Positions 1 through 64,000 of a stretch of DNA of 64,000 bases are shown here, one piece after another. The DNA is from Asparagopsis taxiformis (taxonomy: Eukaryota; Rhodophyta; Florideophyceae; Bonnemaisoniales; Bonnemaisoniaceae): positions 46,859-110,858 of the forward strand of contig JALQPE010000221.1 of assembly GCA_030407315.1 (NCBI GenBank), written 5' to 3'. The notes beneath the pieces were generated by a model, which was given only the letters and a program-made list of their open reading frames with translations, was not told the origin of the DNA and made no database searches. Every line of letters begins with the position of its first letter. The stretch's first letter is position 1. The position numbers were made by a program, and so were the translations under genes.

Positions 1-615
1 ATCTTCTGCTCGGTGATACGGCCGAAGCACAGCCAGGATAGACATGCATGAGCTGTACTGCGGTTTACCACTCAGGCTTGAAGCAATTTGGCCGCTTGGA
101 TCGCAGGATTTGATCCAGCCCAACACATCAGCCATCCTCACAGAGGAAATGTGAGCGTACTTGTCCTTTCCGTTTTGGACCCAGTACTCGTCTCTGAGAT
201 CAACGGCGATCATCAGATACTCAACAAACATCATGCGCCTTTGCAGGCCTGCAATGTCGTTGGATGTCGTCGCTCTCACACGGTCCAGCACAACAGCAGT
301 ACTGCTGTTGGTGTCCGCCACGATAGACTCTTCTCGCATAGGAATCGTAACGCCAGGAGGAAAGACGCCCTTCTCCATTCCACGTACAATTGCCATGCAA
401 CGGTGCGCTCCATCCAATATCTCCAGAACGCCTTCTCGAAACCTGCCAGTCACGGGATGAGCTGTGTCATAACCGCTGTTGCGAATGCTCTCCATGAGCG
501 CTTCCACATGACTTCCATCAACATCGCGAATCGATACGAATTTGCTGACTTGATTGGGGTCGATGAACACCCATCCGTCGTGCTTTTCACCGTGATTGTG
601 GAACGTTCCTTCCAT
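1..615 (-). CDS. ParB-like domain protein (3' end beyond window)
   Basis: The reading frame is open from an ATG at 615 to the window edge, giving 205 codons with the C-terminus missing. Residues about 16-95 look like the ParB/sulfiredoxin-type N-terminal domain. There is a WVFIDPNQV strand, a helix (HVEALMESIRNSGY), then LEILDGAHRCMAI, whose D-G-x-H-R is the signature of ParB-like nucleotide-binding/nuclease domains. The rest (about 100-205) is helical and unassigned. The gene is divergent from the X gene at 1130, with 514 bp between. Related ParB-like genes lie at 19556, 36662 and 61320. In this window such genes travel with MTase-SET, coiled-coil and transposase/X genes, so it is probably part of a mobile element. 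Its molecular role is unknown; DNA binding or CTP/phosphoester chemistry is only what the fold suggests. Confidence 0.6.
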   Translation of the reverse strand, partial: MEGTFHNHGEKHDGWVFIDPNQVSKFVSIRDVDGSHVEALMESIRNSGYDTAHPVTGRFREGVLEILDGAHRCMAIVRGMEKGVFPPGVTIPMREESIVADTNSSTAVVLDRVRATTSNDIAGLQRRMMFVEYLMIAVDLRDEYWVQNGKDKYAHISSVRMADVLGWIKSCDPSGQIASSLSGKPQYSSCMSILAVLRPYHRAED

Positions 616-1129
616 GGCGAACACAGGTAGAGTTTTTAAGAAAGGAATAGTTGGTTGCTGCTTGACCAGGGTGGCGCAAAGCAGAAGTTGGTTGTTTAAA
701 ACAAAGTGTCAGCGAGTGGTAGCACTTCGGTGGCTGTTTCCTTTCCACCCCTGTCCGAACCTTTACAAGTTAACTATATCGACTGTTAGCTCAATAATCA
801 ATGTAATACTAAAGTAATACTCAAAATATTGTTTCCATGCAATTTATTGGGCCCCGTAACATCTCTAAACGTATCTTTGTAGTCCAATCGTATGCATCCG
901 ACATTCACTTCTAGAACGATTATTCACATCAAATTTTATGCTGCAATCAGTTCATGGCAGACATCATCCACACTGACGTGTCAATTTTGTCAATTGTCCA
1001 TTCTATTTCTACACCAGCTAAACATCTCTTCTCGACCTTTCCAATCCTCCTAGTATATACTACTCTTTAGCAGAAGGTAACGGTTAGGCTTTCACTAATA
1101 CAACAATTCTATTCCATAGCTATCCCAAC
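616..1129. other. Intergenic, probable divergent promoter region
   Basis: This 514-bp AT-rich spacer separates the divergent ParB-like gene (-) and X gene (+). A TATA-like stretch (AGTATATACT, near 1052-1062) lies about 70 bp ahead of the X start codon. I see no other gene or repeat in it. Confidence 0.35.
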
Positions 1130-2539
1130 ATGCTTCCTCTCGCTCCAAACGACGTTATAGAAGTTCAATGGGAACTTCGGCCGTTTGGGAGGAAACGAAA
1201 AATTGTGTGGTGGTCTGCAATCGTCAAGGAAATTACTCAGGTCAAGACGGAAACAGACCCATTCCTCCATGCATTGCTCGAATACAAAGCTAAATATGGT
1301 TTCGACTCTACCCTTTCTCAAGTCAAGATTTCAGATCGTAACGAGCTCGTCGACAAGGATTCCGGAAGGGTTCTCCCGTGGCGAAGTGGTGAGCTTCGCA
1401 GTATGGACTCACCTCCATCCCCAGCAGAGAGAGACCCAGACTACGGCATTGACCACACTAGCCACCGCCACCGCGGCATCCTTCAAGATTGCACTGCGGA
1501 TCAAATGAAGAAGACCGTAGCAGAAATGCTGGCAAGATTGGAAAAGCTGGAGTCAGCTGCCAAACATCCTCTTCCCCCTCCATTCGATTCCAACAGCTCC
1601 ATGACCTCCTCTGCTCTGACTGTATGTAGCATTCTGTTTCAGAAGCTTGGTGTGTACACGGACAAGCCCCTCTCCCTCCGGATGACAAAATCCGAGCACT
1701 CCAGGGGAATGCGACAAACATCGCAAGAAGAAATCAGAGTACAGGCTGACTGCTCCCTTGCTCAATTCCGCACTATTGCCATTCAATGCAAGGCGAAAGA
1801 GAATCGTGACGTTCTCTTCCAGCCGTCCTTTGAGGACATCACCTTTCCCTCTGGAAATGAGTCGGATCTTTCCATCATTTTCCCCACCTTTCAGGCACTA
1901 TGTGACTCCATAGGTACCTCGCAACACGGGTTCCAGAAAATATTGGTGAAGAGCAGGGCGGAACGCGATGGAGGCAGCTCATCGATTGTCCGAATTTTAG
2001 GAAATCTAGTCGACGTTGATTGCTCTCATGATGCTCCTTCTTCCGCATTTCTCGTCGGCTCATCTGCTTACGTCCTGTCCAGCCCAGACCAACGTATGAC
2101 AGTTCTTTGCAGAGACTCCTACGAGTTTGACCACGTCAACAATACATTTTTACATCCCCTATGTCTTAGCCAACTATCACAGTCTAGCATCGTGGACTCT
2201 TTCCACCTACGTGATAAGGCTACTGTTACCTATGGAGCAACGTTTTCGTTACTGTGGAGACGTATTCAGCGCCGAGCTTGTTACAGCACTTTCCAGCCTC
2301 TATCAACCGCAGAGACGTTTGGTACACTACATCTACGCTTACCTTGCTGTATTTTCAGTGGTACTACTACATGCCAGGAGCTTGAAGACATTGGCTATGA
2401 GGCTATCTCTCGTCTTGGCTTCAATGCGGATTCAGACAATACCCACCCTCCCTCTCCTCCACCTGCCACTGCAGTCCTGAGCAAAAATAATAAAGTACAT
2501 CTATCCGTAGTTATCCTGTTCCTGGGTATTTCATTCTAG
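1130..2539 (+). CDS. Gene X, copy 1: unknown protein with Tudor/Agenet-like N-terminus
   Basis: An uninterrupted 469-residue frame runs from an ATG at 1130 to TAG. I do not recognise a named family. The first ~80 residues (VIEVQWELR..., WWSAIVKEI, LEYKAKYG) look like a small chromatin-reader beta-barrel of the Tudor/Agenet type, rich in W and Y; this is weak. A short coiled coil (MLARLEKLESAA, about 130-141) follows. A central stretch with RILGNLVDVDCS...PSSAFLVGSSAYVL (about 283-310) is matched in the right flank (53007-54008) by LRLLGAF...TSSVAIGSSSF, so the two are homologues. It is convergent with the coiled-coil gene at 2766 (226-bp gap). The right-flank homologue has the same arrangement. 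Position suggests it replaces the transposase of the large element, but no catalytic motif is visible. Confidence 0.55.
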   Translation: MLPLAPNDVIEVQWELRPFGRKRKIVWWSAIVKEITQVKTETDPFLHALLEYKAKYGFDSTLSQVKISDRNELVDKDSGRVLPWRSGELRSMDSPPSPAERDPDYGIDHTSHRHRGILQDCTADQMKKTVAEMLARLEKLESAAKHPLPPPFDSNSSMTSSALTVCSILFQKLGVYTDKPLSLRMTKSEHSRGMRQTSQEEIRVQADCSLAQFRTIAIQCKAKENRDVLFQPSFEDITFPSGNESDLSIIFPTFQALCDSIGTSQHGFQKILVKSRAERDGGSSSIVRILGNLVDVDCSHDAPSSAFLVGSSAYVLSSPDQRMTVLCRDSYEFDHVNNTFLHPLCLSQLSQSSIVDSFHLRDKATVTYGATFSLLWRRIQRRACYSTFQPLSTAETFGTLHLRLPCCIFSGTTTCQELEDIGYEAISRLGFNADSDNTHPPSPPPATAVLSKNNKVHLSVVILFLGISF

Positions 2540-2765
2540 AGCTCCTGTGGCCATCAATTTCTAGTAAAGACGGATACCCTCGCCCCTTCCTACTTCGACT
2601 ATTCCACTACCTGTCTCTGCGCTATTCCTTCGACTTGACACTATCGTCTGACTGGTTTCCTGATGTCTCGTATCTATCTACTTCCATCTATTACAAAATT
2701 CAACTCAACAGAAATTTTATTTCTTCATTCTTCGTCTACTATACCGAAACCGGTTTCATCCGATA

Positions 2766-4292
2766 CTACTCCCCTTCATTCTCGATTTCATCATCGACAA
2801 ATACCTTCACATATTCTTCATCTCCTCCGTCCTCTTCCATAGACCTGAAGCTCTCCTCCAGCACTGAGTCCCCTCCATCGTCTACATTCAGTTCTTCATA
2901 TCTATCACGCGATATAGTCAAAACCTCCTCATTCATAAAACGACTACTCACCCGCTCCCCGGGAAGAAGCAGTTTCACTGCTTCATTGATTTCCCGGATT
3001 TGCGCTCCTCCCACCTCTGCTCCACTTTGAAATTTCAAAATCGTTCGGAACCCGTATGCAACTATGTAGATGAATTGCAAGGAGTATTCTGAACGTCGCA
3101 GGAACATGTTCTTATCAGAACATTGCGTGTAGGCGACTGCAAAGTTCAGTGCAACCTCTACTAAATTGATCCTCCTAGTCACAAACCTCTTGTCCGGTTC
3201 TCCAATTATTTGAACTTCGTACTCGACTTTGAATACCATTTCTTTTCGCACAGCAATGAAGTCGCGAAGAATCTTCATATTCTTGTCATCCATTGCTGCG
3301 CGCTCCGCTGCATTCATTTTCCTCTGCGCCGAGTACAGACTTGGAACTGACTCAATGTCCAGCCCACCGTCGTGCAAATGATGCTCCATGCGGACTGAAC
3401 CTTGAAACCCACTGTATAGAACGAATCCAAGATCTCGGATGAACCGGTTTCGCACATGATCTCTGGACTTGTTCATAAACCCGGTCACTGCCGTGAGTGC
3501 CGATTTCGTCACAGTGATGCCTACCTCCTTTCTGTGCAACGGCCCATTGTCACCAACCTTTCTTCGCTTCTGCTTTCGAGCGGCCCCATCACTTGCCTCG
3601 GACGTCCCATGCATTCCATCCATGCGAGCAGAGTCCGTTCCGCGAATTGTCTCCTCAATGGTCCCGGTAGTCACATACCCCCGCGCCCTCCACCGTTCGA
3701 TACCTTCCGACGTTCCATTGGAGCTGGAACGGTCTCCTCCCTCTCTGAAAGAATTGTTTTGACACGTATTCTTGATTAAAGAGGTCACAACTTGGCAGCG
3801 CAATTCAATGTGGTTCCGGCCGGCAAGCGTCCTATTGAACACATCCTTTCGCTCATTGCTCTGCCTGGCGAACATCAGCGTATTGATTAGCTGGCATCCG
3901 TTGAAATGCCTATCCCTCTTATCCACCATTGCCTTCGTGTACGTTGGAACAACAGCACACAGCACAGCACACACCATTTCGAACGTGAACGATTTCTCCG
4001 CATCCTGCGCAATGCGGAGACGTTCCCTGTCCTTCTCGGAGGCGATCTTCTTCGGATGTCCTTGTCCCTGGCTCAGAAGCCCATCGACGATGCTCTTGAC
4101 CTCCTGCATATCGGTGTTTAGCATGGAGACAGTCTTGGCGACATTTCCGAGAGTCTCGCGTAATTGAATGGTGCTCTTCTCGACGGCATCCATTTTATCA
4201 CTCAGGGCTTTCAGCTCTGCAGTGATGTTCGAAAAGCCCTCACGCGTTATTTCGGAAAATGCAGCGATGCTCACGGAGGTTTCGGGATTCAT
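2766..4292 (-). CDS. Coiled-coil protein, copy 1 (element-associated family)
   Basis: The frame starts at an ATG and encodes 508 residues ending in TAG. Residues about 10-75 form a long coiled coil with alternating hydrophobic heptads. The middle (about 185-265) is a basic, low-complexity linker containing a likely nuclear signal (KQKRRKV). The second half is helical: a segment ALTAVTGFMNKSRDHVRNRF...LGF, then VEYEVQIIGE and a hydrophobic block near YIVAYGFRTIL. The same order of segments can be traced by eye in the coiled-coil proteins at 12526-14818/45389-47672 and 54483-55975, so I treat all as one family. The C-terminus is acidic (DDGGD, EEDGGDEE). It neighbours X and ParB-like genes. Function is unknown; a structural or DNA-complex partner of the MTase/ParB proteins is inference. 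Confidence 0.6.
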   Translation of the reverse strand: MNPETSVSIAAFSEITREGFSNITAELKALSDKMDAVEKSTIQLRETLGNVAKTVSMLNTDMQEVKSIVDGLLSQGQGHPKKIASEKDRERLRIAQDAEKSFTFEMVCAVLCAVVPTYTKAMVDKRDRHFNGCQLINTLMFARQSNERKDVFNRTLAGRNHIELRCQVVTSLIKNTCQNNSFREGGDRSSSNGTSEGIERWRARGYVTTGTIEETIRGTDSARMDGMHGTSEASDGAARKQKRRKVGDNGPLHRKEVGITVTKSALTAVTGFMNKSRDHVRNRFIRDLGFVLYSGFQGSVRMEHHLHDGGLDIESVPSLYSAQRKMNAAERAAMDDKNMKILRDFIAVRKEMVFKVEYEVQIIGEPDKRFVTRRINLVEVALNFAVAYTQCSDKNMFLRRSEYSLQFIYIVAYGFRTILKFQSGAEVGGAQIREINEAVKLLLPGERVSSRFMNEEVLTISRDRYEELNVDDGGDSVLEESFRSMEEDGGDEEYVKVFVDDEIENEGE

Positions 4293-4829
4293 GTTGAACT
4301 TGCAATTGGAGTTTGCTAAAAGGAGAAGTGCTTTGAAGGAAGGGTGTCACGCTTAGTACAGCAGTGTTGTAGCAAATATCATTCCAGTGGATGCATCCAT
4401 CCTGTTCTACTCTACATAATAATAATGCTTCTCGGTGCTCCGTAACGGTTATTTTTCATAATTTAGTGGTGGATGGTGCGTATTCTTTCCTTTGCTACCA
4501 CCAACGTCCTGTGAATACCACACCTCGCTACCAGACTGACGTCTCCTACTAGATACTTTCAATGCAAAGATAGATAGGTATAATTTGAAATGCTAAACTC
4601 AACATAATATAGTCTACTCTGTACTTTCTCTCCTTACGGTGAGACAAACGAGATATGTTCAATCTTCCCTATCTTTCTTTCTACAACGTCCTATTCAGCA
4701 TCTAGCTTCCCCGCACCCAACTATCTGTAAAGCACCATCACAATTACTATAGTCGTATTCCACACACCATTCCAATATTTACCTTCACACTAACACTATG
4801 CTCCATATTTCCTCTAAGTCCACTCCACC
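4293..4829. other. Intergenic, nothing recognised
   Basis: AT-rich DNA upstream of the coiled-coil gene, probably including its promoter. I see no open frame of note and no repeat until the palindromic block that follows. Confidence 0.3.
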
Positions 4830-5185
4830 AGACAGTGCTGTCAACCAATGCACGGTACTACCCGCAGACAATACAATTTGCTATCTACACTACTGTCTAC
4901 AGATTTCCCCAGACAGTGCAGTAATACAATACAATGTACTGCCTCAGACAGTAAAATGTACTGTCTGCACATACTGTCTGGCGGCAACACTTCCAGACAG
5001 TAAAATTTACTGTTCTGGACAGTAAATTTTACTGTTTTTGGTACTGTCCAGATTTCGTGCCAGTTTACTGCTGCAGCAGTATTCTGAAATTTCCAGACAG
5101 TAAATTTTACTGTCTCCGCGCACTGTCTTGGCCAGACAGTAATTTTTACTGTCTCAGACAGTAAATTTACTGTCTTTTTTCATTC
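4830..5185. repeat. CAGACAGTA-type palindromic repeat block (left)
   Basis: About a dozen short elements built from ACAGTA and its complement TACTGT, many paired as small palindromes. AGACAGTAAATTTACTGTCT at 5156-5175 is a perfect 20-bp palindrome, and 5095-5115 is a near-perfect 21-bp one. A very similar block lies at 61720-61890 in the right flank. Such clustered palindromes are typical of subterminal regions of transposons or of protein-binding arrays. The short frames across it are shadows of the repeat. Confidence 0.65.
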
Positions 5186-5302
5186 CCAACACCGTAGTGG
5201 AGTTCGGCGGCACCGACTTACTCTTCCCCAAAAAGGGTACCGGCTCCTTCCGCCGACTGGCGTCGCGAGGGCGAATTTTATCCTTCGAATGCTTCGGAAC
5301 TC

Positions 5303-6815
5303 ATGGTCTTTGACTCACACGAGTTGCCTTTTGCAAGGTATTTGCGAGCTCCTTGGGAGTATTATCCCTTCGCCCGTCTACCCCTCCGGGAGTTCGTGAA
5401 CGAGAACCACACCGACTTGCGTCGAGATCTTCGTCTGATGGTAGGCGTCAAACGCCGTAATCCCCATGCGCTGCCAAACAGCTGGTCAGCTTACGCTCAA
5501 CTTCCTTCCTGTCGGCCGATGCGGCATTTTCGTGTTCCTCACACTTTGCAGTGTGACCGCACTTTTCTTCTTCACCCAGGCGATGCCTTGTATGTTGAGC
5601 GGATTACCCGTCGGCTGTTCGAGCCTCATTCGAACCAGGGAAGTATTCCGGATTTACCTATCACTAGGTCAAGGTGGTTTGCGTATCCACCCCGCCCGGA
5701 TACCGATATGTTGGAATGTTATATGCGTGTACACGCTCGATACCTGACTCGGTCCACAAGCTTGCAAGTGTCGTCACTCGACTACCGAGTTTTCGGTTAT
5801 CGCGCGAACTGCAACATCAATAACCGGACGGCGAACTTGGCTGTGCGGACAGCGGAGTTGAACGCGACACTTGAAGATTCCCGCTGAGAAGGCGAGAACT
5901 CGCCGCCCTTATGCTTGCCTATTGGGGATACACCAGCGATGCTGTATTTCCACAGTGTGGTCGAAGCTGATCCCCGTCCTTGGGTGAAGTCTCGGTTCCT
6001 GGACTACGTCCTTCTGGAGCGTGAACTCAATATTGGGTTGGAGATGGCGCGTCTCGTGGAGACGAGGGGATTCATTCCGGTATTAACCAAGCACTTGGCT
6101 GCGTCGGCCGTCACTACCTGGAAGGCTTTCCATGAAGTACCGTTATCACCGGTTGTACCGAGGACGCGTAGCGTAGATGCGAAGGTCATTGTCGACCTCC
6201 TCGAGGCTTCCTACAGGACCACCGAAGGTATCGAGGAGATTTCTTGTGCGATTGAAGGCGTGTCGCCGGAGAAGATTATTCCTTACTCGCATCCGAGTCT
6301 CCCGTTCAAGCCGGCTAAGCTGAAAGCGTATTCTACCCGAGACGGGGTGGTGGTGGAGACGCCTCCCTTCCGTCGCGATGGCGAGTTCGCCGATGACGGT
6401 TATTACGCGGAAGAGCCTGCAAGTTACTCCAACGGAGCTTTGGAGGATTACTTATACAAGCCCGAACGGGAGATCCATGTACCACGCCCTGGGCGTTCTA
6501 CTCCGGCTGGATATCGACACGCTGATCCCGGCTTTTCGCCTCACCCGACTGTGCCAGTCGCACCCGCTCCTTACGAACCTGGGGTTCCACAAGCAAGTGT
6601 TCATCCGCCAGTCCCGCGGGGCTTGGCACAACCGACCCGTCAGGGCTCTTCGTCTCCTTCGGAAGCTCCGTCTCTGTCGCCCGATCGTCGATCGGGTCAG
6701 TCCGTGGATCGTGACGGCCAGGCCGGTCGTTCCACCGCTCCCGCGGATATACTTGGGTCCCTTTTAACTTCAGCGGAGCTGTTCTCGGATACGAAGGTGC
6801 GCAAATTGGCGGAGA
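5303..6815 (+). pseudogene. Unrecognised ORF with internal TGA, truncated by the left TIR
   Basis: One reading frame runs from ATG 5303 to the transposon end. It is broken only by an in-frame TGA at 5885-5887; the codons before and after the stop are in the same frame and open for 194 and more than 300 codons. The protein has an Arg/Tyr-rich N-terminal part, a helical middle, and a Pro/Ser-rich tail (about 400-490), somewhat like a retroelement gag. I recognise no family. At 6816 the frame runs into the TIR, which supplies an accidental stop at 6859, so the gene was cut by the transposon or by a rearrangement at its end. I could not find its continuation beyond the other outer TIR at 50059. 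Confidence 0.45.
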
Positions 6816-6848
6816 CGTCTGTGTTTTCGGAAGTGGACGCGGACGTCC
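6816..6848 (+). repeat. Terminal inverted repeat, left copy outer end
   Basis: Starts CGTCTGTGTTTTCGG and ends with the palindrome-like GCGGACGTCC. It matches the reverse complement of 32345-32377 at 31 of 33 positions, and equals the outer end of the right copy (50027-50059) in mirror image. Confidence 0.85.
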
Positions 6849-6945
6849 AGTCTCTCTAGTACGGGTCCTAGTCGGCCCCGAGATTTACTAGAACAAATGA
6901 ACGTCCGCGTCCAAAAAAAATAAAAAAATTTTGGATGCGGACGTC

Positions 6946-7074
6946 CACTTTCTCTAGTACATATGGCGGAATACTAGGGCCCGACATCCACTTTCTCTAG
7001 TATATATGTCGGAATACTAGAGCCCGACATCCACTTTCTCTAGTACATATGGCGGAATACTAGGACCCGACATC
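6946..7074. repeat. Subterminal 43-bp tandem repeat (3 units)
   Basis: Three 43-bp units, each with CTAGTACATATGGCGGAATA (or a variant) followed by a CCCGACATCC motif. The mirror position in the right copy (49714-49928) has five units, so copy number changed after the two copies separated. GGACGTCC/GACATCC motifs here recur at all four element ends, as expected for transposase-binding sites (inference). Confidence 0.75.
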
Positions 7075-7200
7075 CAGTATACAATATATCAGCGAAAACC
7101 GGGAGGGAAGAAATTACAGCGGATGGTAAACTCAGGGCCCATATCGGACCGTATTTTATTCTCTCATTTACGAAACTGCTCGTATACAATACGTCTCTCT

Positions 7201-7392
7201 AGAATAGGAAATACATATCTGGTCAGAATAGGAAATAAATACCCGGTTAGAATAGGAAATACGTATCCAGTCAGAATACGGAATACGTATCCAGCCAGAA
7301 TACGGAATATGTATCCAGTCAGAATACGGAATATGTATCCAGCCAGAATATGAAATACGTATCCAGCCAGAATACAAAATACCTGTCAGCAT
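7201..7392. repeat. 24-bp tandem repeat (8 units)
   Basis: Eight imperfect units of about 24 bp beginning AGAATA and ending near CCAGTC/CCAGCC. The right copy keeps about four (49500-49595). The frames across it (on both strands) are repeat artefacts. Confidence 0.75.
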
Positions 7393-9406
7393 ATCGTCGA
7401 TCACCCAGCTCCCTCACTATCGCGTTCTCCCTACCATCCGAACGCCATGCACCACCATTCGCACATACTTCAAGAACCCTCACGACCTTGATTACAAAAA
7501 ATCCGCTCCTTCCCAATACCATCCCCGCTTTCCTCGACACCACCCCAGCCCATTAAATCATCAAGACATCAAACACGAACATGGTCAGCAAAATCTCACA
7601 CCACTTGAAACCCACTCTCACTTCTATCGTATGCCCGAAAATATACACATACCAGAAACACCTCACAGCTTCATTCCCCATCTTCCTAGATCCCTTCTTC
7701 ACTCTCCTTCAGTCCTGCCGTTCCTGCTTCACCACTCCTGCATCACATACAAAACATCAACCCCAACAGTCAGATTCAAAAGCAACGCTTACCACGACAG
7801 ATATCCTAGAAACTCCCTTACTTACCTCTCCGAGAGGATCCATCCATCACACAAAATACAAACCATGATCCAAAAACCTTGCAATGAATAATCAAAGTCA
7901 GCAGTCCATATCTTCGCAAAACAAGTCTTGGTGCTCAGTGAAACTTACCTTCTGTCATCAACATTCCTGCACCATCTACACAACATCGGAATCAACCACA
8001 ACAGTCAGACTCAAAACCAACCTTCCCTCGCTGCATACTTTCAAAACTCGCACACTTACCTTCGCTCCACACAATACACACCATGACTCAATAGGCTTCC
8101 AATGAAAAATATCGCATCAACGGAAATAGTCAGACTCAAAACCAACCTTCCCTCGCTGCTTACTTTCAAAACTCGCACACTTACCTTACCTGTTCCATCC
8201 TGCACACAATAAAAACCATAAATCACGTAATCGTGTAGCCAAGAAAAGTAGTCAGCATTCCGCATCTTCGCACAACCGGTCTGGGCGCCCAATGTGACTT
8301 ACCTTCCGTCATCACTATTCCTCCATCACCTACGCAACATCGGAATCAATCGCAACAGTCAGATTGAAAACCAACGTTTCCCTCGCTACATACCCTGAGA
8401 ACTCGCAAATGTACCTCTCATCCATCCTACACACAATACAAACCATGATCCAAAAACCTTGCAATGAATAATAATCATAGTCAGCAGTCCATATCTTCGC
8501 AAAGCACATCTTGGCACTCAATGAAACTTACCTTCCGTCATCAACATTCCTGCATCATCTACACAACATCGGAATCAACCACAACAGTCAGACTCAAAAC
8601 CAACCTTCCCTCGCAGCATACTTTCAAAACTTCACGTACCTCTCTTCCATCCTCCGCTCAATACACACCATGAGTCAACAGGCTTCCAATGAAAAATATC
8701 GCATCAACGGAAATAGTCAGACTCAAAACCCACGCTTCCCTCAATGCATACCCTCGAGATTGGAACGAACGTACGTTCGCGAATCTTGATCAAGATTCGC
8801 ACACGTACAAAGCAAAGGCGGTCAAAGAATCTCAGTCGGTGATGAGGGCGGAGTGGAGCCTGCGGCGTCGACCGGACAGCTTTCAGCGTCCGCTTAAGTC
8901 TTGCTGTGCATACTCGAAATCATCGCCGGCAGTGAGATTGAGTATGGCCCAAGCCATGGTCTCTGAATCCCCGAACAATGAGATCCGGATCGAGAACAAC
9001 GAATATAAACATATAATCATATATATGAGAATCCATTTGCTTTCCTTACATGATCCGTGGCATATCCGCTGTAAAGCACATTCAGATTCCACGAAGTTCG
9101 GAAATAAAAAAGTTTATTATTACAAATGAATTAATTGAAAATTCATCTCCCAGGGCAGTCGTTCGTCCTTCCATGCACACGTTGCCAGCACGCAATGTGA
9201 TGTAACAGTTGGAAATGATTGAACTCTCGGTTAAATTCCACCGTTGGGATGTCAGCTGGAGTGAGCACAAAACTACTACCCACAAAAACTACGAACACGT
9301 TACATTCCAAGTCTCGAAAGCACCACAAAAATAAAATTGGTCGCATCTGGACGGCACAGTCTCCCCTGTTCAGCTCGCAATCCTCCCTTTTGCGTCAAAA
9401 CTCGAC
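7393..9406. repeat. Leader region of the transposase gene with imperfect long repeats
   Basis: No convincing gene. From about 7890 to 8760 there are three to four imperfect copies of a block of roughly 200-300 bp. Each includes CATCAACATTCCTGCA-type and ACTCAAAACCAACCTTCCCTC-type text and an AACTTACCTTC motif, which on the minus strand reads as a GAAGGTAAGTT splice-donor-like word. The stretch has no stop-free frame longer than about 145 codons. It is absent from the right copy because of the 3.3-kb deletion. It may be a non-coding leader/promoter of the transposase or an embedded satellite. Confidence 0.4.
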
Positions 9407-12400
9407 ATGGAATGCAAGTATGAAGGGTGCTTCTACTACTGCGTAGATGCTTATGCGCTCGCGCTGCATGAGCGAACGTGTCGCTACCGTTTCAACCCCT
9501 CTCCCCAACATTTCAACAACGCTCGTGTCCCTGCCGTCACCCATGAGCCTGCTCGAAACGGCGACCATGATTCCCCGCAACCCAGCTCCCCAGACCCAGA
9601 ATCTGGTCGTGCTTCCTCCAGCGACTCACCCTGTGACGCTCCACTGCCACCAACCTCAACCCCCTCCCGCGCAGACCTCCTCGTGCAATCCCTCGCCGCC
9701 AGTCTCACAACCCTCGAGTACAAGGCCGGCGCTGGCCGCGTGAGCGAAGTCATCACCATCCTACAAGACCCCGCATTCTCCCTAGAAAAGTTCAACAGCG
9801 CCGTTCGCACCGTAGAAGAATGTCGCCACGTTACCGCTTCCATGGTCGAAACACATTTCCGCACCGAAGGTTACAAGAGCCACATCATTCCAGACAAAAC
9901 TGGTAAGTACTCGGCACAGCTGTACCTCCGCGACCCAGTCGACATGCTCCGCAGGCAGTTAGCACTGGCTAACGACCAAAATACTCTCTTCCACCCCTCC
10001 CCACAGACCGCCCCAGACGGCACCGCAATATTTTCTCATCCCCTACACACAGAATTCGCGAAAACGCTGCACCAGGTTACTAGACAGCGCGTGCAGCTCT
10101 CGGAAGATCCACAGGTCGTATGGGCAGAGGAAACTGATCCCACACCTTCCTCCTTTGCCGGCCTCCTCCAAGTGTACTCCGACAAGAGCAGCACAAGCCT
10201 CAAGAGCTCCGCAATCGTCGCATACCCCATACACGTCACACTGCTCAACTTCTCCGCCCCCCTCCGTCGCCACTGCATCCGTACCGGCCTCACCATCGTC
10301 GGGTATCTTCCGTACATTGTTAACCCTTCGTCCAACGCCTTGTTCGGTGATGAAATGCCGACAACCTCTAGTTCTGCTAGTCGCGCTCGCAAAATTGATA
10401 TTCTTCATAAAGCACTCGAAAAAGTGTTTTCGTCCCTATCCACCGCGTTCTCTTCCGGGTTCCCCTGCACAGACTCCACTGCAACTGCCCGCCAATGCTT
10501 TCCCATCCTAGCCAATTATTGCTGCGACTTTCCAGAGGCCAAAGAGCTGTCATGCACTCGCAACAGCACTACCACCACACATCCCTGCCACCGCTGCTAC
10601 ATCCCCGCCACTCAACTTGAATCCACCGCGCCACACCAGCCCCGCTCCCTCGATGATACACGCTCTGCACGCCAAGAGAGCGCTCAGGAGCATACAACTG
10701 CTCCGCTCGAAGCTCTCTCCCTCCTCGAACAACACTCTGTCCTCGAATCGACCGCTCTTTTACCCACCAACAGTCCCCTAGACCCCTACAACATTTTCTC
10801 CTTCGAGCCTCTGCACAATCTCCACCTCGGCATCTCAAAGCTCATCAAACAGTGCATTGTCCACCGCCTCAGCTCCCCAGACCTCACCACCACCACTGCC
10901 TCCCATTCCGGGACACCTCGCACCTTCAAGAAGGTGAAAAAATCCATCCTCGCCGGCTCAAACAGCATTCTGTCCGCTATCGAACGCGACTACTACATCA
11001 CCGGTCTTCATGTCGACTTCTCCAAGGGTGAGAAGGGCACCAATTTGAACGGCCTCTTCACGGAGGACGGCATACGCGGCATGCTCGCAGCCAAAGACTA
11101 TCACCATGTCGACATGGTGTTCCCTTTCATCGCAGCATTCATTGACACATGCTGTGACGAAGTAGAGACAGCCCCCCTCACTTCCATCTGCACGCAATAC
11201 TCTGACCTCGTCGCATGGGTCATGAAACGCGGTCGCATCAAGCACTGGACTGCCGCCGAACTAGAAAGCCTCCAGAACTCCATTTCCTATTTCAAACAAT
11301 CAATGCTCTCCACCCTCGGCCCATTCCACACCACAGGTCTCAAAACTTTCAAGTTCCATCTTCTAGACCATCTTCCCGGTGACTTGCAGAGATATGGCGC
11401 CCTGGAACACATTGATGCAGGCCCCTACGAACACTCGCATCTTCTGTTCAAACAGAGTTATAGGAAAACCTCTCGAAGGCGCTCCACAGCCATGGAAGAG
11501 ACTATTCGCCACATGGAATTCTCCTTGGCCACTCCAACTGGTCATACCCCATCGAACACATTGGGAAACGCACGCATGATATCGCCCACAGACGGTGCAG
11601 TACTCGTTCGCGACGGATTCACCGTTGCACTGCACGACTTTGCCTCCCTGCTGCCCGATGCAACCCTCCTCGTTGCAGATATCGACGGACAGCCCGATCC
11701 TGCCACTCTTTTGCCTCTGCACAACTCCTCGTTCCCGTCTGGCACCATAACGCTATTCCAGCAACTCGGTGACACAGCTGCACAAGCGTTCCTCACCCTC
11801 GCTAGACTGCGCGCCACGGCAGAAGGCCCTCCAATACATGACATGGACATTTCCGTCACCGTGGTAAAGTCCGCCTACGTCATGGGAGGGTACGTCCCAG
11901 ATGCCGACGACTTTGACCCGCACAGTGGCATGCTTCGCCCCACAAACGTGTCGAGGCACAAGCAGCAGCGCGTCTTTGCAACTTCATCATTCGGCCCCGC
12001 AAAGAGATCGCAGTACTCCTTTGTCGTCATCTCCGGAACTGCCGATGACTACAGAACCATATGGGTAGGGCGCGTCCTGGCACTGGTACGCCTGCAGTCT
12101 CCAAACCTGTTTCAACCTGTAGAACTCGCTTTCGTTCAGTATATGACCTGCTTTGCCCCAAAAACCGCTGTGGAAAAATCACTTGGGTGCATTTGTTTAA
12201 AGTGGTCCACATGGGACCCGGACAACGGATCCGTTGACAGCAATGACACTGCATCCCACAGTGCAGGTGGTCCTTGGTTTGACCTCATTCCTGCATCTAC
12301 TATATCTGGCACCGTGCACATCGTACGAAGTAACTTTCCAGTCAAGCCATTTACGAAACAAATGCACTGGTCGGACCACCGTTTCTATCTCAACCGCTTC

Positions 12401-12448
12401 TACACCAACACTGATTACCAGTTCACAGATGATAATGAAGAAGAATAA
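9407..12448 (+). CDS. Putative transposase, KDZ/Plavaka-like
   Basis: An intact 1013-residue frame from ATG (GACATGG context) to TAA. The N-terminus carries a small zinc finger (C3, C8, H21, C25), then a Pro/Ser/Thr-rich linker (about 35-85). A cysteine cluster (about 370-410) precedes the core. Two motifs suggest the RNase-H-like transposases of the KDZ/Plavaka type common in fungi: FEPLHNLHLGISK (about 466) and KFHLLDHLPGDLQRYG followed by an E/H-rich YEHSHLLFKQ...TSRR stretch (about 649-690). This is a resemblance to the pattern K-x-H-x-L-x-H-x-P-x-D-x-x-x-x-G...E, not a database match. Catalytic acids cannot be assigned by eye. The C-terminal ~150 residues (IWVGRVLALVRL) could be a small beta domain. 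It is the only intact copy; the right one lost its N-terminal half. It is convergent with the coiled-coil gene. Confidence 0.55.
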   Translation: MECKYEGCFYYCVDAYALALHERTCRYRFNPSPQHFNNARVPAVTHEPARNGDHDSPQPSSPDPESGRASSSDSPCDAPLPPTSTPSRADLLVQSLAASLTTLEYKAGAGRVSEVITILQDPAFSLEKFNSAVRTVEECRHVTASMVETHFRTEGYKSHIIPDKTGKYSAQLYLRDPVDMLRRQLALANDQNTLFHPSPQTAPDGTAIFSHPLHTEFAKTLHQVTRQRVQLSEDPQVVWAEETDPTPSSFAGLLQVYSDKSSTSLKSSAIVAYPIHVTLLNFSAPLRRHCIRTGLTIVGYLPYIVNPSSNALFGDEMPTTSSSASRARKIDILHKALEKVFSSLSTAFSSGFPCTDSTATARQCFPILANYCCDFPEAKELSCTRNSTTTTHPCHRCYIPATQLESTAPHQPRSLDDTRSARQESAQEHTTAPLEALSLLEQHSVLESTALLPTNSPLDPYNIFSFEPLHNLHLGISKLIKQCIVHRLSSPDLTTTTASHSGTPRTFKKVKKSILAGSNSILSAIERDYYITGLHVDFSKGEKGTNLNGLFTEDGIRGMLAAKDYHHVDMVFPFIAAFIDTCCDEVETAPLTSICTQYSDLVAWVMKRGRIKHWTAAELESLQNSISYFKQSMLSTLGPFHTTGLKTFKFHLLDHLPGDLQRYGALEHIDAGPYEHSHLLFKQSYRKTSRRRSTAMEETIRHMEFSLATPTGHTPSNTLGNARMISPTDGAVLVRDGFTVALHDFASLLPDATLLVADIDGQPDPATLLPLHNSSFPSGTITLFQQLGDTAAQAFLTLARLRATAEGPPIHDMDISVTVVKSAYVMGGYVPDADDFDPHSGMLRPTNVSRHKQQRVFATSSFGPAKRSQYSFVVISGTADDYRTIWVGRVLALVRLQSPNLFQPVELAFVQYMTCFAPKTAVEKSLGCICLKWSTWDPDNGSVDSNDTASHSAGGPWFDLIPASTISGTVHIVRSNFPVKPFTKQMHWSDHRFYLNRFYTNTDYQFTDDNEEE

Positions 12449-12525
12449 ATCTAAATCGCAGCACTCTATTGATAATGTACTACATGATAAGCCTTCTAGT
12501 CAACGTCACATTTACTGCACTAATT

Positions 12526-14039
12526 TCAACCATCCTCCATTACGCCAAAACCGTTATCAGCAGTGGCTGCATGGCGCCGCTCCATGCCCCCATACTGTGG
12601 GGCATTGATTTCGACATTCAGGTTTGCACTCAGGTGTCCAGCATATGGGTCAACGACGAAAAGTTCTGCGCCAATTAGTCCTTGCGCAATCACACAATCC
12701 ATTACAGCACCGAGGTTTGACGTAATATGCGATTGAATCCAATCCTCGGACACTAGAACAAGTGATGAGCAGCGGTTTACATCATCAACGACATGAACAA
12801 TTCCAGACCCCTCTCCGCTTTGCCACACTTCAACAGCCTCTCTCGTCACAGTACGGCTTGCAAACACATGCCGTGACTGTGCACTAGTGCACTAGTCCGC
12901 TGTTCGCTCTCGACAACGTCCGTTTCTTCCCTTGCTTGCGAGCCTTGGAGACAAGACATGCAGTACACCACCATACCAACTAATTGCTGAAAAGCTACCC
13001 CCACATATTGACTGTACCGCCTTGTAAACTCCTTCTGCCGTGCACCTCCTTTCCCCTTCGGTTCATCCAAACACTCCACAGTAGTCACTAGCCAAGCATC
13101 CAGGCGCGCCAGCGTTAGTATGCTCGTCTCTATGTCCATTACTTGTTCTGGTCGTATCGAATAACCCCTGAAGATGTCCAGCACATTCACAGCTACTCGG
13201 TTGTTAAACCATGCATCACCATTCACTTCCATTTCGAAGCTGTCAGGAACCATGCCTTTGCTGTATCGCAGCTCTGAGAACGGTGCCGTTCGCCACCTCC
13301 CCATATCCAAATCACCGTTGCTTTCCCGTTTCAAAAGCTTCTCAGACGCTTCGCGCTTTTGATCCTCTCGCTCGTCCATCTCAGCTCGCGTCGTCAGCAT
13401 CGTGCATCTAGACATTAATTTCGTGTACCCCAGCGAACCGAACAATCTGTCCCTCGCATTACGCTTCCGTGCACTCATCACGTCGGACAGTTTCTGCGTC
13501 ACCTTCACTTTCAATTCCTTGCTCCCCGCCACAGCCTCTTGACAGCACACACGCTGCTCCTCATCGGAAAACACATCACACCACGGACTTTGACGCAGTA
13601 CGTGTCGCACCAAGTCATTCAGCAGATCACTCTCGTCTCTGTACGAAGGTGTATACCACTGCAGATTCTTGATGATATAGCCCGGAGGGGTAGCAATATA
13701 TCCTACACCGTTTTCGCTCCAAAGTGTCCCTTCTACCGGCTCTACCTCGATGGTACGTCCAGTCCAACGTCTCTGCGTTTGTTCCGCTATAGGGTCCAGC
13801 TCCATAGTCTCGTTCTTGCACCACTTTGTCAGGTTTTCCTCAACCGCCCTAAGAACTCCAAGGTATTTCACAGGAATGGCTTTCTGTATTTTCGACTTAC
13901 CGCCACCGTGATCACTGATTCTACCTGTTCTCGCAATTGCAGTAAGGCTGGCATTTTCCGCCTGCAGAGTCTTCACCTTAGCCTCCAACGCAACTATCTC
14001 CGTGGTGAGCGCCTTGTTTGCTATGTCCTGGCTAAACAC
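12526..14039 (-). pseudogene. Coiled-coil protein, downstream frame (left copy, frameshifted)
   Basis: This is the second part of the element's coiled-coil gene. It lacks its own ATG: the first codon in frame is GTG at 14039, inside the overlap with the upstream frame. It begins with a leucine-zipper-like coil (LTTEIVALEAKVKTLQAEN), then a helical domain with the family segments seen at 2766-4292 (VTQKLSDVMSARKRNARDRLF...LGY; FEMEVNGDAWFNNRVAVNVLDIF). In this copy a tandem 8-bp duplication (GCACTAGT twice, 12881-12896) shifts the frame near the end. The final ~113 residues (12526-12867) are read in another frame. The right copy has only one GCACTAGT and reads through. The full domain should be about 500 residues. 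Confidence 0.6.
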
Positions 14040-14818
14040 TTTTTTTCCAGCTCCGCGATCTTCTTCTTCTGCGCATTGATGCGACTCGCCATTAAATCGA
14101 TGGATTCCGGCGGATGCAACCTCTCTGCCCTCACCGTCCCCCCATCTCCCACGCTATCGGGATTATGATGTCCTCCATCGGCAATAGCCTGACGTCGCGG
14201 GGGCGTTACGCGCATATTTGGCACCAATGACAGTCTGTTGTGACGAGGCCCGCACTCCGGCTGCTCTCTCCCCTCAGTACCACCTGACCGCCGATGATAG
14301 TTGGCATCCTGTGAACGTTGCTCAGAAACAACATCCCTTGCCGCTATCCTCGGGTCCCTGACTGCATTACCTGCTGGGGCTGATGTACTCGGCATAGTTG
14401 GCGCAGTGGGGGTCACAGCCTCCAGTGTCTCGCGAACCCCCGGCTGGGACTCCGTCTGCAGCACCTCCGCATCTGCCAACCCGGGAGGAACTACCTTTGC
14501 CATAGCACTCTGCCGCAATTCCAACATGTTTTGAGCCACTATCATGTCATCATCATGATGTTCACTGTCCCTGCGAGCACGCTTGCCTCGGTCAAGCCCC
14601 ATCTCTCTCCGCGCCGTTCCTCCTTCCTCACTTTCTCGCTGCGGATCCCCAGTTCTGCGCCGGTCCGTCTTGCGACTACCGGACCGCGGTTCAATGCTGC
14701 CGGTAGGCCCAGACCGCTTCTTCGCACGGGATTGTCGGGCACTCGATACAGCAGCTGCTGACCGGTTTTTCTGGAGGCCCGGAGGCTTTGGAGCTTTCTT
14801 CGCAATACGCGGCGGCAT
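14021..14818 (-). CDS. Coiled-coil protein, upstream frame (basic N-terminal region)
   Basis: 265 codons from an ATG at 14818. The first ~90 residues are strongly basic and low-complexity (RIAKKAPKPPG, SRAKKR, RKTDRRRTG), followed by a disordered Pro/Ser/Thr-rich stretch. The end is the start of a coiled coil (RINAQKKKIAELEKK) whose heptads continue in the next frame at 14039. The two frames overlap by 19 nt and the same overlap exists in the right copy. The basic region would suit DNA or chromatin binding. It is transcribed towards the transposase gene. Confidence 0.6.
   Translation of the reverse strand: MPPRIAKKAPKPPGLQKNRSAAAVSSARQSRAKKRSGPTGSIEPRSGSRKTDRRRTGDPQRESEEGGTARREMGLDRGKRARRDSEHHDDDMIVAQNMLELRQSAMAKVVPPGLADAEVLQTESQPGVRETLEAVTPTAPTMPSTSAPAGNAVRDPRIAARDVVSEQRSQDANYHRRSGGTEGREQPECGPRHNRLSLVPNMRVTPPRRQAIADGGHHNPDSVGDGGTVRAERLHPPESIDLMASRINAQKKKIAELEKKCLART
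14039..14045 (-). promoter_or_regulatory. Candidate -1 ribosomal frameshift site (A AAA AAG)
   Basis: The heptamer A AAA AAG sits in the correct zero-frame phase (codons GAA AAA AAG). A -1 slip leads into the downstream frame at GTG TTT AGC, exactly where that frame opens. The coiled-coil heptad pattern continues across the junction. The identical A7G sequence is in the right copy (46161-46168). A shared old one-base mutation or transcriptional slippage on A7 are alternatives. Confidence 0.45.
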
Positions 14819-15059
14819 AATGAAGCCTTCCCGGAAGCGATGGAAGGATTGAGTTGCACGAGATACAAAAAAGATTGCTGTATAGTGTCGGTAACCACAA
14901 CGGTCTGCGATGAACGTTCAGGTCAGGTCAAGTACCGGAGAATACGCCAACAGCCCAGATTGTATACGGTAGGCAGTCATCAACAGTATTTAATGAGGTA
15001 CAATTACAGCTGTCGAGCTAGGCCGCGAGCACCCCTATGTCCGGAAGACGTCCTGATTT

Positions 15060-15250
15060 GAATTAAAATTTGGGCTATTCTCAAAAACATGCACATGTGA
15101 ACATGTTTTTGAGATGGGGGTGTGCCGTACGGCACAATCGACCCGCTGAAATCGATGTTTTTTGCAATATTTTTTTCTGCCCTGAATTGTAGAATTTCTG
15201 GGCTGGACAGCAATGCAACTGAGCTGGACATCCACCGGGCGTCCATTTCA
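15060..15250 (+). repeat. Palindrome-rich gene-boundary cassette (A)
   Basis: About 190 bp lying in the 660-bp spacer between the coiled-coil gene start (14818) and the MTase-SET stop (15479). It has three parts: a hairpin with arms CTCAAAAACATG and CATGTTTTTGAG around CACATGTG; the perfect 14-bp palindrome GTGCCGTACGGCAC; and a GGACATCC...GCGTCC end. Copies with the same order occur at 19030, 30270, 35690, 36185, 41010 and 44965. The rest of the 14819-15478 spacer holds nothing else I can name. Confidence 0.7.
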
Positions 15251-15478
15251 ACTTGGTCTTGTATTTTGCATCTGCACGCATAACAGCAACCAAGCAGTCA
15301 GGTTCACTGCTCGGACGAAGTGCACCTAGAGTGTGAACGATTGGTTTTTGACAGGCGAGTACTGCTCAATAGGTTTCACCCTGGACTAATGGTGGCTGGA
15401 CATGCTGCATTATATGATATACTTCAACTCTGGAACGTAGCTTTATTTGTAGTCGAAATGAAAACATCTTTCGTGACC

Positions 15479-18400
15479 CTAATTCCATGCTCTAAACGCT
15501 GTCCCATAATGAACGTAGAGCTCCTGCCCCGGACGGATATCGCGGATTGCACGTACTACAATGATCTTCGGATTTTCTAGGTCCTTCGCCTTGAGCTTCT
15601 TCCCCGTCGAACCGCTGCTGTAGTTCTCGACAAACTCGACGTTGGCCATCCGCCTGGTGTCTTCCGCCGGAGTGTCCTCACCTCGCAAATACCGCGGGTC
15701 GTTGATGAACTGCGCCGAACAGAACGGAGCCGGAACAATCCAAATTGGATGCTCGATGTTTTCGTCGTCCTCCGCTGTTGCATACAGCTTGATGGCATAC
15801 ATCAAGAATGTTTCCTTCGTTATCGCCATGTGACCCTCTCCGTACGCGAACCTCATCGACTCCTTGCTCATATCAGAGTACACAACAGTTCCGTAGTATG
15901 CACATACTTCGTCGCCAACATTAAATGTCTGTTCAGCGAAGAGCCCTCTTCCTGCATTTGGATGCTTAATCAGCGATGGTCGAACGCTCAATTTTTTCGC
16001 AACACAATCGTGTGCCCGCATCACGCGAGGGTTTTCAGTTTGCAACCAGCGGCGCAGGGAAGGTGGCCAATAATGTACCGGTTTTTCCATGTGCTCGTGC
16101 GACGCAATCGACTCTGGGCACAGCTGCCAGAGGTACTGCCGAATATATTTCGGGAACCTCTGGTACAGGGGAAGGCCAGGTGGGGGTTCGATGATCCTGC
16201 GTTCCCTCTGTGTACGCATCGTGACAGAGGGGGACGCCAAGAACTTCTCAGCACTCTGTTTCGCTTCTGTCGTGACCCTCATGTCAGTGTTGTTTGAAAG
16301 AATTACACGTGACATGACTGCACACAGCTTTGGAAGCGATCGTGCCACACACAATTTGTCCATGTCACTGCCGACGAAAACACGGTGCTCAGGCAAGCTC
16401 ATAGCTGCTTTTCCCGTTGCGAAAGTGCCAGAGAATGGATCGACAACAATATCACCAGGCTGTGAATGCTGGCTGATCAACTCCATCATGAGAGCGACGC
16501 TCTTCTGCTCTGCACGAACTCTGACCGTAGCACCGGTTGTGCTCCTTGTTCGCCACACCATCTCATTCGAATCGATGGCGGGCATATTGATGGTGACGTT
16601 GCACCACGCCGGGTACGTGCCGTCCATGTATCCGTGGTTCCTATAGGCCACCATCTCGCTTCCAGTCTTGAACGGAACACCTCGCTTCCAGAAGTGGATA
16701 GCGACCTCTGCCATGTTCATGCGTTGGTACCTCTTCCGCCCCGGCATTTGATAGAGGTGCCCAGGTAGTCGGACAAACAACAGAGGTACCTCGTCAACGA
16801 AGAAAACTGAATTCCGAACGACGTCCTCCTCCTCCTCGTCCTCCTCCTCCTCCTCATCCGCACTTTCTTCGCCACTGTGCTGCGATGCTTCGGAGTCCGA
16901 ATTCATGGACGTAACCTCTTCTTCATCCGACCCGTCATCACTGGCAGCAGCATCGGTTGGGCCTTCTGACTGCGGTCCTTTGTACGTTTCCAAGTAATGG
17001 AACCATTCGTAGAACTGCAAAACGGAGCAGAACACGATGCCGTGGCCACCGGGGCGCAACAGCTCGTCAAACACTTCGATGCTAGCCTGCATATCTTCTG
17101 CAGTTAGCCTGTCGTACGAAGAGTTGGAATCGTTCCTCTTACGACGAACATTGTAGGGCGGATCAGTCAGAATGAGCTGAACGTTGCCCGTGATGGGCAC
17201 GTGTTCTCGGCTCTCGTCGGCACTGACCAAATCTTCGAAAGGGACGTCGTACACCCGGCAATACTGACTCATTTTCGAAAGAAAGTCCTTTGCGAGAGCC
17301 TGCCCTTCACTTTCCTGCTCTTCTGTCGCATGGGGTGACGGTGACGGGGGAGACGGCCCTTGGGCAGTAAGACTGGTCCTCCCAGGTCCAAGTTGAAGCC
17401 TGGTTGTGTGTCTTGTCGACGGAACCAAACCTCTCCCTCCTGTGTTGCGACGAGTGGGAGTGTCATCAACCGGCTTGGGGACCTTTTCTGCGTCCGCGGC
17501 TTGTGGTGCCGGGCGGAGGACAGCCATAACGTCTTCGTCGAGGGTGTCAAAGTACGCTGGCAGCTTGTCCGGATTTCCGCTTGACAAGTATATTTCCAGC
17601 GCCCCCCAGCGGTCGGACTCCGGCCAGGTGTACAGGTCCGGGTTGACGATAAGAAACTGCAACCGGTCGAAGAACTTCCTCACAAGGTCCCTAAATGCAC
17701 TGTGCTGCGCACTGGTTCTTGTCTCTACTTTTCCACCATATCCATCAGGATGAGATAGGGGAGCTTTGTCGTGGTAGAGATCTAGCTTCTGCTCCATCGG
17801 TGCGAATAGACCTTCATCGAGCACGTCAAACCAATGCTCACTGCTGTCGAAAATGATGTACGGCGCCATCAACTCTTCGAAGCTGGAAAACTTTGCGGCG
17901 AAGGCCACATCGGTCCAAGCATGGTATAAAACTTGAACCACGTAACAAGCTCGATTAGTGCTTTTCCGATGGGCTGGGACGCGTGCGGCTTCGTTCCCCT
18001 CTTCGGCCGCGTCGCCTATTCGGCGACGCGGCAGGTTCTTGTTGTGATTTCGGATGATAGACAACGCTTGGAAATACATCAATACCTCGAACGTTTCCGG
18101 TGGAGCAAGAACGAAGGCGCTTGGTTCCCCGCGCTGCGGCGCCTGTAGTGGCGAAGGAAGCATGTTACATCCAATAAGGAAGGTCTGCGGCACGATCCCA
18201 GAAAGGATGCAGTGCTCAACCCATTGCCCGATACGCTCATCCTGTCTTGAAAACTCGGCAATCGGTAATGCCAGACGAACAATCTGCTTGGCTCGCTCAA
18301 CGTTCATCTCTGCCATGACGATTTCGGCAACATCCGCCTCGACTCCAGCATTCTTCGAACGACCGCTGAAGGCCATGCTGAGTCGACCTTGCAGCGCCGC

Positions 18401-18682
18401 AAATTGTTCTTCCGTGCCCTGCGCAACCCAAGCGCCAAGGTCCGCGTATGTGAAACCTCCCGGCTTGTCCGTCAAGTCTGCGAAACTTGAGTGGGCGAAT
18501 AAATCCAGCAAGAGGCGGAGGAAGTCTTTGCCAGCGAGAGTAGTTTCGCGGGCGGCGCGACCTACGTTTCGACGTGTACCCATGTCACTAGAATCCTCCC
18601 AAGGGCTAGCGGGTTCGCGCAGAATTGGCACGGTTGCGTCGTCAACGATCGGATTGCTGTTGCGCCTGCGCTTATTCGTCAT
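15479..18682 (-). CDS. DNA methyltransferase-SET domain fusion protein (intact copy)
   Basis: An intact 1067-residue protein from ATG 18682 to TAG. Residues 1-~480 are a helical domain of unknown family. A DNA amino-methyltransferase follows, with catalytic motif LTDPPYN (D507-N511) and then the SAM-binding motif DPFSGTFATGK (about 748). This order (catalytic motif before SAM motif) is that of beta-class N6-adenine/N4-cytosine MTases. Between them lies an acidic insert (about 580-625) and the presumed target-recognition region. The C-terminus (about 895-1067) is a SET domain: AGRGLFA, YYGTVVY, FINDPRY...ANVEF, and DIRPGQELYVHYG, matching the GxG, FINH/N and GEEL-Y-YG blocks of histone lysine methyltransferases. 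The canonical NHS is replaced by INDPR, so activity is uncertain. It is divergent from the ParB-dioxygenase gene (873-bp spacer). Likely nuclear; a writer of DNA and histone marks is inference from the domains. Confidence 0.8.
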   Translation of the reverse strand: MTNKRRRNSNPIVDDATVPILREPASPWEDSSDMGTRRNVGRAARETTLAGKDFLRLLLDLFAHSSFADLTDKPGGFTYADLGAWVAQGTEEQFAALQGRLSMAFSGRSKNAGVEADVAEIVMAEMNVERAKQIVRLALPIAEFSRQDERIGQWVEHCILSGIVPQTFLIGCNMLPSPLQAPQRGEPSAFVLAPPETFEVLMYFQALSIIRNHNKNLPRRRIGDAAEEGNEAARVPAHRKSTNRACYVVQVLYHAWTDVAFAAKFSSFEELMAPYIIFDSSEHWFDVLDEGLFAPMEQKLDLYHDKAPLSHPDGYGGKVETRTSAQHSAFRDLVRKFFDRLQFLIVNPDLYTWPESDRWGALEIYLSSGNPDKLPAYFDTLDEDVMAVLRPAPQAADAEKVPKPVDDTPTRRNTGGRGLVPSTRHTTRLQLGPGRTSLTAQGPSPPSPSPHATEEQESEGQALAKDFLSKMSQYCRVYDVPFEDLVSADESREHVPITGNVQLILTDPPYNVRRKRNDSNSSYDRLTAEDMQASIEVFDELLRPGGHGIVFCSVLQFYEWFHYLETYKGPQSEGPTDAAASDDGSDEEEVTSMNSDSEASQHSGEESADEEEEEDEEEEDVVRNSVFFVDEVPLLFVRLPGHLYQMPGRKRYQRMNMAEVAIHFWKRGVPFKTGSEMVAYRNHGYMDGTYPAWCNVTINMPAIDSNEMVWRTRSTTGATVRVRAEQKSVALMMELISQHSQPGDIVVDPFSGTFATGKAAMSLPEHRVFVGSDMDKLCVARSLPKLCAVMSRVILSNNTDMRVTTEAKQSAEKFLASPSVTMRTQRERRIIEPPPGLPLYQRFPKYIRQYLWQLCPESIASHEHMEKPVHYWPPSLRRWLQTENPRVMRAHDCVAKKLSVRPSLIKHPNAGRGLFAEQTFNVGDEVCAYYGTVVYSDMSKESMRFAYGEGHMAITKETFLMYAIKLYATAEDDENIEHPIWIVPAPFCSAQFINDPRYLRGEDTPAEDTRRMANVEFVENYSSGSTGKKLKAKDLENPKIIVVRAIRDIRPGQELYVHYGTAFRAWN

Positions 18683-19555
18683 AATGGAATGAGTGGAAAT
18701 TCGGTACAGGATGGCGACCGCTCGGCGAGACAGTCAAATTTGACGACGTATCTCGTGACGTTTGCACTCTTTCGTGAGGAACACTGGTTGATATCGAACG
18801 GAACAGAGTATACGGGTACACAGCACTGGAAAGGTCTTGAAACCCGTAACCGGTGTAGGTAATAAGTTGTGACGGATACGTGGTAGAGAAAAATTTTAAA
18901 AAGATTGTGATTCCCTGTCTTTGAGTGTTGTACTGCACGGCCGCCATGGCGGCTGTGACTGCAGTCACATAGGTTGTCACAGGTGCATCACGCTTACCAG
19001 GTGAGCGACATCCGGACGGCCACTGGACATGGGGATGTCCAGCTCAGATGCATTGCTGGCCAGCCCAGAAATTCTACAATTTCGGGCACAAAAAATATTG
19101 CAAAAAACATCGATTTCGGCGGTCGATTGTGCCGTACGGCACATCCCCATCTCAAAAACATGTTCACATGTGCATGTTTTTGAGAATAGCCCAAATTTTA
19201 ACTCAAATCAGGGTGTTCCCCGGATAAAGGGGTGCTCGCAGCCGCCCCAAAAGCCGCCTAGCTTGACAGCTGTAATTTTAACACATTACACATCAAGGAC
19301 ACTGCCTGCTTCACGCCACCTCGTCAGGTTTCGAGAGCCCGACTCGGGCCCGTTCCGAACGGACACTCACATCTCGATTGCCTCTCTTGCATTCCAGCGG
19401 TCACGATAGGTGTGTACCTAACAAAATTTCGGTTGTATTGTGTTATTATTTCCAGCGATTGGCGTTCACGACCATTCTTCAACGTGAAACATACCATCCA
19501 CATCACTCGAATACGTCAACGTCAACCATCTCTTTTCCTTTCCAACTCAACAACC
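18683..19555. promoter_or_regulatory. Divergent intergenic region between MTase-SET and ParB-dioxygenase
   Basis: An 873-bp spacer between two divergent start codons, so it should hold both promoters. It includes a GCCGCCATGGCGGC palindrome near 18939-18953 and a boundary cassette (19030-19210, minus orientation). The mirror region in the right copy is 40660-41531. Confidence 0.5.
19030..19210 (-). repeat. Palindrome-rich gene-boundary cassette (B)
   Basis: Same cassette as at 15060 in the opposite orientation: GGATGTCC end first, then GTGCCGTACGGCAC, then the CTCAAAAACATG hairpin. It lies in the shared promoter region. Confidence 0.7.
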
Positions 19556-22500
19556 ATGGCGGATACGCATTTCAGCAGTTTTTTTTCAACGGTTTGCGGC
19601 GATCAAGTGAGCGCGTCAGCGGAGTCGCGCGGACTCAAGCGCGGCGTCGATGTCAATTTGTTTGCGGACGTGGACGGTGCGGCTGTGCATATTGGGACGG
19701 CTTCGGTGAGCACTGCTGGTGGCGATGTTGGCCTTCCGCGCACGCTGCACAACCACAAGCTGCCGGAAACCGACGAGGCGGACTATATCGTCGTGCGCAA
19801 CATTGCGACTAAGGACAAGTTCAAGGACCTCCCGTTCCCGTACATGTTTGATGGCGCCGAGGGACCGCCGGAGACGATGGGTGGAGCATACGCGCGGCGT
19901 TTTACCCTTGGGATACTCGGATGATGCGCCCCGCTGCGGAGGATGGCCCTAGCGACATTCGTACCCCTGCTGCAGCGTCAAACTTCAACGCAGCGACGAA
20001 CCAGGCCAGCTCGGGACGGATGCCCAGTACCGGTCCAGCAGGCGAAATCACTGGTTCGGGGGGTACGAAGCATCCAGCACGCTCCATTCCGGTTTCGGGA
20101 GGCACGAAGCGCCCTGCTCGCTCTGCAAGACCCTCCAGTGGAGGCACGAAGCACCCTGCTCGCTCTGCCAGAGCCTCCAGTGGAGGCACGAAGCACCCTG
20201 CTCGCTCCAACGTCACCGAAGCTACTACGCAGGACGTAACCGAGGTGGACGACGAACCGGAGGTGGCGGAGAGCATTCGTGAGCAGCAGGGGACGCAAAT
20301 TACGGTGCCCAAGTTTGTGACGTCGGATTACGTCGGAGAAGGAGCGACTGTGTTGGTGAGGCAGCTAGTGGAACCGGCCGTGACCCTTCGGGATGTGAAA
20401 GAAGACCACGTGGAGGACCTGCGCAACAATATGTTGGCTGTGGGGTATGTGAGCTCTTCGCGTATCACTGTGACGGTGCTGAGGTCGCAGAACACGCATC
20501 TGCCCGCCGACACGCGTCTGTTCCAGAATGGCAAATTCCATGCCAATGCGAACGTGACCGTGATCGACGGACTGCATCGTCTCAATGCTATGCATAGCAT
20601 TGCCGATGACTTCACGCGCCTCACCCGTATGCACAGAACCAAGCTGCCACAGGACGCAAACCGCTTGCGCTGGGTTACTCAGCCTCTGGATGTGTACTAC
20701 CTTCGCCGCAAGGACGACAGTGATCTTCAGCCTCATGAGATCATCCACAAGAGTGCAGAGTCGAACCATACGACTGGGACGCAACTGACGGAGCGCTCCC
20801 TGGTTCGAATCTTGTCGTCCATCCAGCAGTTCATCCGTACGATTGCTGTTGCAAATAACGTGGAAAACGCTGGCGACTTGCGTGAGTCTGATGTCATCCG
20901 AACATTGTTCGAGGCGCAGTTCATGGGGATGATGAATTCAACGAACACGGCCCGGCGGTGGACGCGTTTGGCTATAGCAACGCTGAAGCATCCTGTTCTC
21001 GACGAAGTGTTGCGTGAGCTGAACAATTCCGAGCGCCGCAACGAGATTGGGATAACGCACCTGGACCACAAGATAGTGCGCGAGTTGCTGGAAGAAAACT
21101 TTGTCTTCGTCTTGCGTGGTCTTTCGGAGTACTTGAACCCTGCTCATGGTGGACGTCCGGATGGACGCTTTGACGTGAACGACTTCTATACATACGTCCG
21201 TCGCGTGACTGCAATAGCAAATTCTCTGTACGCTGCGTTTGGGCGCCCAAAGAGTATTATGCGCAAGTCATTTCTGAGCACAGAGATGGCAATTGGGTCG
21301 GTTAAGCAGCCGAAGGAGTTGCAATGGCATCTCACCAATGCCATTGCAATGTATAGAGGGGACGACCGGAGCAGTGAGGTTCGAATGCGACGGAGAACCA
21401 CGCGTTTACAGGATTTGGAAACGAACTTGAAAGAGTTTTTCAATCCGACATTGAAGAAGAAGACTAAGGCTCGACGCAAACGCCGCCCTTCTGCTGCCAA
21501 TGTGAGACTCACTCACAAGAAGCAGCGGAATGTCGAACATGAGCCTGCTTCGCATGGCATCCGCCGCCGTTCACAGCGACTTCGCTCGACGGGGAGCACA
21601 CGCCTCGAGGAAGAAGAGCCGGTTGTGGTACAACAATCCGCCGGGGAAGAAGAGCAGGCCGTTGTTGATAAACCCACCGATCAACAACAAGCCACTGTTT
21701 CCGGTGATGAGGGTGACGAAGACTCCGCCCGTTCCCCCGATTCTGCCGTTGAGATTGTCCCCCAAGATAACCAACGTGCTGGTGCGACTCCCTCCAACCA
21801 AGAATCTGTCCATACCGCTTCGGACGAGGAAGACAAAAACGGTGCAGACGAGGGCCAAGTCGAAAGCAAGGGGGTCCGCGAAGTGACAATTACATTCACT
21901 GTTCCGGAAGGAGTCGAAGTCGATGAAGACGGTTACATCGTTCGTGACTCTCCTTCTGAACACGACCTCCTGTTCGACGACCGTATGCCATCTCTTCCTG
22001 ACGATTTCGAAGTCAAAGACCGAGCCGAAGGGCATCATCTGGCGCAGCGTCCCGCGGACGTCATCGCATCGGTGAGGGTTGGCTGTCTGCCCCCGATTGA
22101 GCTCAGGTTGTTATTGGAGAGTGTGGAAATCGATGAGGAGGGCAGAGAGGTGAGGTATTTGAAGCAAGTGGCGATGGACCCTGTGTTTGAGGGGCTGCAT
22201 ATTCCGGAACAACATCGGGCTCGTCATCTTGTTTTCGAGATCGACACCATCTATCCGATGTTTTTCGCAGCGTGGAAGATGGCTGCCAAGGCGATGTGTG
22301 AGCCTACATCGACGTTTCTACCCTCGAGGCTGGACTTCGCCCAGGTTGCGCGAATGTCTACAAGCTGGAAGGATTCGTATGAGGCCGGCACTGGTATGGC
22401 GTACTTCCACAATTGCCGAACGGAAATCAACGAGCGAGGGTATACGGTGATGCACAATTTCGCGGATGTAAGCTACCTCGATGCGTCGGACAAGTTCCCA

Positions 22501-23145
22501 TTTGACTTGGGTCTCATGGAAGAAATTCCTAACCAGGAATTGTTTCGGTACTTCTTGGGAACATGGGAGGGGGAGGAGGTGCACAACGACCCTGGGAACC
22601 GGCAGCTGTGGAGTCCCATTGGCAATACGGGGGACGATGAAACAGATGAGAAGAACCGGAATGAGGGGAGGGCTCGCTTCACGTCTACGCGCCACTGCCT
22701 GGTTGACTATGCCGAGAACGATGAGACGCATATCGACCGGTTCAAGTTTGTGACGCGGCGAGCCCTGCTGGATGTGTGGTTGGGAATCCTTGTCCGGCTG
22801 ATAGGGCTGGAGGAGTGCGGTTTACCGGGAGAAAAACTTGTCATGCCGGCATCTGGGGGACGGTTTTTGATAACGGGAAAGGGGTGTCCTCGGCAGGTCC
22901 CACACAATGATTTCCCTGTTCCTCCTCGCGACCGCAAAGATCAACTTCCGGGTTACTTTGTTATTGCCAACGGAGATGACCCATTCCCTATCTGGGTGTG
23001 TCCAGGGTCCCACAAGTACGTCTTTTCCAAAGCGCTGGAATTAGATATGTACGCCAAGACGATGAATCTGAAGAAGGTAATCGTTCCGCCACGTTCAGTC
23101 TTCATCGGTCACGGCCATGTACAACACGCCGGGGCAGGTCATTTC

Positions 23146-23633
23146 TGTTGAAACGAATTGGTCGCTTACCGAGCGTTTATTGAATCTGCGAGCTCACTAC
23201 ATTATTTGTATTCTCGCCGAGGTGCGCCGGCGGTGCTAAGGACAGCCTGTTCAAGGCTGCTCCAGACAGACTGTCACTGACAGTCTGTCCTAGCAAACAC
23301 CCGCTGCCAATCTGGTACACGTGGGCTTCTCAATCATATCACCCACACGTGTACACTTATCATAACATTTCCCCTCTGCCATGATGGCAACCCATCTTGG
23401 CATTTCTAATTACTAATTGAAACTATGACAAACAAATTGAAACTTCAGACGCTATTATCTCCATGAAGAAAGGTCGTAGAAGCTTCGGAGAAGTTGCTAC
23501 CCGACTAATTCGGGCACGCTGAACACGATGAGATAGGTTTCGGAGCGCCTAGCGAACTCCTTCTAGGAGAAATCGAGGGTCAAAGTTTTCTCACGTAATT
23601 GAGCCCCTCAGGGCCAATTCCAGTGCTTCAACA
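23146..23633 (-). repeat. 3' LTR of the copia element
   Basis: 488 bp, TGTTGAAACG...TTCAACA on the plus strand. It is identical to 29109-29596 apart from about nine substitutions. A GACAGACTGTCACTGACAGTCTGTC inverted pair lies near 23265-23290. Confidence 0.93.
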
Positions 23634-23645
23634 CTCCCCCTCTTT
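23634..23645 (-). other. Polypurine tract
   Basis: On the minus strand AAAGAGGGGGAG lies directly next to the 3' LTR, the expected primer for plus-strand DNA synthesis. Confidence 0.8.
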
Positions 23646-26600
23646 GACATTCTCGATTAATGATTTGGTAGGTACCCCCATAAGTTCACGAAGCTTGACG
23701 AACTGAATCCTTTGCAGAGGCTTAGTGAGGACATCCGCTACCATATCGGATGTTGGACAGTAGTCGATATCGAACATCCCTTCGAGGAGGCAATCCCGGA
23801 CAAAGTGATACCGAATGTCGATATGCTTTGTGCGGGTTCCAGAAGCATCGTTCCTAGCCATTTTGATAGATCCTTGATTATCCACATTGATGAGGATAGG
23901 ATCTGCAGGATTTGTATTGCTGCTGAAACCAACGATGTTTCTCAGCCAGATTGCCTCCTTCACTGCTGCACTGAGAGCCATGTATTCTGCTTCTGAGGAA
24001 GACTGGGCTACGCAGCTTTGCTTACGAGACTTCCAGCTCACCGCTCCTCCAGCCATCTTGAAGACATAGCCACTGGTCGACTTCCGGTTGATAGTACAAC
24101 CGCCCCAGTCCGAGTCGCTGTACCCGACTGGTGCAAGTGTTGCTGTAGCTCTGTACATCACGCCAAAGTCCCGTGTACCAGCGATGTAGCGTAGGACACG
24201 TTTAACGGCTACCTAGAGAGCTTTTGTCGGGGCCTCAACGAACTGTGCAAGTCTCCCAACGGCAAATGCGATGTCAGGGCGAGTTCCCACCGCTAGGTAC
24301 ATCAGGCTGCCAATTGCTCTGCGATAGAGCGTAGAGTCGATGGGCTCAGTTTCGGTATCCGCGACGGAGATCTGAGCTTGCATTGGCGTAACAACGGGAC
24401 TTGCGTTTTCCATTCCAAACCGTTCCAATACCTTCTCAGCGTAGCGGACTGATTCAAGTGTAGCAGTCCTTTGGAGGTGTTGCGCGCAATCTCTAGTCCA
24501 AGACATACCCGAGCTCTACCACAATCCTTCATCTCGAAACGCTTGCTGAACTCTGCTTTCAGCTCATCCAACATATCTCTACTGCTTGAAGCAAGAAGAA
24601 TATCGTCGACGTATAGTGCAATGATGATCATAGAGTCGTCACGATACCTGACGTAGAAACATGGATCGTACGGAGAGCTCTGGAAGTCGAGCTGTGAAAT
24701 GAGAAAGTCATCGATCTTAGCATGCCACTGCCTCGGAGCTTGTTTGAGTCCGTATAGAGCCTTTTGCAGTTTGCAGACATGGTCTGGATGCTTCGAGTCG
24801 ACGAATCCCTCCGGCTGCTCCATGAATATGTCCTGCTCGAGATCTCCGTAGAGAAAGGCTGTTTTGACGTCCATTTGATCGCAGTGCAAATCGTGGTGGA
24901 CAGTGAGCGCAAAGAACATGCGAAGAGTACAGAACTGGACAACGGGGGCATAAGTCTCGGAGTAGTCGATGCCGTACTTCTGCTGGAATCCTCGAGTTAC
25001 GAGTCGAGCTTTGTGTTTGATCGAGTGCTCACCAGTTTCACTCACAACATCTTTGCGTTTGAAGACCCACTTCGAAGTGAGGAGGTTGAGAGCTTCACTG
25101 CGGGGGACCAGAATCCAGGTGCCATTTGCTTCGAGGGAATCCATCTCGGACTGAATGGCCTCAATCCAGAGATCTTTCTCCTCCCCCTTGGTCACCTCAG
25201 TGAAGGTAAGAAGATGTTCCGGAGTGGTATCAGCAGTAGTGGAGACAAGGGCAGTTGTTTTCCACCACTCACCCGGAGGTTTACGAGATCGAGAAGATTT
25301 ACGCGGAGCGTTAAGGAGAGACTCATCAGTAGATGCTGAGGGAGTTGGTGGAGGAGATTGAGGTTGTGGAGCGTTGGTGTCAGAGTCAGAGTCCGAATGG
25401 GATGAAGGAGGAGTATCCTGTTTGGTAGAGAGACCAGACTTGCCGTCTCCATCCGTGGCTCAGTATTGGACTCAGGAGCAGCATCAACGCTGTTGTAGTC
25501 TGTATCAGAAGATGGTAAACGCTTCTTCTGCAGCTCGTCGAACACTACGTCTCGCGACACAACGACCTTTTCATTTGCTGTGTCCCATAGTTTGTAGGCT
25601 TTCTGGGAGCTTGCGTATCCAAGCATAATTGCTTCCTTTGCCCGCAAATCAAGGGTCTGAAGAAGTTTATCAGGCGTTTTGTAGCAGCATCTACTTCCGA
25701 ACGTTCGCATATGAGCAATACTCGGTTTCCTACCATACCAGATCTCATACGGAGTATTTCCAGTTGGCAGGGAGCGGCTGGTGACACGGTTACGAATGTA
25801 GGCAGCACAGGAGAGTGCTTCTGCCCAGAACTCGGATGGGATGTTGCTGTGATGGAGCATGGCACGAATTTGATCTTTGAGGGTTCTGTTCATTCTCTCT
25901 GCCACACCATTCTGTTGCGGAGTGTATGCACAGGTGGTCTGACGTTTGATTCCTTTGCTGTCGAGGAAGGAGGTAAAGCCGTTTGAGAAGAACTCTCCCC
26001 CTCCATCCGAGCGTAGTTGGCGGAGTGTACAACCAGTTTGCGTTTCAGCCATGCGCAGGAATCTCTGGAAGGAGTCGAAACAGTCGGACTTACGGTGGAG
26101 CGGGTATACCGTTAGCCATCGGGACTTGTCATCGATGAATGTCACAAAGTATCGAGCTACCCCTTTCGAGAGTACTTCCATCGGCCCTGCCAGATCTGTG
26201 TGAACCAATTGGAGTAGCTCAGATGCTCTCGTTTCGGAGAGCTTTGGAATAGCTGCTCGGGGCATTTTGCCGGTTATGCATCCTTCACATGGGGCACCTG
26301 CATCTGATTTCTGAGATTTGATTCGGAGGCCCTTCACGGCAGATAGCTGTTCCATGCGTGAGATACCGGACTTGTTGACATGCCCCAGCCGCTCGTGCCA
26401 GAGCTGTAGCGAGGCCACACAGGCTGTTTGCTGCACATGGTCTTTCGGGGCCTCTGACGAGAAGAGATCAATGGCATAGAGTCCCTTGCTTCTCCGTCCA
26501 GTGGCTATCGGTTTGTTGTTCTGAGTCAGGATGACTGTATTGTTATTGAACTGCACCGATATGCCTCGAGTAGTGAGGGTGCTGACGGAGATGAGAGAAA

Positions 26601-27707
26601 ATACAAAAGAGGGAACGTGGAGGACGTCACGAAGTATGCACTGTTTTATTTCCCCATATAGAGAGATCATTAAACGAACATCACCACGGCCGACTGCCAT
26701 TGAGGTAGACTTATCTCCCAGAGTTACGGAGAACGGTGTTATTTCATTATAGGAAACAAACATGGATCGATCGAAGGTCATGTGAGAGGTGGCAGCAGAG
26801 TCTATGTACCAAGTTGATGTATGAAGAGATCCAGGAGTAGTTGACATGAGGCAAACATACTCTCTCTCTTCATCATTATGGAAAGTAGACGCGGAAACCG
26901 TGTTTGATGGAGGATTGCCTTCTGAATCGGTGAGAGTAACCATAGCAGAAGGTCTAGACCTTGCAGGGCGAGAGAGGGATGGACGGCCATACTTTTGCCA
27001 ACAATACGGTTCAGTGTGGTTGGTACGACCGCAATAAGTGCATTTCTTTCGGTTACTGCCGGGCTGTTTCCCAGACCTAGATAATAATGCAGCCGAGTCA
27101 GAAGAAGAGCTTCCAGGTTTCAGAATAGAAGCTCTACGTTCCTCCTGAAGAAGGAGGCTTCGGACTTTGTCGAAGGTGAATGTAGGGTCCTCATCACCTA
27201 TAGCATCAAGAGCAGTAATGAGTGTCTGGAAGGAAGAAGGAAGGCCATTGAGGACAGCCATAGCCATTTCCTTGTCGTCGATGATCACGCCCATAGAGCT
27301 GAGAACCGAGGCCATCTGTCGAACACGATTAATGTAGACGAGCATCTGTTCACCGGCTTCATAGTGGCAGTATAGAAATCACGCCTTGCAGCTAGTTTGT
27401 TTAGGAGAGTGTGCCTTTGGTGCACGTTACAGATCTCCTGCCACATTTCCAGAGCAGTAGTGGTGTGTGAGACGTTCTTGAGCATCTCATCAGACAACGT
27501 GATCCCGATGGTCATCCGAGCAGTCTTATCTTTGCGAAGCCACTTGGACAGTGCTTCCTGGTCTGCAGGGCGTGGAGGACGTAGGTCAGGATCGATCATT
27601 TCGTCCACCTCGCGGTGTCCGAGGATGAGCTCCATCTTTTGCTTCCATGAGTGGAAGTTGGAGTAGTCCAGCTTTTCCATGCGAATGCCGGATGAATTGC
27701 TCTCCAT
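23634..27707 (-). pseudogene. Copia gag-pol (decayed)
   Basis: Gag starts at ATG 27707 (MESNSSGIRMEKLDYSNFHSW, UBN2-type). After about 118 codons the frame shifts (-1) near 27350 into the long gag-pol frame. That frame carries a CCHC knuckle (CTYCGRTNHTEPYC), protease (IDSAATSHM), the integrase zinc region (LWHERLGHV...CEGC) and DDE core (HTDLAGP, SDGGGEF). A second shift near 25430 falls in the integrase-RT linker. RT (24302-25195) has the YVDD box, followed by another shift near 24480. A premature TAG at 24213-24215 precedes RNase H (YSDSDWGG, SEAEYMAL; 23628-24161). The element is therefore inactive on its own unless the first shift is programmed. Confidence 0.9.
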
Positions 27708-27890
27708 GGCTCTGCAGGAAGTCTTATCTGTTCGACCCTTCCCAAGTGGACAACCGATAGTCGTCTAGGACCAAGCTGGGATCTATAGGATAGAGACTTT
27801 TAGCTAAGAGCAAGATGAGTGGAGAACAAGAAACAAGGTTTATCAAAGAGAAATCAGCTAGATTTCTATTGTGTCTAGAGAAGAGGAGTA

Positions 27891-28407
27891 CTACTTATCG
27901 GAGGAGGAAGAAGCCTTAGAGGCTTTAGCGGCTTTGAGAGTCTTCTCGATGCCACGGTGGCGACTACCGCGGAGGTGGTTGTCGAACTCGCTCTGGGTGC
28001 GAACGATGACACCGCAGGGCTTGCAGACCTTGAGACCACCTTCCTTGAGGCGTTTGATAGTCTTCTTATGTCTAGAGCCGCTGAAGTGTGCGACTCTAGA
28101 CTCGGCGGAGTTGAGAAAGACGTTGCAGTGATGGCACCTCGAGCGGTTTGCCTTCTTGTGAGCGGCGTACTTCTTCTTGTTATCCCTCCTTTCGGCGATG
28201 CTGTAGGCTTTGCGGAAGACCCGGTCTTGAAGAGACTCCCCCTCGCGACGAAGCCTGGGAGGCTGCTCGTCGGTGCGCGGTTCCACGCGGTCTTCGTCAC
28301 TGCTGGACACTGCAGAGAGAAGAGAACAAGAGAGTTAGAAGTTATACCGATCAATACTAAGGTCTAAACCTTGAAATAGACCGAAAGGTGAAAGGTATAA
28401 ACTTACT
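27891..28407 (-). CDS. Two-finger U1-type zinc-finger protein carried by the copia element (spliced)
   Basis: Model: exon 2 is 28309 down to 27891, with a 97-nt intron at 28310-28406. The exon-1 base A at 28407 joins TG at 28309-28308 to make the ATG, in a good context (ACA-ATG). No ATG exists in this frame without splicing. The donor is AA/GTAAGT; the acceptor is a strong pyrimidine tract plus CTGCAG; and TTCTAAC makes a good branch site. The product is 139 residues with two C-x2-C-x12-H-x5-H fingers (C59, C62, H75, H81; C96, C99, H112, H118), the U1/matrin (JAZ-like) type known for RNA or dsRNA binding. The ends are basic and Ser-rich (SKASSSSDK). It lies between the primer site and gag, in the element's sense direction, so it is probably expressed from the LTR. 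It may be a captured host gene. Confidence 0.65.
28310..28406 (-). other. Predicted 97-nt intron of the zinc-finger gene
   Basis: GTAAGT donor, TTCTAAC branch-like sequence and a TTCTCTTCTCTCTGCAG acceptor. Removing it creates the start codon of the zinc-finger frame. Confidence 0.6.
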
Positions 28408-28587
28408 TGTGGAAACAGTTGACAATAAAACCAAACGTTCGATGAGTTTATTCGGTGATATGTAAAGGCTATAACGCTATACCGATCAGGACAAGGTCAC
28501 TGTCTTACAAGAGCAGGACCGAGTTGAGAAAGGTATAGACTAGCCAATATAAAAGCAAAGGCCGATTCCAGTAATTGGGCCTTGAGT

Positions 28588-28661
28588 GGCCCGGTAGCCG
28601 AGTCGGTTGGACTGTCCACGGAGATGTACAGAACCTTGGTTCGAGTCCCAGCAGCGACTTT
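28588..28661 (+). other. tRNA-like/SINE-like segment (Pol III boxes)
   Basis: A perfect A-box (TAGCCGAGTCGG, 28595-28606) and B-box (GGTTCGAGTCC, 28638-28648) at tRNA spacing. The acceptor stem does not pair (GGCCCGG against CAGCGAC) and the D and anticodon stems are poor, so this is not a functional tRNA. It is more likely a tRNA-derived SINE head or a decayed tRNA inside the copia leader. Short GTGTCAGTGACA-type and CGGCGACAGAGG-type repeats follow at 28740-28880. Confidence 0.4.
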
Positions 28662-29091
28662 GGCCAGACTTTTTCCTTCGCACGCGAACCCCAGATAAAA
28701 GAATGATGTCACCTGATGACGATGACCGAGAGACGGATGGCAAGATGACAGAGTGTCAGTGTGACACAGTGTGAATGACAGGATGTCAGTGTCAGTGACA
28801 GGATGACACAGTGTCGGAGCGGCGCGGCGACAGAGGTGCGGCGCGGCGACAGAGGTTGCCGGGTGGCGACAGAGGTTGCGCGGTGGCGAAGGAAGAACGC
28901 GGCGATGGCCGCAAGAGCGTGGAGAACACTCTACGCAAGAGCGCGGACGCGCGGGAAGGCGCAGCACGGCAGAAAGGCGAGTAAACGAAAACAAGACAAA
29001 ACGAGTTGAAAACAAGACGAAAGAGGTAAGAGAACGCCGACGCAAGCGAGCACTTACCGAAGCGCGAGAGATATTGAAACGACCTACGAGC

Positions 29092-29108
29092 GCGCTGGGC
29101 CCATAACC
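29092..29108 (-). other. Primer-binding site, half-tRNA (initiator Met anticodon arm)
   Basis: Directly beside the 5' LTR the minus strand reads GGTTATGGGCCCAGC. Its complement GCTGGGCCCATAACC is the anticodon-arm sequence of eukaryotic initiator tRNA-Met (anticodon CAT). Drosophila copia is known to prime from this internal part of tRNA-iMet rather than the 3' end. Confidence 0.8.
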
Positions 29109-29596
29109 TGTTGAAACGAATTGGTCGCTTACCGAGCGTTTATTGAATCTGCGAGCTCACTACATTATTTGTATTCTCGCCGAGGTGCGCCGGCGGTGCT
29201 AAGGACAGCCTGTTCAAGGCTGCTCCAGACAGACTGTCACTGACAGTCTGTCCTAGCAAACACCCGCTGCCAATCTGGTACACGTGGGCTTCTCAATCAT
29301 ATCACCCACACGTGTTCACTAATCATAACATTTTCCCTCTGCCATGATGGCAACCCATCTTGGCATTTCTAATTACTAATTGAAACTATGACAAACAAAT
29401 TGAAACTTCAGACGCTATTATCTCCATGAAGAAAGGTCGTAGAAGCTTCGGAGAAGTTGCTACCCGACTAATTCGGGCACGCTGAACACGATGTGATAGG
29501 TTTCGGAGGTCCTAGAGCACTCCTTCTAGGAGAAATCGAGGGTCAAAGTTTTCTCACGTAATTGAGCCCCTCAGGGCCAATTCCATTGCTTCAACA
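29109..29596 (-). repeat. 5' LTR of the copia element
   Basis: 488 bp; pairs with 23146-23633. The target duplication ATTTC follows at 29597-29601. Confidence 0.93.
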
Positions 29597-30269
29597 ATTT
29601 CGACAGAGTTGTGTCACACACGACGACGAGGTATCACACGTATTTCAGCAATGCGTCGTATCCGATTCCCGACAATGTTTCGTTTGGTTTCATCAGGCGG
29701 TTGGGATTCGAAGAAGAAGTAATCCCCAATGCTACGTGCCAGTCTGCCAGGCAAAGTCAACCGGCACCTGTCAATGTTCGCCACAAGACAGTTGTTCCCA
29801 TCTCGGTCAAGAAAGATCGTAGGCCGAAGACAGGGCAGCTCGGAATGATGCGGATGAAGACGACAGAACCTCGCAAGGATATAATGCACACACCGAGTGG
29901 GGCCCCGGTAGTGCCTGTTCTGCCGGGAGAACCTGGATATCAAATTCACTATTATAGTGAGGACGAAGAGGAAGAACAGTTTTCCGACGGCTAGATATCT
30001 TAACAACAACTACTTTAGCAAACAATTATCGAGAATATAATCATCTCCTTTATCACTTTCAATCTATGAACCTACTACAATGTACTTCCGTTCCATGCTT
30101 TCAAACTAGATTGTCCATTCCCTCGTGGGTTGGAGCATGATTTCCAGGACGATTCCCTCACATCTCTAGACTCGAAGGTCTATGCTATAAATAGTAGAAC
30201 AATTGGGTTTGTACGTGCTTCATCGCCTACTTGCTTTCGGTAATGGGTGGACGTGCACGATACACGATC

Positions 30270-30740
30270 AACCTGAAATGGACGCCCGGCGGATGTCCAG
30301 CTCGATTGCACTGCTGGACAGCCCAGAAATTCTACAATTTCGGGCAGAAAAAAATTGTAAAAAATCAACGATTTGGGCGATCGATTGTGCCGTACGGCAC
30401 ACCCCCATCTCAAAAATATGGTCACATGTGCATGTTTTTGAGAATAGCCCAAATTTTAATTCAAATCAAGGTTTCTAATTTGGCCACAACGGCCCAGGAA
30501 CCGGCCGCCGCCCCGAGCGGGGTTGTCACTGGCTTCTGTAAGCACTAACTGTAAGGATAAATGGCGCCTAACGATGGGTCGATTTCAGGCTCAACACGTC
30601 AGGGACAGGTCTTGGTCCTTGTTTCATCATGGTCCCGCCCCACTCTCTCACGACCAACCTGAAATGGATGTCCGGTGGATGTCCAGCTCGATTGCATTGC
30701 TGGCCAGCCCAGAAATTCTAAAATTTCCGAGAAATCAATT
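30270..30740 (-). repeat. Boundary cassettes C and D downstream of the ParB-dioxygenase gene
   Basis: A full cassette (30270-30478; palindrome GTGCCGTACGGCAC, CTCAAAAATATG hairpin arm) and a partial one (30655-30740) separated by a GC-rich linker. The right copy has an additional unit here (see 35430-36390). The stretch 29995-30270 between the gene and the cassette holds nothing recognised. Confidence 0.65.
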
Positions 30741-32160
30741 TGGTGGCCCAGCATCTCCTGTGCCGAAAATTCCCGCACTCACTTCTGATATACTATATCG
30801 TAGTAGTAGTAGTCTAGACGTGTTTCGCACTTGTACGCATCAGGGAAGGCTGCACGGAAGGTTGAGACTACGCTACTTGTGTACCGCGTCGTCCGAAATA
30901 GCGAGTAGTGTTTGTTGTATAGTTGTGGAGTATGCGTCTAGTGGTTTGTAAAGCTTGCAGAACGGGATAGGGATGTGGGTGGCCCTATTTTATGAATACA
31001 TGAGTACCAATATTCAGGGTTGACAAAGCGGAAAGGCATACGTTCATACATGTTTGAGATTGCATAGTAGAGAAAATATTTACATCGAAATTTACATGGA
31101 GCTGATGGAGGTTTTAAGGATGAGGTATGAGAGGAAGAAATTCTTCTGTGGTATGAGGATGTGTTCTGTGGGGGGATGGAATCTTTGGATGGTACAGGGG
31201 GAGGTGGAAATGTACGGAGTGCGGGTTTAGATTGGAGTGTGATTCGGAGAGGAGTGCCGACAAGCATATTATGGGGATTGGGGAGACGCTGCGGGGTGTT
31301 GGGGTAGTGAGGGCGGAGGAGGTGTTTAGGTGGGACCGTAGGAGGGTGCGGTTGAAGGCGCCGAGAGGAGGGGGTTTTAGGAAAGTGAGTAGAAAGAGGG
31401 GGGAGGGGGTGGCGTCTGTTCTGGCTGTGGTGAGTGGGGATGTGATGGAGAAGAAGGGGGTTATTGTATTTGGGGAGGGAGGGGAGTGGGAGAAAGGGTG
31501 CGAAGTGGGGGGTTGATATGTGTTTCAGAGCGGGGAGGTTTCTGGGGAGACGGCGGGGGAGCAGGAGCGTGGGCCGGTGGTGGTGGTGTATACGGTATCG
31601 AAGATGCGGATGGCGTGGGGGCATGGAGCAGCTGAGGGAGGGAGGGGTGGAGCAGGTCGGGTACGGGATGGGGAGTGAGAGGTTTGGAAGAGTAAGCTGC
31701 AGGGGAAGTTTGTGTAGAGGGCGAAGGAGAGGGGTTGAGGGTAGAGGAGAGAGGGTATTGAAGAGCAATACGTTGCAAAGGTGTTGAGGGAGAGCATGGT
31801 CGAGGAGACAGGGGTTGTTTTTCCCTATTCTGAGGTATTATGAGGACTGGTTATACGAAATCTGTACGGTAGAGCAGAACAGTAGGTATGGAATGGAGGT
31901 GTGCACCGTGGAAGCGGGGATAGGTAGCTGAAAATGCGTGCTAGAGTGGTATTGGGGGTGTTTGAGGTACAGTGCGGGGGAGGTGAGCACCAACTGGAAG
32001 GGGGTGTGAGCGAGAGGATGAAAAAATAAAGACAAAATTGGAGTCGACCGACAAGGAAAAATAGAGTGGTCGCCGTGATGGATGCGGACATCCAAGTCGA
32101 GCACGGCGGCAGAAATTTCTGGGGTCGAAATTTTTGAATTTCTGAACCGGCGCCCGTCCT
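30741..32160. other. Purine-rich/low-complexity stretch, no confident gene
   Basis: The plus strand is strongly G/A-rich (31080-31800), giving Pro/His/Ser-rich shadow frames on the minus strand. The same DNA is at 34000-35400 in the right copy, but the long frames differ between copies because of small indels, so they are not conserved as protein. A plus-strand frame around 31185-31516 contains WKCTECGF..., a possible single zinc-finger remnant; it starts right after a TGA and is broken in the right copy. Confidence 0.4.
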
Positions 32161-32377
32161 AGGTGGACATAGACATGGTGGAAGTCCATCCCGAGGGGGA
32201 AATCCGTGGTACTAGAAACAATGAATGTCGCCCTAGTAATACTAGACGTACTAGACCGCATGGACGTCCGGTTCTAGGCGGACATCCAAAAATACTGGAG
32301 AACATGGACGTCCGCCTAGTAATACTAGGTGTACTAGAGGTTGTGGACGTCCGCGTCCATTTCCGAGAACACAGACG
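32161..32377. repeat. Inner subterminal repeats and TIR, left copy
   Basis: Alternating GGACGTCC/GGACATCC and CTAGTA(A/T)TACTAG motifs, several of them palindromic, end in the 33-bp TIR at 32345-32377. The mirror image is 33770-33990. Confidence 0.8.
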
Positions 32378-33769
32378 TAGTTTTACAACCAGAGCGTATG
32401 TTTCTTCGTAGTCAACACCGTATTGTTGTTCAAAACCACGAGTGACAAGTCGTGCTTTGTACTTCACACCGTTCGTTCTGTCGTCGTTGACAACATCCTT
32501 GATTTTTAAAAGCCATTTGCAGGAGAGAAGATTGCGGGCTTCACTGTGAGGGACAAAAATCCAGGTCTGGTTGGTGTAGAGAGATTCCATTTCGGAGTCT
32601 ATTGCTTTGAGCCAGAGCTTGCTATCCTCCCCCTCTGTCGCGGTAGTGAAGGTGAGAAGTTCCGGAGCAATGCTAACGAGTGCAGTCGGTTTCCACCATT
32701 GAGTCGGAGGCTTTCGAGGTCTTGAAGACTTCCGAGGAGCAGATGGAATGGAGAGGATGCTCGTGGAAGCCGGTATGGTAGGATGAGCAGGACTGCTTGG
32801 AGAAGCAATGGGGCTCGATTCTCCCCCGGAGATGCTGGGAGACTGTGGAGGCGTGGGCGACTCGTCATCCGATTTTTGCATGCGGGGTTGAGGATGGTCC
32901 GGTATGTAGCTCAAGGTGTTGTCGTCATCAATATATGTAGAGTCTTCAACAGAGCGAGGTTGAGTGGTTTCATCCGATGCCGATTCGTCGAAGACGACGT
33001 CCCTTGAGATTACCACGGTGTTCGTTTGGTCGTCCCACAGCTTGTACGCTTTCTGGGTTTTGGAGTAACCGATCATCATGGCAGGAGATGAGCGACTGTT
33101 TAGAGATGTTAGGCGTATTTGTGGGACCTTGTACCAACACTGACTACCGAATACTTTTAGATGGGAGATATCAGGTTGACGACCCATCCATAACTCGAAC
33201 GGAGTTTTATCTGAGGGTATCCCACGGCTTGTGACACGATTTCGGACGTATGCTGCACAGTCAAGGGCTTCCGCCCAGAAGTCTGCAAGGACAGAATTGT
33301 GAGGGAGCATGGCACGAATGAGGTCTTTTAGAGTCCGGTTCATCCGTTCCGATACACCGTTTTGCTGCGGGGTATAGGGAGCGGTAGTCTGGCGAGTGAT
33401 TCCGTGAGTTATGAGGAACTCGCTAAACTCGTTTGAGAAATATTCACCGCCACCATCCGAGCGAAGTTGGCGGATTTTTCGTCCTGTGTGTGTCTCTGCA
33501 GTATTTCGAAAGTGCTGGAAAGAGCTGAAGCTGTCTGATTTATGTGCGATAGGATAAACGGAAAGCCAACGGGACTTGTCGTCGATAATGGTAACGAAGT
33601 AACGTGCTCTCCCTTTTGAAGATGTTTCCATAGGTCCGGCTACTAGTAGTACATCAGTGTGGACAAGGTCAAGTAAACCGCTTGCTCGAGTATCGAGTAT
33701 CGGATGCATGGGGGATTGGTGCTCGAGCCATTTTACCGGCCAGGCAGCCTTTGCACGGTTGCTGGGTTG
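32378..33769 (-). pseudogene. Fragment of a second copia family (pre-integrase to RT)
   Basis: Minus-strand copia coding sequence bounded on both sides by transposon TIRs. It begins in the pre-integrase zinc region (CKGCLAGKM, near 33735-33770) and has a one-base frameshift near 33708. It continues through the integrase core (LVHTD, IDDKSRW, SDGGGEYF, PQQNGVSERMNR) and into the start of RT (DYEETYALVVK), where the TIR begins. Conserved residues and small insertions differ from the 23146-29596 element, so it is another copia family. It forms the loop of the large inverted repeat. No LTRs or remaining parts of it are seen outside the outer TIRs. Confidence 0.85.
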
Positions 33770-33990
33770 CGTCTGTGTTCTCGGAAATGGACGCGGACGT
33801 CCACAACCTCTAGTACACCTAGTATTACTAGGCGGACGTCCATGTTCTCCAGTATTTTTGGATGTCCGCCTAGAACCGGACGTCCATGCGGTCTAGTACG
33901 TCTAGTATTACTAGGGCGACATTCATTGTTTCTAGTACCACGGATTTCCCCCTCGGGATGGACTTCCGCCATGTCTATGTCCACCTAGGA
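33770..33990. repeat. TIR and inner subterminal repeats, right copy
   Basis: TIR 33770-33802 (CGTCTGTGTTCTCGG start), then GGACGTCC and TCTAGTA motifs, mirroring 32161-32377. The following stretch to about 35400 mirrors the low-complexity region of the left copy and has no confident gene. Confidence 0.8.
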
Positions 33991-35429
33991 CGGGCGCCGG
34001 TTCAGAAATTCAAAAATTTCGACCCCAGAAATTTCTGCCGCCGTGCTCGACTTGGATGTCCGCATCCATCACGGCGACCACTCTATTTTTCCTTGTCGGT
34101 CGACTCCAATTTTGTCTTTAATTTTTTCATCCTCTCGCTCACACCCCCTTCCAGTTGGTGCTCACCTCCCCCGCACTGTACCTCAAACACCCCCAATACC
34201 ACTCTAGCACGCATTTTCAGCTACCTATCCCCGCTTCCACGGTGCACACCTCCATTCCATACCTACTGTTCTGCTCTACCGTACAGATTTCGTATAACCA
34301 GTCCTCATAATACCTCAGAATAGGGAAAAACAACCCCTGTCTCCTCGACCATGCTCTCCCTCAACACCTTTGCAACGTATTGCTCTTCAATACCCTCTCT
34401 CCTCTACCCTCAACCCCTCTCCTTCGCCCTCTACACAAACTTCCCCTGCAGCTTACTCTTCCAAAACCTCTCACTCCCCATCCCGTACCCGACCTGCTCC
34501 ACCCCTCCCTCCCTCAGCTGCTCCATGCCCCCACGCCATCCGCATCTTCGATACCGTATACACCACCACCACCGGCCCACGCTCCTGCTCCCCCGCCGTC
34601 TCCCCAGAAACCTCCCCGCTCTGAAACACATATCAACCCCCCACTTCGCACCCTTTCTCCCACTCCCCTCCCTCCCCAAATACAATAACCCCCTTCTTCT
34701 CCATCACATCCCCACTCACCACAGCCAGAACAGACGCCACCCCCTCCCCCTCTTTCTACTCACTTTCCTAAAACCCCCTCCTCTCGGCGCCTTCAACCGC
34801 ACCCTCCTACGGTCCCACCTAAACACCTCCTCCGCCCTCACTACCCCAACACCCCGCAGCGTCTCCCCAATCCCCATAATATGCTTGTCGGCACTCCTCT
34901 CCGAATCACACTCCAATCTAAACCCGCACTCCGTACATTTCCACCTCCCCCTGTACCATCCAAAGATTCTATCCCCCCACAGAACACATCCTCATACCAC
35001 AGAAGAATTTTCTTCCTCTCATACCTCATCCTTAAAACCTCCATCAGCTCCATGTAAATTTCGATGTAAATATTTTCTCTACTATGCAATCTCAAACATG
35101 TATGAACGTATGCCTTTCCGCTTTGTCAACCCTGAATATTGGTACTCATGTATTCATAAAATAGGGCCACCCACATCCCTATCCCGTTCTGCAAGCTTTA
35201 CAAACCACTAGACGCATACTCCACAACTATACAACAAACACTACTCGCTATTTCGGACGACGCGGTACACAAGTAGCGTAGTCTCAACCTTCCGTGCAGC
35301 CTTCCCTGATGCGTACAAGTGCGAAACACGTCTAGACTACTACTACTACTACGATATAGTATATCAGAAGTGAGTGCGGGAATTTTCGGCACAGGAGATG
35401 CTGGGCCACCAAATTGATTTTTCGGAAAT

Positions 35430-36390
35430 TTTAGAATTTCTGGGCTGGCCAGCAATGCAATCGAGCTGGACATCCACCGGACGTCCATTTCAGGTTGGTC
35501 GTGAGAGAGTGAGGCGGGACCATGATGGAACAAGGACCAAGACCTGTCCCTGACGTGTTGAGCCTGAAATCGACCCTTCGTCAGACGCCATTTAGCCTTA
35601 CAGTTAGTGCTTACAGACGCCAGTGATAGCCCCCACTCGGGGCGGCGGCCGGTGCCTGGGGCCGTTGTGGCCAAATTAAGACACCCTGATTTGAATTAAA
35701 ATTTGGGCTATTCTCAAAAACATGCACATGTGAACATGTTTTTGAGATGGGTGTGTGTCGTACGGCACAATCGACCCGCCGAAATCGATGATTTTTTACA
35801 ATTTTTTTCTGCCCGAAATTTTAGAATTTCTGGGCTGGCCAGCAATGCAATCGGGCTGGACATCCACCGGACGTCCATTTCAGGTTAGTCGTCTGCTGCC
35901 TACATCGACGCATTGCACAAACTAAGCAGGCGGGTTCACTACTAATACAATGTGCACGGAATATGAGTAACGTGATGGGTGAGTAGTGTTTGTCGTGAAG
36001 GAATAAGGCGGGACCATGATGAAACAGGGAAAAAGATGTCACCCTAGCATAACTTAGGCTTAAAGCCTGGAATCGAACCCTCGTAAGACGCGATTTTGGC
36101 TTACAGTTGGTGCTTACAGAAGCCAGTGATGGCCCCACTCGGGGCGGCGGCCGGTTCCTGGGGCCGTTGTGGCCAAATTAGACACCTTGATTTGAATTAA
36201 ATTTTGGGCTATTCTCAAAAACATGCACATGTGAACATGTTTTTGAGATGGGGGTGTGCCGTACGGCACAATCGACCGCCGAAATCGATGTTTTTTGCAA
36301 TATTTTTTGTGCCCGAAATTGGAGAATTTCTGGGCTGGCCAGCAATGCATCTGAGCTGGACATCCACCGGACGTCCATTTCAGGTTGATC
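35430..36390 (+). repeat. Two tandem ~500-bp units containing boundary cassettes
   Basis: A unit of roughly 500 bp (partial cassette end, GACCATGATG..., a GC-rich CGGGGCGGCGGCCGG stretch, then a full cassette) is present twice here (full cassettes at 35690-35890 and 36185-36390). It appears once in the left copy (30270-30740), which accounts for the ~560-bp offset of the mirror axis. One unit has a perfect B-box on the minus strand (GGTTCGATTCC, near 36070), but no clear A-box. The stretch 36391-36661 is simple spacer. Confidence 0.65.
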
Positions 36391-36661
36391 GTGTATCGTG
36401 CACGTCCACACATTACCGGAAGCAAGTACGCGATGAAGCACGTACAAACCCAATTGTTCTGCTATTTCTACCATAGACCATCGAGTCTAGAGATGTGAGG
36501 GAATCGTCCTGGAAATCATGCTCCAACCCACGAGGGAATGGACAATCTAGTTTGAAAGCATGGAACGGAAGTACATTATACTAGGTTCATAGATTGAAAG
36601 TGATAAAGGAGATGATTATATTCTCGATAATTGTTTACCAAAGTAGTAGTTGTTAAGCTAT

Positions 36662-39600
36662 CTAGCCGTCGGAAAATTGTTCTTCGTCTTCGTCCTCATC
36701 ATATTCAGGATCTCCCGGCAGAATAGGCGTTATCGGCAACCGTGGAGTTGAATAGCTCAAGATGAATTCTTCACCCGGTGTGAGGGTTCTCTTCTTGGGA
36801 GCTTCTGTCGTCTTCATCCGCATCATTCCGAGCTGCCCTGTCTTCGGCCTACGATCTTTCTTGACCGGGATGGGAACAACTGTCTTGTGGCGAACATTGA
36901 CAGGTGCCGGTTGACTTTGCCTGGCAGACCGGCGCGGAGCATTGGCGATTACTTCTTCTTCGAATCCCAACCGCCTGATGAAACCAAACGAAACATTGTC
37001 GGGAATCGGATACGACGCATTCCTGAAATACGTGTGATACCTCGTTGTCGTGTGTGACACAACTCTGTCGACATGCCCTGCCCCGGCATGTTGTACATGG
37101 CCGTGACCGATGAAGACTGAACGTGGCGGAACGATTACCTTCTTCAGCTTCATCGTCTTGGCGTACATATCTAATTCCAGCGCTTTGGAAAAGACGTACT
37201 TGTGGGACCCTGGACACACCCAGATAGGGAATGGGTCATCTCCGTTGGCAATAACAAAGTAACCCGGAAGTTGATCTTTGCGGTCGCGAGGAGGAACAGG
37301 GAAATCATTGTGTGGGACCTGCCGAGGACACCCCTTTCCCGTTATCAGAAACCGTCCCCCAGATGCCGGCATGACAAGTTTTTCTCCCGGTAAACCGCAC
37401 TCCTCCAGCCCTATCAGCCGGACAAGGATTCCCAACCACACATCCAGCAGGGCTCGCCGCGTCACAAACTTGAACCGGTCGATATGCGTCTCATCGTTCT
37501 CGGCATAGTCAACCAGGCAGTGGCGCGTAGACGTGAAGCGAGCCCTCCCCTCATTCCGGTTCTTCTCATCTGTTTCATCGTCCCCCGTATTGCCAATGGG
37601 ACTCCACAGCTGCCGGTTCCCAGGGTCGTTGTGCACCTCCTCCCCCTCCCATGTTCCCAAGAAGTACCGAAACAATTCCTGGTTAGGAATTTCTTCCATG
37701 AGACCCAAGTCAAATGGGAACTTGTCCGACGCATCGAGGTAGCTTACATCCGCGAAATTGTGCATCACCGTATACCCTCGCTCGTTGATTTCCGTTCGGC
37801 AATTGTGGAAGTACGCCATACCAGTGCCGGCCTCATACGAATCCTTCCAGCTTGTAAACATTCGCGCAACCTGGGCGAAGTCCAGCCTCGAGGGTAGAAA
37901 CGTCGATGTAGGCTCACACATCGCCTTGGCAGCCATCTTCCACGCTGCGAAAAACATCGGATAGATGGTGTCGATCTCGAAAACAAGATGACGAGCCCGA
38001 TGTTGTTCCGGAATATGCAGCCCCTCAAACACAGGGTCCATCGCCACTTGCTTCAAATACCTCACCTCTCTGCCCTCCTCATCGATTTCCACACTCTCCA
38101 ATAACAACCGGAGCTCAATCGGGGGCAGACAGCGAACCCTCACCGATGCGATGACGTCCGCGGGACGCTGCGCCAGATGATGCCCTTCGGCTCGGTCTTT
38201 GACTTCGAAATCGTCAGGAAGAGATGGCATACGGTCGTCGAACAGGAGGTCGTGTTCAGAAGGAGAGTCACGAACGATGTAACCGTCTTCATCGACTTCC
38301 ACCCCTTCCGGAACAGTGAATGTAATTGTCACTTCGCGGACCCCCTTGCTTTCGACTTGGCCCTCGTCTGCACCGTTTTTGTCTTCCTCGTCCGAAGCGG
38401 TATGGACAGATTCTTGGTTGGAGGGAGTCGCACCAGCACGTTGGTTATCTTGGGGGACAATCTCAACGGCAGAATCGGGGGAACGGGCGGAGTCTTCGTC
38501 ACCCTCATCACCGGAAACAGTGGCTTGTTGTTGATCGGTGGGTTTATCAACAACGGCCTGCTCTTCTTCCCCGGCGGATTGTTGTACCACAACCGGCTCT
38601 TCTTCGTCGAGGCGTGTGCTCCCCGTCGAGCGAAGTCGCTGTGAACGGCGGCGGATGCCATGCGAAGCAGGCTCATGTTCGACATTCCGCTGCTTCTTGT
38701 GAGTGAGTCTCACATTGGCAGCAGAAGGGCGGCGTTTGCGTCGAGCCTTAGTCTTCTTCTTCAATGTCGGATTGAAAAACTCTTTCAAGTTCGTTTCCAA
38801 ATCCTGTAAACGCGTGGTTCTCCGTCGCATTCGAACCTCACTGCTCCGGTCGTCCCCTCTATACATTGCAATGGCATTGGTGAGATGCCATTGCAACTCC
38901 TTCGGCTGCTTAACCGACCCAATTGCCATCTCTGTGCTCAGAAATGACTTGCGCATAATACTCTTTGGGCGCCCAAACGCAGCGTACAGAGAATTTGCTA
39001 TTGCAGTCACGCGACGGACGTATGTATAGAAGTCGTTCACGTCAAAGCGTCCATCCGGACGTCCACCATGAGCAGGGTTCAAGTACTCCGAAAGACCACG
39101 CAAGACGAAGACAAAGTTTTCTTCCAGCAACTCGCGCACTATCTTGTGGTCCAGGTGCGTTATCCCAATCTCGTTGCGGCGCTCGGAATTGTTCAGCTCA
39201 CGCAACACTTCGTCGAGAACAGGATGCTTCAGCGTTGCTATAGCCAAACGCGTCCACCGCCGGGCCGTGTTCGTTGAATTCATCATCCCCATGAACTGCG
39301 CCTCGAACAATGTTCGGATGACATCAGACTCACGCAAGTCGCCAGCGTTTTCCACGTTATTTGCAACAGCAATCGTACGGATGAACTGCTGGATGGACGA
39401 CAAGATTCGAACCAGGGAGCGCTCCGTCAGTTGCGTCCCAGTCGTATGGTTCGACTCTGCACTCTTGTGGATGATCTCATGAGGCTGAAGATCACTGTCG
39501 TCCTTGCGGCGAAGGTAGTACACATCCAGAGGCTGAGTAACCCAGCGCAAGCGGTTTGCGTCCTGTGGCAGCTTGGTTCTGTGCATACGGGTGAGGCGCG

Positions 39601-40659
39601 TGAAGTCATCGGCAATGCTATGCATAGCATTGAGACGATGCAGTCCGTCGATCACGGTCACGTTCGCATTGGCATGGAATTTGCCATTCTGGAACAGACG
39701 CGTGTCGGCGGGCAGATGCGTGTTCTGCGACCTCAGCACCGTCACAGTGATACGCGAAGAGCTCACATACCCCACAGCCAACATATTGTTGCGCAGGTCC
39801 TCCACGTGGTCTTCTTTCACATCCCGAAGGGTCACGGCCGGTTCCACTAGCTGCCTCACCAACACAGTCGCTCCTTCTCCGACGTAATCCGACGTCACAA
39901 ACTTGGGCACCGTAATTTGCGTCCCCTGCTGCTCACGAATGCTCTCCGCCACCTCCGGTTCGTCGTCCACCTCGGTTACGTCCTGCGTAGTAGCTTCGGT
40001 GACGTTGGAGCGAGCAGGGTGCTTCGTGCCTCCACTGGAGGCTCTGGCAGAGCGAGCAGGGTGCTTCGTGCCTCCACTGGAGGGTCTTGCAGAGCGAGCA
40101 GGGCGCTTCGTGCCTCCCGAAACCGGAATGGAGCGTGCTGGATGCTTCGTACCCCCCGAACCAGTGATTTCGCCTGCTGGACCGGTACTGGGCATCCGTC
40201 CCGAGCTGGCCTGGTTCGTCGCTGCGTTGAAGTTTGACGCTGCAGCAGGGGTACGAATGTCGCTAGGGCCATCCTCCGCAGCGGGGCGCATCATCCGAGT
40301 ATCCCAAGGGTAAAACGCCGCGCCGTATGCTCCACCCATCGTCTCCGGCGGTCCCTCGGCGCCATCAAACATGTACGGGAACGGGAGGTCCTTGAACTTG
40401 TCCTTAGTCGCAATGTTGCGCACGACGATATAGTCCGCCTCGTCGGTTTCCGGCAGCTTGTGGTTGTGCAGCGTGCGCGGAAGGCCAACATCGCCACCAG
40501 CAGTGCTCACCGAAGCCGTCCCAATATGCACAGCCGCACCGTCCACGTCCGCAAACAAATTGACATCGACGCCGCGCTTGAGTCCGCGCGACTCCGCTGA
40601 CGCGCTCACTTGATCGCCGCAAACCGTTCAAAAAAACAGCTGAAATGCGTATCCGCCAT
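36662..40659 (-). CDS. ParB-like/2OG-Fe(II) dioxygenase-like fusion protein (best copy)
   Basis: The frame is open for 1315 codons from 40609 to TAG. The likely native ATG is at 40659, but a T-run is one base short here (T7G, against T8C in the left copy), shifting the first ~17 codons, so this copy may be expressed poorly or not at all. Domains: GGTKHPARS repeats; ParB-like domain with VIDGLHRLNAM; a long disordered linker with basic (KKKTKARRKRR) and acidic parts; then a large C-terminal domain. The end resembles Fe(II)/2-oxoglutarate dioxygenases: VPHNDF (HxD), WVCPGSHKYV, and VFIGHGHVQHAGAG (distal His) followed by TRYHTYF (possible 2OG-binding Arg), spaced as in phytanoyl-CoA-dioxygenase-like and nucleic-acid-oxidising members. 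ParB plus dioxygenase suggests DNA-targeted oxidation (inference). The tail is acidic (DEDEDEEQFSDG). Confidence 0.65.
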
Positions 40660-41531
40660 GGTTGTTGAGTTGGAAAGGAAAAGAGATGGTTGACGTTGAC
40701 GTATTCGAGTGATGTGGATGGTATGTTTCACGTTGAAGAATGGTCGTGAACGCCAATCGCTGGAAATAATAACACAATACAACCGAAATTTTGTTAGGTA
40801 CACACCTATCGTGACCGCTGGAATGCAAGAGAGGCAATCGAGATGTGAGTGTCCGTTCGGAACGGGCCCGAGTCGGGCTCTCGAAACCTGACGAGGTGGC
40901 GTGAAGCAGGCAGTGTCCTTGATGTGTAATGTGTTAAAATTACAGCTGTCAAGCTAGGCGGCTTTTGGGGCGGCTGCGAGCACCCCTTTATCCGGGGAAC
41001 ACCCTGATTTGAGTTAAAATTTGGGCTATTCTCAAAAACATGCACATGTGAACATGTTTTTGAGATGGGGATGTGCCGTACGGCACAATCGACCGCCGAA
41101 ATCGATGTTTTTTGCAATATTTTTGTGCCCGAAATTGTAGAATTTCTGGGCTGGCCAGCAATGCATCTGAGCTGGACATCCCCATGTCCAGTGGCCGTCC
41201 GGATGTCGCTCACCTGGTAAGCGTGATGCACCTGTGACAACCTATGTGACTGCAGTCACAGCCGCCATGGCGGCCGTGCAGTACAACACTCAAATACAGG
41301 GAATCACAATCTTTTTAAAATTTTTCTCTACCACGTATCCGTCACAACTTATTACCTACACCGGTTACGGGTTTCAAGACCTTTCCAGTGCTGTGTACCC
41401 GTATACTCTGTTCCGTTCGATATCAACCAGTGTTCCTCACGAAAGAGTGCAAACGTCACGAGATACGTCGTCAAATTTGACTGTCTCGCCGAGCGGTCGC
41501 CATCCTGTACCGAATTTCCACTCATTCCATT
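40660..41531. promoter_or_regulatory. Divergent promoter region, right copy
   Basis: Mirror of 18683-19555: a boundary cassette at 41010-41185 and the GCCGCCATGGCGGC palindrome near 41262-41275. It should drive both the ParB-dioxygenase (-) and MTase-SET (+) genes. Confidence 0.45.
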
Positions 41532-44500
41532 ATGACGAATAAGCGCAGGCGCAACAGCAATCCGATCGTTGACGACGCAACCGTGCCAATTCTGCGCGAA
41601 CCCGCTAGCCCTTGGGAGGATTCTAGTGACATGGGTACACGTCGAAACGTAGGTCGCGCCGCCCGCGAAACTACTCTCGCTGGCAAAGACTTCCTCCGCC
41701 TCTTGCTGGATTTATTCGCCCACTCAAGTTTCGCAGACTTGACGGACAAGCCGGGAGGTTTCACATACGCGGACCTTGGCGCTTGGGTTGCGCAGGGCAC
41801 GGAAGAACAATTTGCGGCGCTGCAAGGTCGACTCAGCATGGCCTTCAGCGGTCGTTCGAAGAATGCTGGAGTCGAGGCGGATGTTGCCGAAATCGTCATG
41901 GCAGAGATGAACGTTGAGCGAGCCAAGCAGATTGTTCGTCTGGCATTACCCATTGCCGAGTTTTCAAGACAGGATGAGCGTATCGGGCAATGGGTTGAGC
42001 ACTGCATCCTTTCTGGGATCGTGCCGCAGACCTTCCTTATTGGATGTAACATGCTTCCTTCGCCACTACAGGCGCCGCAGCGCGGGGAACCAAGCGCCTT
42101 CGTTCTTGCTCCACCGGAAACGTTCGAGGTATTGATGTATTTCCAAGCGTTGTCTATCATCCGAAATCACAACAAGAACCTGCCGCGTCGCCGAATAGGC
42201 GACGCGGCCGAAGAGGGGAACGAAGCCGCACGCGTCCCAGCCCATCGGAAAAGCACTAATCGAGCTTGTTACGTGGTTCAAGTTTTATACCATGCTTGGA
42301 CCGATGTGGCCTTCGCCGCAAAGTTTTCCAGCTTCGAAGAGTTGATGGCGCCGTACATCATTTTCGACAGCAGTGAGCATTGGTTTGACGTGCTCGATGA
42401 AGGTCTATTCGCACCGATGGAGCAGAAGCTAGATCTCTACCACGACAAAGCTCCCCTATCTCATCCTGATGGATATGGTGGAAAAGTAGAGACAAGAACC
42501 AGTGCGCAGCACAGTGCATTTAGGTACCTTGTGAGGAAGTTCTTCGACCGGTTGCAGTTTCTTATCGTCAACCCAGACCTGTACACCTGGCCGGAGTCCG
42601 ACCGCTGGGGGGCGCTGGAAATATACTTGTCAAGCGGAAATCCGGACAAGCTGCCAGCGTACTTTGACACCCTCGACGAAGACGTTATGGCTGTCCTCCG
42701 CCCGGCACCACAAGCCGCGGACGCAGAAAAGGTCCCCAAGCCGGTTGATGACACTCCCACTCGTCGCAACACAGGAGGGAGAGGTTTGGTTCCGTCGACA
42801 AGACACACAACCAAGCTTGAACTTGGGCCTGGGAGGACCAGTCTTACTGCCCAAGGGCCGTCTCCCCCGTCACCGTCACCCCATGCGACAGAAGAGCAGG
42901 AAAGTGAAGGGCAGGCTCTCGCAAAGGACTTTCTTTCGAAAGTGAGTCAGTATTGCCGGGTGTACGACGTCCCTTTCGAAGATTTGGTCAGTGCCGACGA
43001 GAGCCGAGAACACGTGCCCATCACGGGCAACGTTCAGCTCATTCTGACTGATCCGCCTACAATGTTCGTCGTAAGAGGAACGATTCCAACTCTTCGTACG
43101 ACAGGCTAACTGCAGAAGATATGCAGGCTAGCATCGAAGTGTTTGACGAGCTGTTGCGCCCCGGTGGCCACGGCATCGTGTTCTGCTCCGTTTTGCAGTT
43201 CTACGAATGGTTCCATTACTTGGAAACGTACAAAGGACCGCAGTCAGAAGGCCCAACCGATGCTGCTGCCAGTGATGACGGGTCGGATGAAGAAGAGGTT
43301 ACGTCCATGAATTCGGACTCCGAAGCATCGCAGCACAGTGGCGAAGAAAGTGCGGATGAGGAGGATGACGAGGACGAGGAGGACGAGGACGTCGTTCGGA
43401 ATTCAGTTTTCTTCGTTGACGAGGTACCTCTGTTGTTTGTCCGACTACCTGGGCACCTCTATCAAATGCCGGGGCGGAAGAGGTACCAACGCATGAACAT
43501 GGCAGAGGTCGCTATCCACTTCTGGAAGCGAGGTGTTCCGTTCAAGGCCGGAAGCGAGATGGTGGCCTATAGGAACCACGGATACATGGACGGCACGTAC
43601 CCGGCGTGGTGCAACGTCACCATCAATATGCCCGCCATCGATTCGAATGAGATGGTGTGGCGAACAAGGAGCACAACCGGTGCTACGGTCAGAGTTCGTG
43701 CAGAGCAGAAGAGCGTCGCTCTCATGATGGAGTTGATCAGCCAGCATTCACAGCCTGGTGATATTGTTGTCGATCCATTCTCTGGCACTTTCGCAACGGG
43801 AAAAGCAGCTATGAGCTTGCCTGAGCACCGTGTTTTCGTCGGCAGTGACATGGACAAATTGTGTGTGGCACGATCGCTTCCAAAGCTGTGTGCAGTCATG
43901 TCACGTGTAATTCTTTCAAACAACACTGACATGAGGGTCACGACAGAAGCGAAACAGAGTGCTGAGAAGTTCTTGGCGTCCCCCTCTGTCACGATGCGTA
44001 CACAGAGGGAACGCAGGATCATCGAACCCCCACCTGGCCTTCCCCTGTACCAGAGGTTCCCGAAATATATTCGGCAGTACCTCTGGCAGCTGTGCCCAGA
44101 GTCGATTGCGTCGCACGAGCACATGGAAAAACCGGTACATTATTGGCCACCTTCCCTGCGCCGCTGGTTGCAAACTGAAAACCCTCGCGTGATGCGGGCA
44201 CACGATTGTGTTGCGAAAAAATTGAGCGTTCGACCATCGCTGATTAAGCATCCAAATGCAGGAAGAGGGCTCTTCGCTGAACAGACATTTAATGTTGGCG
44301 ACGAAGTATGTGCATACTACGGAACTGTTGTGTACTCTGATATGAGCAAGGAGTCGATGAGGTTCGCGTACGGAGAGGGTCACATGGCGATAACGAAGGA
44401 AACATTCTTGATGTATGCCATCAAGCTGTATGCAACAGCGGAGGACGACGAAAACATCGAGCATCCAATTTGGATTGTTCCGGCTCCGTTCTGTTCGGCG

Positions 44501-44734
44501 CAGTTCATCAACGACCCGCGGTATTTGCGAGGTGAGGACACTCCGGCGGAAGACACCAGGCGGATGGCCAACGTCGAGTTTGTCGAGAACTACAGCAGCG
44601 GTTCGACGGGGAAGAAGCTCAAGGCGAAGGACCTAGAAAATCCGAAGATCATTGTAGTACGTGCAATCCGCGATATCTGTCCGGGGCAGGAGCTCTACGT
44701 TCATTATGGGACAGCGTTTAGAGCATGGAATTAG
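41532..44734 (+). pseudogene. MTase-SET fusion gene, right copy (frameshifted in the catalytic motif)
   Basis: Starts at ATG 41532 and follows the left protein closely. A one-base deletion in the CCC of the DPPYN codons (near 43056: GATCCGCCTACA, against GATCCGCCCTACA on the left) turns the motif into DPPTMF and stops at 43109. The remainder is open in the next frame (43121-44734), with the acidic insert slightly altered, the SAM motif and the SET domain intact. A small number of substitutions (for example IRPGQ to ICPGQ) are visible. Probably inactive as a methyltransferase. Confidence 0.85.
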
Positions 44735-45388
44735 GGTCACGAAAGATGTTTTCATTTCGACTACAAATAAAGCTACGTTCCAGAGTTGAAGTATATCATA
44801 TAATGCAGCATGTCCAGCCACCATTAGTCCAGGGTGAAACCTATTGAGCAGTACTCGCCTGTCAAAAACCAATCGTTCACACTCTAGGTGCACTTCGTCC
44901 GAGCAGTGAACCTGACTGCTTGGTTGCTGTTATGCGTGCAGATGCAATATACAAGACCAAGTTGAACTGGACGCCCGGTGGATGTCCAGCTCAGTTGCAT
45001 TGCTGTCCAGCCCAGAAATTCTACAATTCAGGGCAGAAAAAATATTGCAAAAAACATCGATTTCAGCGGGTCGATTGTGCCGTACGGCACACCCCCATCT
45101 CAAAAACATGTTCACATGTGCATGTTTTTGAGAATAGCCCAAATTTTAATTCAAATCAGGACGTCTTCCGGACATAGGGGTGCTCGCGGCCTAGCTCGAC
45201 AGCTGTAATTGTACCTCATTAAATACTGTTGATGACTGCCTACCGTATACAATCTGGACTGTTGGCGTATTCTCCGGTACTTGACCTGAACGTTCATCGC
45301 AGACCGTTGTGGTTACCGACACTATACAGCAATTTTTTTTGTATCTCGTGCAACTCAATCCTTCCATCGCTTCCGGGAAGGCTTCATT
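44735..45388. other. Spacer with boundary cassette H
   Basis: Mirror of 14819-15478. A cassette lies at about 44965-45165 in minus orientation (GTGCCGTACGGCAC, CTCAAAAACATG hairpin); the rest is unremarkable and precedes the coiled-coil start at 45389. Confidence 0.6.
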
Positions 45389-47672
45389 ATGCCGCCGCGT
45401 ATTGCGAAGAAAGCTCCAAAGCCTCCGGGCCTCCAGAAAAACCGGTCAGCAGCTGCTGTATCGAGTGCCCGACAATCCCGTGCGAAGAAGCGGTGTGGGC
45501 CTACCGGCAGCATTGAACCGCGGTCCGGTAGTCGCAAGACGGACCGGCGCAAAACTGGGGATCCGCAGCGAGAAAGTGAGGAAGGAGGAACGGCGCGGAG
45601 AGAGATGGGGCTTGACCGAGGCAAGCGTGCTCGCAGGGACAGTGAACATCATGATGATGACATGATAGTGGCTCAAAACATGTTGGAATTGCGGCAGAGT
45701 GCTATGGCAAAGGTAGTTCCTACCGGGTTGGCAGATGCGGAGGTGCTGCAGACGGAGTCCCAGCCGGGGGTTCGCGAGACACTGGAGGCTGTGACCCCCA
45801 CTGCGCCAACTATGCCGAGTACATCAGCCCCAGCAGGTAATGCAGTCAGGGACCCGAGGATAGCGGCAAGGGATGTTGTTTCTGAGCAACGTTCACAGGA
45901 TTCCAACTATCATCGGCGGTCAGGAGGTACTGAGGGGAGAGAGCAGCCGGAGTGCGGGCCTCGTCACAACAGACTGTCATTGGTGCCAAATATGCGCGTA
46001 ACGCCCCCGCGACGTCAGGCTATTGCCGATGGAGGACATCATAATCCCGATAGCGTGGGAGATGGGGGGACGGTGAGGGCAGAGAGGTTGCATCCGCCGG
46101 AATCCATCGATTTAATGGCGAGTCGCATCAATGCGCAGAAGAAGAAGATCGCGGAGCTGGAAAAAAAGTGTTTAGCCAGGACATAGCAAACAAGGCGCTC
46201 ACCACGGAGATAGTTGCGTTGGAGGCTAAGGTGAAGACTCTGCAGGCGGAAAATGCCAGCCTTACTGCAATTGCGAGAACAGGTAGAATCAGTGATCACG
46301 GTGGCGGTAAGTCGAAAATACAGAAAGCCATTCCTGTGAAATACCTTGGAGTTCTTAGGGCGGTTGAGGAAAACCTGACAAAGTGGTGCAAGAACGAGAC
46401 TATGGAGCTGGACCCTATAGCGGAACAAACGCAGAGACGTTGGACTGGACGTACCATCGAGGTAGAGCCGGTAGAAGGGCACTTTGGAGCGAAAACGGTG
46501 TAGGATATATTGCTACCCCTCCGGGCTATATCATCAAGAATCTGCAGTGGTATACACCTTCGTACAGGGACGAGAGTGATCTGCTGAATGACTTGGTGCG
46601 ACACGTACTGCGTCAAAGTCCGTGGTGTGATGTGTTTTCCGATGAGGAGCAGCGTGTGTGCTGTCAAGAGGCTGTGGCGGGGAGCAAGGAATTGAAAGTG
46701 AAGGTGACGCAGAAACTGTCCGACGTGATGAGTGCACGGAAGCGTAATGCGAGGGACAGATTGTTCGGTTCGCTGGGGTACACGAAATTAATGTCTAGAT
46801 GCACGATGCTGACGACGCGAGCTGAGATGGACGAGCGAGAGGAACAAAAGCGCGAAGCGTCTGAGAAGCTTTTGAAACGGGAAAGTAACGGTGATTTGGA
46901 TATGGGGAGGTGGCGAACGGCACCGTTCTCAGAGCTGCGATACAGCAAAGGCTTGGTTCCTGACAGCTTCGAAATGGAAGTGAATGGTGATGCATGGTTT
47001 AACAACCGAGTAGCTGTGAATGTGCTGGACATCTTCAGGGGTTATTCGATACGACCAGAACAAGTAATGGACATAGAGACGAGCATACTAACGCTGGCGC
47101 GCCTGGATGCTTGGCTAGTGACTACTGTGGAGTGTTTGGATGAACCGAAGGGGAAAGGAGGTGCACGGCAGAAGGAGTTTACAAGGCGGTACAGTCAATA
47201 TGTGGGGGTAGCTTTTCAGCAATTAGTTGGTATGGTGGTGTACTGCATGTCTTGTCTCCAAGGCTCGCAAGCAAGGGAAGAAACGGACGTTGTCGAGAGC
47301 GAACAGCGGACTAGTGCACAGTCACGGCATGTGTTTGCAAGCCGTACTGTGACGAGAGAGGCTGTTGAAGTGTGGCAAAGCGGAGAGGGGTCTGGAATTG
47401 TTCATGTCGTTGATGATGTAAACCGCTGCTCATCACTTGTTCTAGTGTCCGAGGATTGGATTCAATCGCATATTACGTCAAACCTCGGTGCTGTAATGGA
47501 TTGTGTGATTGCGCAAGGACTAATTGGCGCAGAACTTTTCGTCGTTGACCCATATGCTGGACACCTGAGTGCAAACCTGAATGTCGAAATCAATGCCCCA
47601 CAGTATGGGGGCATGGAGCGGCGCCATGCAGCCACTGCTGATAACGGTTTTGGCGTAATGGAGGATGGTTGA
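45389..47672 (+). pseudogene. Coiled-coil gene, right copy (two frames plus a one-base deletion)
   Basis: The upstream frame runs from ATG 45389 to 46186 (265 codons) and ends in the same A AAA AAG overlap as the left copy. The downstream frame starts at GTG 46168 but is interrupted near 46480, where one A of GGGACACTT is missing; it continues in the next frame (about 46480-47672) without the 8-bp duplication found on the left. This copy therefore shows the true C-terminus (FASRTVTREAVEVW...LVSEDWIQSH...), about 113 residues beyond the left stop. Together the copies define a protein of roughly 760-780 residues if the -1 shift is used. Confidence 0.65.
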
Positions 47673-47749
47673 AATTAGTGCAGTAAATGTGACGTTGACT
47701 AGAAGGCTTATCATGTAGTACATTATCAATAGAGTGCTGCGATTTAGAT

Positions 47750-49376
47750 TTATTCTTCTTCATTATCATCTGTGAACTGGTAATCAGTGTTGGTGTAGAA
47801 GAGGTTGAGATAGAAACGGTGGTCCGACCAGTGCATTTGTTTCGTAAATGGCTTGACTGGAAAGTTACTTCGTACGATGTGCACAGTGCCAGATATAGTA
47901 GATGCAGGAATGAGGTCAAACCAAGGGCCACCTGCACTGTGGGATGCAGTGTCATTGCTGTCAACGGATACGTTGTCCGGGTCCCATGTGGACCACTTTA
48001 AACAAATGCACCCAAGTGATTTTTCCAGAGCGGTTTTTGGGACAAAGCAGGTCATATACTGAACGAAAGCGAGTTCTACAGGTTGAAACAGGTTTGGAGA
48101 CTGCAGGCGTACCAGTGCCAGGACGCGCCCTACCCATATGGTTCTGTAGTCATCGGCAGTTCCGGAGATGACGACAAAGGAGTACTGCGATCTCTTTGCG
48201 GGGCCGAATGATGAAGTTGCAAAGACGCGCTGCTGCTTGTGCCTCGACACGTTTGTGGGGCGAAGCATGCCACTGTGCGGGTCAAAGTCGTCGGCATCCG
48301 GGACGTACCCTCCCATGACGTAGGCGGTCTTTACCACGGTGACGGAAATGTCCATGTCATGTATTGGAGGGCCTTCTGCCGTGGCGCGCAGTCTAGCGAG
48401 GGTGAGGAACGCTTGTGCAGCTGTGTCACCGAGTTGCTGGAATAGCGTTATGGTGCCAGACGGGAACGAGGGGTTGTGCAGAGGCAAAAGAGTGGCAGGA
48501 TCGGGCTGTCCGTCGATACCTGCAACGAGGAGGGTTGCATCGGGCAGCAGGGAGGCAAAGTCGTGCAGTGCAACGGTGAATCCGTCGTGAACGAGTACTG
48601 CACCGTCTGTGGGAGATATCATCCGTGGGTTTCCCAATGTGTTCGATGGGGTGTGACCAGTTGGAGTGGCCAAGGAGAATTCCATGTGGCGAATAGTCTC
48701 TTCCATGGCTGTGGAGCGCCTTCGAGAGGTTTTCCTATAACTCTGTTTGAACAGAAGATGCGAGTGTTCGTAGGGGCCTGCATCAATGTGTTCCAGGGCG
48801 CCATATCTCTGCAAGTCACCGGGAAGATGGTCTAGAAGATGGAACTTGAAAGTTTTGAGACCTGTGGTGTGAAATGGGCCGAGGGTGGAGAGCATTGATT
48901 GTTTGAAATAGGAAATGGAGTTCTGGAGGCTTTCGAGTTCGGCGGCAGTCCAGTGCTTGATGCGACCGCGTTTCATGACCCATGCGACGAGGTCAGAGTA
49001 TTGCGTGCAGATGGAAGTGAGGGGGGCTGTATCTACTTCGTCACAGCATGTGTCAATGAATGCTGCGATGAAAGGGAACACCATGTCGACATGGTGATAG
49101 TCTTTGGCTGCGAGCATGCCGCGTATGCCGTCCTCCGTGAAGAGGCCGTTCAAATTGGTGCCCTTCTCACCATTGGAGAAGTCGACATGAAGACCGGTGA
49201 TGTAGTAGTCGCGTTCGATAGCGGACAGAATGCTGTTTGAGCCGGCGAGGATGGATTTTTTCACCTTCTTGAAGGTGCGAGGTGTCCCGGAATGGGAGGC
49301 AGTGGTGGTGGTGAGGTCTGGGGAGCTGAGGCGGTGGACAATGCACTGTTTGATGAGCTTTGAGATGCCGAGGTGG
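47750..49376 (-). pseudogene. Transposase, right copy (N-terminal half deleted)
   Basis: Matches residues ~472-1013 of the left transposase and is open from the deletion junction to TAA at 47750, but has no start codon. The zinc finger and the FEPLHN part of the first core motif are gone; KFHLLDHLPGDLQRYG and the C-terminal domain remain. Several substitutions distinguish it from the left copy. It cannot act alone. Confidence 0.8.
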
Positions 49377-50026
49377 AGCGTATTTTTTGTAATCTAGGTC
49401 GTGAGGGTTCTTGCAGTATGTGCGGATGGTGGTGCATGGCGTTCGGATGGTAGGGAGAACGCGATAGTGAGGGAGATGGGTGATCGACGATATGCTGACA
49501 GGTATTTTGTATTCTGGCTGGATACGTATTTCCTATTCTAACCGGGTATTTATTTCCTATTCTGACCAGATATGTATTCCCTATTCTAGAGAGACGTATT
49601 GTATACGAGCAGTTTCCTAAATGAGAGAATAAAATACGGTCCGATATGGGCCCTGAATTTACCATCCGCTGTAATTTCTTCCCTCCCGGTTTTCGCTGAT
49701 ATATTGTATACTGGATGTCGGGTCCTAGTATTCCGCCATATGTACTAGAGAAAGTGGATGTCGGGTCCTAGTATTCCGCCATATGTACTAGAGAAAGTGG
49801 ATGTCGGGTCCTAGTATTCCGCCATATGTACTAGAGAAAGTAAATGTCGGGTCCTAGTATTCCGCCATATGTACTAGAGAAAGTGGATGTCGGGCCCTAG
49901 TATTCCGCCATATGTACTAGAGAAAGTGGACGTCCGCATCCAAAAAATTTTTATTTTTTTTTGGACGCGGACGTTCATTTGTTCTAGTAAATCTCGGGGC
50001 CGACTAGGACCCGTACTAGAGAGACT
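49377..50026. repeat. Outer subterminal repeats, right copy
   Basis: Starting at the deletion junction near 49376-49385, this mirrors left 6849-7506. It has about four 24-bp units (49500-49595) and five 43-bp units (49714-49928), then an A/T-rich stretch and the TIR. Confidence 0.75.
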
Positions 50027-50059
50027 GGACGTCCGCGTCCACTTCCGAAAACACAGACG
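50027..50059 (-). repeat. Terminal inverted repeat, right copy outer end
   Basis: GGACGTCCGCGTCC...AACACAGACG, the mirror of 6816-6848. DNA from 50060 on is unrelated to 6815 and leftwards. Confidence 0.85.
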
Positions 50060-50430
50060 AACAACGCCTTCGCTTTCCCCTTCTCCGACAGACCGCTGAG
50101 AGCTATCGCCAAAATCCGTCGATAACACAAGCACCATCGACTCCTTGACTGTTTTCGTAACAGCACCAGCACCATTGGATAGCTTATCCGCCAACATCGC
50201 TGATTCAATGCAATAATTCGAAACAAACTCATAATCGAACTGCTCTCGAGTCTCAGCGCAATCACCAGCGAGAGCCACGCCATCGTTGCACTTGTTGCTG
50301 GCTGTTCTACGAGCGCCGGCACTGAGAGACTACCGATGCGGAGAGCGGTTACGGCAATTTCAAGCCGCTTCTCATGCTGCAGATGCGCGGAGTGCTGCAT
50401 GTCAGCCGCGTTAGAAACCACTGGTTTCAT
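50060..50430 (-). pseudogene. Unrecognised coding fragment cut by the TIR
   Basis: A minus-strand frame (about 50060-50278, GDCAETREQFDYEFVSNY...) reads into the TIR. A preceding segment in another frame (50280-50430) looks like its upstream part, suggesting a frameshifted remnant. No family recognised. Confidence 0.25.
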
Positions 50431-52475
50431 GGGATGGGATGGCTGACAACTCGCAGGCGTAAATCTTCATCGTTACGTCGCCGCCACGATGACAGGCTAT
50501 GGCAACCCCGAGACAGAGGGTCGCGTCATCTGGATTGCATTCGACAAGCCGTCCACAGGCGTGTCTCTCTACGTGATAGGTTTTCAACGCGCAATCAAAC
50601 TCGCCGTTGCGACTGGTCGGAGCCCGGGATTCTTTTTCAGCAGGTAGGCTTCCGCATCGTCGTCTTCGATGTTCTCACGGGCACAGTGAATTCTGTGACG
50701 TCGAAGTTGCGGTGAAATCTAATCAACGATAGTTTGCGTTGAGAGGCATGGGCATCGATTGAAAATTTGGGGCGAGTTCGGCTATTTTCCTGCTCGTGAA
50801 CATAATTTTTATATTGCGGTCAACGGGTTAAAGGCATCCGTTGAAGTTGTAACCATTTGTCGAATTTTTGCTCATCTAATGACTTCCTTGCTACACTCAA
50901 AAAGATACGGCGCCACGAAGGGTAATCCCTCCAGATCGACAGTGGGCTGCAACCACATGATGTACGCGATATCATCCAATCTGACGACATGCACATTCAT
51001 TGTATGCGCGTGGCCAACGCCTACCTTATATGCTCGCAAACTGATGCACATACTTGGCTTCAGCCACCCGCGCAGTCCAGTCCCTCTGGAAAAGCTGTTG
51101 TGTTTCTGGTGTCCGCCTTACCGGTTCAATTGACTTTCCTGCCAGTTTCATGATGCGCATTACCAAGTTTCACCCTGCTGTTGGGTATGTCGATCACTTG
51201 TGAATTTTCTTGTTCATATGAATCTTCGGTCTACCGCTTCCGTTGATCCAAACCAGCGGACGGTTTACTGCGCTGTGGGTAATATTCACCTCAAATGGAG
51301 TCGGAATGATTATAATCAATGATATATCATTGATGCAATGACGCTCAAGGCATTGGCTAGCCAAGCCGCGTTGAACATTATGGACGTATATTGTCTTCAT
51401 GAACGAAGACCTTTTGACCTCATCAGATCGCCACAATAGTACCAATGTTTGGAATCTGAAGGTCAACCCAAAGAACCAAACACCACAAAGAAACTAAGTT
51501 TTCTACGTCAGCTCGTACGTTGTGTTTTGTCAGTCGTTTGTGACCGCCTACAAAGGATATATTTTACAGCCATGGGGATCTTTCTAGCATGGATATCCAT
51601 TGTCGTATTCGTCACACGACACATCGCAAGAAATCGAGCCTCTACACCGGACCGCGCTTATCAATGGTGATGTGGACATGGCCCTGCGAGCTCGTCACCT
51701 ACATCGTACATCAGTCTGGTTGTTTTTCTACTCACGGGCTTCTGGATCAATGACGTCTAAGATCGACATTGGGCATACAACTCTGGCACATATCGCTCAA
51801 ATAATTCCTGAACAGGTTGCTACTTCAGATCTGCCTCCTGTGTAAAACCGGCACATGGCACAACAGAAATAGAGAGGGCTTATTCTCTCACAATGCCATC
51901 CTTCGAATAGCTTTGTGAACGAGATTGGCGATCTCAAGCCGCATAAAGGCGCGAGGAATGTTGCACAACTCGTCTTCCATAGCTGCATATTGCAAGAGAT
52001 GTAAGCGAAGTATACCGCACAATATATGCGGCTCGGCTAAATAGCAGCAGGAGAACCTGCCGAATATCTGTGCATGGGGTTCCCTGCAGGAAAATAAGAA
52101 GCTGCAGAGAGAGATGACAAACTCTGGTGAACGCGCCGATATTGGGAGAGTTCAAATGAGGAAGAATGATGCAATCTGACGCATCAAATACGATTTTCAT
52201 GGTCAACACTTGCGCACTGTCTGAGATCATGTTCATGTCGCAGCACTTCAACATTTTGGAATGAGCCCCATCTAATTGTTGAATTCTAACGAATTGTTCC
52301 AGGGCCTCCATGCCCAAACTTTCTTCTTCACCCTTCAACAGTATGGCACAACCCGTTGTCTTTATCAACGCCATTCCCCATTGTGCCCATTCCATGCTTT
52401 TCCCGGCACCTTCCCAGCTCCAGCACCTCCACCGCACAGCCATAATGTTCACAATTACTAGGCGGCTCGCTTACA
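50431..52475. other. Unassigned region
   Basis: Many stops in all frames. Only short frames: 51449-51670 (+), with a hydrophobic segment, and 51934-52443 (-, ATG at 52443, 170 codons, helical and Leu-rich). I recognise neither and would not call them genes on this evidence. No repeat stands out. Confidence 0.3.
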
Positions 52476-52860
52476 GTGAACGCAATTCCAGTCCTCAGGT
52501 CAAAGTCGAAACTTCCGCCGCGTTCAGTCAATGTTCAAGTTGCTGCGCGACGCCGTCCTCTCTATGAACGTGAAAAGCTTGGCGGAGAGCGTTCTGTGAT
52601 CTTGTGTTCGAGTGATCGGCGCGAAGTTGTCTGCTCTGCGCCAGCAGCTCAACGCAAAGGGGCATCTGCTGTGACTGTTACCAATTCAAAGAAACTGTTC
52701 ACATACGATAATGTCTTCGATCAGAATGCGCCTCAGGCCGATGTCTACGACCAACTTGTTGAGCCAATTGTAGACGAAGTGCTCGAAGGTTACAATTGTA
52801 CTGTCCTCGCCGATGGTCAGACAGGAACCGGCAAAACCAATACAATGGAAGGGCGTCGTG
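52476..52860 (+). pseudogene. Kinesin-5-like motor fragment
   Basis: Residues from about 52521 read VNVQVAARRRPLYEREK, then KLFTYDNVFDQNAPQADVYDQL, PIVDEVLEGYNCTV and GQTGTGKTNTMEG. This is the N-terminal third of a kinesin motor up to the P-loop, most like the BimC/kinesin-5 class. Deviations: RRRP for RCRP, and ADGQTG for AYGQTG. It ends immediately after the P-loop; the rest of the motor is missing and the sequence passes into gene X copy 2. Probably a captured or truncated host gene fragment. Confidence 0.75.
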
Positions 52861-53006
52861 ATGACGACACTCTCGCAATGTCAGATAGCAGAAGGCAGAT
52901 TGTTATACGATGCAATTCCTGAAAGGAATTACCCTTGCGTCTCCTATGAACACGTAAAATTTGTGCTGGGAAGTAAGTTGATGTCCGGGGTTCAGCCACC
53001 AACACC

Positions 53007-54008
53007 GTGGCGAAGGAGCAACGGAGGGTTGTGGACTACGAAGAGGCCGGAGTGGAACATCATGTCGAATCGGATGGTGAATCTGAAGCGATGTCCCCGC
53101 AAAAGAAGAAGCCAAAAGTGGAATCGGTACTTGATTCCAACACATACAGTGGCATGGAGAAGAGGCTGAGAACACTAGAACGTATTATTCTTTCTGGAAG
53201 TGGTGGCGATCATCGTATGGTTTACAATGGGAAAGTTCCAATAGAACCTGCACTCACGTCCACTGGACCGGTTCTATTGATGCTTTTGCGCCGCTCAGTC
53301 GAGAAAGCTGTAGAACAGGCAAACAGAATTACGTTGTCAAACTCCGGGACGGATTTTCCGCATAGTGAGGTGGATGGTGCATGTACCAGTGGGACAGTTG
53401 TGAGTGGTCCAGCGCATATTCCTGCTTCATTGAGCACAGCTGTATTCCGGGAAATGTTGAAGGGAACAACAGAGTTGTATGCAGGATGTTATTACAAAGT
53501 TTACCCTGGGCTTCATGAGGCAGTGAGCGGAACTGGTGCTGAAGCTGTGAACATTACATGTTCCAGTTTTGCAGCAGTATCGGACTTGTTAGGATTACCT
53601 CACCCGTGGCGAATGGAGTCATTGCTGCACAGACGAAAGCCTGGAGCGGCAGTGGAAGAGGAAGAAGGGAGAGTGATTAGCGGAAATCGGCCTAGGAGGC
53701 CATTGTTCTTGCGCTTGCTTGGTGCATTCTGGTGCACAGAAACGACGAACGGAGATACATCATCTGTTGCAATTGGCAGTAGCTCGTTCTGCGTATCCGG
53801 AGCAAAATCGAACACGTGGTGCCTAATGCGCAAGAATAGTTCTGCGGTCCAAGGTCAATATGTGCATGGCATGGAGCTGAAAAAATGCCCATCGATTTGT
53901 GCCGTGCATAGGAGGCCTGACGGGGATGCGAGTCGGGAAGAGTGGAAAGGTGACGGGAAGAAGAGTTTTCGTATAGAATGGCAACCGATAACGCAAAAGA
54001 AAAGGTGA
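53007..54008 (+). CDS. Gene X, copy 2 (N-terminal boundary uncertain)
   Basis: The frame is open to TGA at 54008 and homologous to the left-flank X gene (LRLLGAF...TSSVAIGSSSF...CLMRKNS against RILGNLV...PSSAFLVGSSAYVL...VLCRDS). The first in-frame start here is only GTG. Another frame just upstream (52861-52972) reads a plausible Tudor-like piece (EGRLLYDAIPERNYP..SYEHVKFVLG) ending at a GTAAGT donor-like word (52973), so an upstream exon is likely, though I could not fix the acceptor. It has a nuclear-signal-like PQKKKPK, a short coil (MEKRLRTLERI) and the conserved second half. It is convergent with the coiled-coil gene at 54483, as in the left flank. Function unknown. Confidence 0.5.
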   Translation: MAKEQRRVVDYEEAGVEHHVESDGESEAMSPQKKKPKVESVLDSNTYSGMEKRLRTLERIILSGSGGDHRMVYNGKVPIEPALTSTGPVLLMLLRRSVEKAVEQANRITLSNSGTDFPHSEVDGACTSGTVVSGPAHIPASLSTAVFREMLKGTTELYAGCYYKVYPGLHEAVSGTGAEAVNITCSSFAAVSDLLGLPHPWRMESLLHRRKPGAAVEEEEGRVISGNRPRRPLFLRLLGAFWCTETTNGDTSSVAIGSSSFCVSGAKSNTWCLMRKNSSAVQGQYVHGMELKKCPSICAVHRRPDGDASREEWKGDGKKSFRIEWQPITQKKR

Positions 54009-54482
54009 CAGACAGGGGATGTGTTGTGGGGAACATTTCGAATTCATATACCCTACGTCGTATTCCGAGGTTTTGGCGAACCATGGCGAATAGACAAGTT
54101 GATATCGGAAGATCTAGTCAAAGACGTGGTGGGGTATAACTTTTCAGACAAAAGGGCAGAGGAGTACATAAAATGATACCAGTAGTGCAATGAATAAAGC
54201 AAAAACGGTTCTGCCAGGCTAATAGAGACACATGTATACTGAGAACTAGAGGCAAACAATGCCAGGTTACGTAGGCAAAGATAGCAGAACAGTAAACAGA
54301 AATCTACACATCAATTAAATAAATACCAAGTTCATCATCTTCCTCTAGAGGTACACAATGAACATTAGATGCTACTCTGGCTGTTGGGTTTTCGTAGGAT
54401 TGTTCCATCTGTGTGGCATTAGAATCGAACCGCACCGAAATGTATTCCTCTGCAGTGATGTTTCTCTTCTTCCTAATAATAA
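54009..54482. other. Convergent intergenic spacer
   Basis: 474 bp, A/T-rich, between the ends of X copy 2 and the coiled-coil gene. Nothing recognised beyond possible polyadenylation-type AATAAA words (near 54190 and 54315). Confidence 0.3.
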
Positions 54483-55975
54483 CTAGAAGGCAATCACCCC
54501 CCTGAGGTAGTCACGGAGGTCGATGTGACCCCATGTAACACGCAGAGGGAAACCATCATTCCCGAAATTACCGGTAGGCGCCATTGTAAGGGCTGTGGTG
54601 AATAACCCGCGCAGGCAAATTGCAATGCGATAACATGCCTGAATTGAATGGGGTTCGTGACAGAGCATCTCGAGTTGTGTGCATTGGCAGAAACTACACA
54701 GCAATATCATAGCTAATGTAAGAAAAGAAAAAGAACAGACGGCCAATTTCTCAACCGGGGCCTTTGTACCTGCATTGCAGGAGCCGTCTACGGCGCCGCT
54801 AACCTGAACTTTGTAAGTAACCTGAATGTGAAGCTCAGGTTGACTCAAAATAAAATCCGAAAAGATATCATCATTTTTGGAATAGACAGCTTGAGACTCA
54901 TCCCCTGTGCCGTAAGCTTTCGAAGTTATCGGAATTTTTTCAGATGGACACATATCCAATGCAGAAATGTCATTGTCAGGCGAAAGAGAAACTTTAGCCT
55001 GCATATCTCGATGGATGAGGAAGAATGCATGTTTGACTAATTCCATTTTCATCTGCTTCCGGGAAGTATTGAAAAACTGTGTGAGCTGCCGCAGTGCCGA
55101 AGTAACGATCGGAATGGACTGTAAGTCCGAAGGAGAAAGATTAGATACACAAGAAGACGAAGATGAGGAAGAACCAGTACGGCGCTGTTCTCCTTTAGAA
55201 CCCGAGAGTCGGCGACGTTTCGAATAATTGATTGGTAGAGTTGTGGACTGTGGCGCAGGTCGATCTGTTTCCGTTGGCATCGAAATATCCATGGCATGGA
55301 AAAGAGCCCGCTGCGAAATCTGCAACCAAGCAGGCTTATTGATTGGCACGATGGTTGCATTGCGAAGTGCGTAGTCACGAGAAATGGTATTGCTGTTCAG
55401 GTCATCCTCCTCCCCAGGGTCAAGGGTACCAGAATTCCTCGTCGCCGAATCCTTCCATCGCACAATTCTGTCATTTGCCATAGAAATAAACGCAGTTCCG
55501 ACAATAGCACGTTTCAGGAACACATGCTTTTCCCTACAGCTGTTCCAATTAGGGATTTCTTGGACTGCCTGACCTCAGAATTAGAACTGGATGTCTGAGA
55601 GAAGGAAAGGGAAGCCAGAAGCAAAGTAGTGCAGGAATCTTCATTTGAACACGGTACAGATGTTGCACAGAACGAGTTTGGGGTAACAGAGGTTTTGATG
55701 AACTCTGCAATGGTTCGAAACGCGACGAACCTGGATTTCACAAGTCTGTTGTTGAAAAGAGAGGACAACAGAGTGGTAACTTGTGCTGATTTTCTTGAAC
55801 GCTCTTCCAGAACCACAGGTGGAACAACGTTTGTACCAGCTGCAGCAGAGGCCATATACCGAATGCAGGCTAGTTCCATTTGAACAGATGAAAGAGAATC
55901 GCGGAGGTACTGTTCAAGGTAGGCAAACCGTTCCTCAAACTGCGCAAACCTGGTTAAGGATAGTTCGTCTCTCAT
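54483..55975 (-). CDS. Coiled-coil protein, copy 2 (frame break near 55520)
   Basis: The first frame starts at ATG 55975 (MRDELSLTRFAQFEERFAYLEQYL, coiled coil) and stops at 55514. The second frame (54483-55523) overlaps it by 10 nt and has no ATG near its start. The second part holds the family helical segment (ALRQLTQFFNTSRKQMKMEL...AFFLI) and VTYKVQVSG, paralleling 2766-4292. The break is either a -1 shift, a mutation or an unrecognised intron; no slippery heptamer is in phase. Basic/Ser-rich linker KRRRLSGSKGEQRR. Gene order and strand match the element's coiled-coil gene. Confidence 0.5.
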
Positions 55976-56047
55976 GTCAGCCTGGAATAAGGAGATCTTC
56001 ACAGATATGTTTCGTAACGTCAGAGCTACTGGGATCAGGTATTCCAA

Positions 56048-56518
56048 GATGAAGAGTTATCCAGTAGAATGGTGGTAAAGGTAATTTGTTTAAGTTCGGA
56101 ACTTGTCCGTTTATTGAAGAAGGGAAGGAAAGGGGAGAGATCGAAACGTTACAAATGCTACGTGTTGTAACCGACCTATTCAATTTGTAGAAGTAGGAAG
56201 AGATAAAGGAGGCTGTGGAACCGTTACGAATGCACCGTGCCGTAACGGTCGTAGATCTAAATAAATGGTGCGGTACAAGAACTGTTTAAATTATGCTTAA
56301 TTTCGGACGGGAAAATTACTCGAGTAAAAATAGATCTAGACCTGAACATTAGGTAGATCAGGTCCTCGTCCTGTTCACGGGAAAGAAATGCACCTAATCA
56401 TCGCGGATGTTAGAGGGAATGAGGAGATAGAACATACTTTGCCTATTTTACTATTTGCGGGGTAATGGGAAACAGGGAGAACATGATGTAGGTGTGAAAA
56501 ACGCCAATGCGTTTCTGT
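56048..56518. other. Intergenic spacer
   Basis: About 470 bp between the coiled-coil gene and the stop of the MTase-SET gene. It contains AATTACTCGAGTAAAAATAGATC (56315-56338), a near match to the stem of the hairpin at 60573-60705. No gene seen. Confidence 0.35.
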
Positions 56519-59500
56519 TTAAACTGAGAAGTAGTCATTGCCATATTCTATGAACAGCTCGGATCCAGCAGAGATCGACACGTTGGCAGTAACACAGACA
56601 ACTTGATAGTTTGAGACAGTATTCTCGTCGAGGAGCTCTTGAACGGGAGATGAGAAACTAACGTTAGCTGCGCGTGAAGGACGTTCAGTTCCCTCAGCTG
56701 GATCCACAAAGTTGGGGTCATTGATTTTCGAAGCGACACAGTACTCGAAAGGGACGACAAATATGGGGATTCCAGCAGTAGAAGGAAGCAAACAAGATAT
56801 ATTCGAATCCTTGATTTGAAAAGCGTAGCTTCTGAAGCGCTCCACGGTAAATGCGGTGGGACCTGTTCCAAACGTCTTGCCTTTTGATTTATAGAGATCT
56901 CTGTAAACCAATGAACCGAAATAAAATCCAACAATGTCACCAGGGTCGATCTGGCCTCTGGCAAAAAGACCGTCACCAGCCCCCGGAATAGTTGAGGGCG
57001 CGACGTACACGTTGTGTGCCATGGCATCAATGGAAAGCAGAAGATTGTTGTCAATGGTGGACAGCATGCCGAGAAGTGATTGAGGCCATTTGTGAACTGG
57101 AAGGTCGCCCAGTTGTTTGTATTGGTCTGGGATACCCCACATGCTAGTGAGGAAACTGACGAGGTGGGGCGGAAGTCGCGTAGCAACTGGTAAACCTGAG
57201 GTAGGCTTTGAAACCGTACCCTCCTCGGAAACCGGCAGATGCGATGAGGCGAGTTGTTGTAGCGAAGGATTGGAGAGCTGAGCAAAATTACCAATTGCCA
57301 CTTGACGCAGAAATGCGGTATGAACTCTCGGAAGAGATAATTCAAAGCAATCTTTGTACTTTTCACAACCGACAAACCGCCTGTACTGACCGTCGCGCAT
57401 GTTAAGGCAAGCGACTGCAGTGGAGAATGTTCCGGCGAACAAGTCGACAACCAAATCTCCCTGGTGTGAAAATCGCCCAATTAGTTCCTGCAACAAACCA
57501 ACGAGCTTCTGCTCTGGGCGCAATACCTTGTTATTCTGTTCCGTTTGGTCGAAATATTTGACAGTCTCTGAACGCGATATCCTTGGAATGTTGTCGATAA
57601 TATTTGTCCATGCTCGGAATCTGGTTGGGATGTAACCGGCATTTTTATAGTTCACCATCGCCCATCCTTTTCTTCCCTTTCCAAGCTTTGTAGCATGTAC
57701 AACCAGCTCAGACATATTCATTAAATTGGTCGTAAATCTATATGGCGGAGAAGTGAAATGCGCTGGGCTCCGAATACAGAAGATAGGCTGTGGATCAACT
57801 GAAAACATGGGAGTGTTCGTAGAAGTCTTGACCTTTCGGAGTTCGTAAACCCAGTTGTATAAAAGGGCAGCAGATGTGAAGATGAGAACATGACCACCCT
57901 GTCGTGTTACCTTTGCGATAGTTGCCACTGTGTCCACGATTTCTTGTTGGCGGAGAATGTCATACGCTGAATTCTCTCTCCCAGCTGTTCGTCTCGAGTT
58001 ATACGGTGGATCTGTGAGAACCAATTGGGCACCCTCTACAAGCTCCGGTTTTGCAGGAATATCAATGCGTTCATAGGTCTCAAGAAGATCTCTGAAACTG
58101 CAATTGAGTGTGTGTAGGCAAGAAGCCTTCATGTTTTCTAGGTTTACTGGAATTGAAACAGGGTCTCCGAGACGCATAGATTCGATGTCTAAGGACTCGG
58201 CAGTACTTGTGTCTGATGGCCTTCTATGAGCGCTCACCGGCTCGGAAGTGCGAGCTGACTTTGCAGGAACATCAGTTTCATTACTGTTGTCCAGTCGCTT
58301 CCGTTTGACACCTGTATCCGTGTTTTGTTCAATGGATGGTGACGCAGGAACGGGAGCGAAAGATGTATCAGCTTCTCCAAAAAGCTCCTCGTTTGGTTCA
58401 GGCGTCGATTGTGGTAGTTCAGAGCTTCTGAAGGCCGTGAGCTGCCTCTCGACGTTTTGAAGGCCAGGAATAGAAGTGAACCTCCCAGAATCAGTTTCTA
58501 TAGAATTTTCCTGTGCTTCGAACGCGCAAAGAAACGCGTTTTGTTTCGGAGAAGAAACGGTCTGGTCAAATAATTTTCGATCCTTAGTAATATCTGTAAT
58601 GTGTGCCCAGAAGGAGGAGGCTCAGAGGCGCATCTGAGCGTCTTGGAGGACGGAGCGATGAACTGCTCGATGGGATATACTTTTGGCATGCTGCAACCTT
58701 CGCACGGCCCCTCTGCCATGCAATAACGTCTTTAGCTCTCGAAGAGGAGAGAACCCCCTTTCCTCTGAGTCTAGCACATGGTACTTGAACATGCGCTGAT
58801 CATAAAGAAGATAAAGTTGGAGAAGTTCCTCGGCCGTTGAAACATCCAGTGCACGAGCCAGTGTATCCCATGCCTTCACGACCACATGAATAGCGTAGCC
58901 GAGGCGCTGAGCGGAAGCAGGAGATTCCTTTCTGATCAATACAGTTCGATTAGACGAGGACCTTGTTCTCGGCCTCGCCGGGGTGGCTTTTAAATCTCTT
59001 TCCATTTGTAGCATTGCCATGAGAAATATAATCTTCTCGAAAGCGGAAGAAACTCTTGGAGTAGCCCAGTTTCCATGGTCCGTAGTTCGTAGCTGGGTAT
59101 GCGCAACAAAGAATTGGTAAGCCAGAGTCTGCCGCACGAATGATTCACAACCAATTGAAGACCGAGACGCCGTGTGCACTAAGTGGAAATACTGTGCAAC
59201 GGGAAGAGGTTCCAAACCTTGGCTGTGGAGGCTTTGGCTGGATGGTAACTTGGTGGTTGTTCTGTGCTCTTCTACAACGAACACTGGCGTGAAGAGAGAC
59301 ATTGATAAGTCTTGTAAGGAACAACTGGTCAAGAACATATCCCAAACCCTCGTGTCTACGTCGGTAGACCCCTCATCGCATTCTGAAGACAAGAAAGTGC
59401 GGAGGGACTGGACGATATTGAAGGTATGACGATGGTAGGCCTTCCCAAACCAATCTTCCATGACAGCGACTGCCGCATGCGGAAGCTTTGATTGGAACAT

Positions 59501-60016
59501 GGCCTTGACAGCAGCTCGAAATCCTGGGAGGGTGCGATGTGCAAGGGGAACGTTATCCTCATTCCTCTCCCGATCATGCCAGTAGCCACGAAGGTATGCA
59601 AGTATGGCAACTGATTCAGTGAAGGGAACCCGTCTTTCTCTCCTGAGGATGTGATAAACAATAGAGATCAGTGTGTGTGGCTCTGAAGAGATAGACTCGT
59701 AGCTCATGCGTACTAAAAACCGTGAAGTTTTCGTGCGGGGGCGCGACCAGATCTCCTCACAGACGTCCATGCCTCCGACAAGGGTGACATCACCATTTTC
59801 AGTGATAGATCCGTAAAGATGGAGTGCATCAAAGTCCAGAGACACTCGGGAAGAAATGTCTGAAGCTGCAGTACCAAAACCTTCAATTGCTGGTATAGAA
59901 ACAACACGAGCTGGATCTACCCATATGATAGTTCCGTCTCCATACAAGTCTCCTGGATTGGTGGGGCCACGCTCGCTTGCAGAGATAACAGCCCCATGTT
60001 TCATTGTATCAACCAT
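56519..60016 (-). CDS. DNA methyltransferase-SET fusion protein 2 (two exons)
   Basis: Model: exon 1 60016-58681 (ATG at 60016), intron 58680-58594, exon 2 58593-56519; 1137 codons including the stop. Without splicing there are two frames in the same register separated by one TGA (58622-58624), and the second has no ATG for its first ~125 codons. Exon 1 aligns by eye with the N-terminal half of the intact 1067-residue protein (YAIHVVVKAWDTLARALDVSTAEEL against YVVQVLYHAWTDVAFAAKFSSFEEL), supporting one fused gene. Exon 2 has LTDPPYN (about D640), VVDLFAGTFSTA (SAM motif, beta-class order), and SET motifs GAGDGLFA, GFYFGSLVY, INDPNF...AANVSF, ISAGSELFIEYGN. It lacks the acidic insert of the other protein. 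It is divergent from the ParB-like gene at 61320, as in the large element. Confidence 0.7.
58594..58680 (-). other. Predicted 87-nt intron of MTase-SET 2
   Basis: GTATAT donor and CATTACAG acceptor, with a CCTCCTCCTTCT pyrimidine stretch upstream of the acceptor. Phase 1 on both sides. Removal eliminates the only stop (TGA) separating the two halves. Confidence 0.5.
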
Positions 60017-60451
60017 CGCGCCTTGAATATAGCAATAGAAGAGGAAAAGAAGAACGCAGAATCCGAAATGAGGTCGATGCGTCGGTGGCAGCGGAGGTGC
60101 TGGTAAGAAAAGGACCGCAAATTTGAAATCGTAATTTGTGCATTCCTCGGAACAATCTGTAAAGTGCTAGAGAGAGGTCGCGAGGACATGCATGTCAGCA
60201 CCTGACATTACAAGGGTTGTCCATGAAACTATGAGAATCCGAACTGAACGGTTGGAAGTATCGTATTAGTGAAATCGGGGTCTACTGCGGAGGACTCTAA
60301 GCTGGCTAATACACTGCTTCCACCCGTTCACACCTCATTCACTGTCTATGCAAAATACAATTTTCGTGGAAGACATCCCACACCCCTTCTAGAACGGTTC
60401 TCATGATATTAATACCGGAGCGGATCGATGGAATTGAGCGTGAAGGGGCGC
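60017..60451. other. Promoter-side spacer of MTase-SET 2
   Basis: No gene seen. Upstream of the hairpin cluster and within the divergent interval to the ParB-like gene at 61320. Confidence 0.3.
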
Positions 60452-60526
60452 ACGTCTCGAATTATAGCGCTATAATTCGAGACGTACCACTTGTCGTAAA
60501 TTGCGCGCGCAATTTCCCACAAGTGG
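60452..60526. repeat. Two perfect palindromes
   Basis: 60452-60485 is a perfect 34-bp palindrome without spacer (half-site ACGTCTCGAATTATAGC). 60487-60494/60519-60526 (CCACTTGT/ACAAGTGG) enclose a second perfect palindrome, AAATTGCGCGCGCAATTT (60498-60515). Confidence 0.85.
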
Positions 60527-60572
60527 CAATGGGTGGGACAGCAGCGAACGAACGCGAACAGGCGATTTCGGA

Positions 60573-60705
60573 GATGATAAAATTTGGTAATTTTTCGGGC
60601 TCCAAAAATTACTCGAGTAAAAACTGATCTAGTCTTTGTCGGGAGCTTGATCAGTTTTTACTCGAGTAATTTTTGGAGCCCGAAAAATTACCAAATTTTA
60701 TCATC
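60573..60705. repeat. 57-bp perfect inverted repeat (hairpin)
   Basis: Arms 60573-60629 and 60649-60705 are perfectly complementary over 57 bp, with a 19-nt loop. Each arm contains TACTCGAGTA and AAATTTGGTAA. The perfect match implies recent formation or active maintenance. From here to 61319 I see no gene. Confidence 0.9.
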
Positions 60706-61319
60706 CACGGAAAAGGCGCTGCGGAGGTGTTCTGGTCGTAGGGAGCAGTGCCAAGGCACACCTGAGAACCGTTATATCTAACGAGAACAAAAAGATACTG
60801 ACACTTCAGCACTGCGCGGAAAAGGTAGGTAGGAGAAATAAAAAGGTGTGAGGCTCAATAAACGGTTCGTGTAGCTGCATCCGGCACATGTCTGAAGAAC
60901 ATTGACTAACTGGAACAAGTCATGAATGGTTCAGGACTACTTCCGTTGTATTAATACTTGCTGAGAAAGAGTCAGTTTCCATTTCTTCTTTTCTTATTAA
61001 TAATATCCGAGTCATGAAAGGTGTATGTAGTTTGGTAACTTTTCGAAATTGCAAAATTACCGAAATTAACATTTTTATTCGAACTGGCGTTGTGACCGTT
61101 TATTCGATTCAGGTTGGACCATGCGCCAATAGAAACCGCTCGCGCGGTCTGAATTTTTACGCACAGTTTTGGTTTCCTTCCAGTTGAACAAATTTGTTGT
61201 TAATACATTGTCCCTCGCTGGCTAGCTGATTAGTACTCCCCTGCTACTTGAAAGGCATACCGCGTTACTCTGGTACCGTTTCAATCGTCAGCTATTCGAC
61301 CCTCCTTGCGATCCCAACC

Positions 61320-61727
61320 ATGAGCCTACGTCCCCGCCGAGGGGAAGCTTCTTCCAGCGCACGTCAACTAGCCATTCCTGCGATGTCACGCTCCGTTGCT
61401 TCTTCTTTGCCGAATTACGTTTTCAAGATGATCAAGTTGCCTATTCTGGACATATACGTCCCCGATGAAACATCCCGGGAAGTTGACGACTCTCATGTTG
61501 ACTTGTTGTTCCGCAAGATGGTTATGGAAGGCTTCCAGACCTCTGCGGTGGGATGTATCACTGTTGTTTCCTTACCCTACCAATCCAGTGGAAGCCGCTA
61601 TTACATCGTGGACGGACTCCATCGTCGCCGTGCTCTTTTACGATGCAAAGGAAAAGGGGTGGAACGTTTCGCGTCTGTGCACTACGGTGTTGAAAAGGGG
61701 GCCTCAGACAGTACGGTGAGACAGTGA
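61320..61727 (+). CDS. ParB-like protein, truncated
   Basis: ATG at 61320 (ACCATGA), 135 residues. Residues about 35-110 are a ParB-like domain: LPILDIYVPDE, HVDLLFRKMVMEGF, YYIVDGLHRRRALL (D-G-L-H-R). The frame stops where the palindromic repeat block begins (about 61700), so the C-terminus, including any dioxygenase, is missing or displaced. It occupies the same place and strand relative to MTase-SET 2 as the ParB-dioxygenase gene does in the giant element. Confidence 0.6.
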   Translation: MSLRPRRGEASSSARQLAIPAMSRSVASSLPNYVFKMIKLPILDIYVPDETSREVDDSHVDLLFRKMVMEGFQTSAVGCITVVSLPYQSSGSRYYIVDGLHRRRALLRCKGKGVERFASVHYGVEKGASDSTVRQ

Positions 61728-61890
61728 TTTTTACTGTCTGAGACAGTAAAAATCACTATGCGGCAAATGAAAATTAATGCCACACTTGGAGACAGTGATT
61801 TGCACTGTCTGACAGACAATACGGAACACTGTCTGCAGACAGTAAAAAACACTGTCTCACCGTACTGTCTGAGGCAGTGAATGGAGACAG
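61700..61890. repeat. CAGACAGTA-type palindromic repeat block (right)
   Basis: Repeated GACAGT/ACTGTC words. AGTGATTTTTACTGTCT (61724-61740) pairs perfectly with 61742-61758. Similar to the left block at 4830-5185. Confidence 0.7.
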
Positions 61891-62039
61891 TAAAAATTAA
61901 TGATTTATTCAATAGTTGGATATGATGTAATTTACTGTACTGGGCAGTGTTGGCGGATAGTGTTTTGTATTGGCCAAGGCAACATGGCCGGATAGTGAAA
62001 TACGCTGCCTGGGACAATACATGGAACCAACACGGTGCA

Positions 62040-62315
62040 CTGTCCTGGGCAGTACCTGTAGACAGTACTTTGTGCTGCCCTGGGCAGCACTTGTAGACAG
62101 TACTTTGTACTGCCCTGGGCAGTGCCTGTAGAAAGTATTTCGTGCTGCCCTGGGCAGCACCTGTAGACAGTACTTTGTGCTGCCCTGGGCAACACCTGTA
62201 GGCAGTACTTTGTGCTGCCCTGGGCAGTACCTGTAGACAGTATTTCGTGCTGCCCTGGGCACCACCTGGAGACAGTATTTCGTGCTGCCCTGGGCAGCAT
62301 CTGGAGACAGTAAAA
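62040..62315. repeat. 35-bp tandem repeat (about 8 units)
   Basis: Units of 35 bp with CTGCCCTGGGCAG (itself palindromic) and TGTAGACAGTACTTTGTG. Minus-strand frames with YRCCPGQHKVLSTG-like repeats are shadows of this satellite. Confidence 0.85.
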
Positions 62316-64000
62316 GTAGTGTCCTGATATAGTAAAATTCGGTGCCTGGGAGTGGTGGATGAGATGAAGCGTCCCGCTGTCGTGGGCATCTTTTTGGGGT
62401 AGAGGAAGGCAGTTCTAGCGCTATGAGGATGGGGCATGGACGGTATTCATATGGGAATGGACAGAATAGTACGGCTAGGAATTTTTATTTCGTAGTGACT
62501 ATGAGCTAGCGAGAGGTATACGCGGTAGGATAGGTAGCAATCTAAGAGGGTGCGATATGGGAAGCTTCACTCTGGATTTGTTTATTTGCGCAGGCTACAT
62601 TGAGAATAAACAATCCCTATGTTAAAAATGCTACTACAACTAACACTATTCCGACGAGTAAAACTAAAACCACTAGAAAAGTCTACAAATCTATCAACTG
62701 ATTGAGCTGCATGAATAAGCTAGGAAATGAAGAGAGGAAGAAAAAATGATGTAGAGAAAGGAAACAAGTTAGTGACGTTGAATTGGAGAGGGAAATTGAT
62801 GGAGATTAGGAGACTAACGTACCTTAACAAATACCATTGCATCCCAAATTGAGATATGTACTCACAGGCAGAAAAGAAAAGTAGTGGAGAAGTGCTAAGA
62901 GAGAAAGATAAATGAAAGTAGAAGTGGAACACTCACCGACTGGAAACCTGAGAAAGAGAAAACAAATAGAAAACTGGGTTAGTGGCGTGAGTTGTGGAAA
63001 CGTACCATCATGGTTCATATCCGTCGGAGACAAAGCAACAACTTTGGCTTTGGAAGCAGTATTGATGATCTAAAACTTACGCTTTGGAAGCAGTTTAGAT
63101 GATCTATACGGCTTCCACGGCCAGGGTTGTTGCTTTGTTTCCGACGGATATGAAGATGGAAACAGGGATTTCCAGAATCTGTTGTTTTAGTAGCACTCTG
63201 CGGGCGGAAATGACCTGTAGGAGAACAATAGAGGGATGAATTTGAAACGGAGCGGTGCGATGGGAGGCCCAGAAAAACGATACCTAGGGTGCGAATTACG
63301 CTTTGAAGCACATGACCTGGCAGAACAGGCGCAAAATTATTGTATCTTCTACCGCCTTCTCTAGTCTATTACGGGACGTATCACTATAGAAATATAGGAT
63401 AGACACTAGCATATGGGGCCTAAAGGAAAGGGTGAGGCGAGGAGTAGGAAAAATGGCGCACTTTCCTGGACGATGGAGTCCGCGCTTCCAGTGATGATTT
63501 GGACGGTATATATCGATGACGTCATTGCATGCTCTGAGCACACTTGGCAGGCAGTCAAAGCGGGCCACGTGGATGGTGGCGGCTAGGAAAACAGCAGGTG
63601 GGGAGAAATTTTATAATTTCATGTTGCAAGCGAGCAGTGAATCTGCATTGCAATATATAAATTTATGCTAATTTAAGGATATCACACCGAGTACGATTCA
63701 ACGAGAGATGGGCTTTCAACTTGTAAATAGGGCCGAAATGAGTAGAGTATACGAGTAGGAAGTACGTGTATGAGAAAATCAGATTCAGTATTAGTGCCTA
63801 GAGCATCACTGCGAAATAAACGGCCGATTTCCGGAAATGGATAAATCTTGGCTGGGTTTGTGGTTAGGGAATGCGATAAAGATAGCAAAACGATGTTGGA
63901 TGTCCGGATGAAATAGCAATCAATGTGCATAAAGCAATGAGCAAGGGCAAAGCATTGTGGTGAACCAGTTCATTGGATCGAATGAAAGCCTGGAAAGGTT
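62316..64000. other. Right end: no gene recognised; one inverted repeat
   Basis: Short frames only. An inverted repeat pairs 63016-63042 with 63126-63152 (CATATCCGTCGG..., 26 of 27 matching); its interior holds two direct copies of GCTTTGGAAGCAGT. Nothing else stands out. Confidence 0.5.

Follow-up and report, generated by a model that had tools for sequence, protein, structure and literature searches.

Does a single mobile element in the red alga Asparagopsis taxiformis carry both an enzyme that could methylate DNA and histones and a second that could edit such marks, and if so, what would it gain? The question is raised by a 64,000-nucleotide stretch of contig JALQPE010000221.1 (hereafter the window), in which positions 6816..50059 had been predicted to hold one TIR-bounded unit of about 19 kb with genes for a transposase-like protein, a DNA methyltransferase fused to a SET domain (MTase-SET), a ParB-like protein fused to a 2OG-Fe(II) dioxygenase-like domain (ParB-2OG), and a basic coiled-coil protein.

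The outer TIRs are located exactly at 6816 and 50059, as predicted, and are 34 bp long rather than 33 bp. They do not, however, enclose one unit: 6816-50059 comprises two head-to-head copies of one TIR element (6816-32377 and 33770-50059), both of them damaged, with inner TIR ends at 32377 and 33770. Unit 1 (6816..32377, + strand; 25,562 bp) includes a 6,263-bp LTR retroelement (23145..29407, - strand), and without it measures about 19.3 kb, close to the predicted length. The 300-bp LTRs of the retroelement (23145-23444 and 29108-29407) are 99% identical, and visual inspection of its translation suggests a copia-type element. Unit 2 (33770..50059, - strand; 16,290 bp) lacks roughly 3.3 kb on the side of the transposase, and a 1.4-kb fragment of a copia pol gene (integrase and the start of RT; 32378..33769, - strand), lying outside the element, separates the two units. 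The left, transposase-side TIR of unit 1 (6816..6849, + strand) begins CGTCTGTG and is followed by a subterminal region (6850..7411, + strand) of 43-bp and 24-bp tandem repeats, with nine CTAG sites among the unit's first 300 bp; nine more occur in the terminal 300 bp neighboring its right TIR (32344..32377, - strand). The right and left TIRs of unit 2 are found at 33770..33803 (+ strand) and 50026..50059 (- strand), respectively. An internal repeat of about 184 bp is present in unit 1 upstream of the coiled-coil-like gene (15052..15233, - strand), in the gap separating the divergently oriented MTase-SET and ParB-2OG genes (19033..19216, + strand), and close to the right end (30291..30472, + strand), and in unit 2 between ParB-2OG and MTase-SET (40999..41181, - strand); the copy at 19033..19216 is a possible shared regulatory region.

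The transposase frame of unit 1 (9335..12448, + strand; 1037 amino acids open, 1012 from the chosen ATG) matches the Pfam family PF18759 at 85.9 bits against a cut-off of 26.3 (E = 3.9e-24), whereas that of unit 2 (47750..49393, - strand) lacks its 5' part. Genome-wide, the PF18759 cut-off was exceeded by all 123 matches scored, from 1208 candidates. The link to KDZ transposons drawn in the original prediction was not borne out: the transposase matches no KDZ model and belongs to Plavaka, a CACTA-like lineage, and KDZ affiliation was rejected because of the PF18759 match; a KDZ search of the genome gave no matches, and its controls likewise gave none. PCHRC in the transposase frame is collinear with PCHIC of a distant frame (a weak match, E = 0.08), the CMCT motifs being C(2)C and H(3-4)H. 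The termini of the element are CGTCTGTG..CACAGACG; the published Plavaka termini, TGT..ACA (PlavakaA) or CATCA..TGATG (PlavakaB), are absent from its ends, and those found here would constitute an additional Plavaka terminal type. The two copies of a 2-bp target duplication are identical in six of 12 end pairs, compared with 11 of 132 mismatched pairings, and the duplication is missing from the other six pairs and from unit 2 of the window, which is outside the 12. The element, approximately 20 kb long, is a giant transposon of the Plavaka lineage and presumably moves by cut-and-paste.

TIR ends (with up to three mismatches) occur 2761 times in the 141.5-Mb genome and the reversed control not once, so their abundance is not due to chance. 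The genome also contains 987 MTase sites and 910 dioxygenase sites, with controls at zero and a regular spacing. Among the matches listed, 28 of the 40 transposase-SET pairs within 25 kb lie 5.2-5.5 kb apart and nine lie 9.4-9.8 kb apart, other distances being seen for three of the 40 and for two of eight ParB-SET pairs; the dioxygenase site lies 3.0-4.6 kb inward from the right TIR in 25 of 28, again among the matches listed. Both orientations of the MTase-SET cassette are common among copies. Of 100 perfect dioxygenase sites listed, only 40 have a perfect MTase site within 20 kb on the same contig, a figure that pools contig ends, mismatches, and deletions. Of four long copies read, two have no ParB-2OG, and derivatives of 11-12 kb that lack the four genes have the element's ends. 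The expectation that the genes are mobilized together was supported by this search for the TIR and the genes: one unit carries all four inside TIRs, with repeated synteny and about 1000 copies, although the target duplications that were to accompany this synteny appear in only half of the end pairs read. Genomic sequence shows that the four genes have spread together as one mobile element, to roughly a thousand copies.

The predicted fusion of a beta-class MTase to a SET domain is upheld by unit 1, where one frame of 1084 amino acids (15479..18733, - strand; 1065 from MTNKRRR) contains an N6_N4_Mtase domain (PF01555, 3.1e-15) and a SET domain (PF00856, 1e-6; 29.6 bits against the Pfam cut-off of 22.4). 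The unit 2 gene (41481..44734, + strand) consists of two overlapping frames. LTDPPYN, at about residue 523, lies upstream of the SAM-binding VDPFSGTFATG at about residue 764, the order that characterizes a beta-class amino-methyltransferase, and DPPY suggests adenine specificity. SET domains usually carry the motif NHSC; here ND (N1011 D1012) stands in its place in all four alignment rows, making SET activity uncertain. The MTase matches the phage family phrog_67 (PHROGs, 5.2e-17) and type II MTases. A prokaryotic scan identified at least 78 loci, all matching the MTase part alone (query residues 499-842) and none extending to SET. In viral contigs, scanned with two patterns per query, none of the 49 and none of the 92 stretches that fitted a pattern was confirmed as a relative. 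A viral or prokaryotic origin of the fusions was rejected, since the viral contigs held no confirmed relative and the prokaryotic matches listed stop short of SET. A SET gene of the host genome has an ePHD-FYRN-FYRC-SET layout, and its best PDB match is animal-type KMT2C/D. Searches of the genome for Fungal_trans and for T-box, a marker of the animal side, neither with a positive control, returned no match, and a fungal host of Dikarya type is doubtful.

The ParB-2OG gene forms two frames in unit 1 (19262..23151, + strand), where the LTR element splits the 2OG-like domain, and an open frame of 1321 amino acids in unit 2 (36662..40627, - strand); the remaining 34 copies scored have frames of 1355-1450 amino acids, with one internal stop in two of them. 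The ParB-type D-G-x-H-R (residues 327-331 in unit 2) is kept, and HxD...H...R (H1106, D1108, H1180, and R1196) is invariant, in all four diverged ParB-2OG proteins, in an alignment in which 61 of 808 full columns are invariant. Profile searches recognized the transposase, MTase, and SET, but neither the ParB-like nor the 2OG-like part of the main family, for which Pfam, NCBIfam, PHROGs, PADLOC, and PDB gave no match; the right-flank relative described below has only a sub-threshold match to DndB (E = 0.3). We regard both assignments as predictions from motifs conserved across four diverged proteins. The 2OG fold of the second domain is putative: AlphaFold2 gave pLDDT values of 30 and 31, each from a two-row alignment, and a 2OG profile of three relatives returned one chance match in PDB, a histidine kinase (E = 0.64). 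An alignment-based protein search returned nothing, where a single-sequence search had found P0002. Membership of the TET/JBP family was rejected because no homology to it was detectable: the single protein matched no Pfam or PDB entry, and the profile gave only the chance match.

The original prediction had the element oxidize bases. A C5-MTase (PF00145) was not found in the genome by a search that matched 10 of 14 control genomes and that intron-split genes could escape, and TET/JBP-style oxidation of 5mC by the element is for this reason not favored. The undetectable TET/JBP homology and the CpG content of the gene-bearing copies (observed/expected 0.96-1.02) also count against it. Four non-coding derivatives have lower values (0.83-0.89) with TpG and CpA raised, so some CpG decay may exist in them; 19 of 55 singleton C-to-T changes in these derivatives are at CpG, compared with 764 of 3470 C sites.

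For MTase-SET and ParB-2OG, as for the transposase, the ratio of nonsynonymous to synonymous change is 0.41-0.47 of expectation, showing that the two enzyme genes are under constraint similar to that on the transposase. Among diverged relatives, one has MTase-SET, another a SET remnant, and three ParB-2OG (two from in or beside the window and one foreign protein). The right-flank relative (54483..61727) comprises a small protein (54483-55574, - strand), an MTase-SET (56519-58621, - strand; 30% identity across 614 columns), an N-terminal frame upstream of it (58622-60166, - strand; 28% over 96 amino acids), and a ParB-like start (61230-61727, + strand) in which no 2OG part was seen, the contig ending at 64000. 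A protein related to the small one (2766..4346, - strand; 23% over 175 amino acids) adjoins the ParB-2OG and SET genes of locus L036, just left of the window, where the MTase interior is missing. Damage to the window copies, and the lack of ParB-2OG or of all four genes in some others, would fit a small TIR element that took up host genes once and carries the remainder as passive cargo, but both cargo enzymes are under constraint and recur in diverged relatives, which makes such a single capture unlikely; we rejected it, and consider it very improbable indeed.

CTAG reaches 30-34 per kb at the element's ends compared with 1.7 inside, a level matched by none of 2000 shuffles. The comparison covered 16 palindromes, however; ACGT and GTAC likewise show higher densities there (10-15 per kb), and the terminal CTAG sites are non-independent owing to tandem repeats. 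Dense arrays lie within the outermost 300 bp at each end of all seven copies checked, three of which are non-coding derivatives. Because it carries the MTase-SET fusion and a predicted-oxygenase fusion, the element may write its own chromatin marks, beyond hiding from those of the host, and it may plausibly methylate its own DNA and histones. Our preferred reading, to which we give somewhat less than an even chance, is that a Plavaka-type giant transposon writes an adenine-DNA and a histone-lysine mark on its own copies, ParB-2OG edits the mark, and permissive chromatin results. The MTase-SET protein would methylate DNA adenine (from its DPPY) and a histone lysine at one place; the ParB-like domain would carry the second protein to element DNA, where the 2OG domain would trim or alter a mark; and the promoters and ends of the element would stay usable in self-written permissive chromatin. 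As candidate target sites we propose the CTAG-rich arrays of the two ends, together with the 184-bp repeats that lie next to the genes. In many eukaryotes 6mA coincides with permissive, H3K4me3-rich chromatin, the enzymes being of the MT-A70 type and not beta-class (PMC12695648), and some transposons encode proteins that bind to arrays of motifs and undo silencing (PMC10398659). More elaborate, and rather doubtful in its full form, is a self-contained two-part system in which one protein would write DNA-adenine and histone marks and a ParB-guided oxygenase would edit them, with the CTAG ends as targets and a flip of MTase-SET perhaps switching its co-expressed neighbor; as the host may be without a 5mC system, the DNA-methylation code would come from the element itself.

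The marks might instead steer transposition rather than silencing, with methylated CTAG ends serving as a signal of which copies, or what stage of replication, the transposase should act on. Adenine methylation regulates transposition of some bacterial elements, the MTase is bacterial-type, and the dense arrays at both ends of every copy checked would suit such a role, as would the precedent of TnpA, which activates Spm in correlation with DNA demethylation (PMC10398659). We consider this unlikely, since CTAG may simply be a transposase-binding motif and the SET domain is left unexplained. Alternatively, the cargo may be repressive, silencing the element itself to curb its own damage or silencing rival elements. 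SET proteins are capable of writing repressive marks, and the closest eukaryotic analogue found, bdelloid N4CMT, in which (as in MTase-SET) a bacterial beta-type amino-methyltransferase is joined to a eukaryotic chromatin domain, deposits 4mC at transposons, acts at active ones, and recognizes silent marks; it is, however, a host gene, not itself transposon-borne, with SPPY and a chromodomain reader in place of DPPY and a SET writer (PMC8885841). About a thousand very similar copies look unrestrained, and together with the SPPY/DPPY difference they make a repressive role distinctly unlikely. It is improbable that the enzymes derive from a DNA modification module of viral or phage type and shield the element's DNA from a nuclease or restriction-like defense of the host, rather than from chromatin silencing: the phage-family and type II matches of the MTase and the divergent, neighboring arrangement of ParB-2OG and MTase-SET speak for it, but no viral structural or replication genes were recognized among the element's four, which include a SET domain and a TIR transposase, and the two patterns per query yielded no confirmed relative in viral contigs.

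A literature search found no published element of comparable make-up. The TET+ Plavaka transposons of Agaricales fungi (Kojima 2025, PMC12730594) share the Plavaka transposase, TIRs, and a transposon-borne dioxygenase, and have target duplications of 2 or 3 bp and a TET/JBP enzyme; the available text of that source mentions neither a DNA methyltransferase nor SET, both of which the present element has, and the latter differs also in its undetectable TET homology, CGTCTG termini, ParB-like fusion, and undetected host C5-MTase. HarbingerS and MuDR of Phytophthora, cited in the same source, are DNA transposons that have captured a SET histone methyltransferase gene, as here, but they belong to other transposase superfamilies, and the passages available there mention no SET-DNA methyltransferase fusion. 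In the Plavaka giant repeats of Amoebidium many genes are tyrosine recombinases, with tandem clusters, and MTase-SET and ParB-2OG are not mentioned in the accessible portion of the account (PMC11244446). The plant systems VANDAL/VANC and Spm/TnpA resemble our proposal in that transposon-coded proteins change their own epigenetic state via non-coding motif arrays, but they cause methylation loss and are not described, in the part of the source available, as enzymes that write DNA and histone marks (PMC10398659). TET erasers and SET genes being known separately, this element brings one predicted protein that fuses a DNA and a histone writer, accompanied by a second, predicted mark-editing enzyme, in roughly a thousand copies. 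If active, the element would offer a natural test of whether joint adenine-DNA and histone methylation suffices for permissive (or repressive) chromatin, and would illustrate the retention and spread of bacterial-type amino-methyltransferases in eukaryotes.

The remaining gene, predicted to encode a basic coiled-coil protein, occupies two frames in unit 1 (12846..14917, - strand) and two in unit 2 (45290..47672, + strand). Its product is strongly basic over the first 300 residues (pI 10.2) but only mildly so as a whole (pI 7.9), and its coiled-coil matches are all sub-threshold. The ratio of nonsynonymous to synonymous change is 0.92 of expectation, constraint being not significant, and a single frame of 713 or 794 amino acids is present in copies C52 and C503.

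Position 1 of the window lies at C221:46859 and its right edge (C221:110858) is the contig end, in an assembly of 141.5 Mb distributed over 3156 contigs. The original prediction described a single transposon unit here; the region 6816-50059 is instead filled by two damaged, inverted copies, although both are copies of the same element, separated only by 1.4 kb of a copia pol fragment. Unit 1 (6816-32377) has its coiled-coil gene split into two frames and its ParB-2OG gene broken by an LTR element (23145-29407; 300-bp LTRs, 99% identical), and in unit 2 (33770-50059) the transposase gene is missing its 5' part while the MTase-SET and coiled-coil genes contain frame breaks. The LTR element, a young one, splits the 2OG-like domain of unit 1, with the distal His codon on one side of it and the Arg codon on the other.

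The element is a mobile unit of high copy number, and its four genes move together, as originally predicted; this is borne out by genome-wide counts, regular gene spacing, and 2-bp duplications. Searches allowing up to 3 mismatches found 1365 + 1396 TIR sites, 488 + 499 MTase catalytic sites, and 448 + 462 dioxygenase HxD sites, each with a reversed control of 0. If most copies are near full length, the family may make up about an eighth of the genome. Spacing was determined among the matches listed (139 SET, from 150 rows; 123 transposase; 35 ParB-2OG): on contigs holding both, 40 of 44 transposase matches have a SET match within 25 kb, 28 of these 40 pairs being 5.2-5.5 kb apart on opposite strands, 9 being 9.4-9.8 kb apart on the same strand, and 3 falling elsewhere. 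Among the same matches, on shared contigs, ParB-2OG lies 13.3 kb from the transposase on the same strand in 5/5 cases and 7.9-8.0 kb from SET in 6/8 (2/8 elsewhere). An inward-facing right TIR occurs 3.0-4.6 kb outside the dioxygenase site in 25 of 28 cases, and 16 of 22 MTase sites have an inward-facing TIR within 14 kb, ten of them 10.1-11.4 kb from a right TIR. The 2-bp flanks are identical in 6/12 end pairs, and agree in 11/132 mismatched pairings; unit 2, outside these 12 pairs, shows no 2-bp duplication. A 20,042-bp copy (C52) has all four genes and identical 2-bp flanks, with frame breaks in transposase and ParB-2OG, and in another (C503) all four genes are open over the stretch covered.

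The two enzyme genes of the cargo are under constraint and recur in relatives. With substitutions pooled over 5-7 fetched copies, indels ignored, and phylogeny uncorrected, the transposase has an observed/expected N/S ratio of 0.47 (p 0.005), MTase-SET one of 0.41 (p 0.0014), and ParB-2OG one of 0.46 (p 1e-5); the coiled-coil gene stands at 0.92 (p 0.45).

The transposase is of the Plavaka type (PF18759, 3.9e-24). Profile search placed N6_N4_Mtase (3.1e-15) and SET (1e-6) in a single 1084-aa frame, whose methyltransferase part resembles DpnA and CcrM as well as phage and type II methyltransferases. LTDPPYN precedes VDPFSGT, as is usual in the beta class. Bacterial adenine enzymes have DPPY as their motif (PMC8885841). 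Host SET genes (L001, L006, L002) include a KMT2C/D-type layout, ePHD-FYRN-FYRC-SET, as in animals, a hint that the host is related to animals and not to fungi. The first 300 residues of the coiled-coil-like protein, which has 761 aa in C503, are very basic (pI 10.2; whole protein, 7.9). The 1321-aa ParB-2OG frame had no match in the databases searched. Our main reason for predicting a 2OG-Fe(II) oxygenase is that none of the residues H1106, D1108, H1180, and R1196 varies among the four ParB-2OG proteins aligned (pairwise identity 18-34%; 61 invariant among 808 fully occupied columns). The ParB-like D-G-x-H-R residues do not vary either. The PGSH and distal-His context resembles that of PhyH-type enzymes; neither of two structure predictions gave a usable fold for this domain.

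We infer the enzymatic activities and their effect. The element's enzymes would write adenine and histone-lysine marks on its own copies, which would thereby stay permissive. We favor this because many eukaryotes have 6mA where H3K4me3 is found (PMC12695648) and because some transposon proteins are able to undo silencing through motif arrays (PMC10398659). Two less probable readings are that the marks instead govern the timing of transposition and, a little less probable still, that they are repressive. Erasure of 5mC is not favored as the task of the 2OG-like domain, because a genome search, which could miss intron-split genes, revealed no C5-MTase and gene-bearing copies show no CpG depletion (0.96-1.02). 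Some cytosine methylation is possible, since CpG is mildly depleted in the non-coding derivatives (0.83-0.89) and C-to-T changes show some preference for CpG (19/55). Giant Plavaka transposons are themselves a known kind; in the available parts of the papers compared (PMC12730594, PMC11244446, PMC8885841, PMC12695648, PMC10398659, PMC13297926), and in a literature without bioRxiv and most subscription journals, we found no description of MTase-SET or ParB-2OG architectures in a transposon.

CTAG/CTAGTA arrays occupy the terminal 300 bp of both units (6816-7115, 32078-32377, 33770-34069, and 49760-50059). CTAG occurs 9-11 times per terminal 300 bp in 7/7 copies checked (30-34 per kb vs 1.7 inside), a density that 0 of 2000 base shuffles reached at either end of unit 1; ACGT and GTAC are also raised, to a lesser degree. 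YAGTATTAY, the sequence bound by VANC21 in Arabidopsis VANDAL21, is present twice per right end; in each unit it lies 51 and 134 bases inward of the right TIR. The whole window has 5 matches to it on both strands. The likeness is probably a coincidence; a search of PMC10398659 did not find the string.

A repeat of ~184 bp is found at three sites: upstream of the coiled-coil gene, in the interval separating MTase-SET from ParB-2OG, and close to the right end. MTase-SET is flanked by inverted copies of this repeat (~184-250 bp). Among the matches listed, 38 pairs 5.2-8.7 kb apart comprise 22 standard and 16 inverted MTase-SET cassettes, which may reflect passive recombination or a switch, and one amplified inversion or repeated flipping. 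The observation covers C503 (L027, L028) and the contigs listed, the cassette lying in either orientation between the inverted repeats.

Four 11-12-kb copies (C12a, C14, C49, C90) have the element's ends and 2-bp duplications and no frame of at least 180 aa matching the four genes; from their sequence we class them as non-autonomous derivatives. C12, C14, C49, and C90 also have repeats in common besides both ends, and their middle is partly without match in the window.

Among the diverged relatives, the one in the right flank (54483-61727) encodes an MTase-SET with 30% identity across 614 columns of the alignment, an N-terminal frame upstream of it, a small protein where the element has its coiled-coil gene, and a ParB-like start in the element's divergent arrangement, with no 2OG part seen after that start. 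L036, which adjoins the window on its left, contains a ParB-2OG gene of 1147 aa together with a SET gene from which the MTase interior is absent; L115, farther left, has a second ParB-2OG gene, of 1077 aa, and a frame of 721 aa that is only weakly collinear with the Plavaka transposase (E 0.08). These gene groups, from one or two elements, occupy a 17-kb stretch (L115:183-8481 and L036:1180-8708) in which repeats separate the genes at intervals of about 5 kb; no element ends were found for them. P0002, a protein of 1377 aa encoded on a public contig, is 34% identical to ParB-2OG globally and 28% in the best local stretch. Frames at 1088-2539, 5198-6859, and 52977-54008 in the flanks, without match where submitted to searches, may belong to diverged relatives. 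The right flank also carries a 35-bp tandem repeat array (61861-62318).
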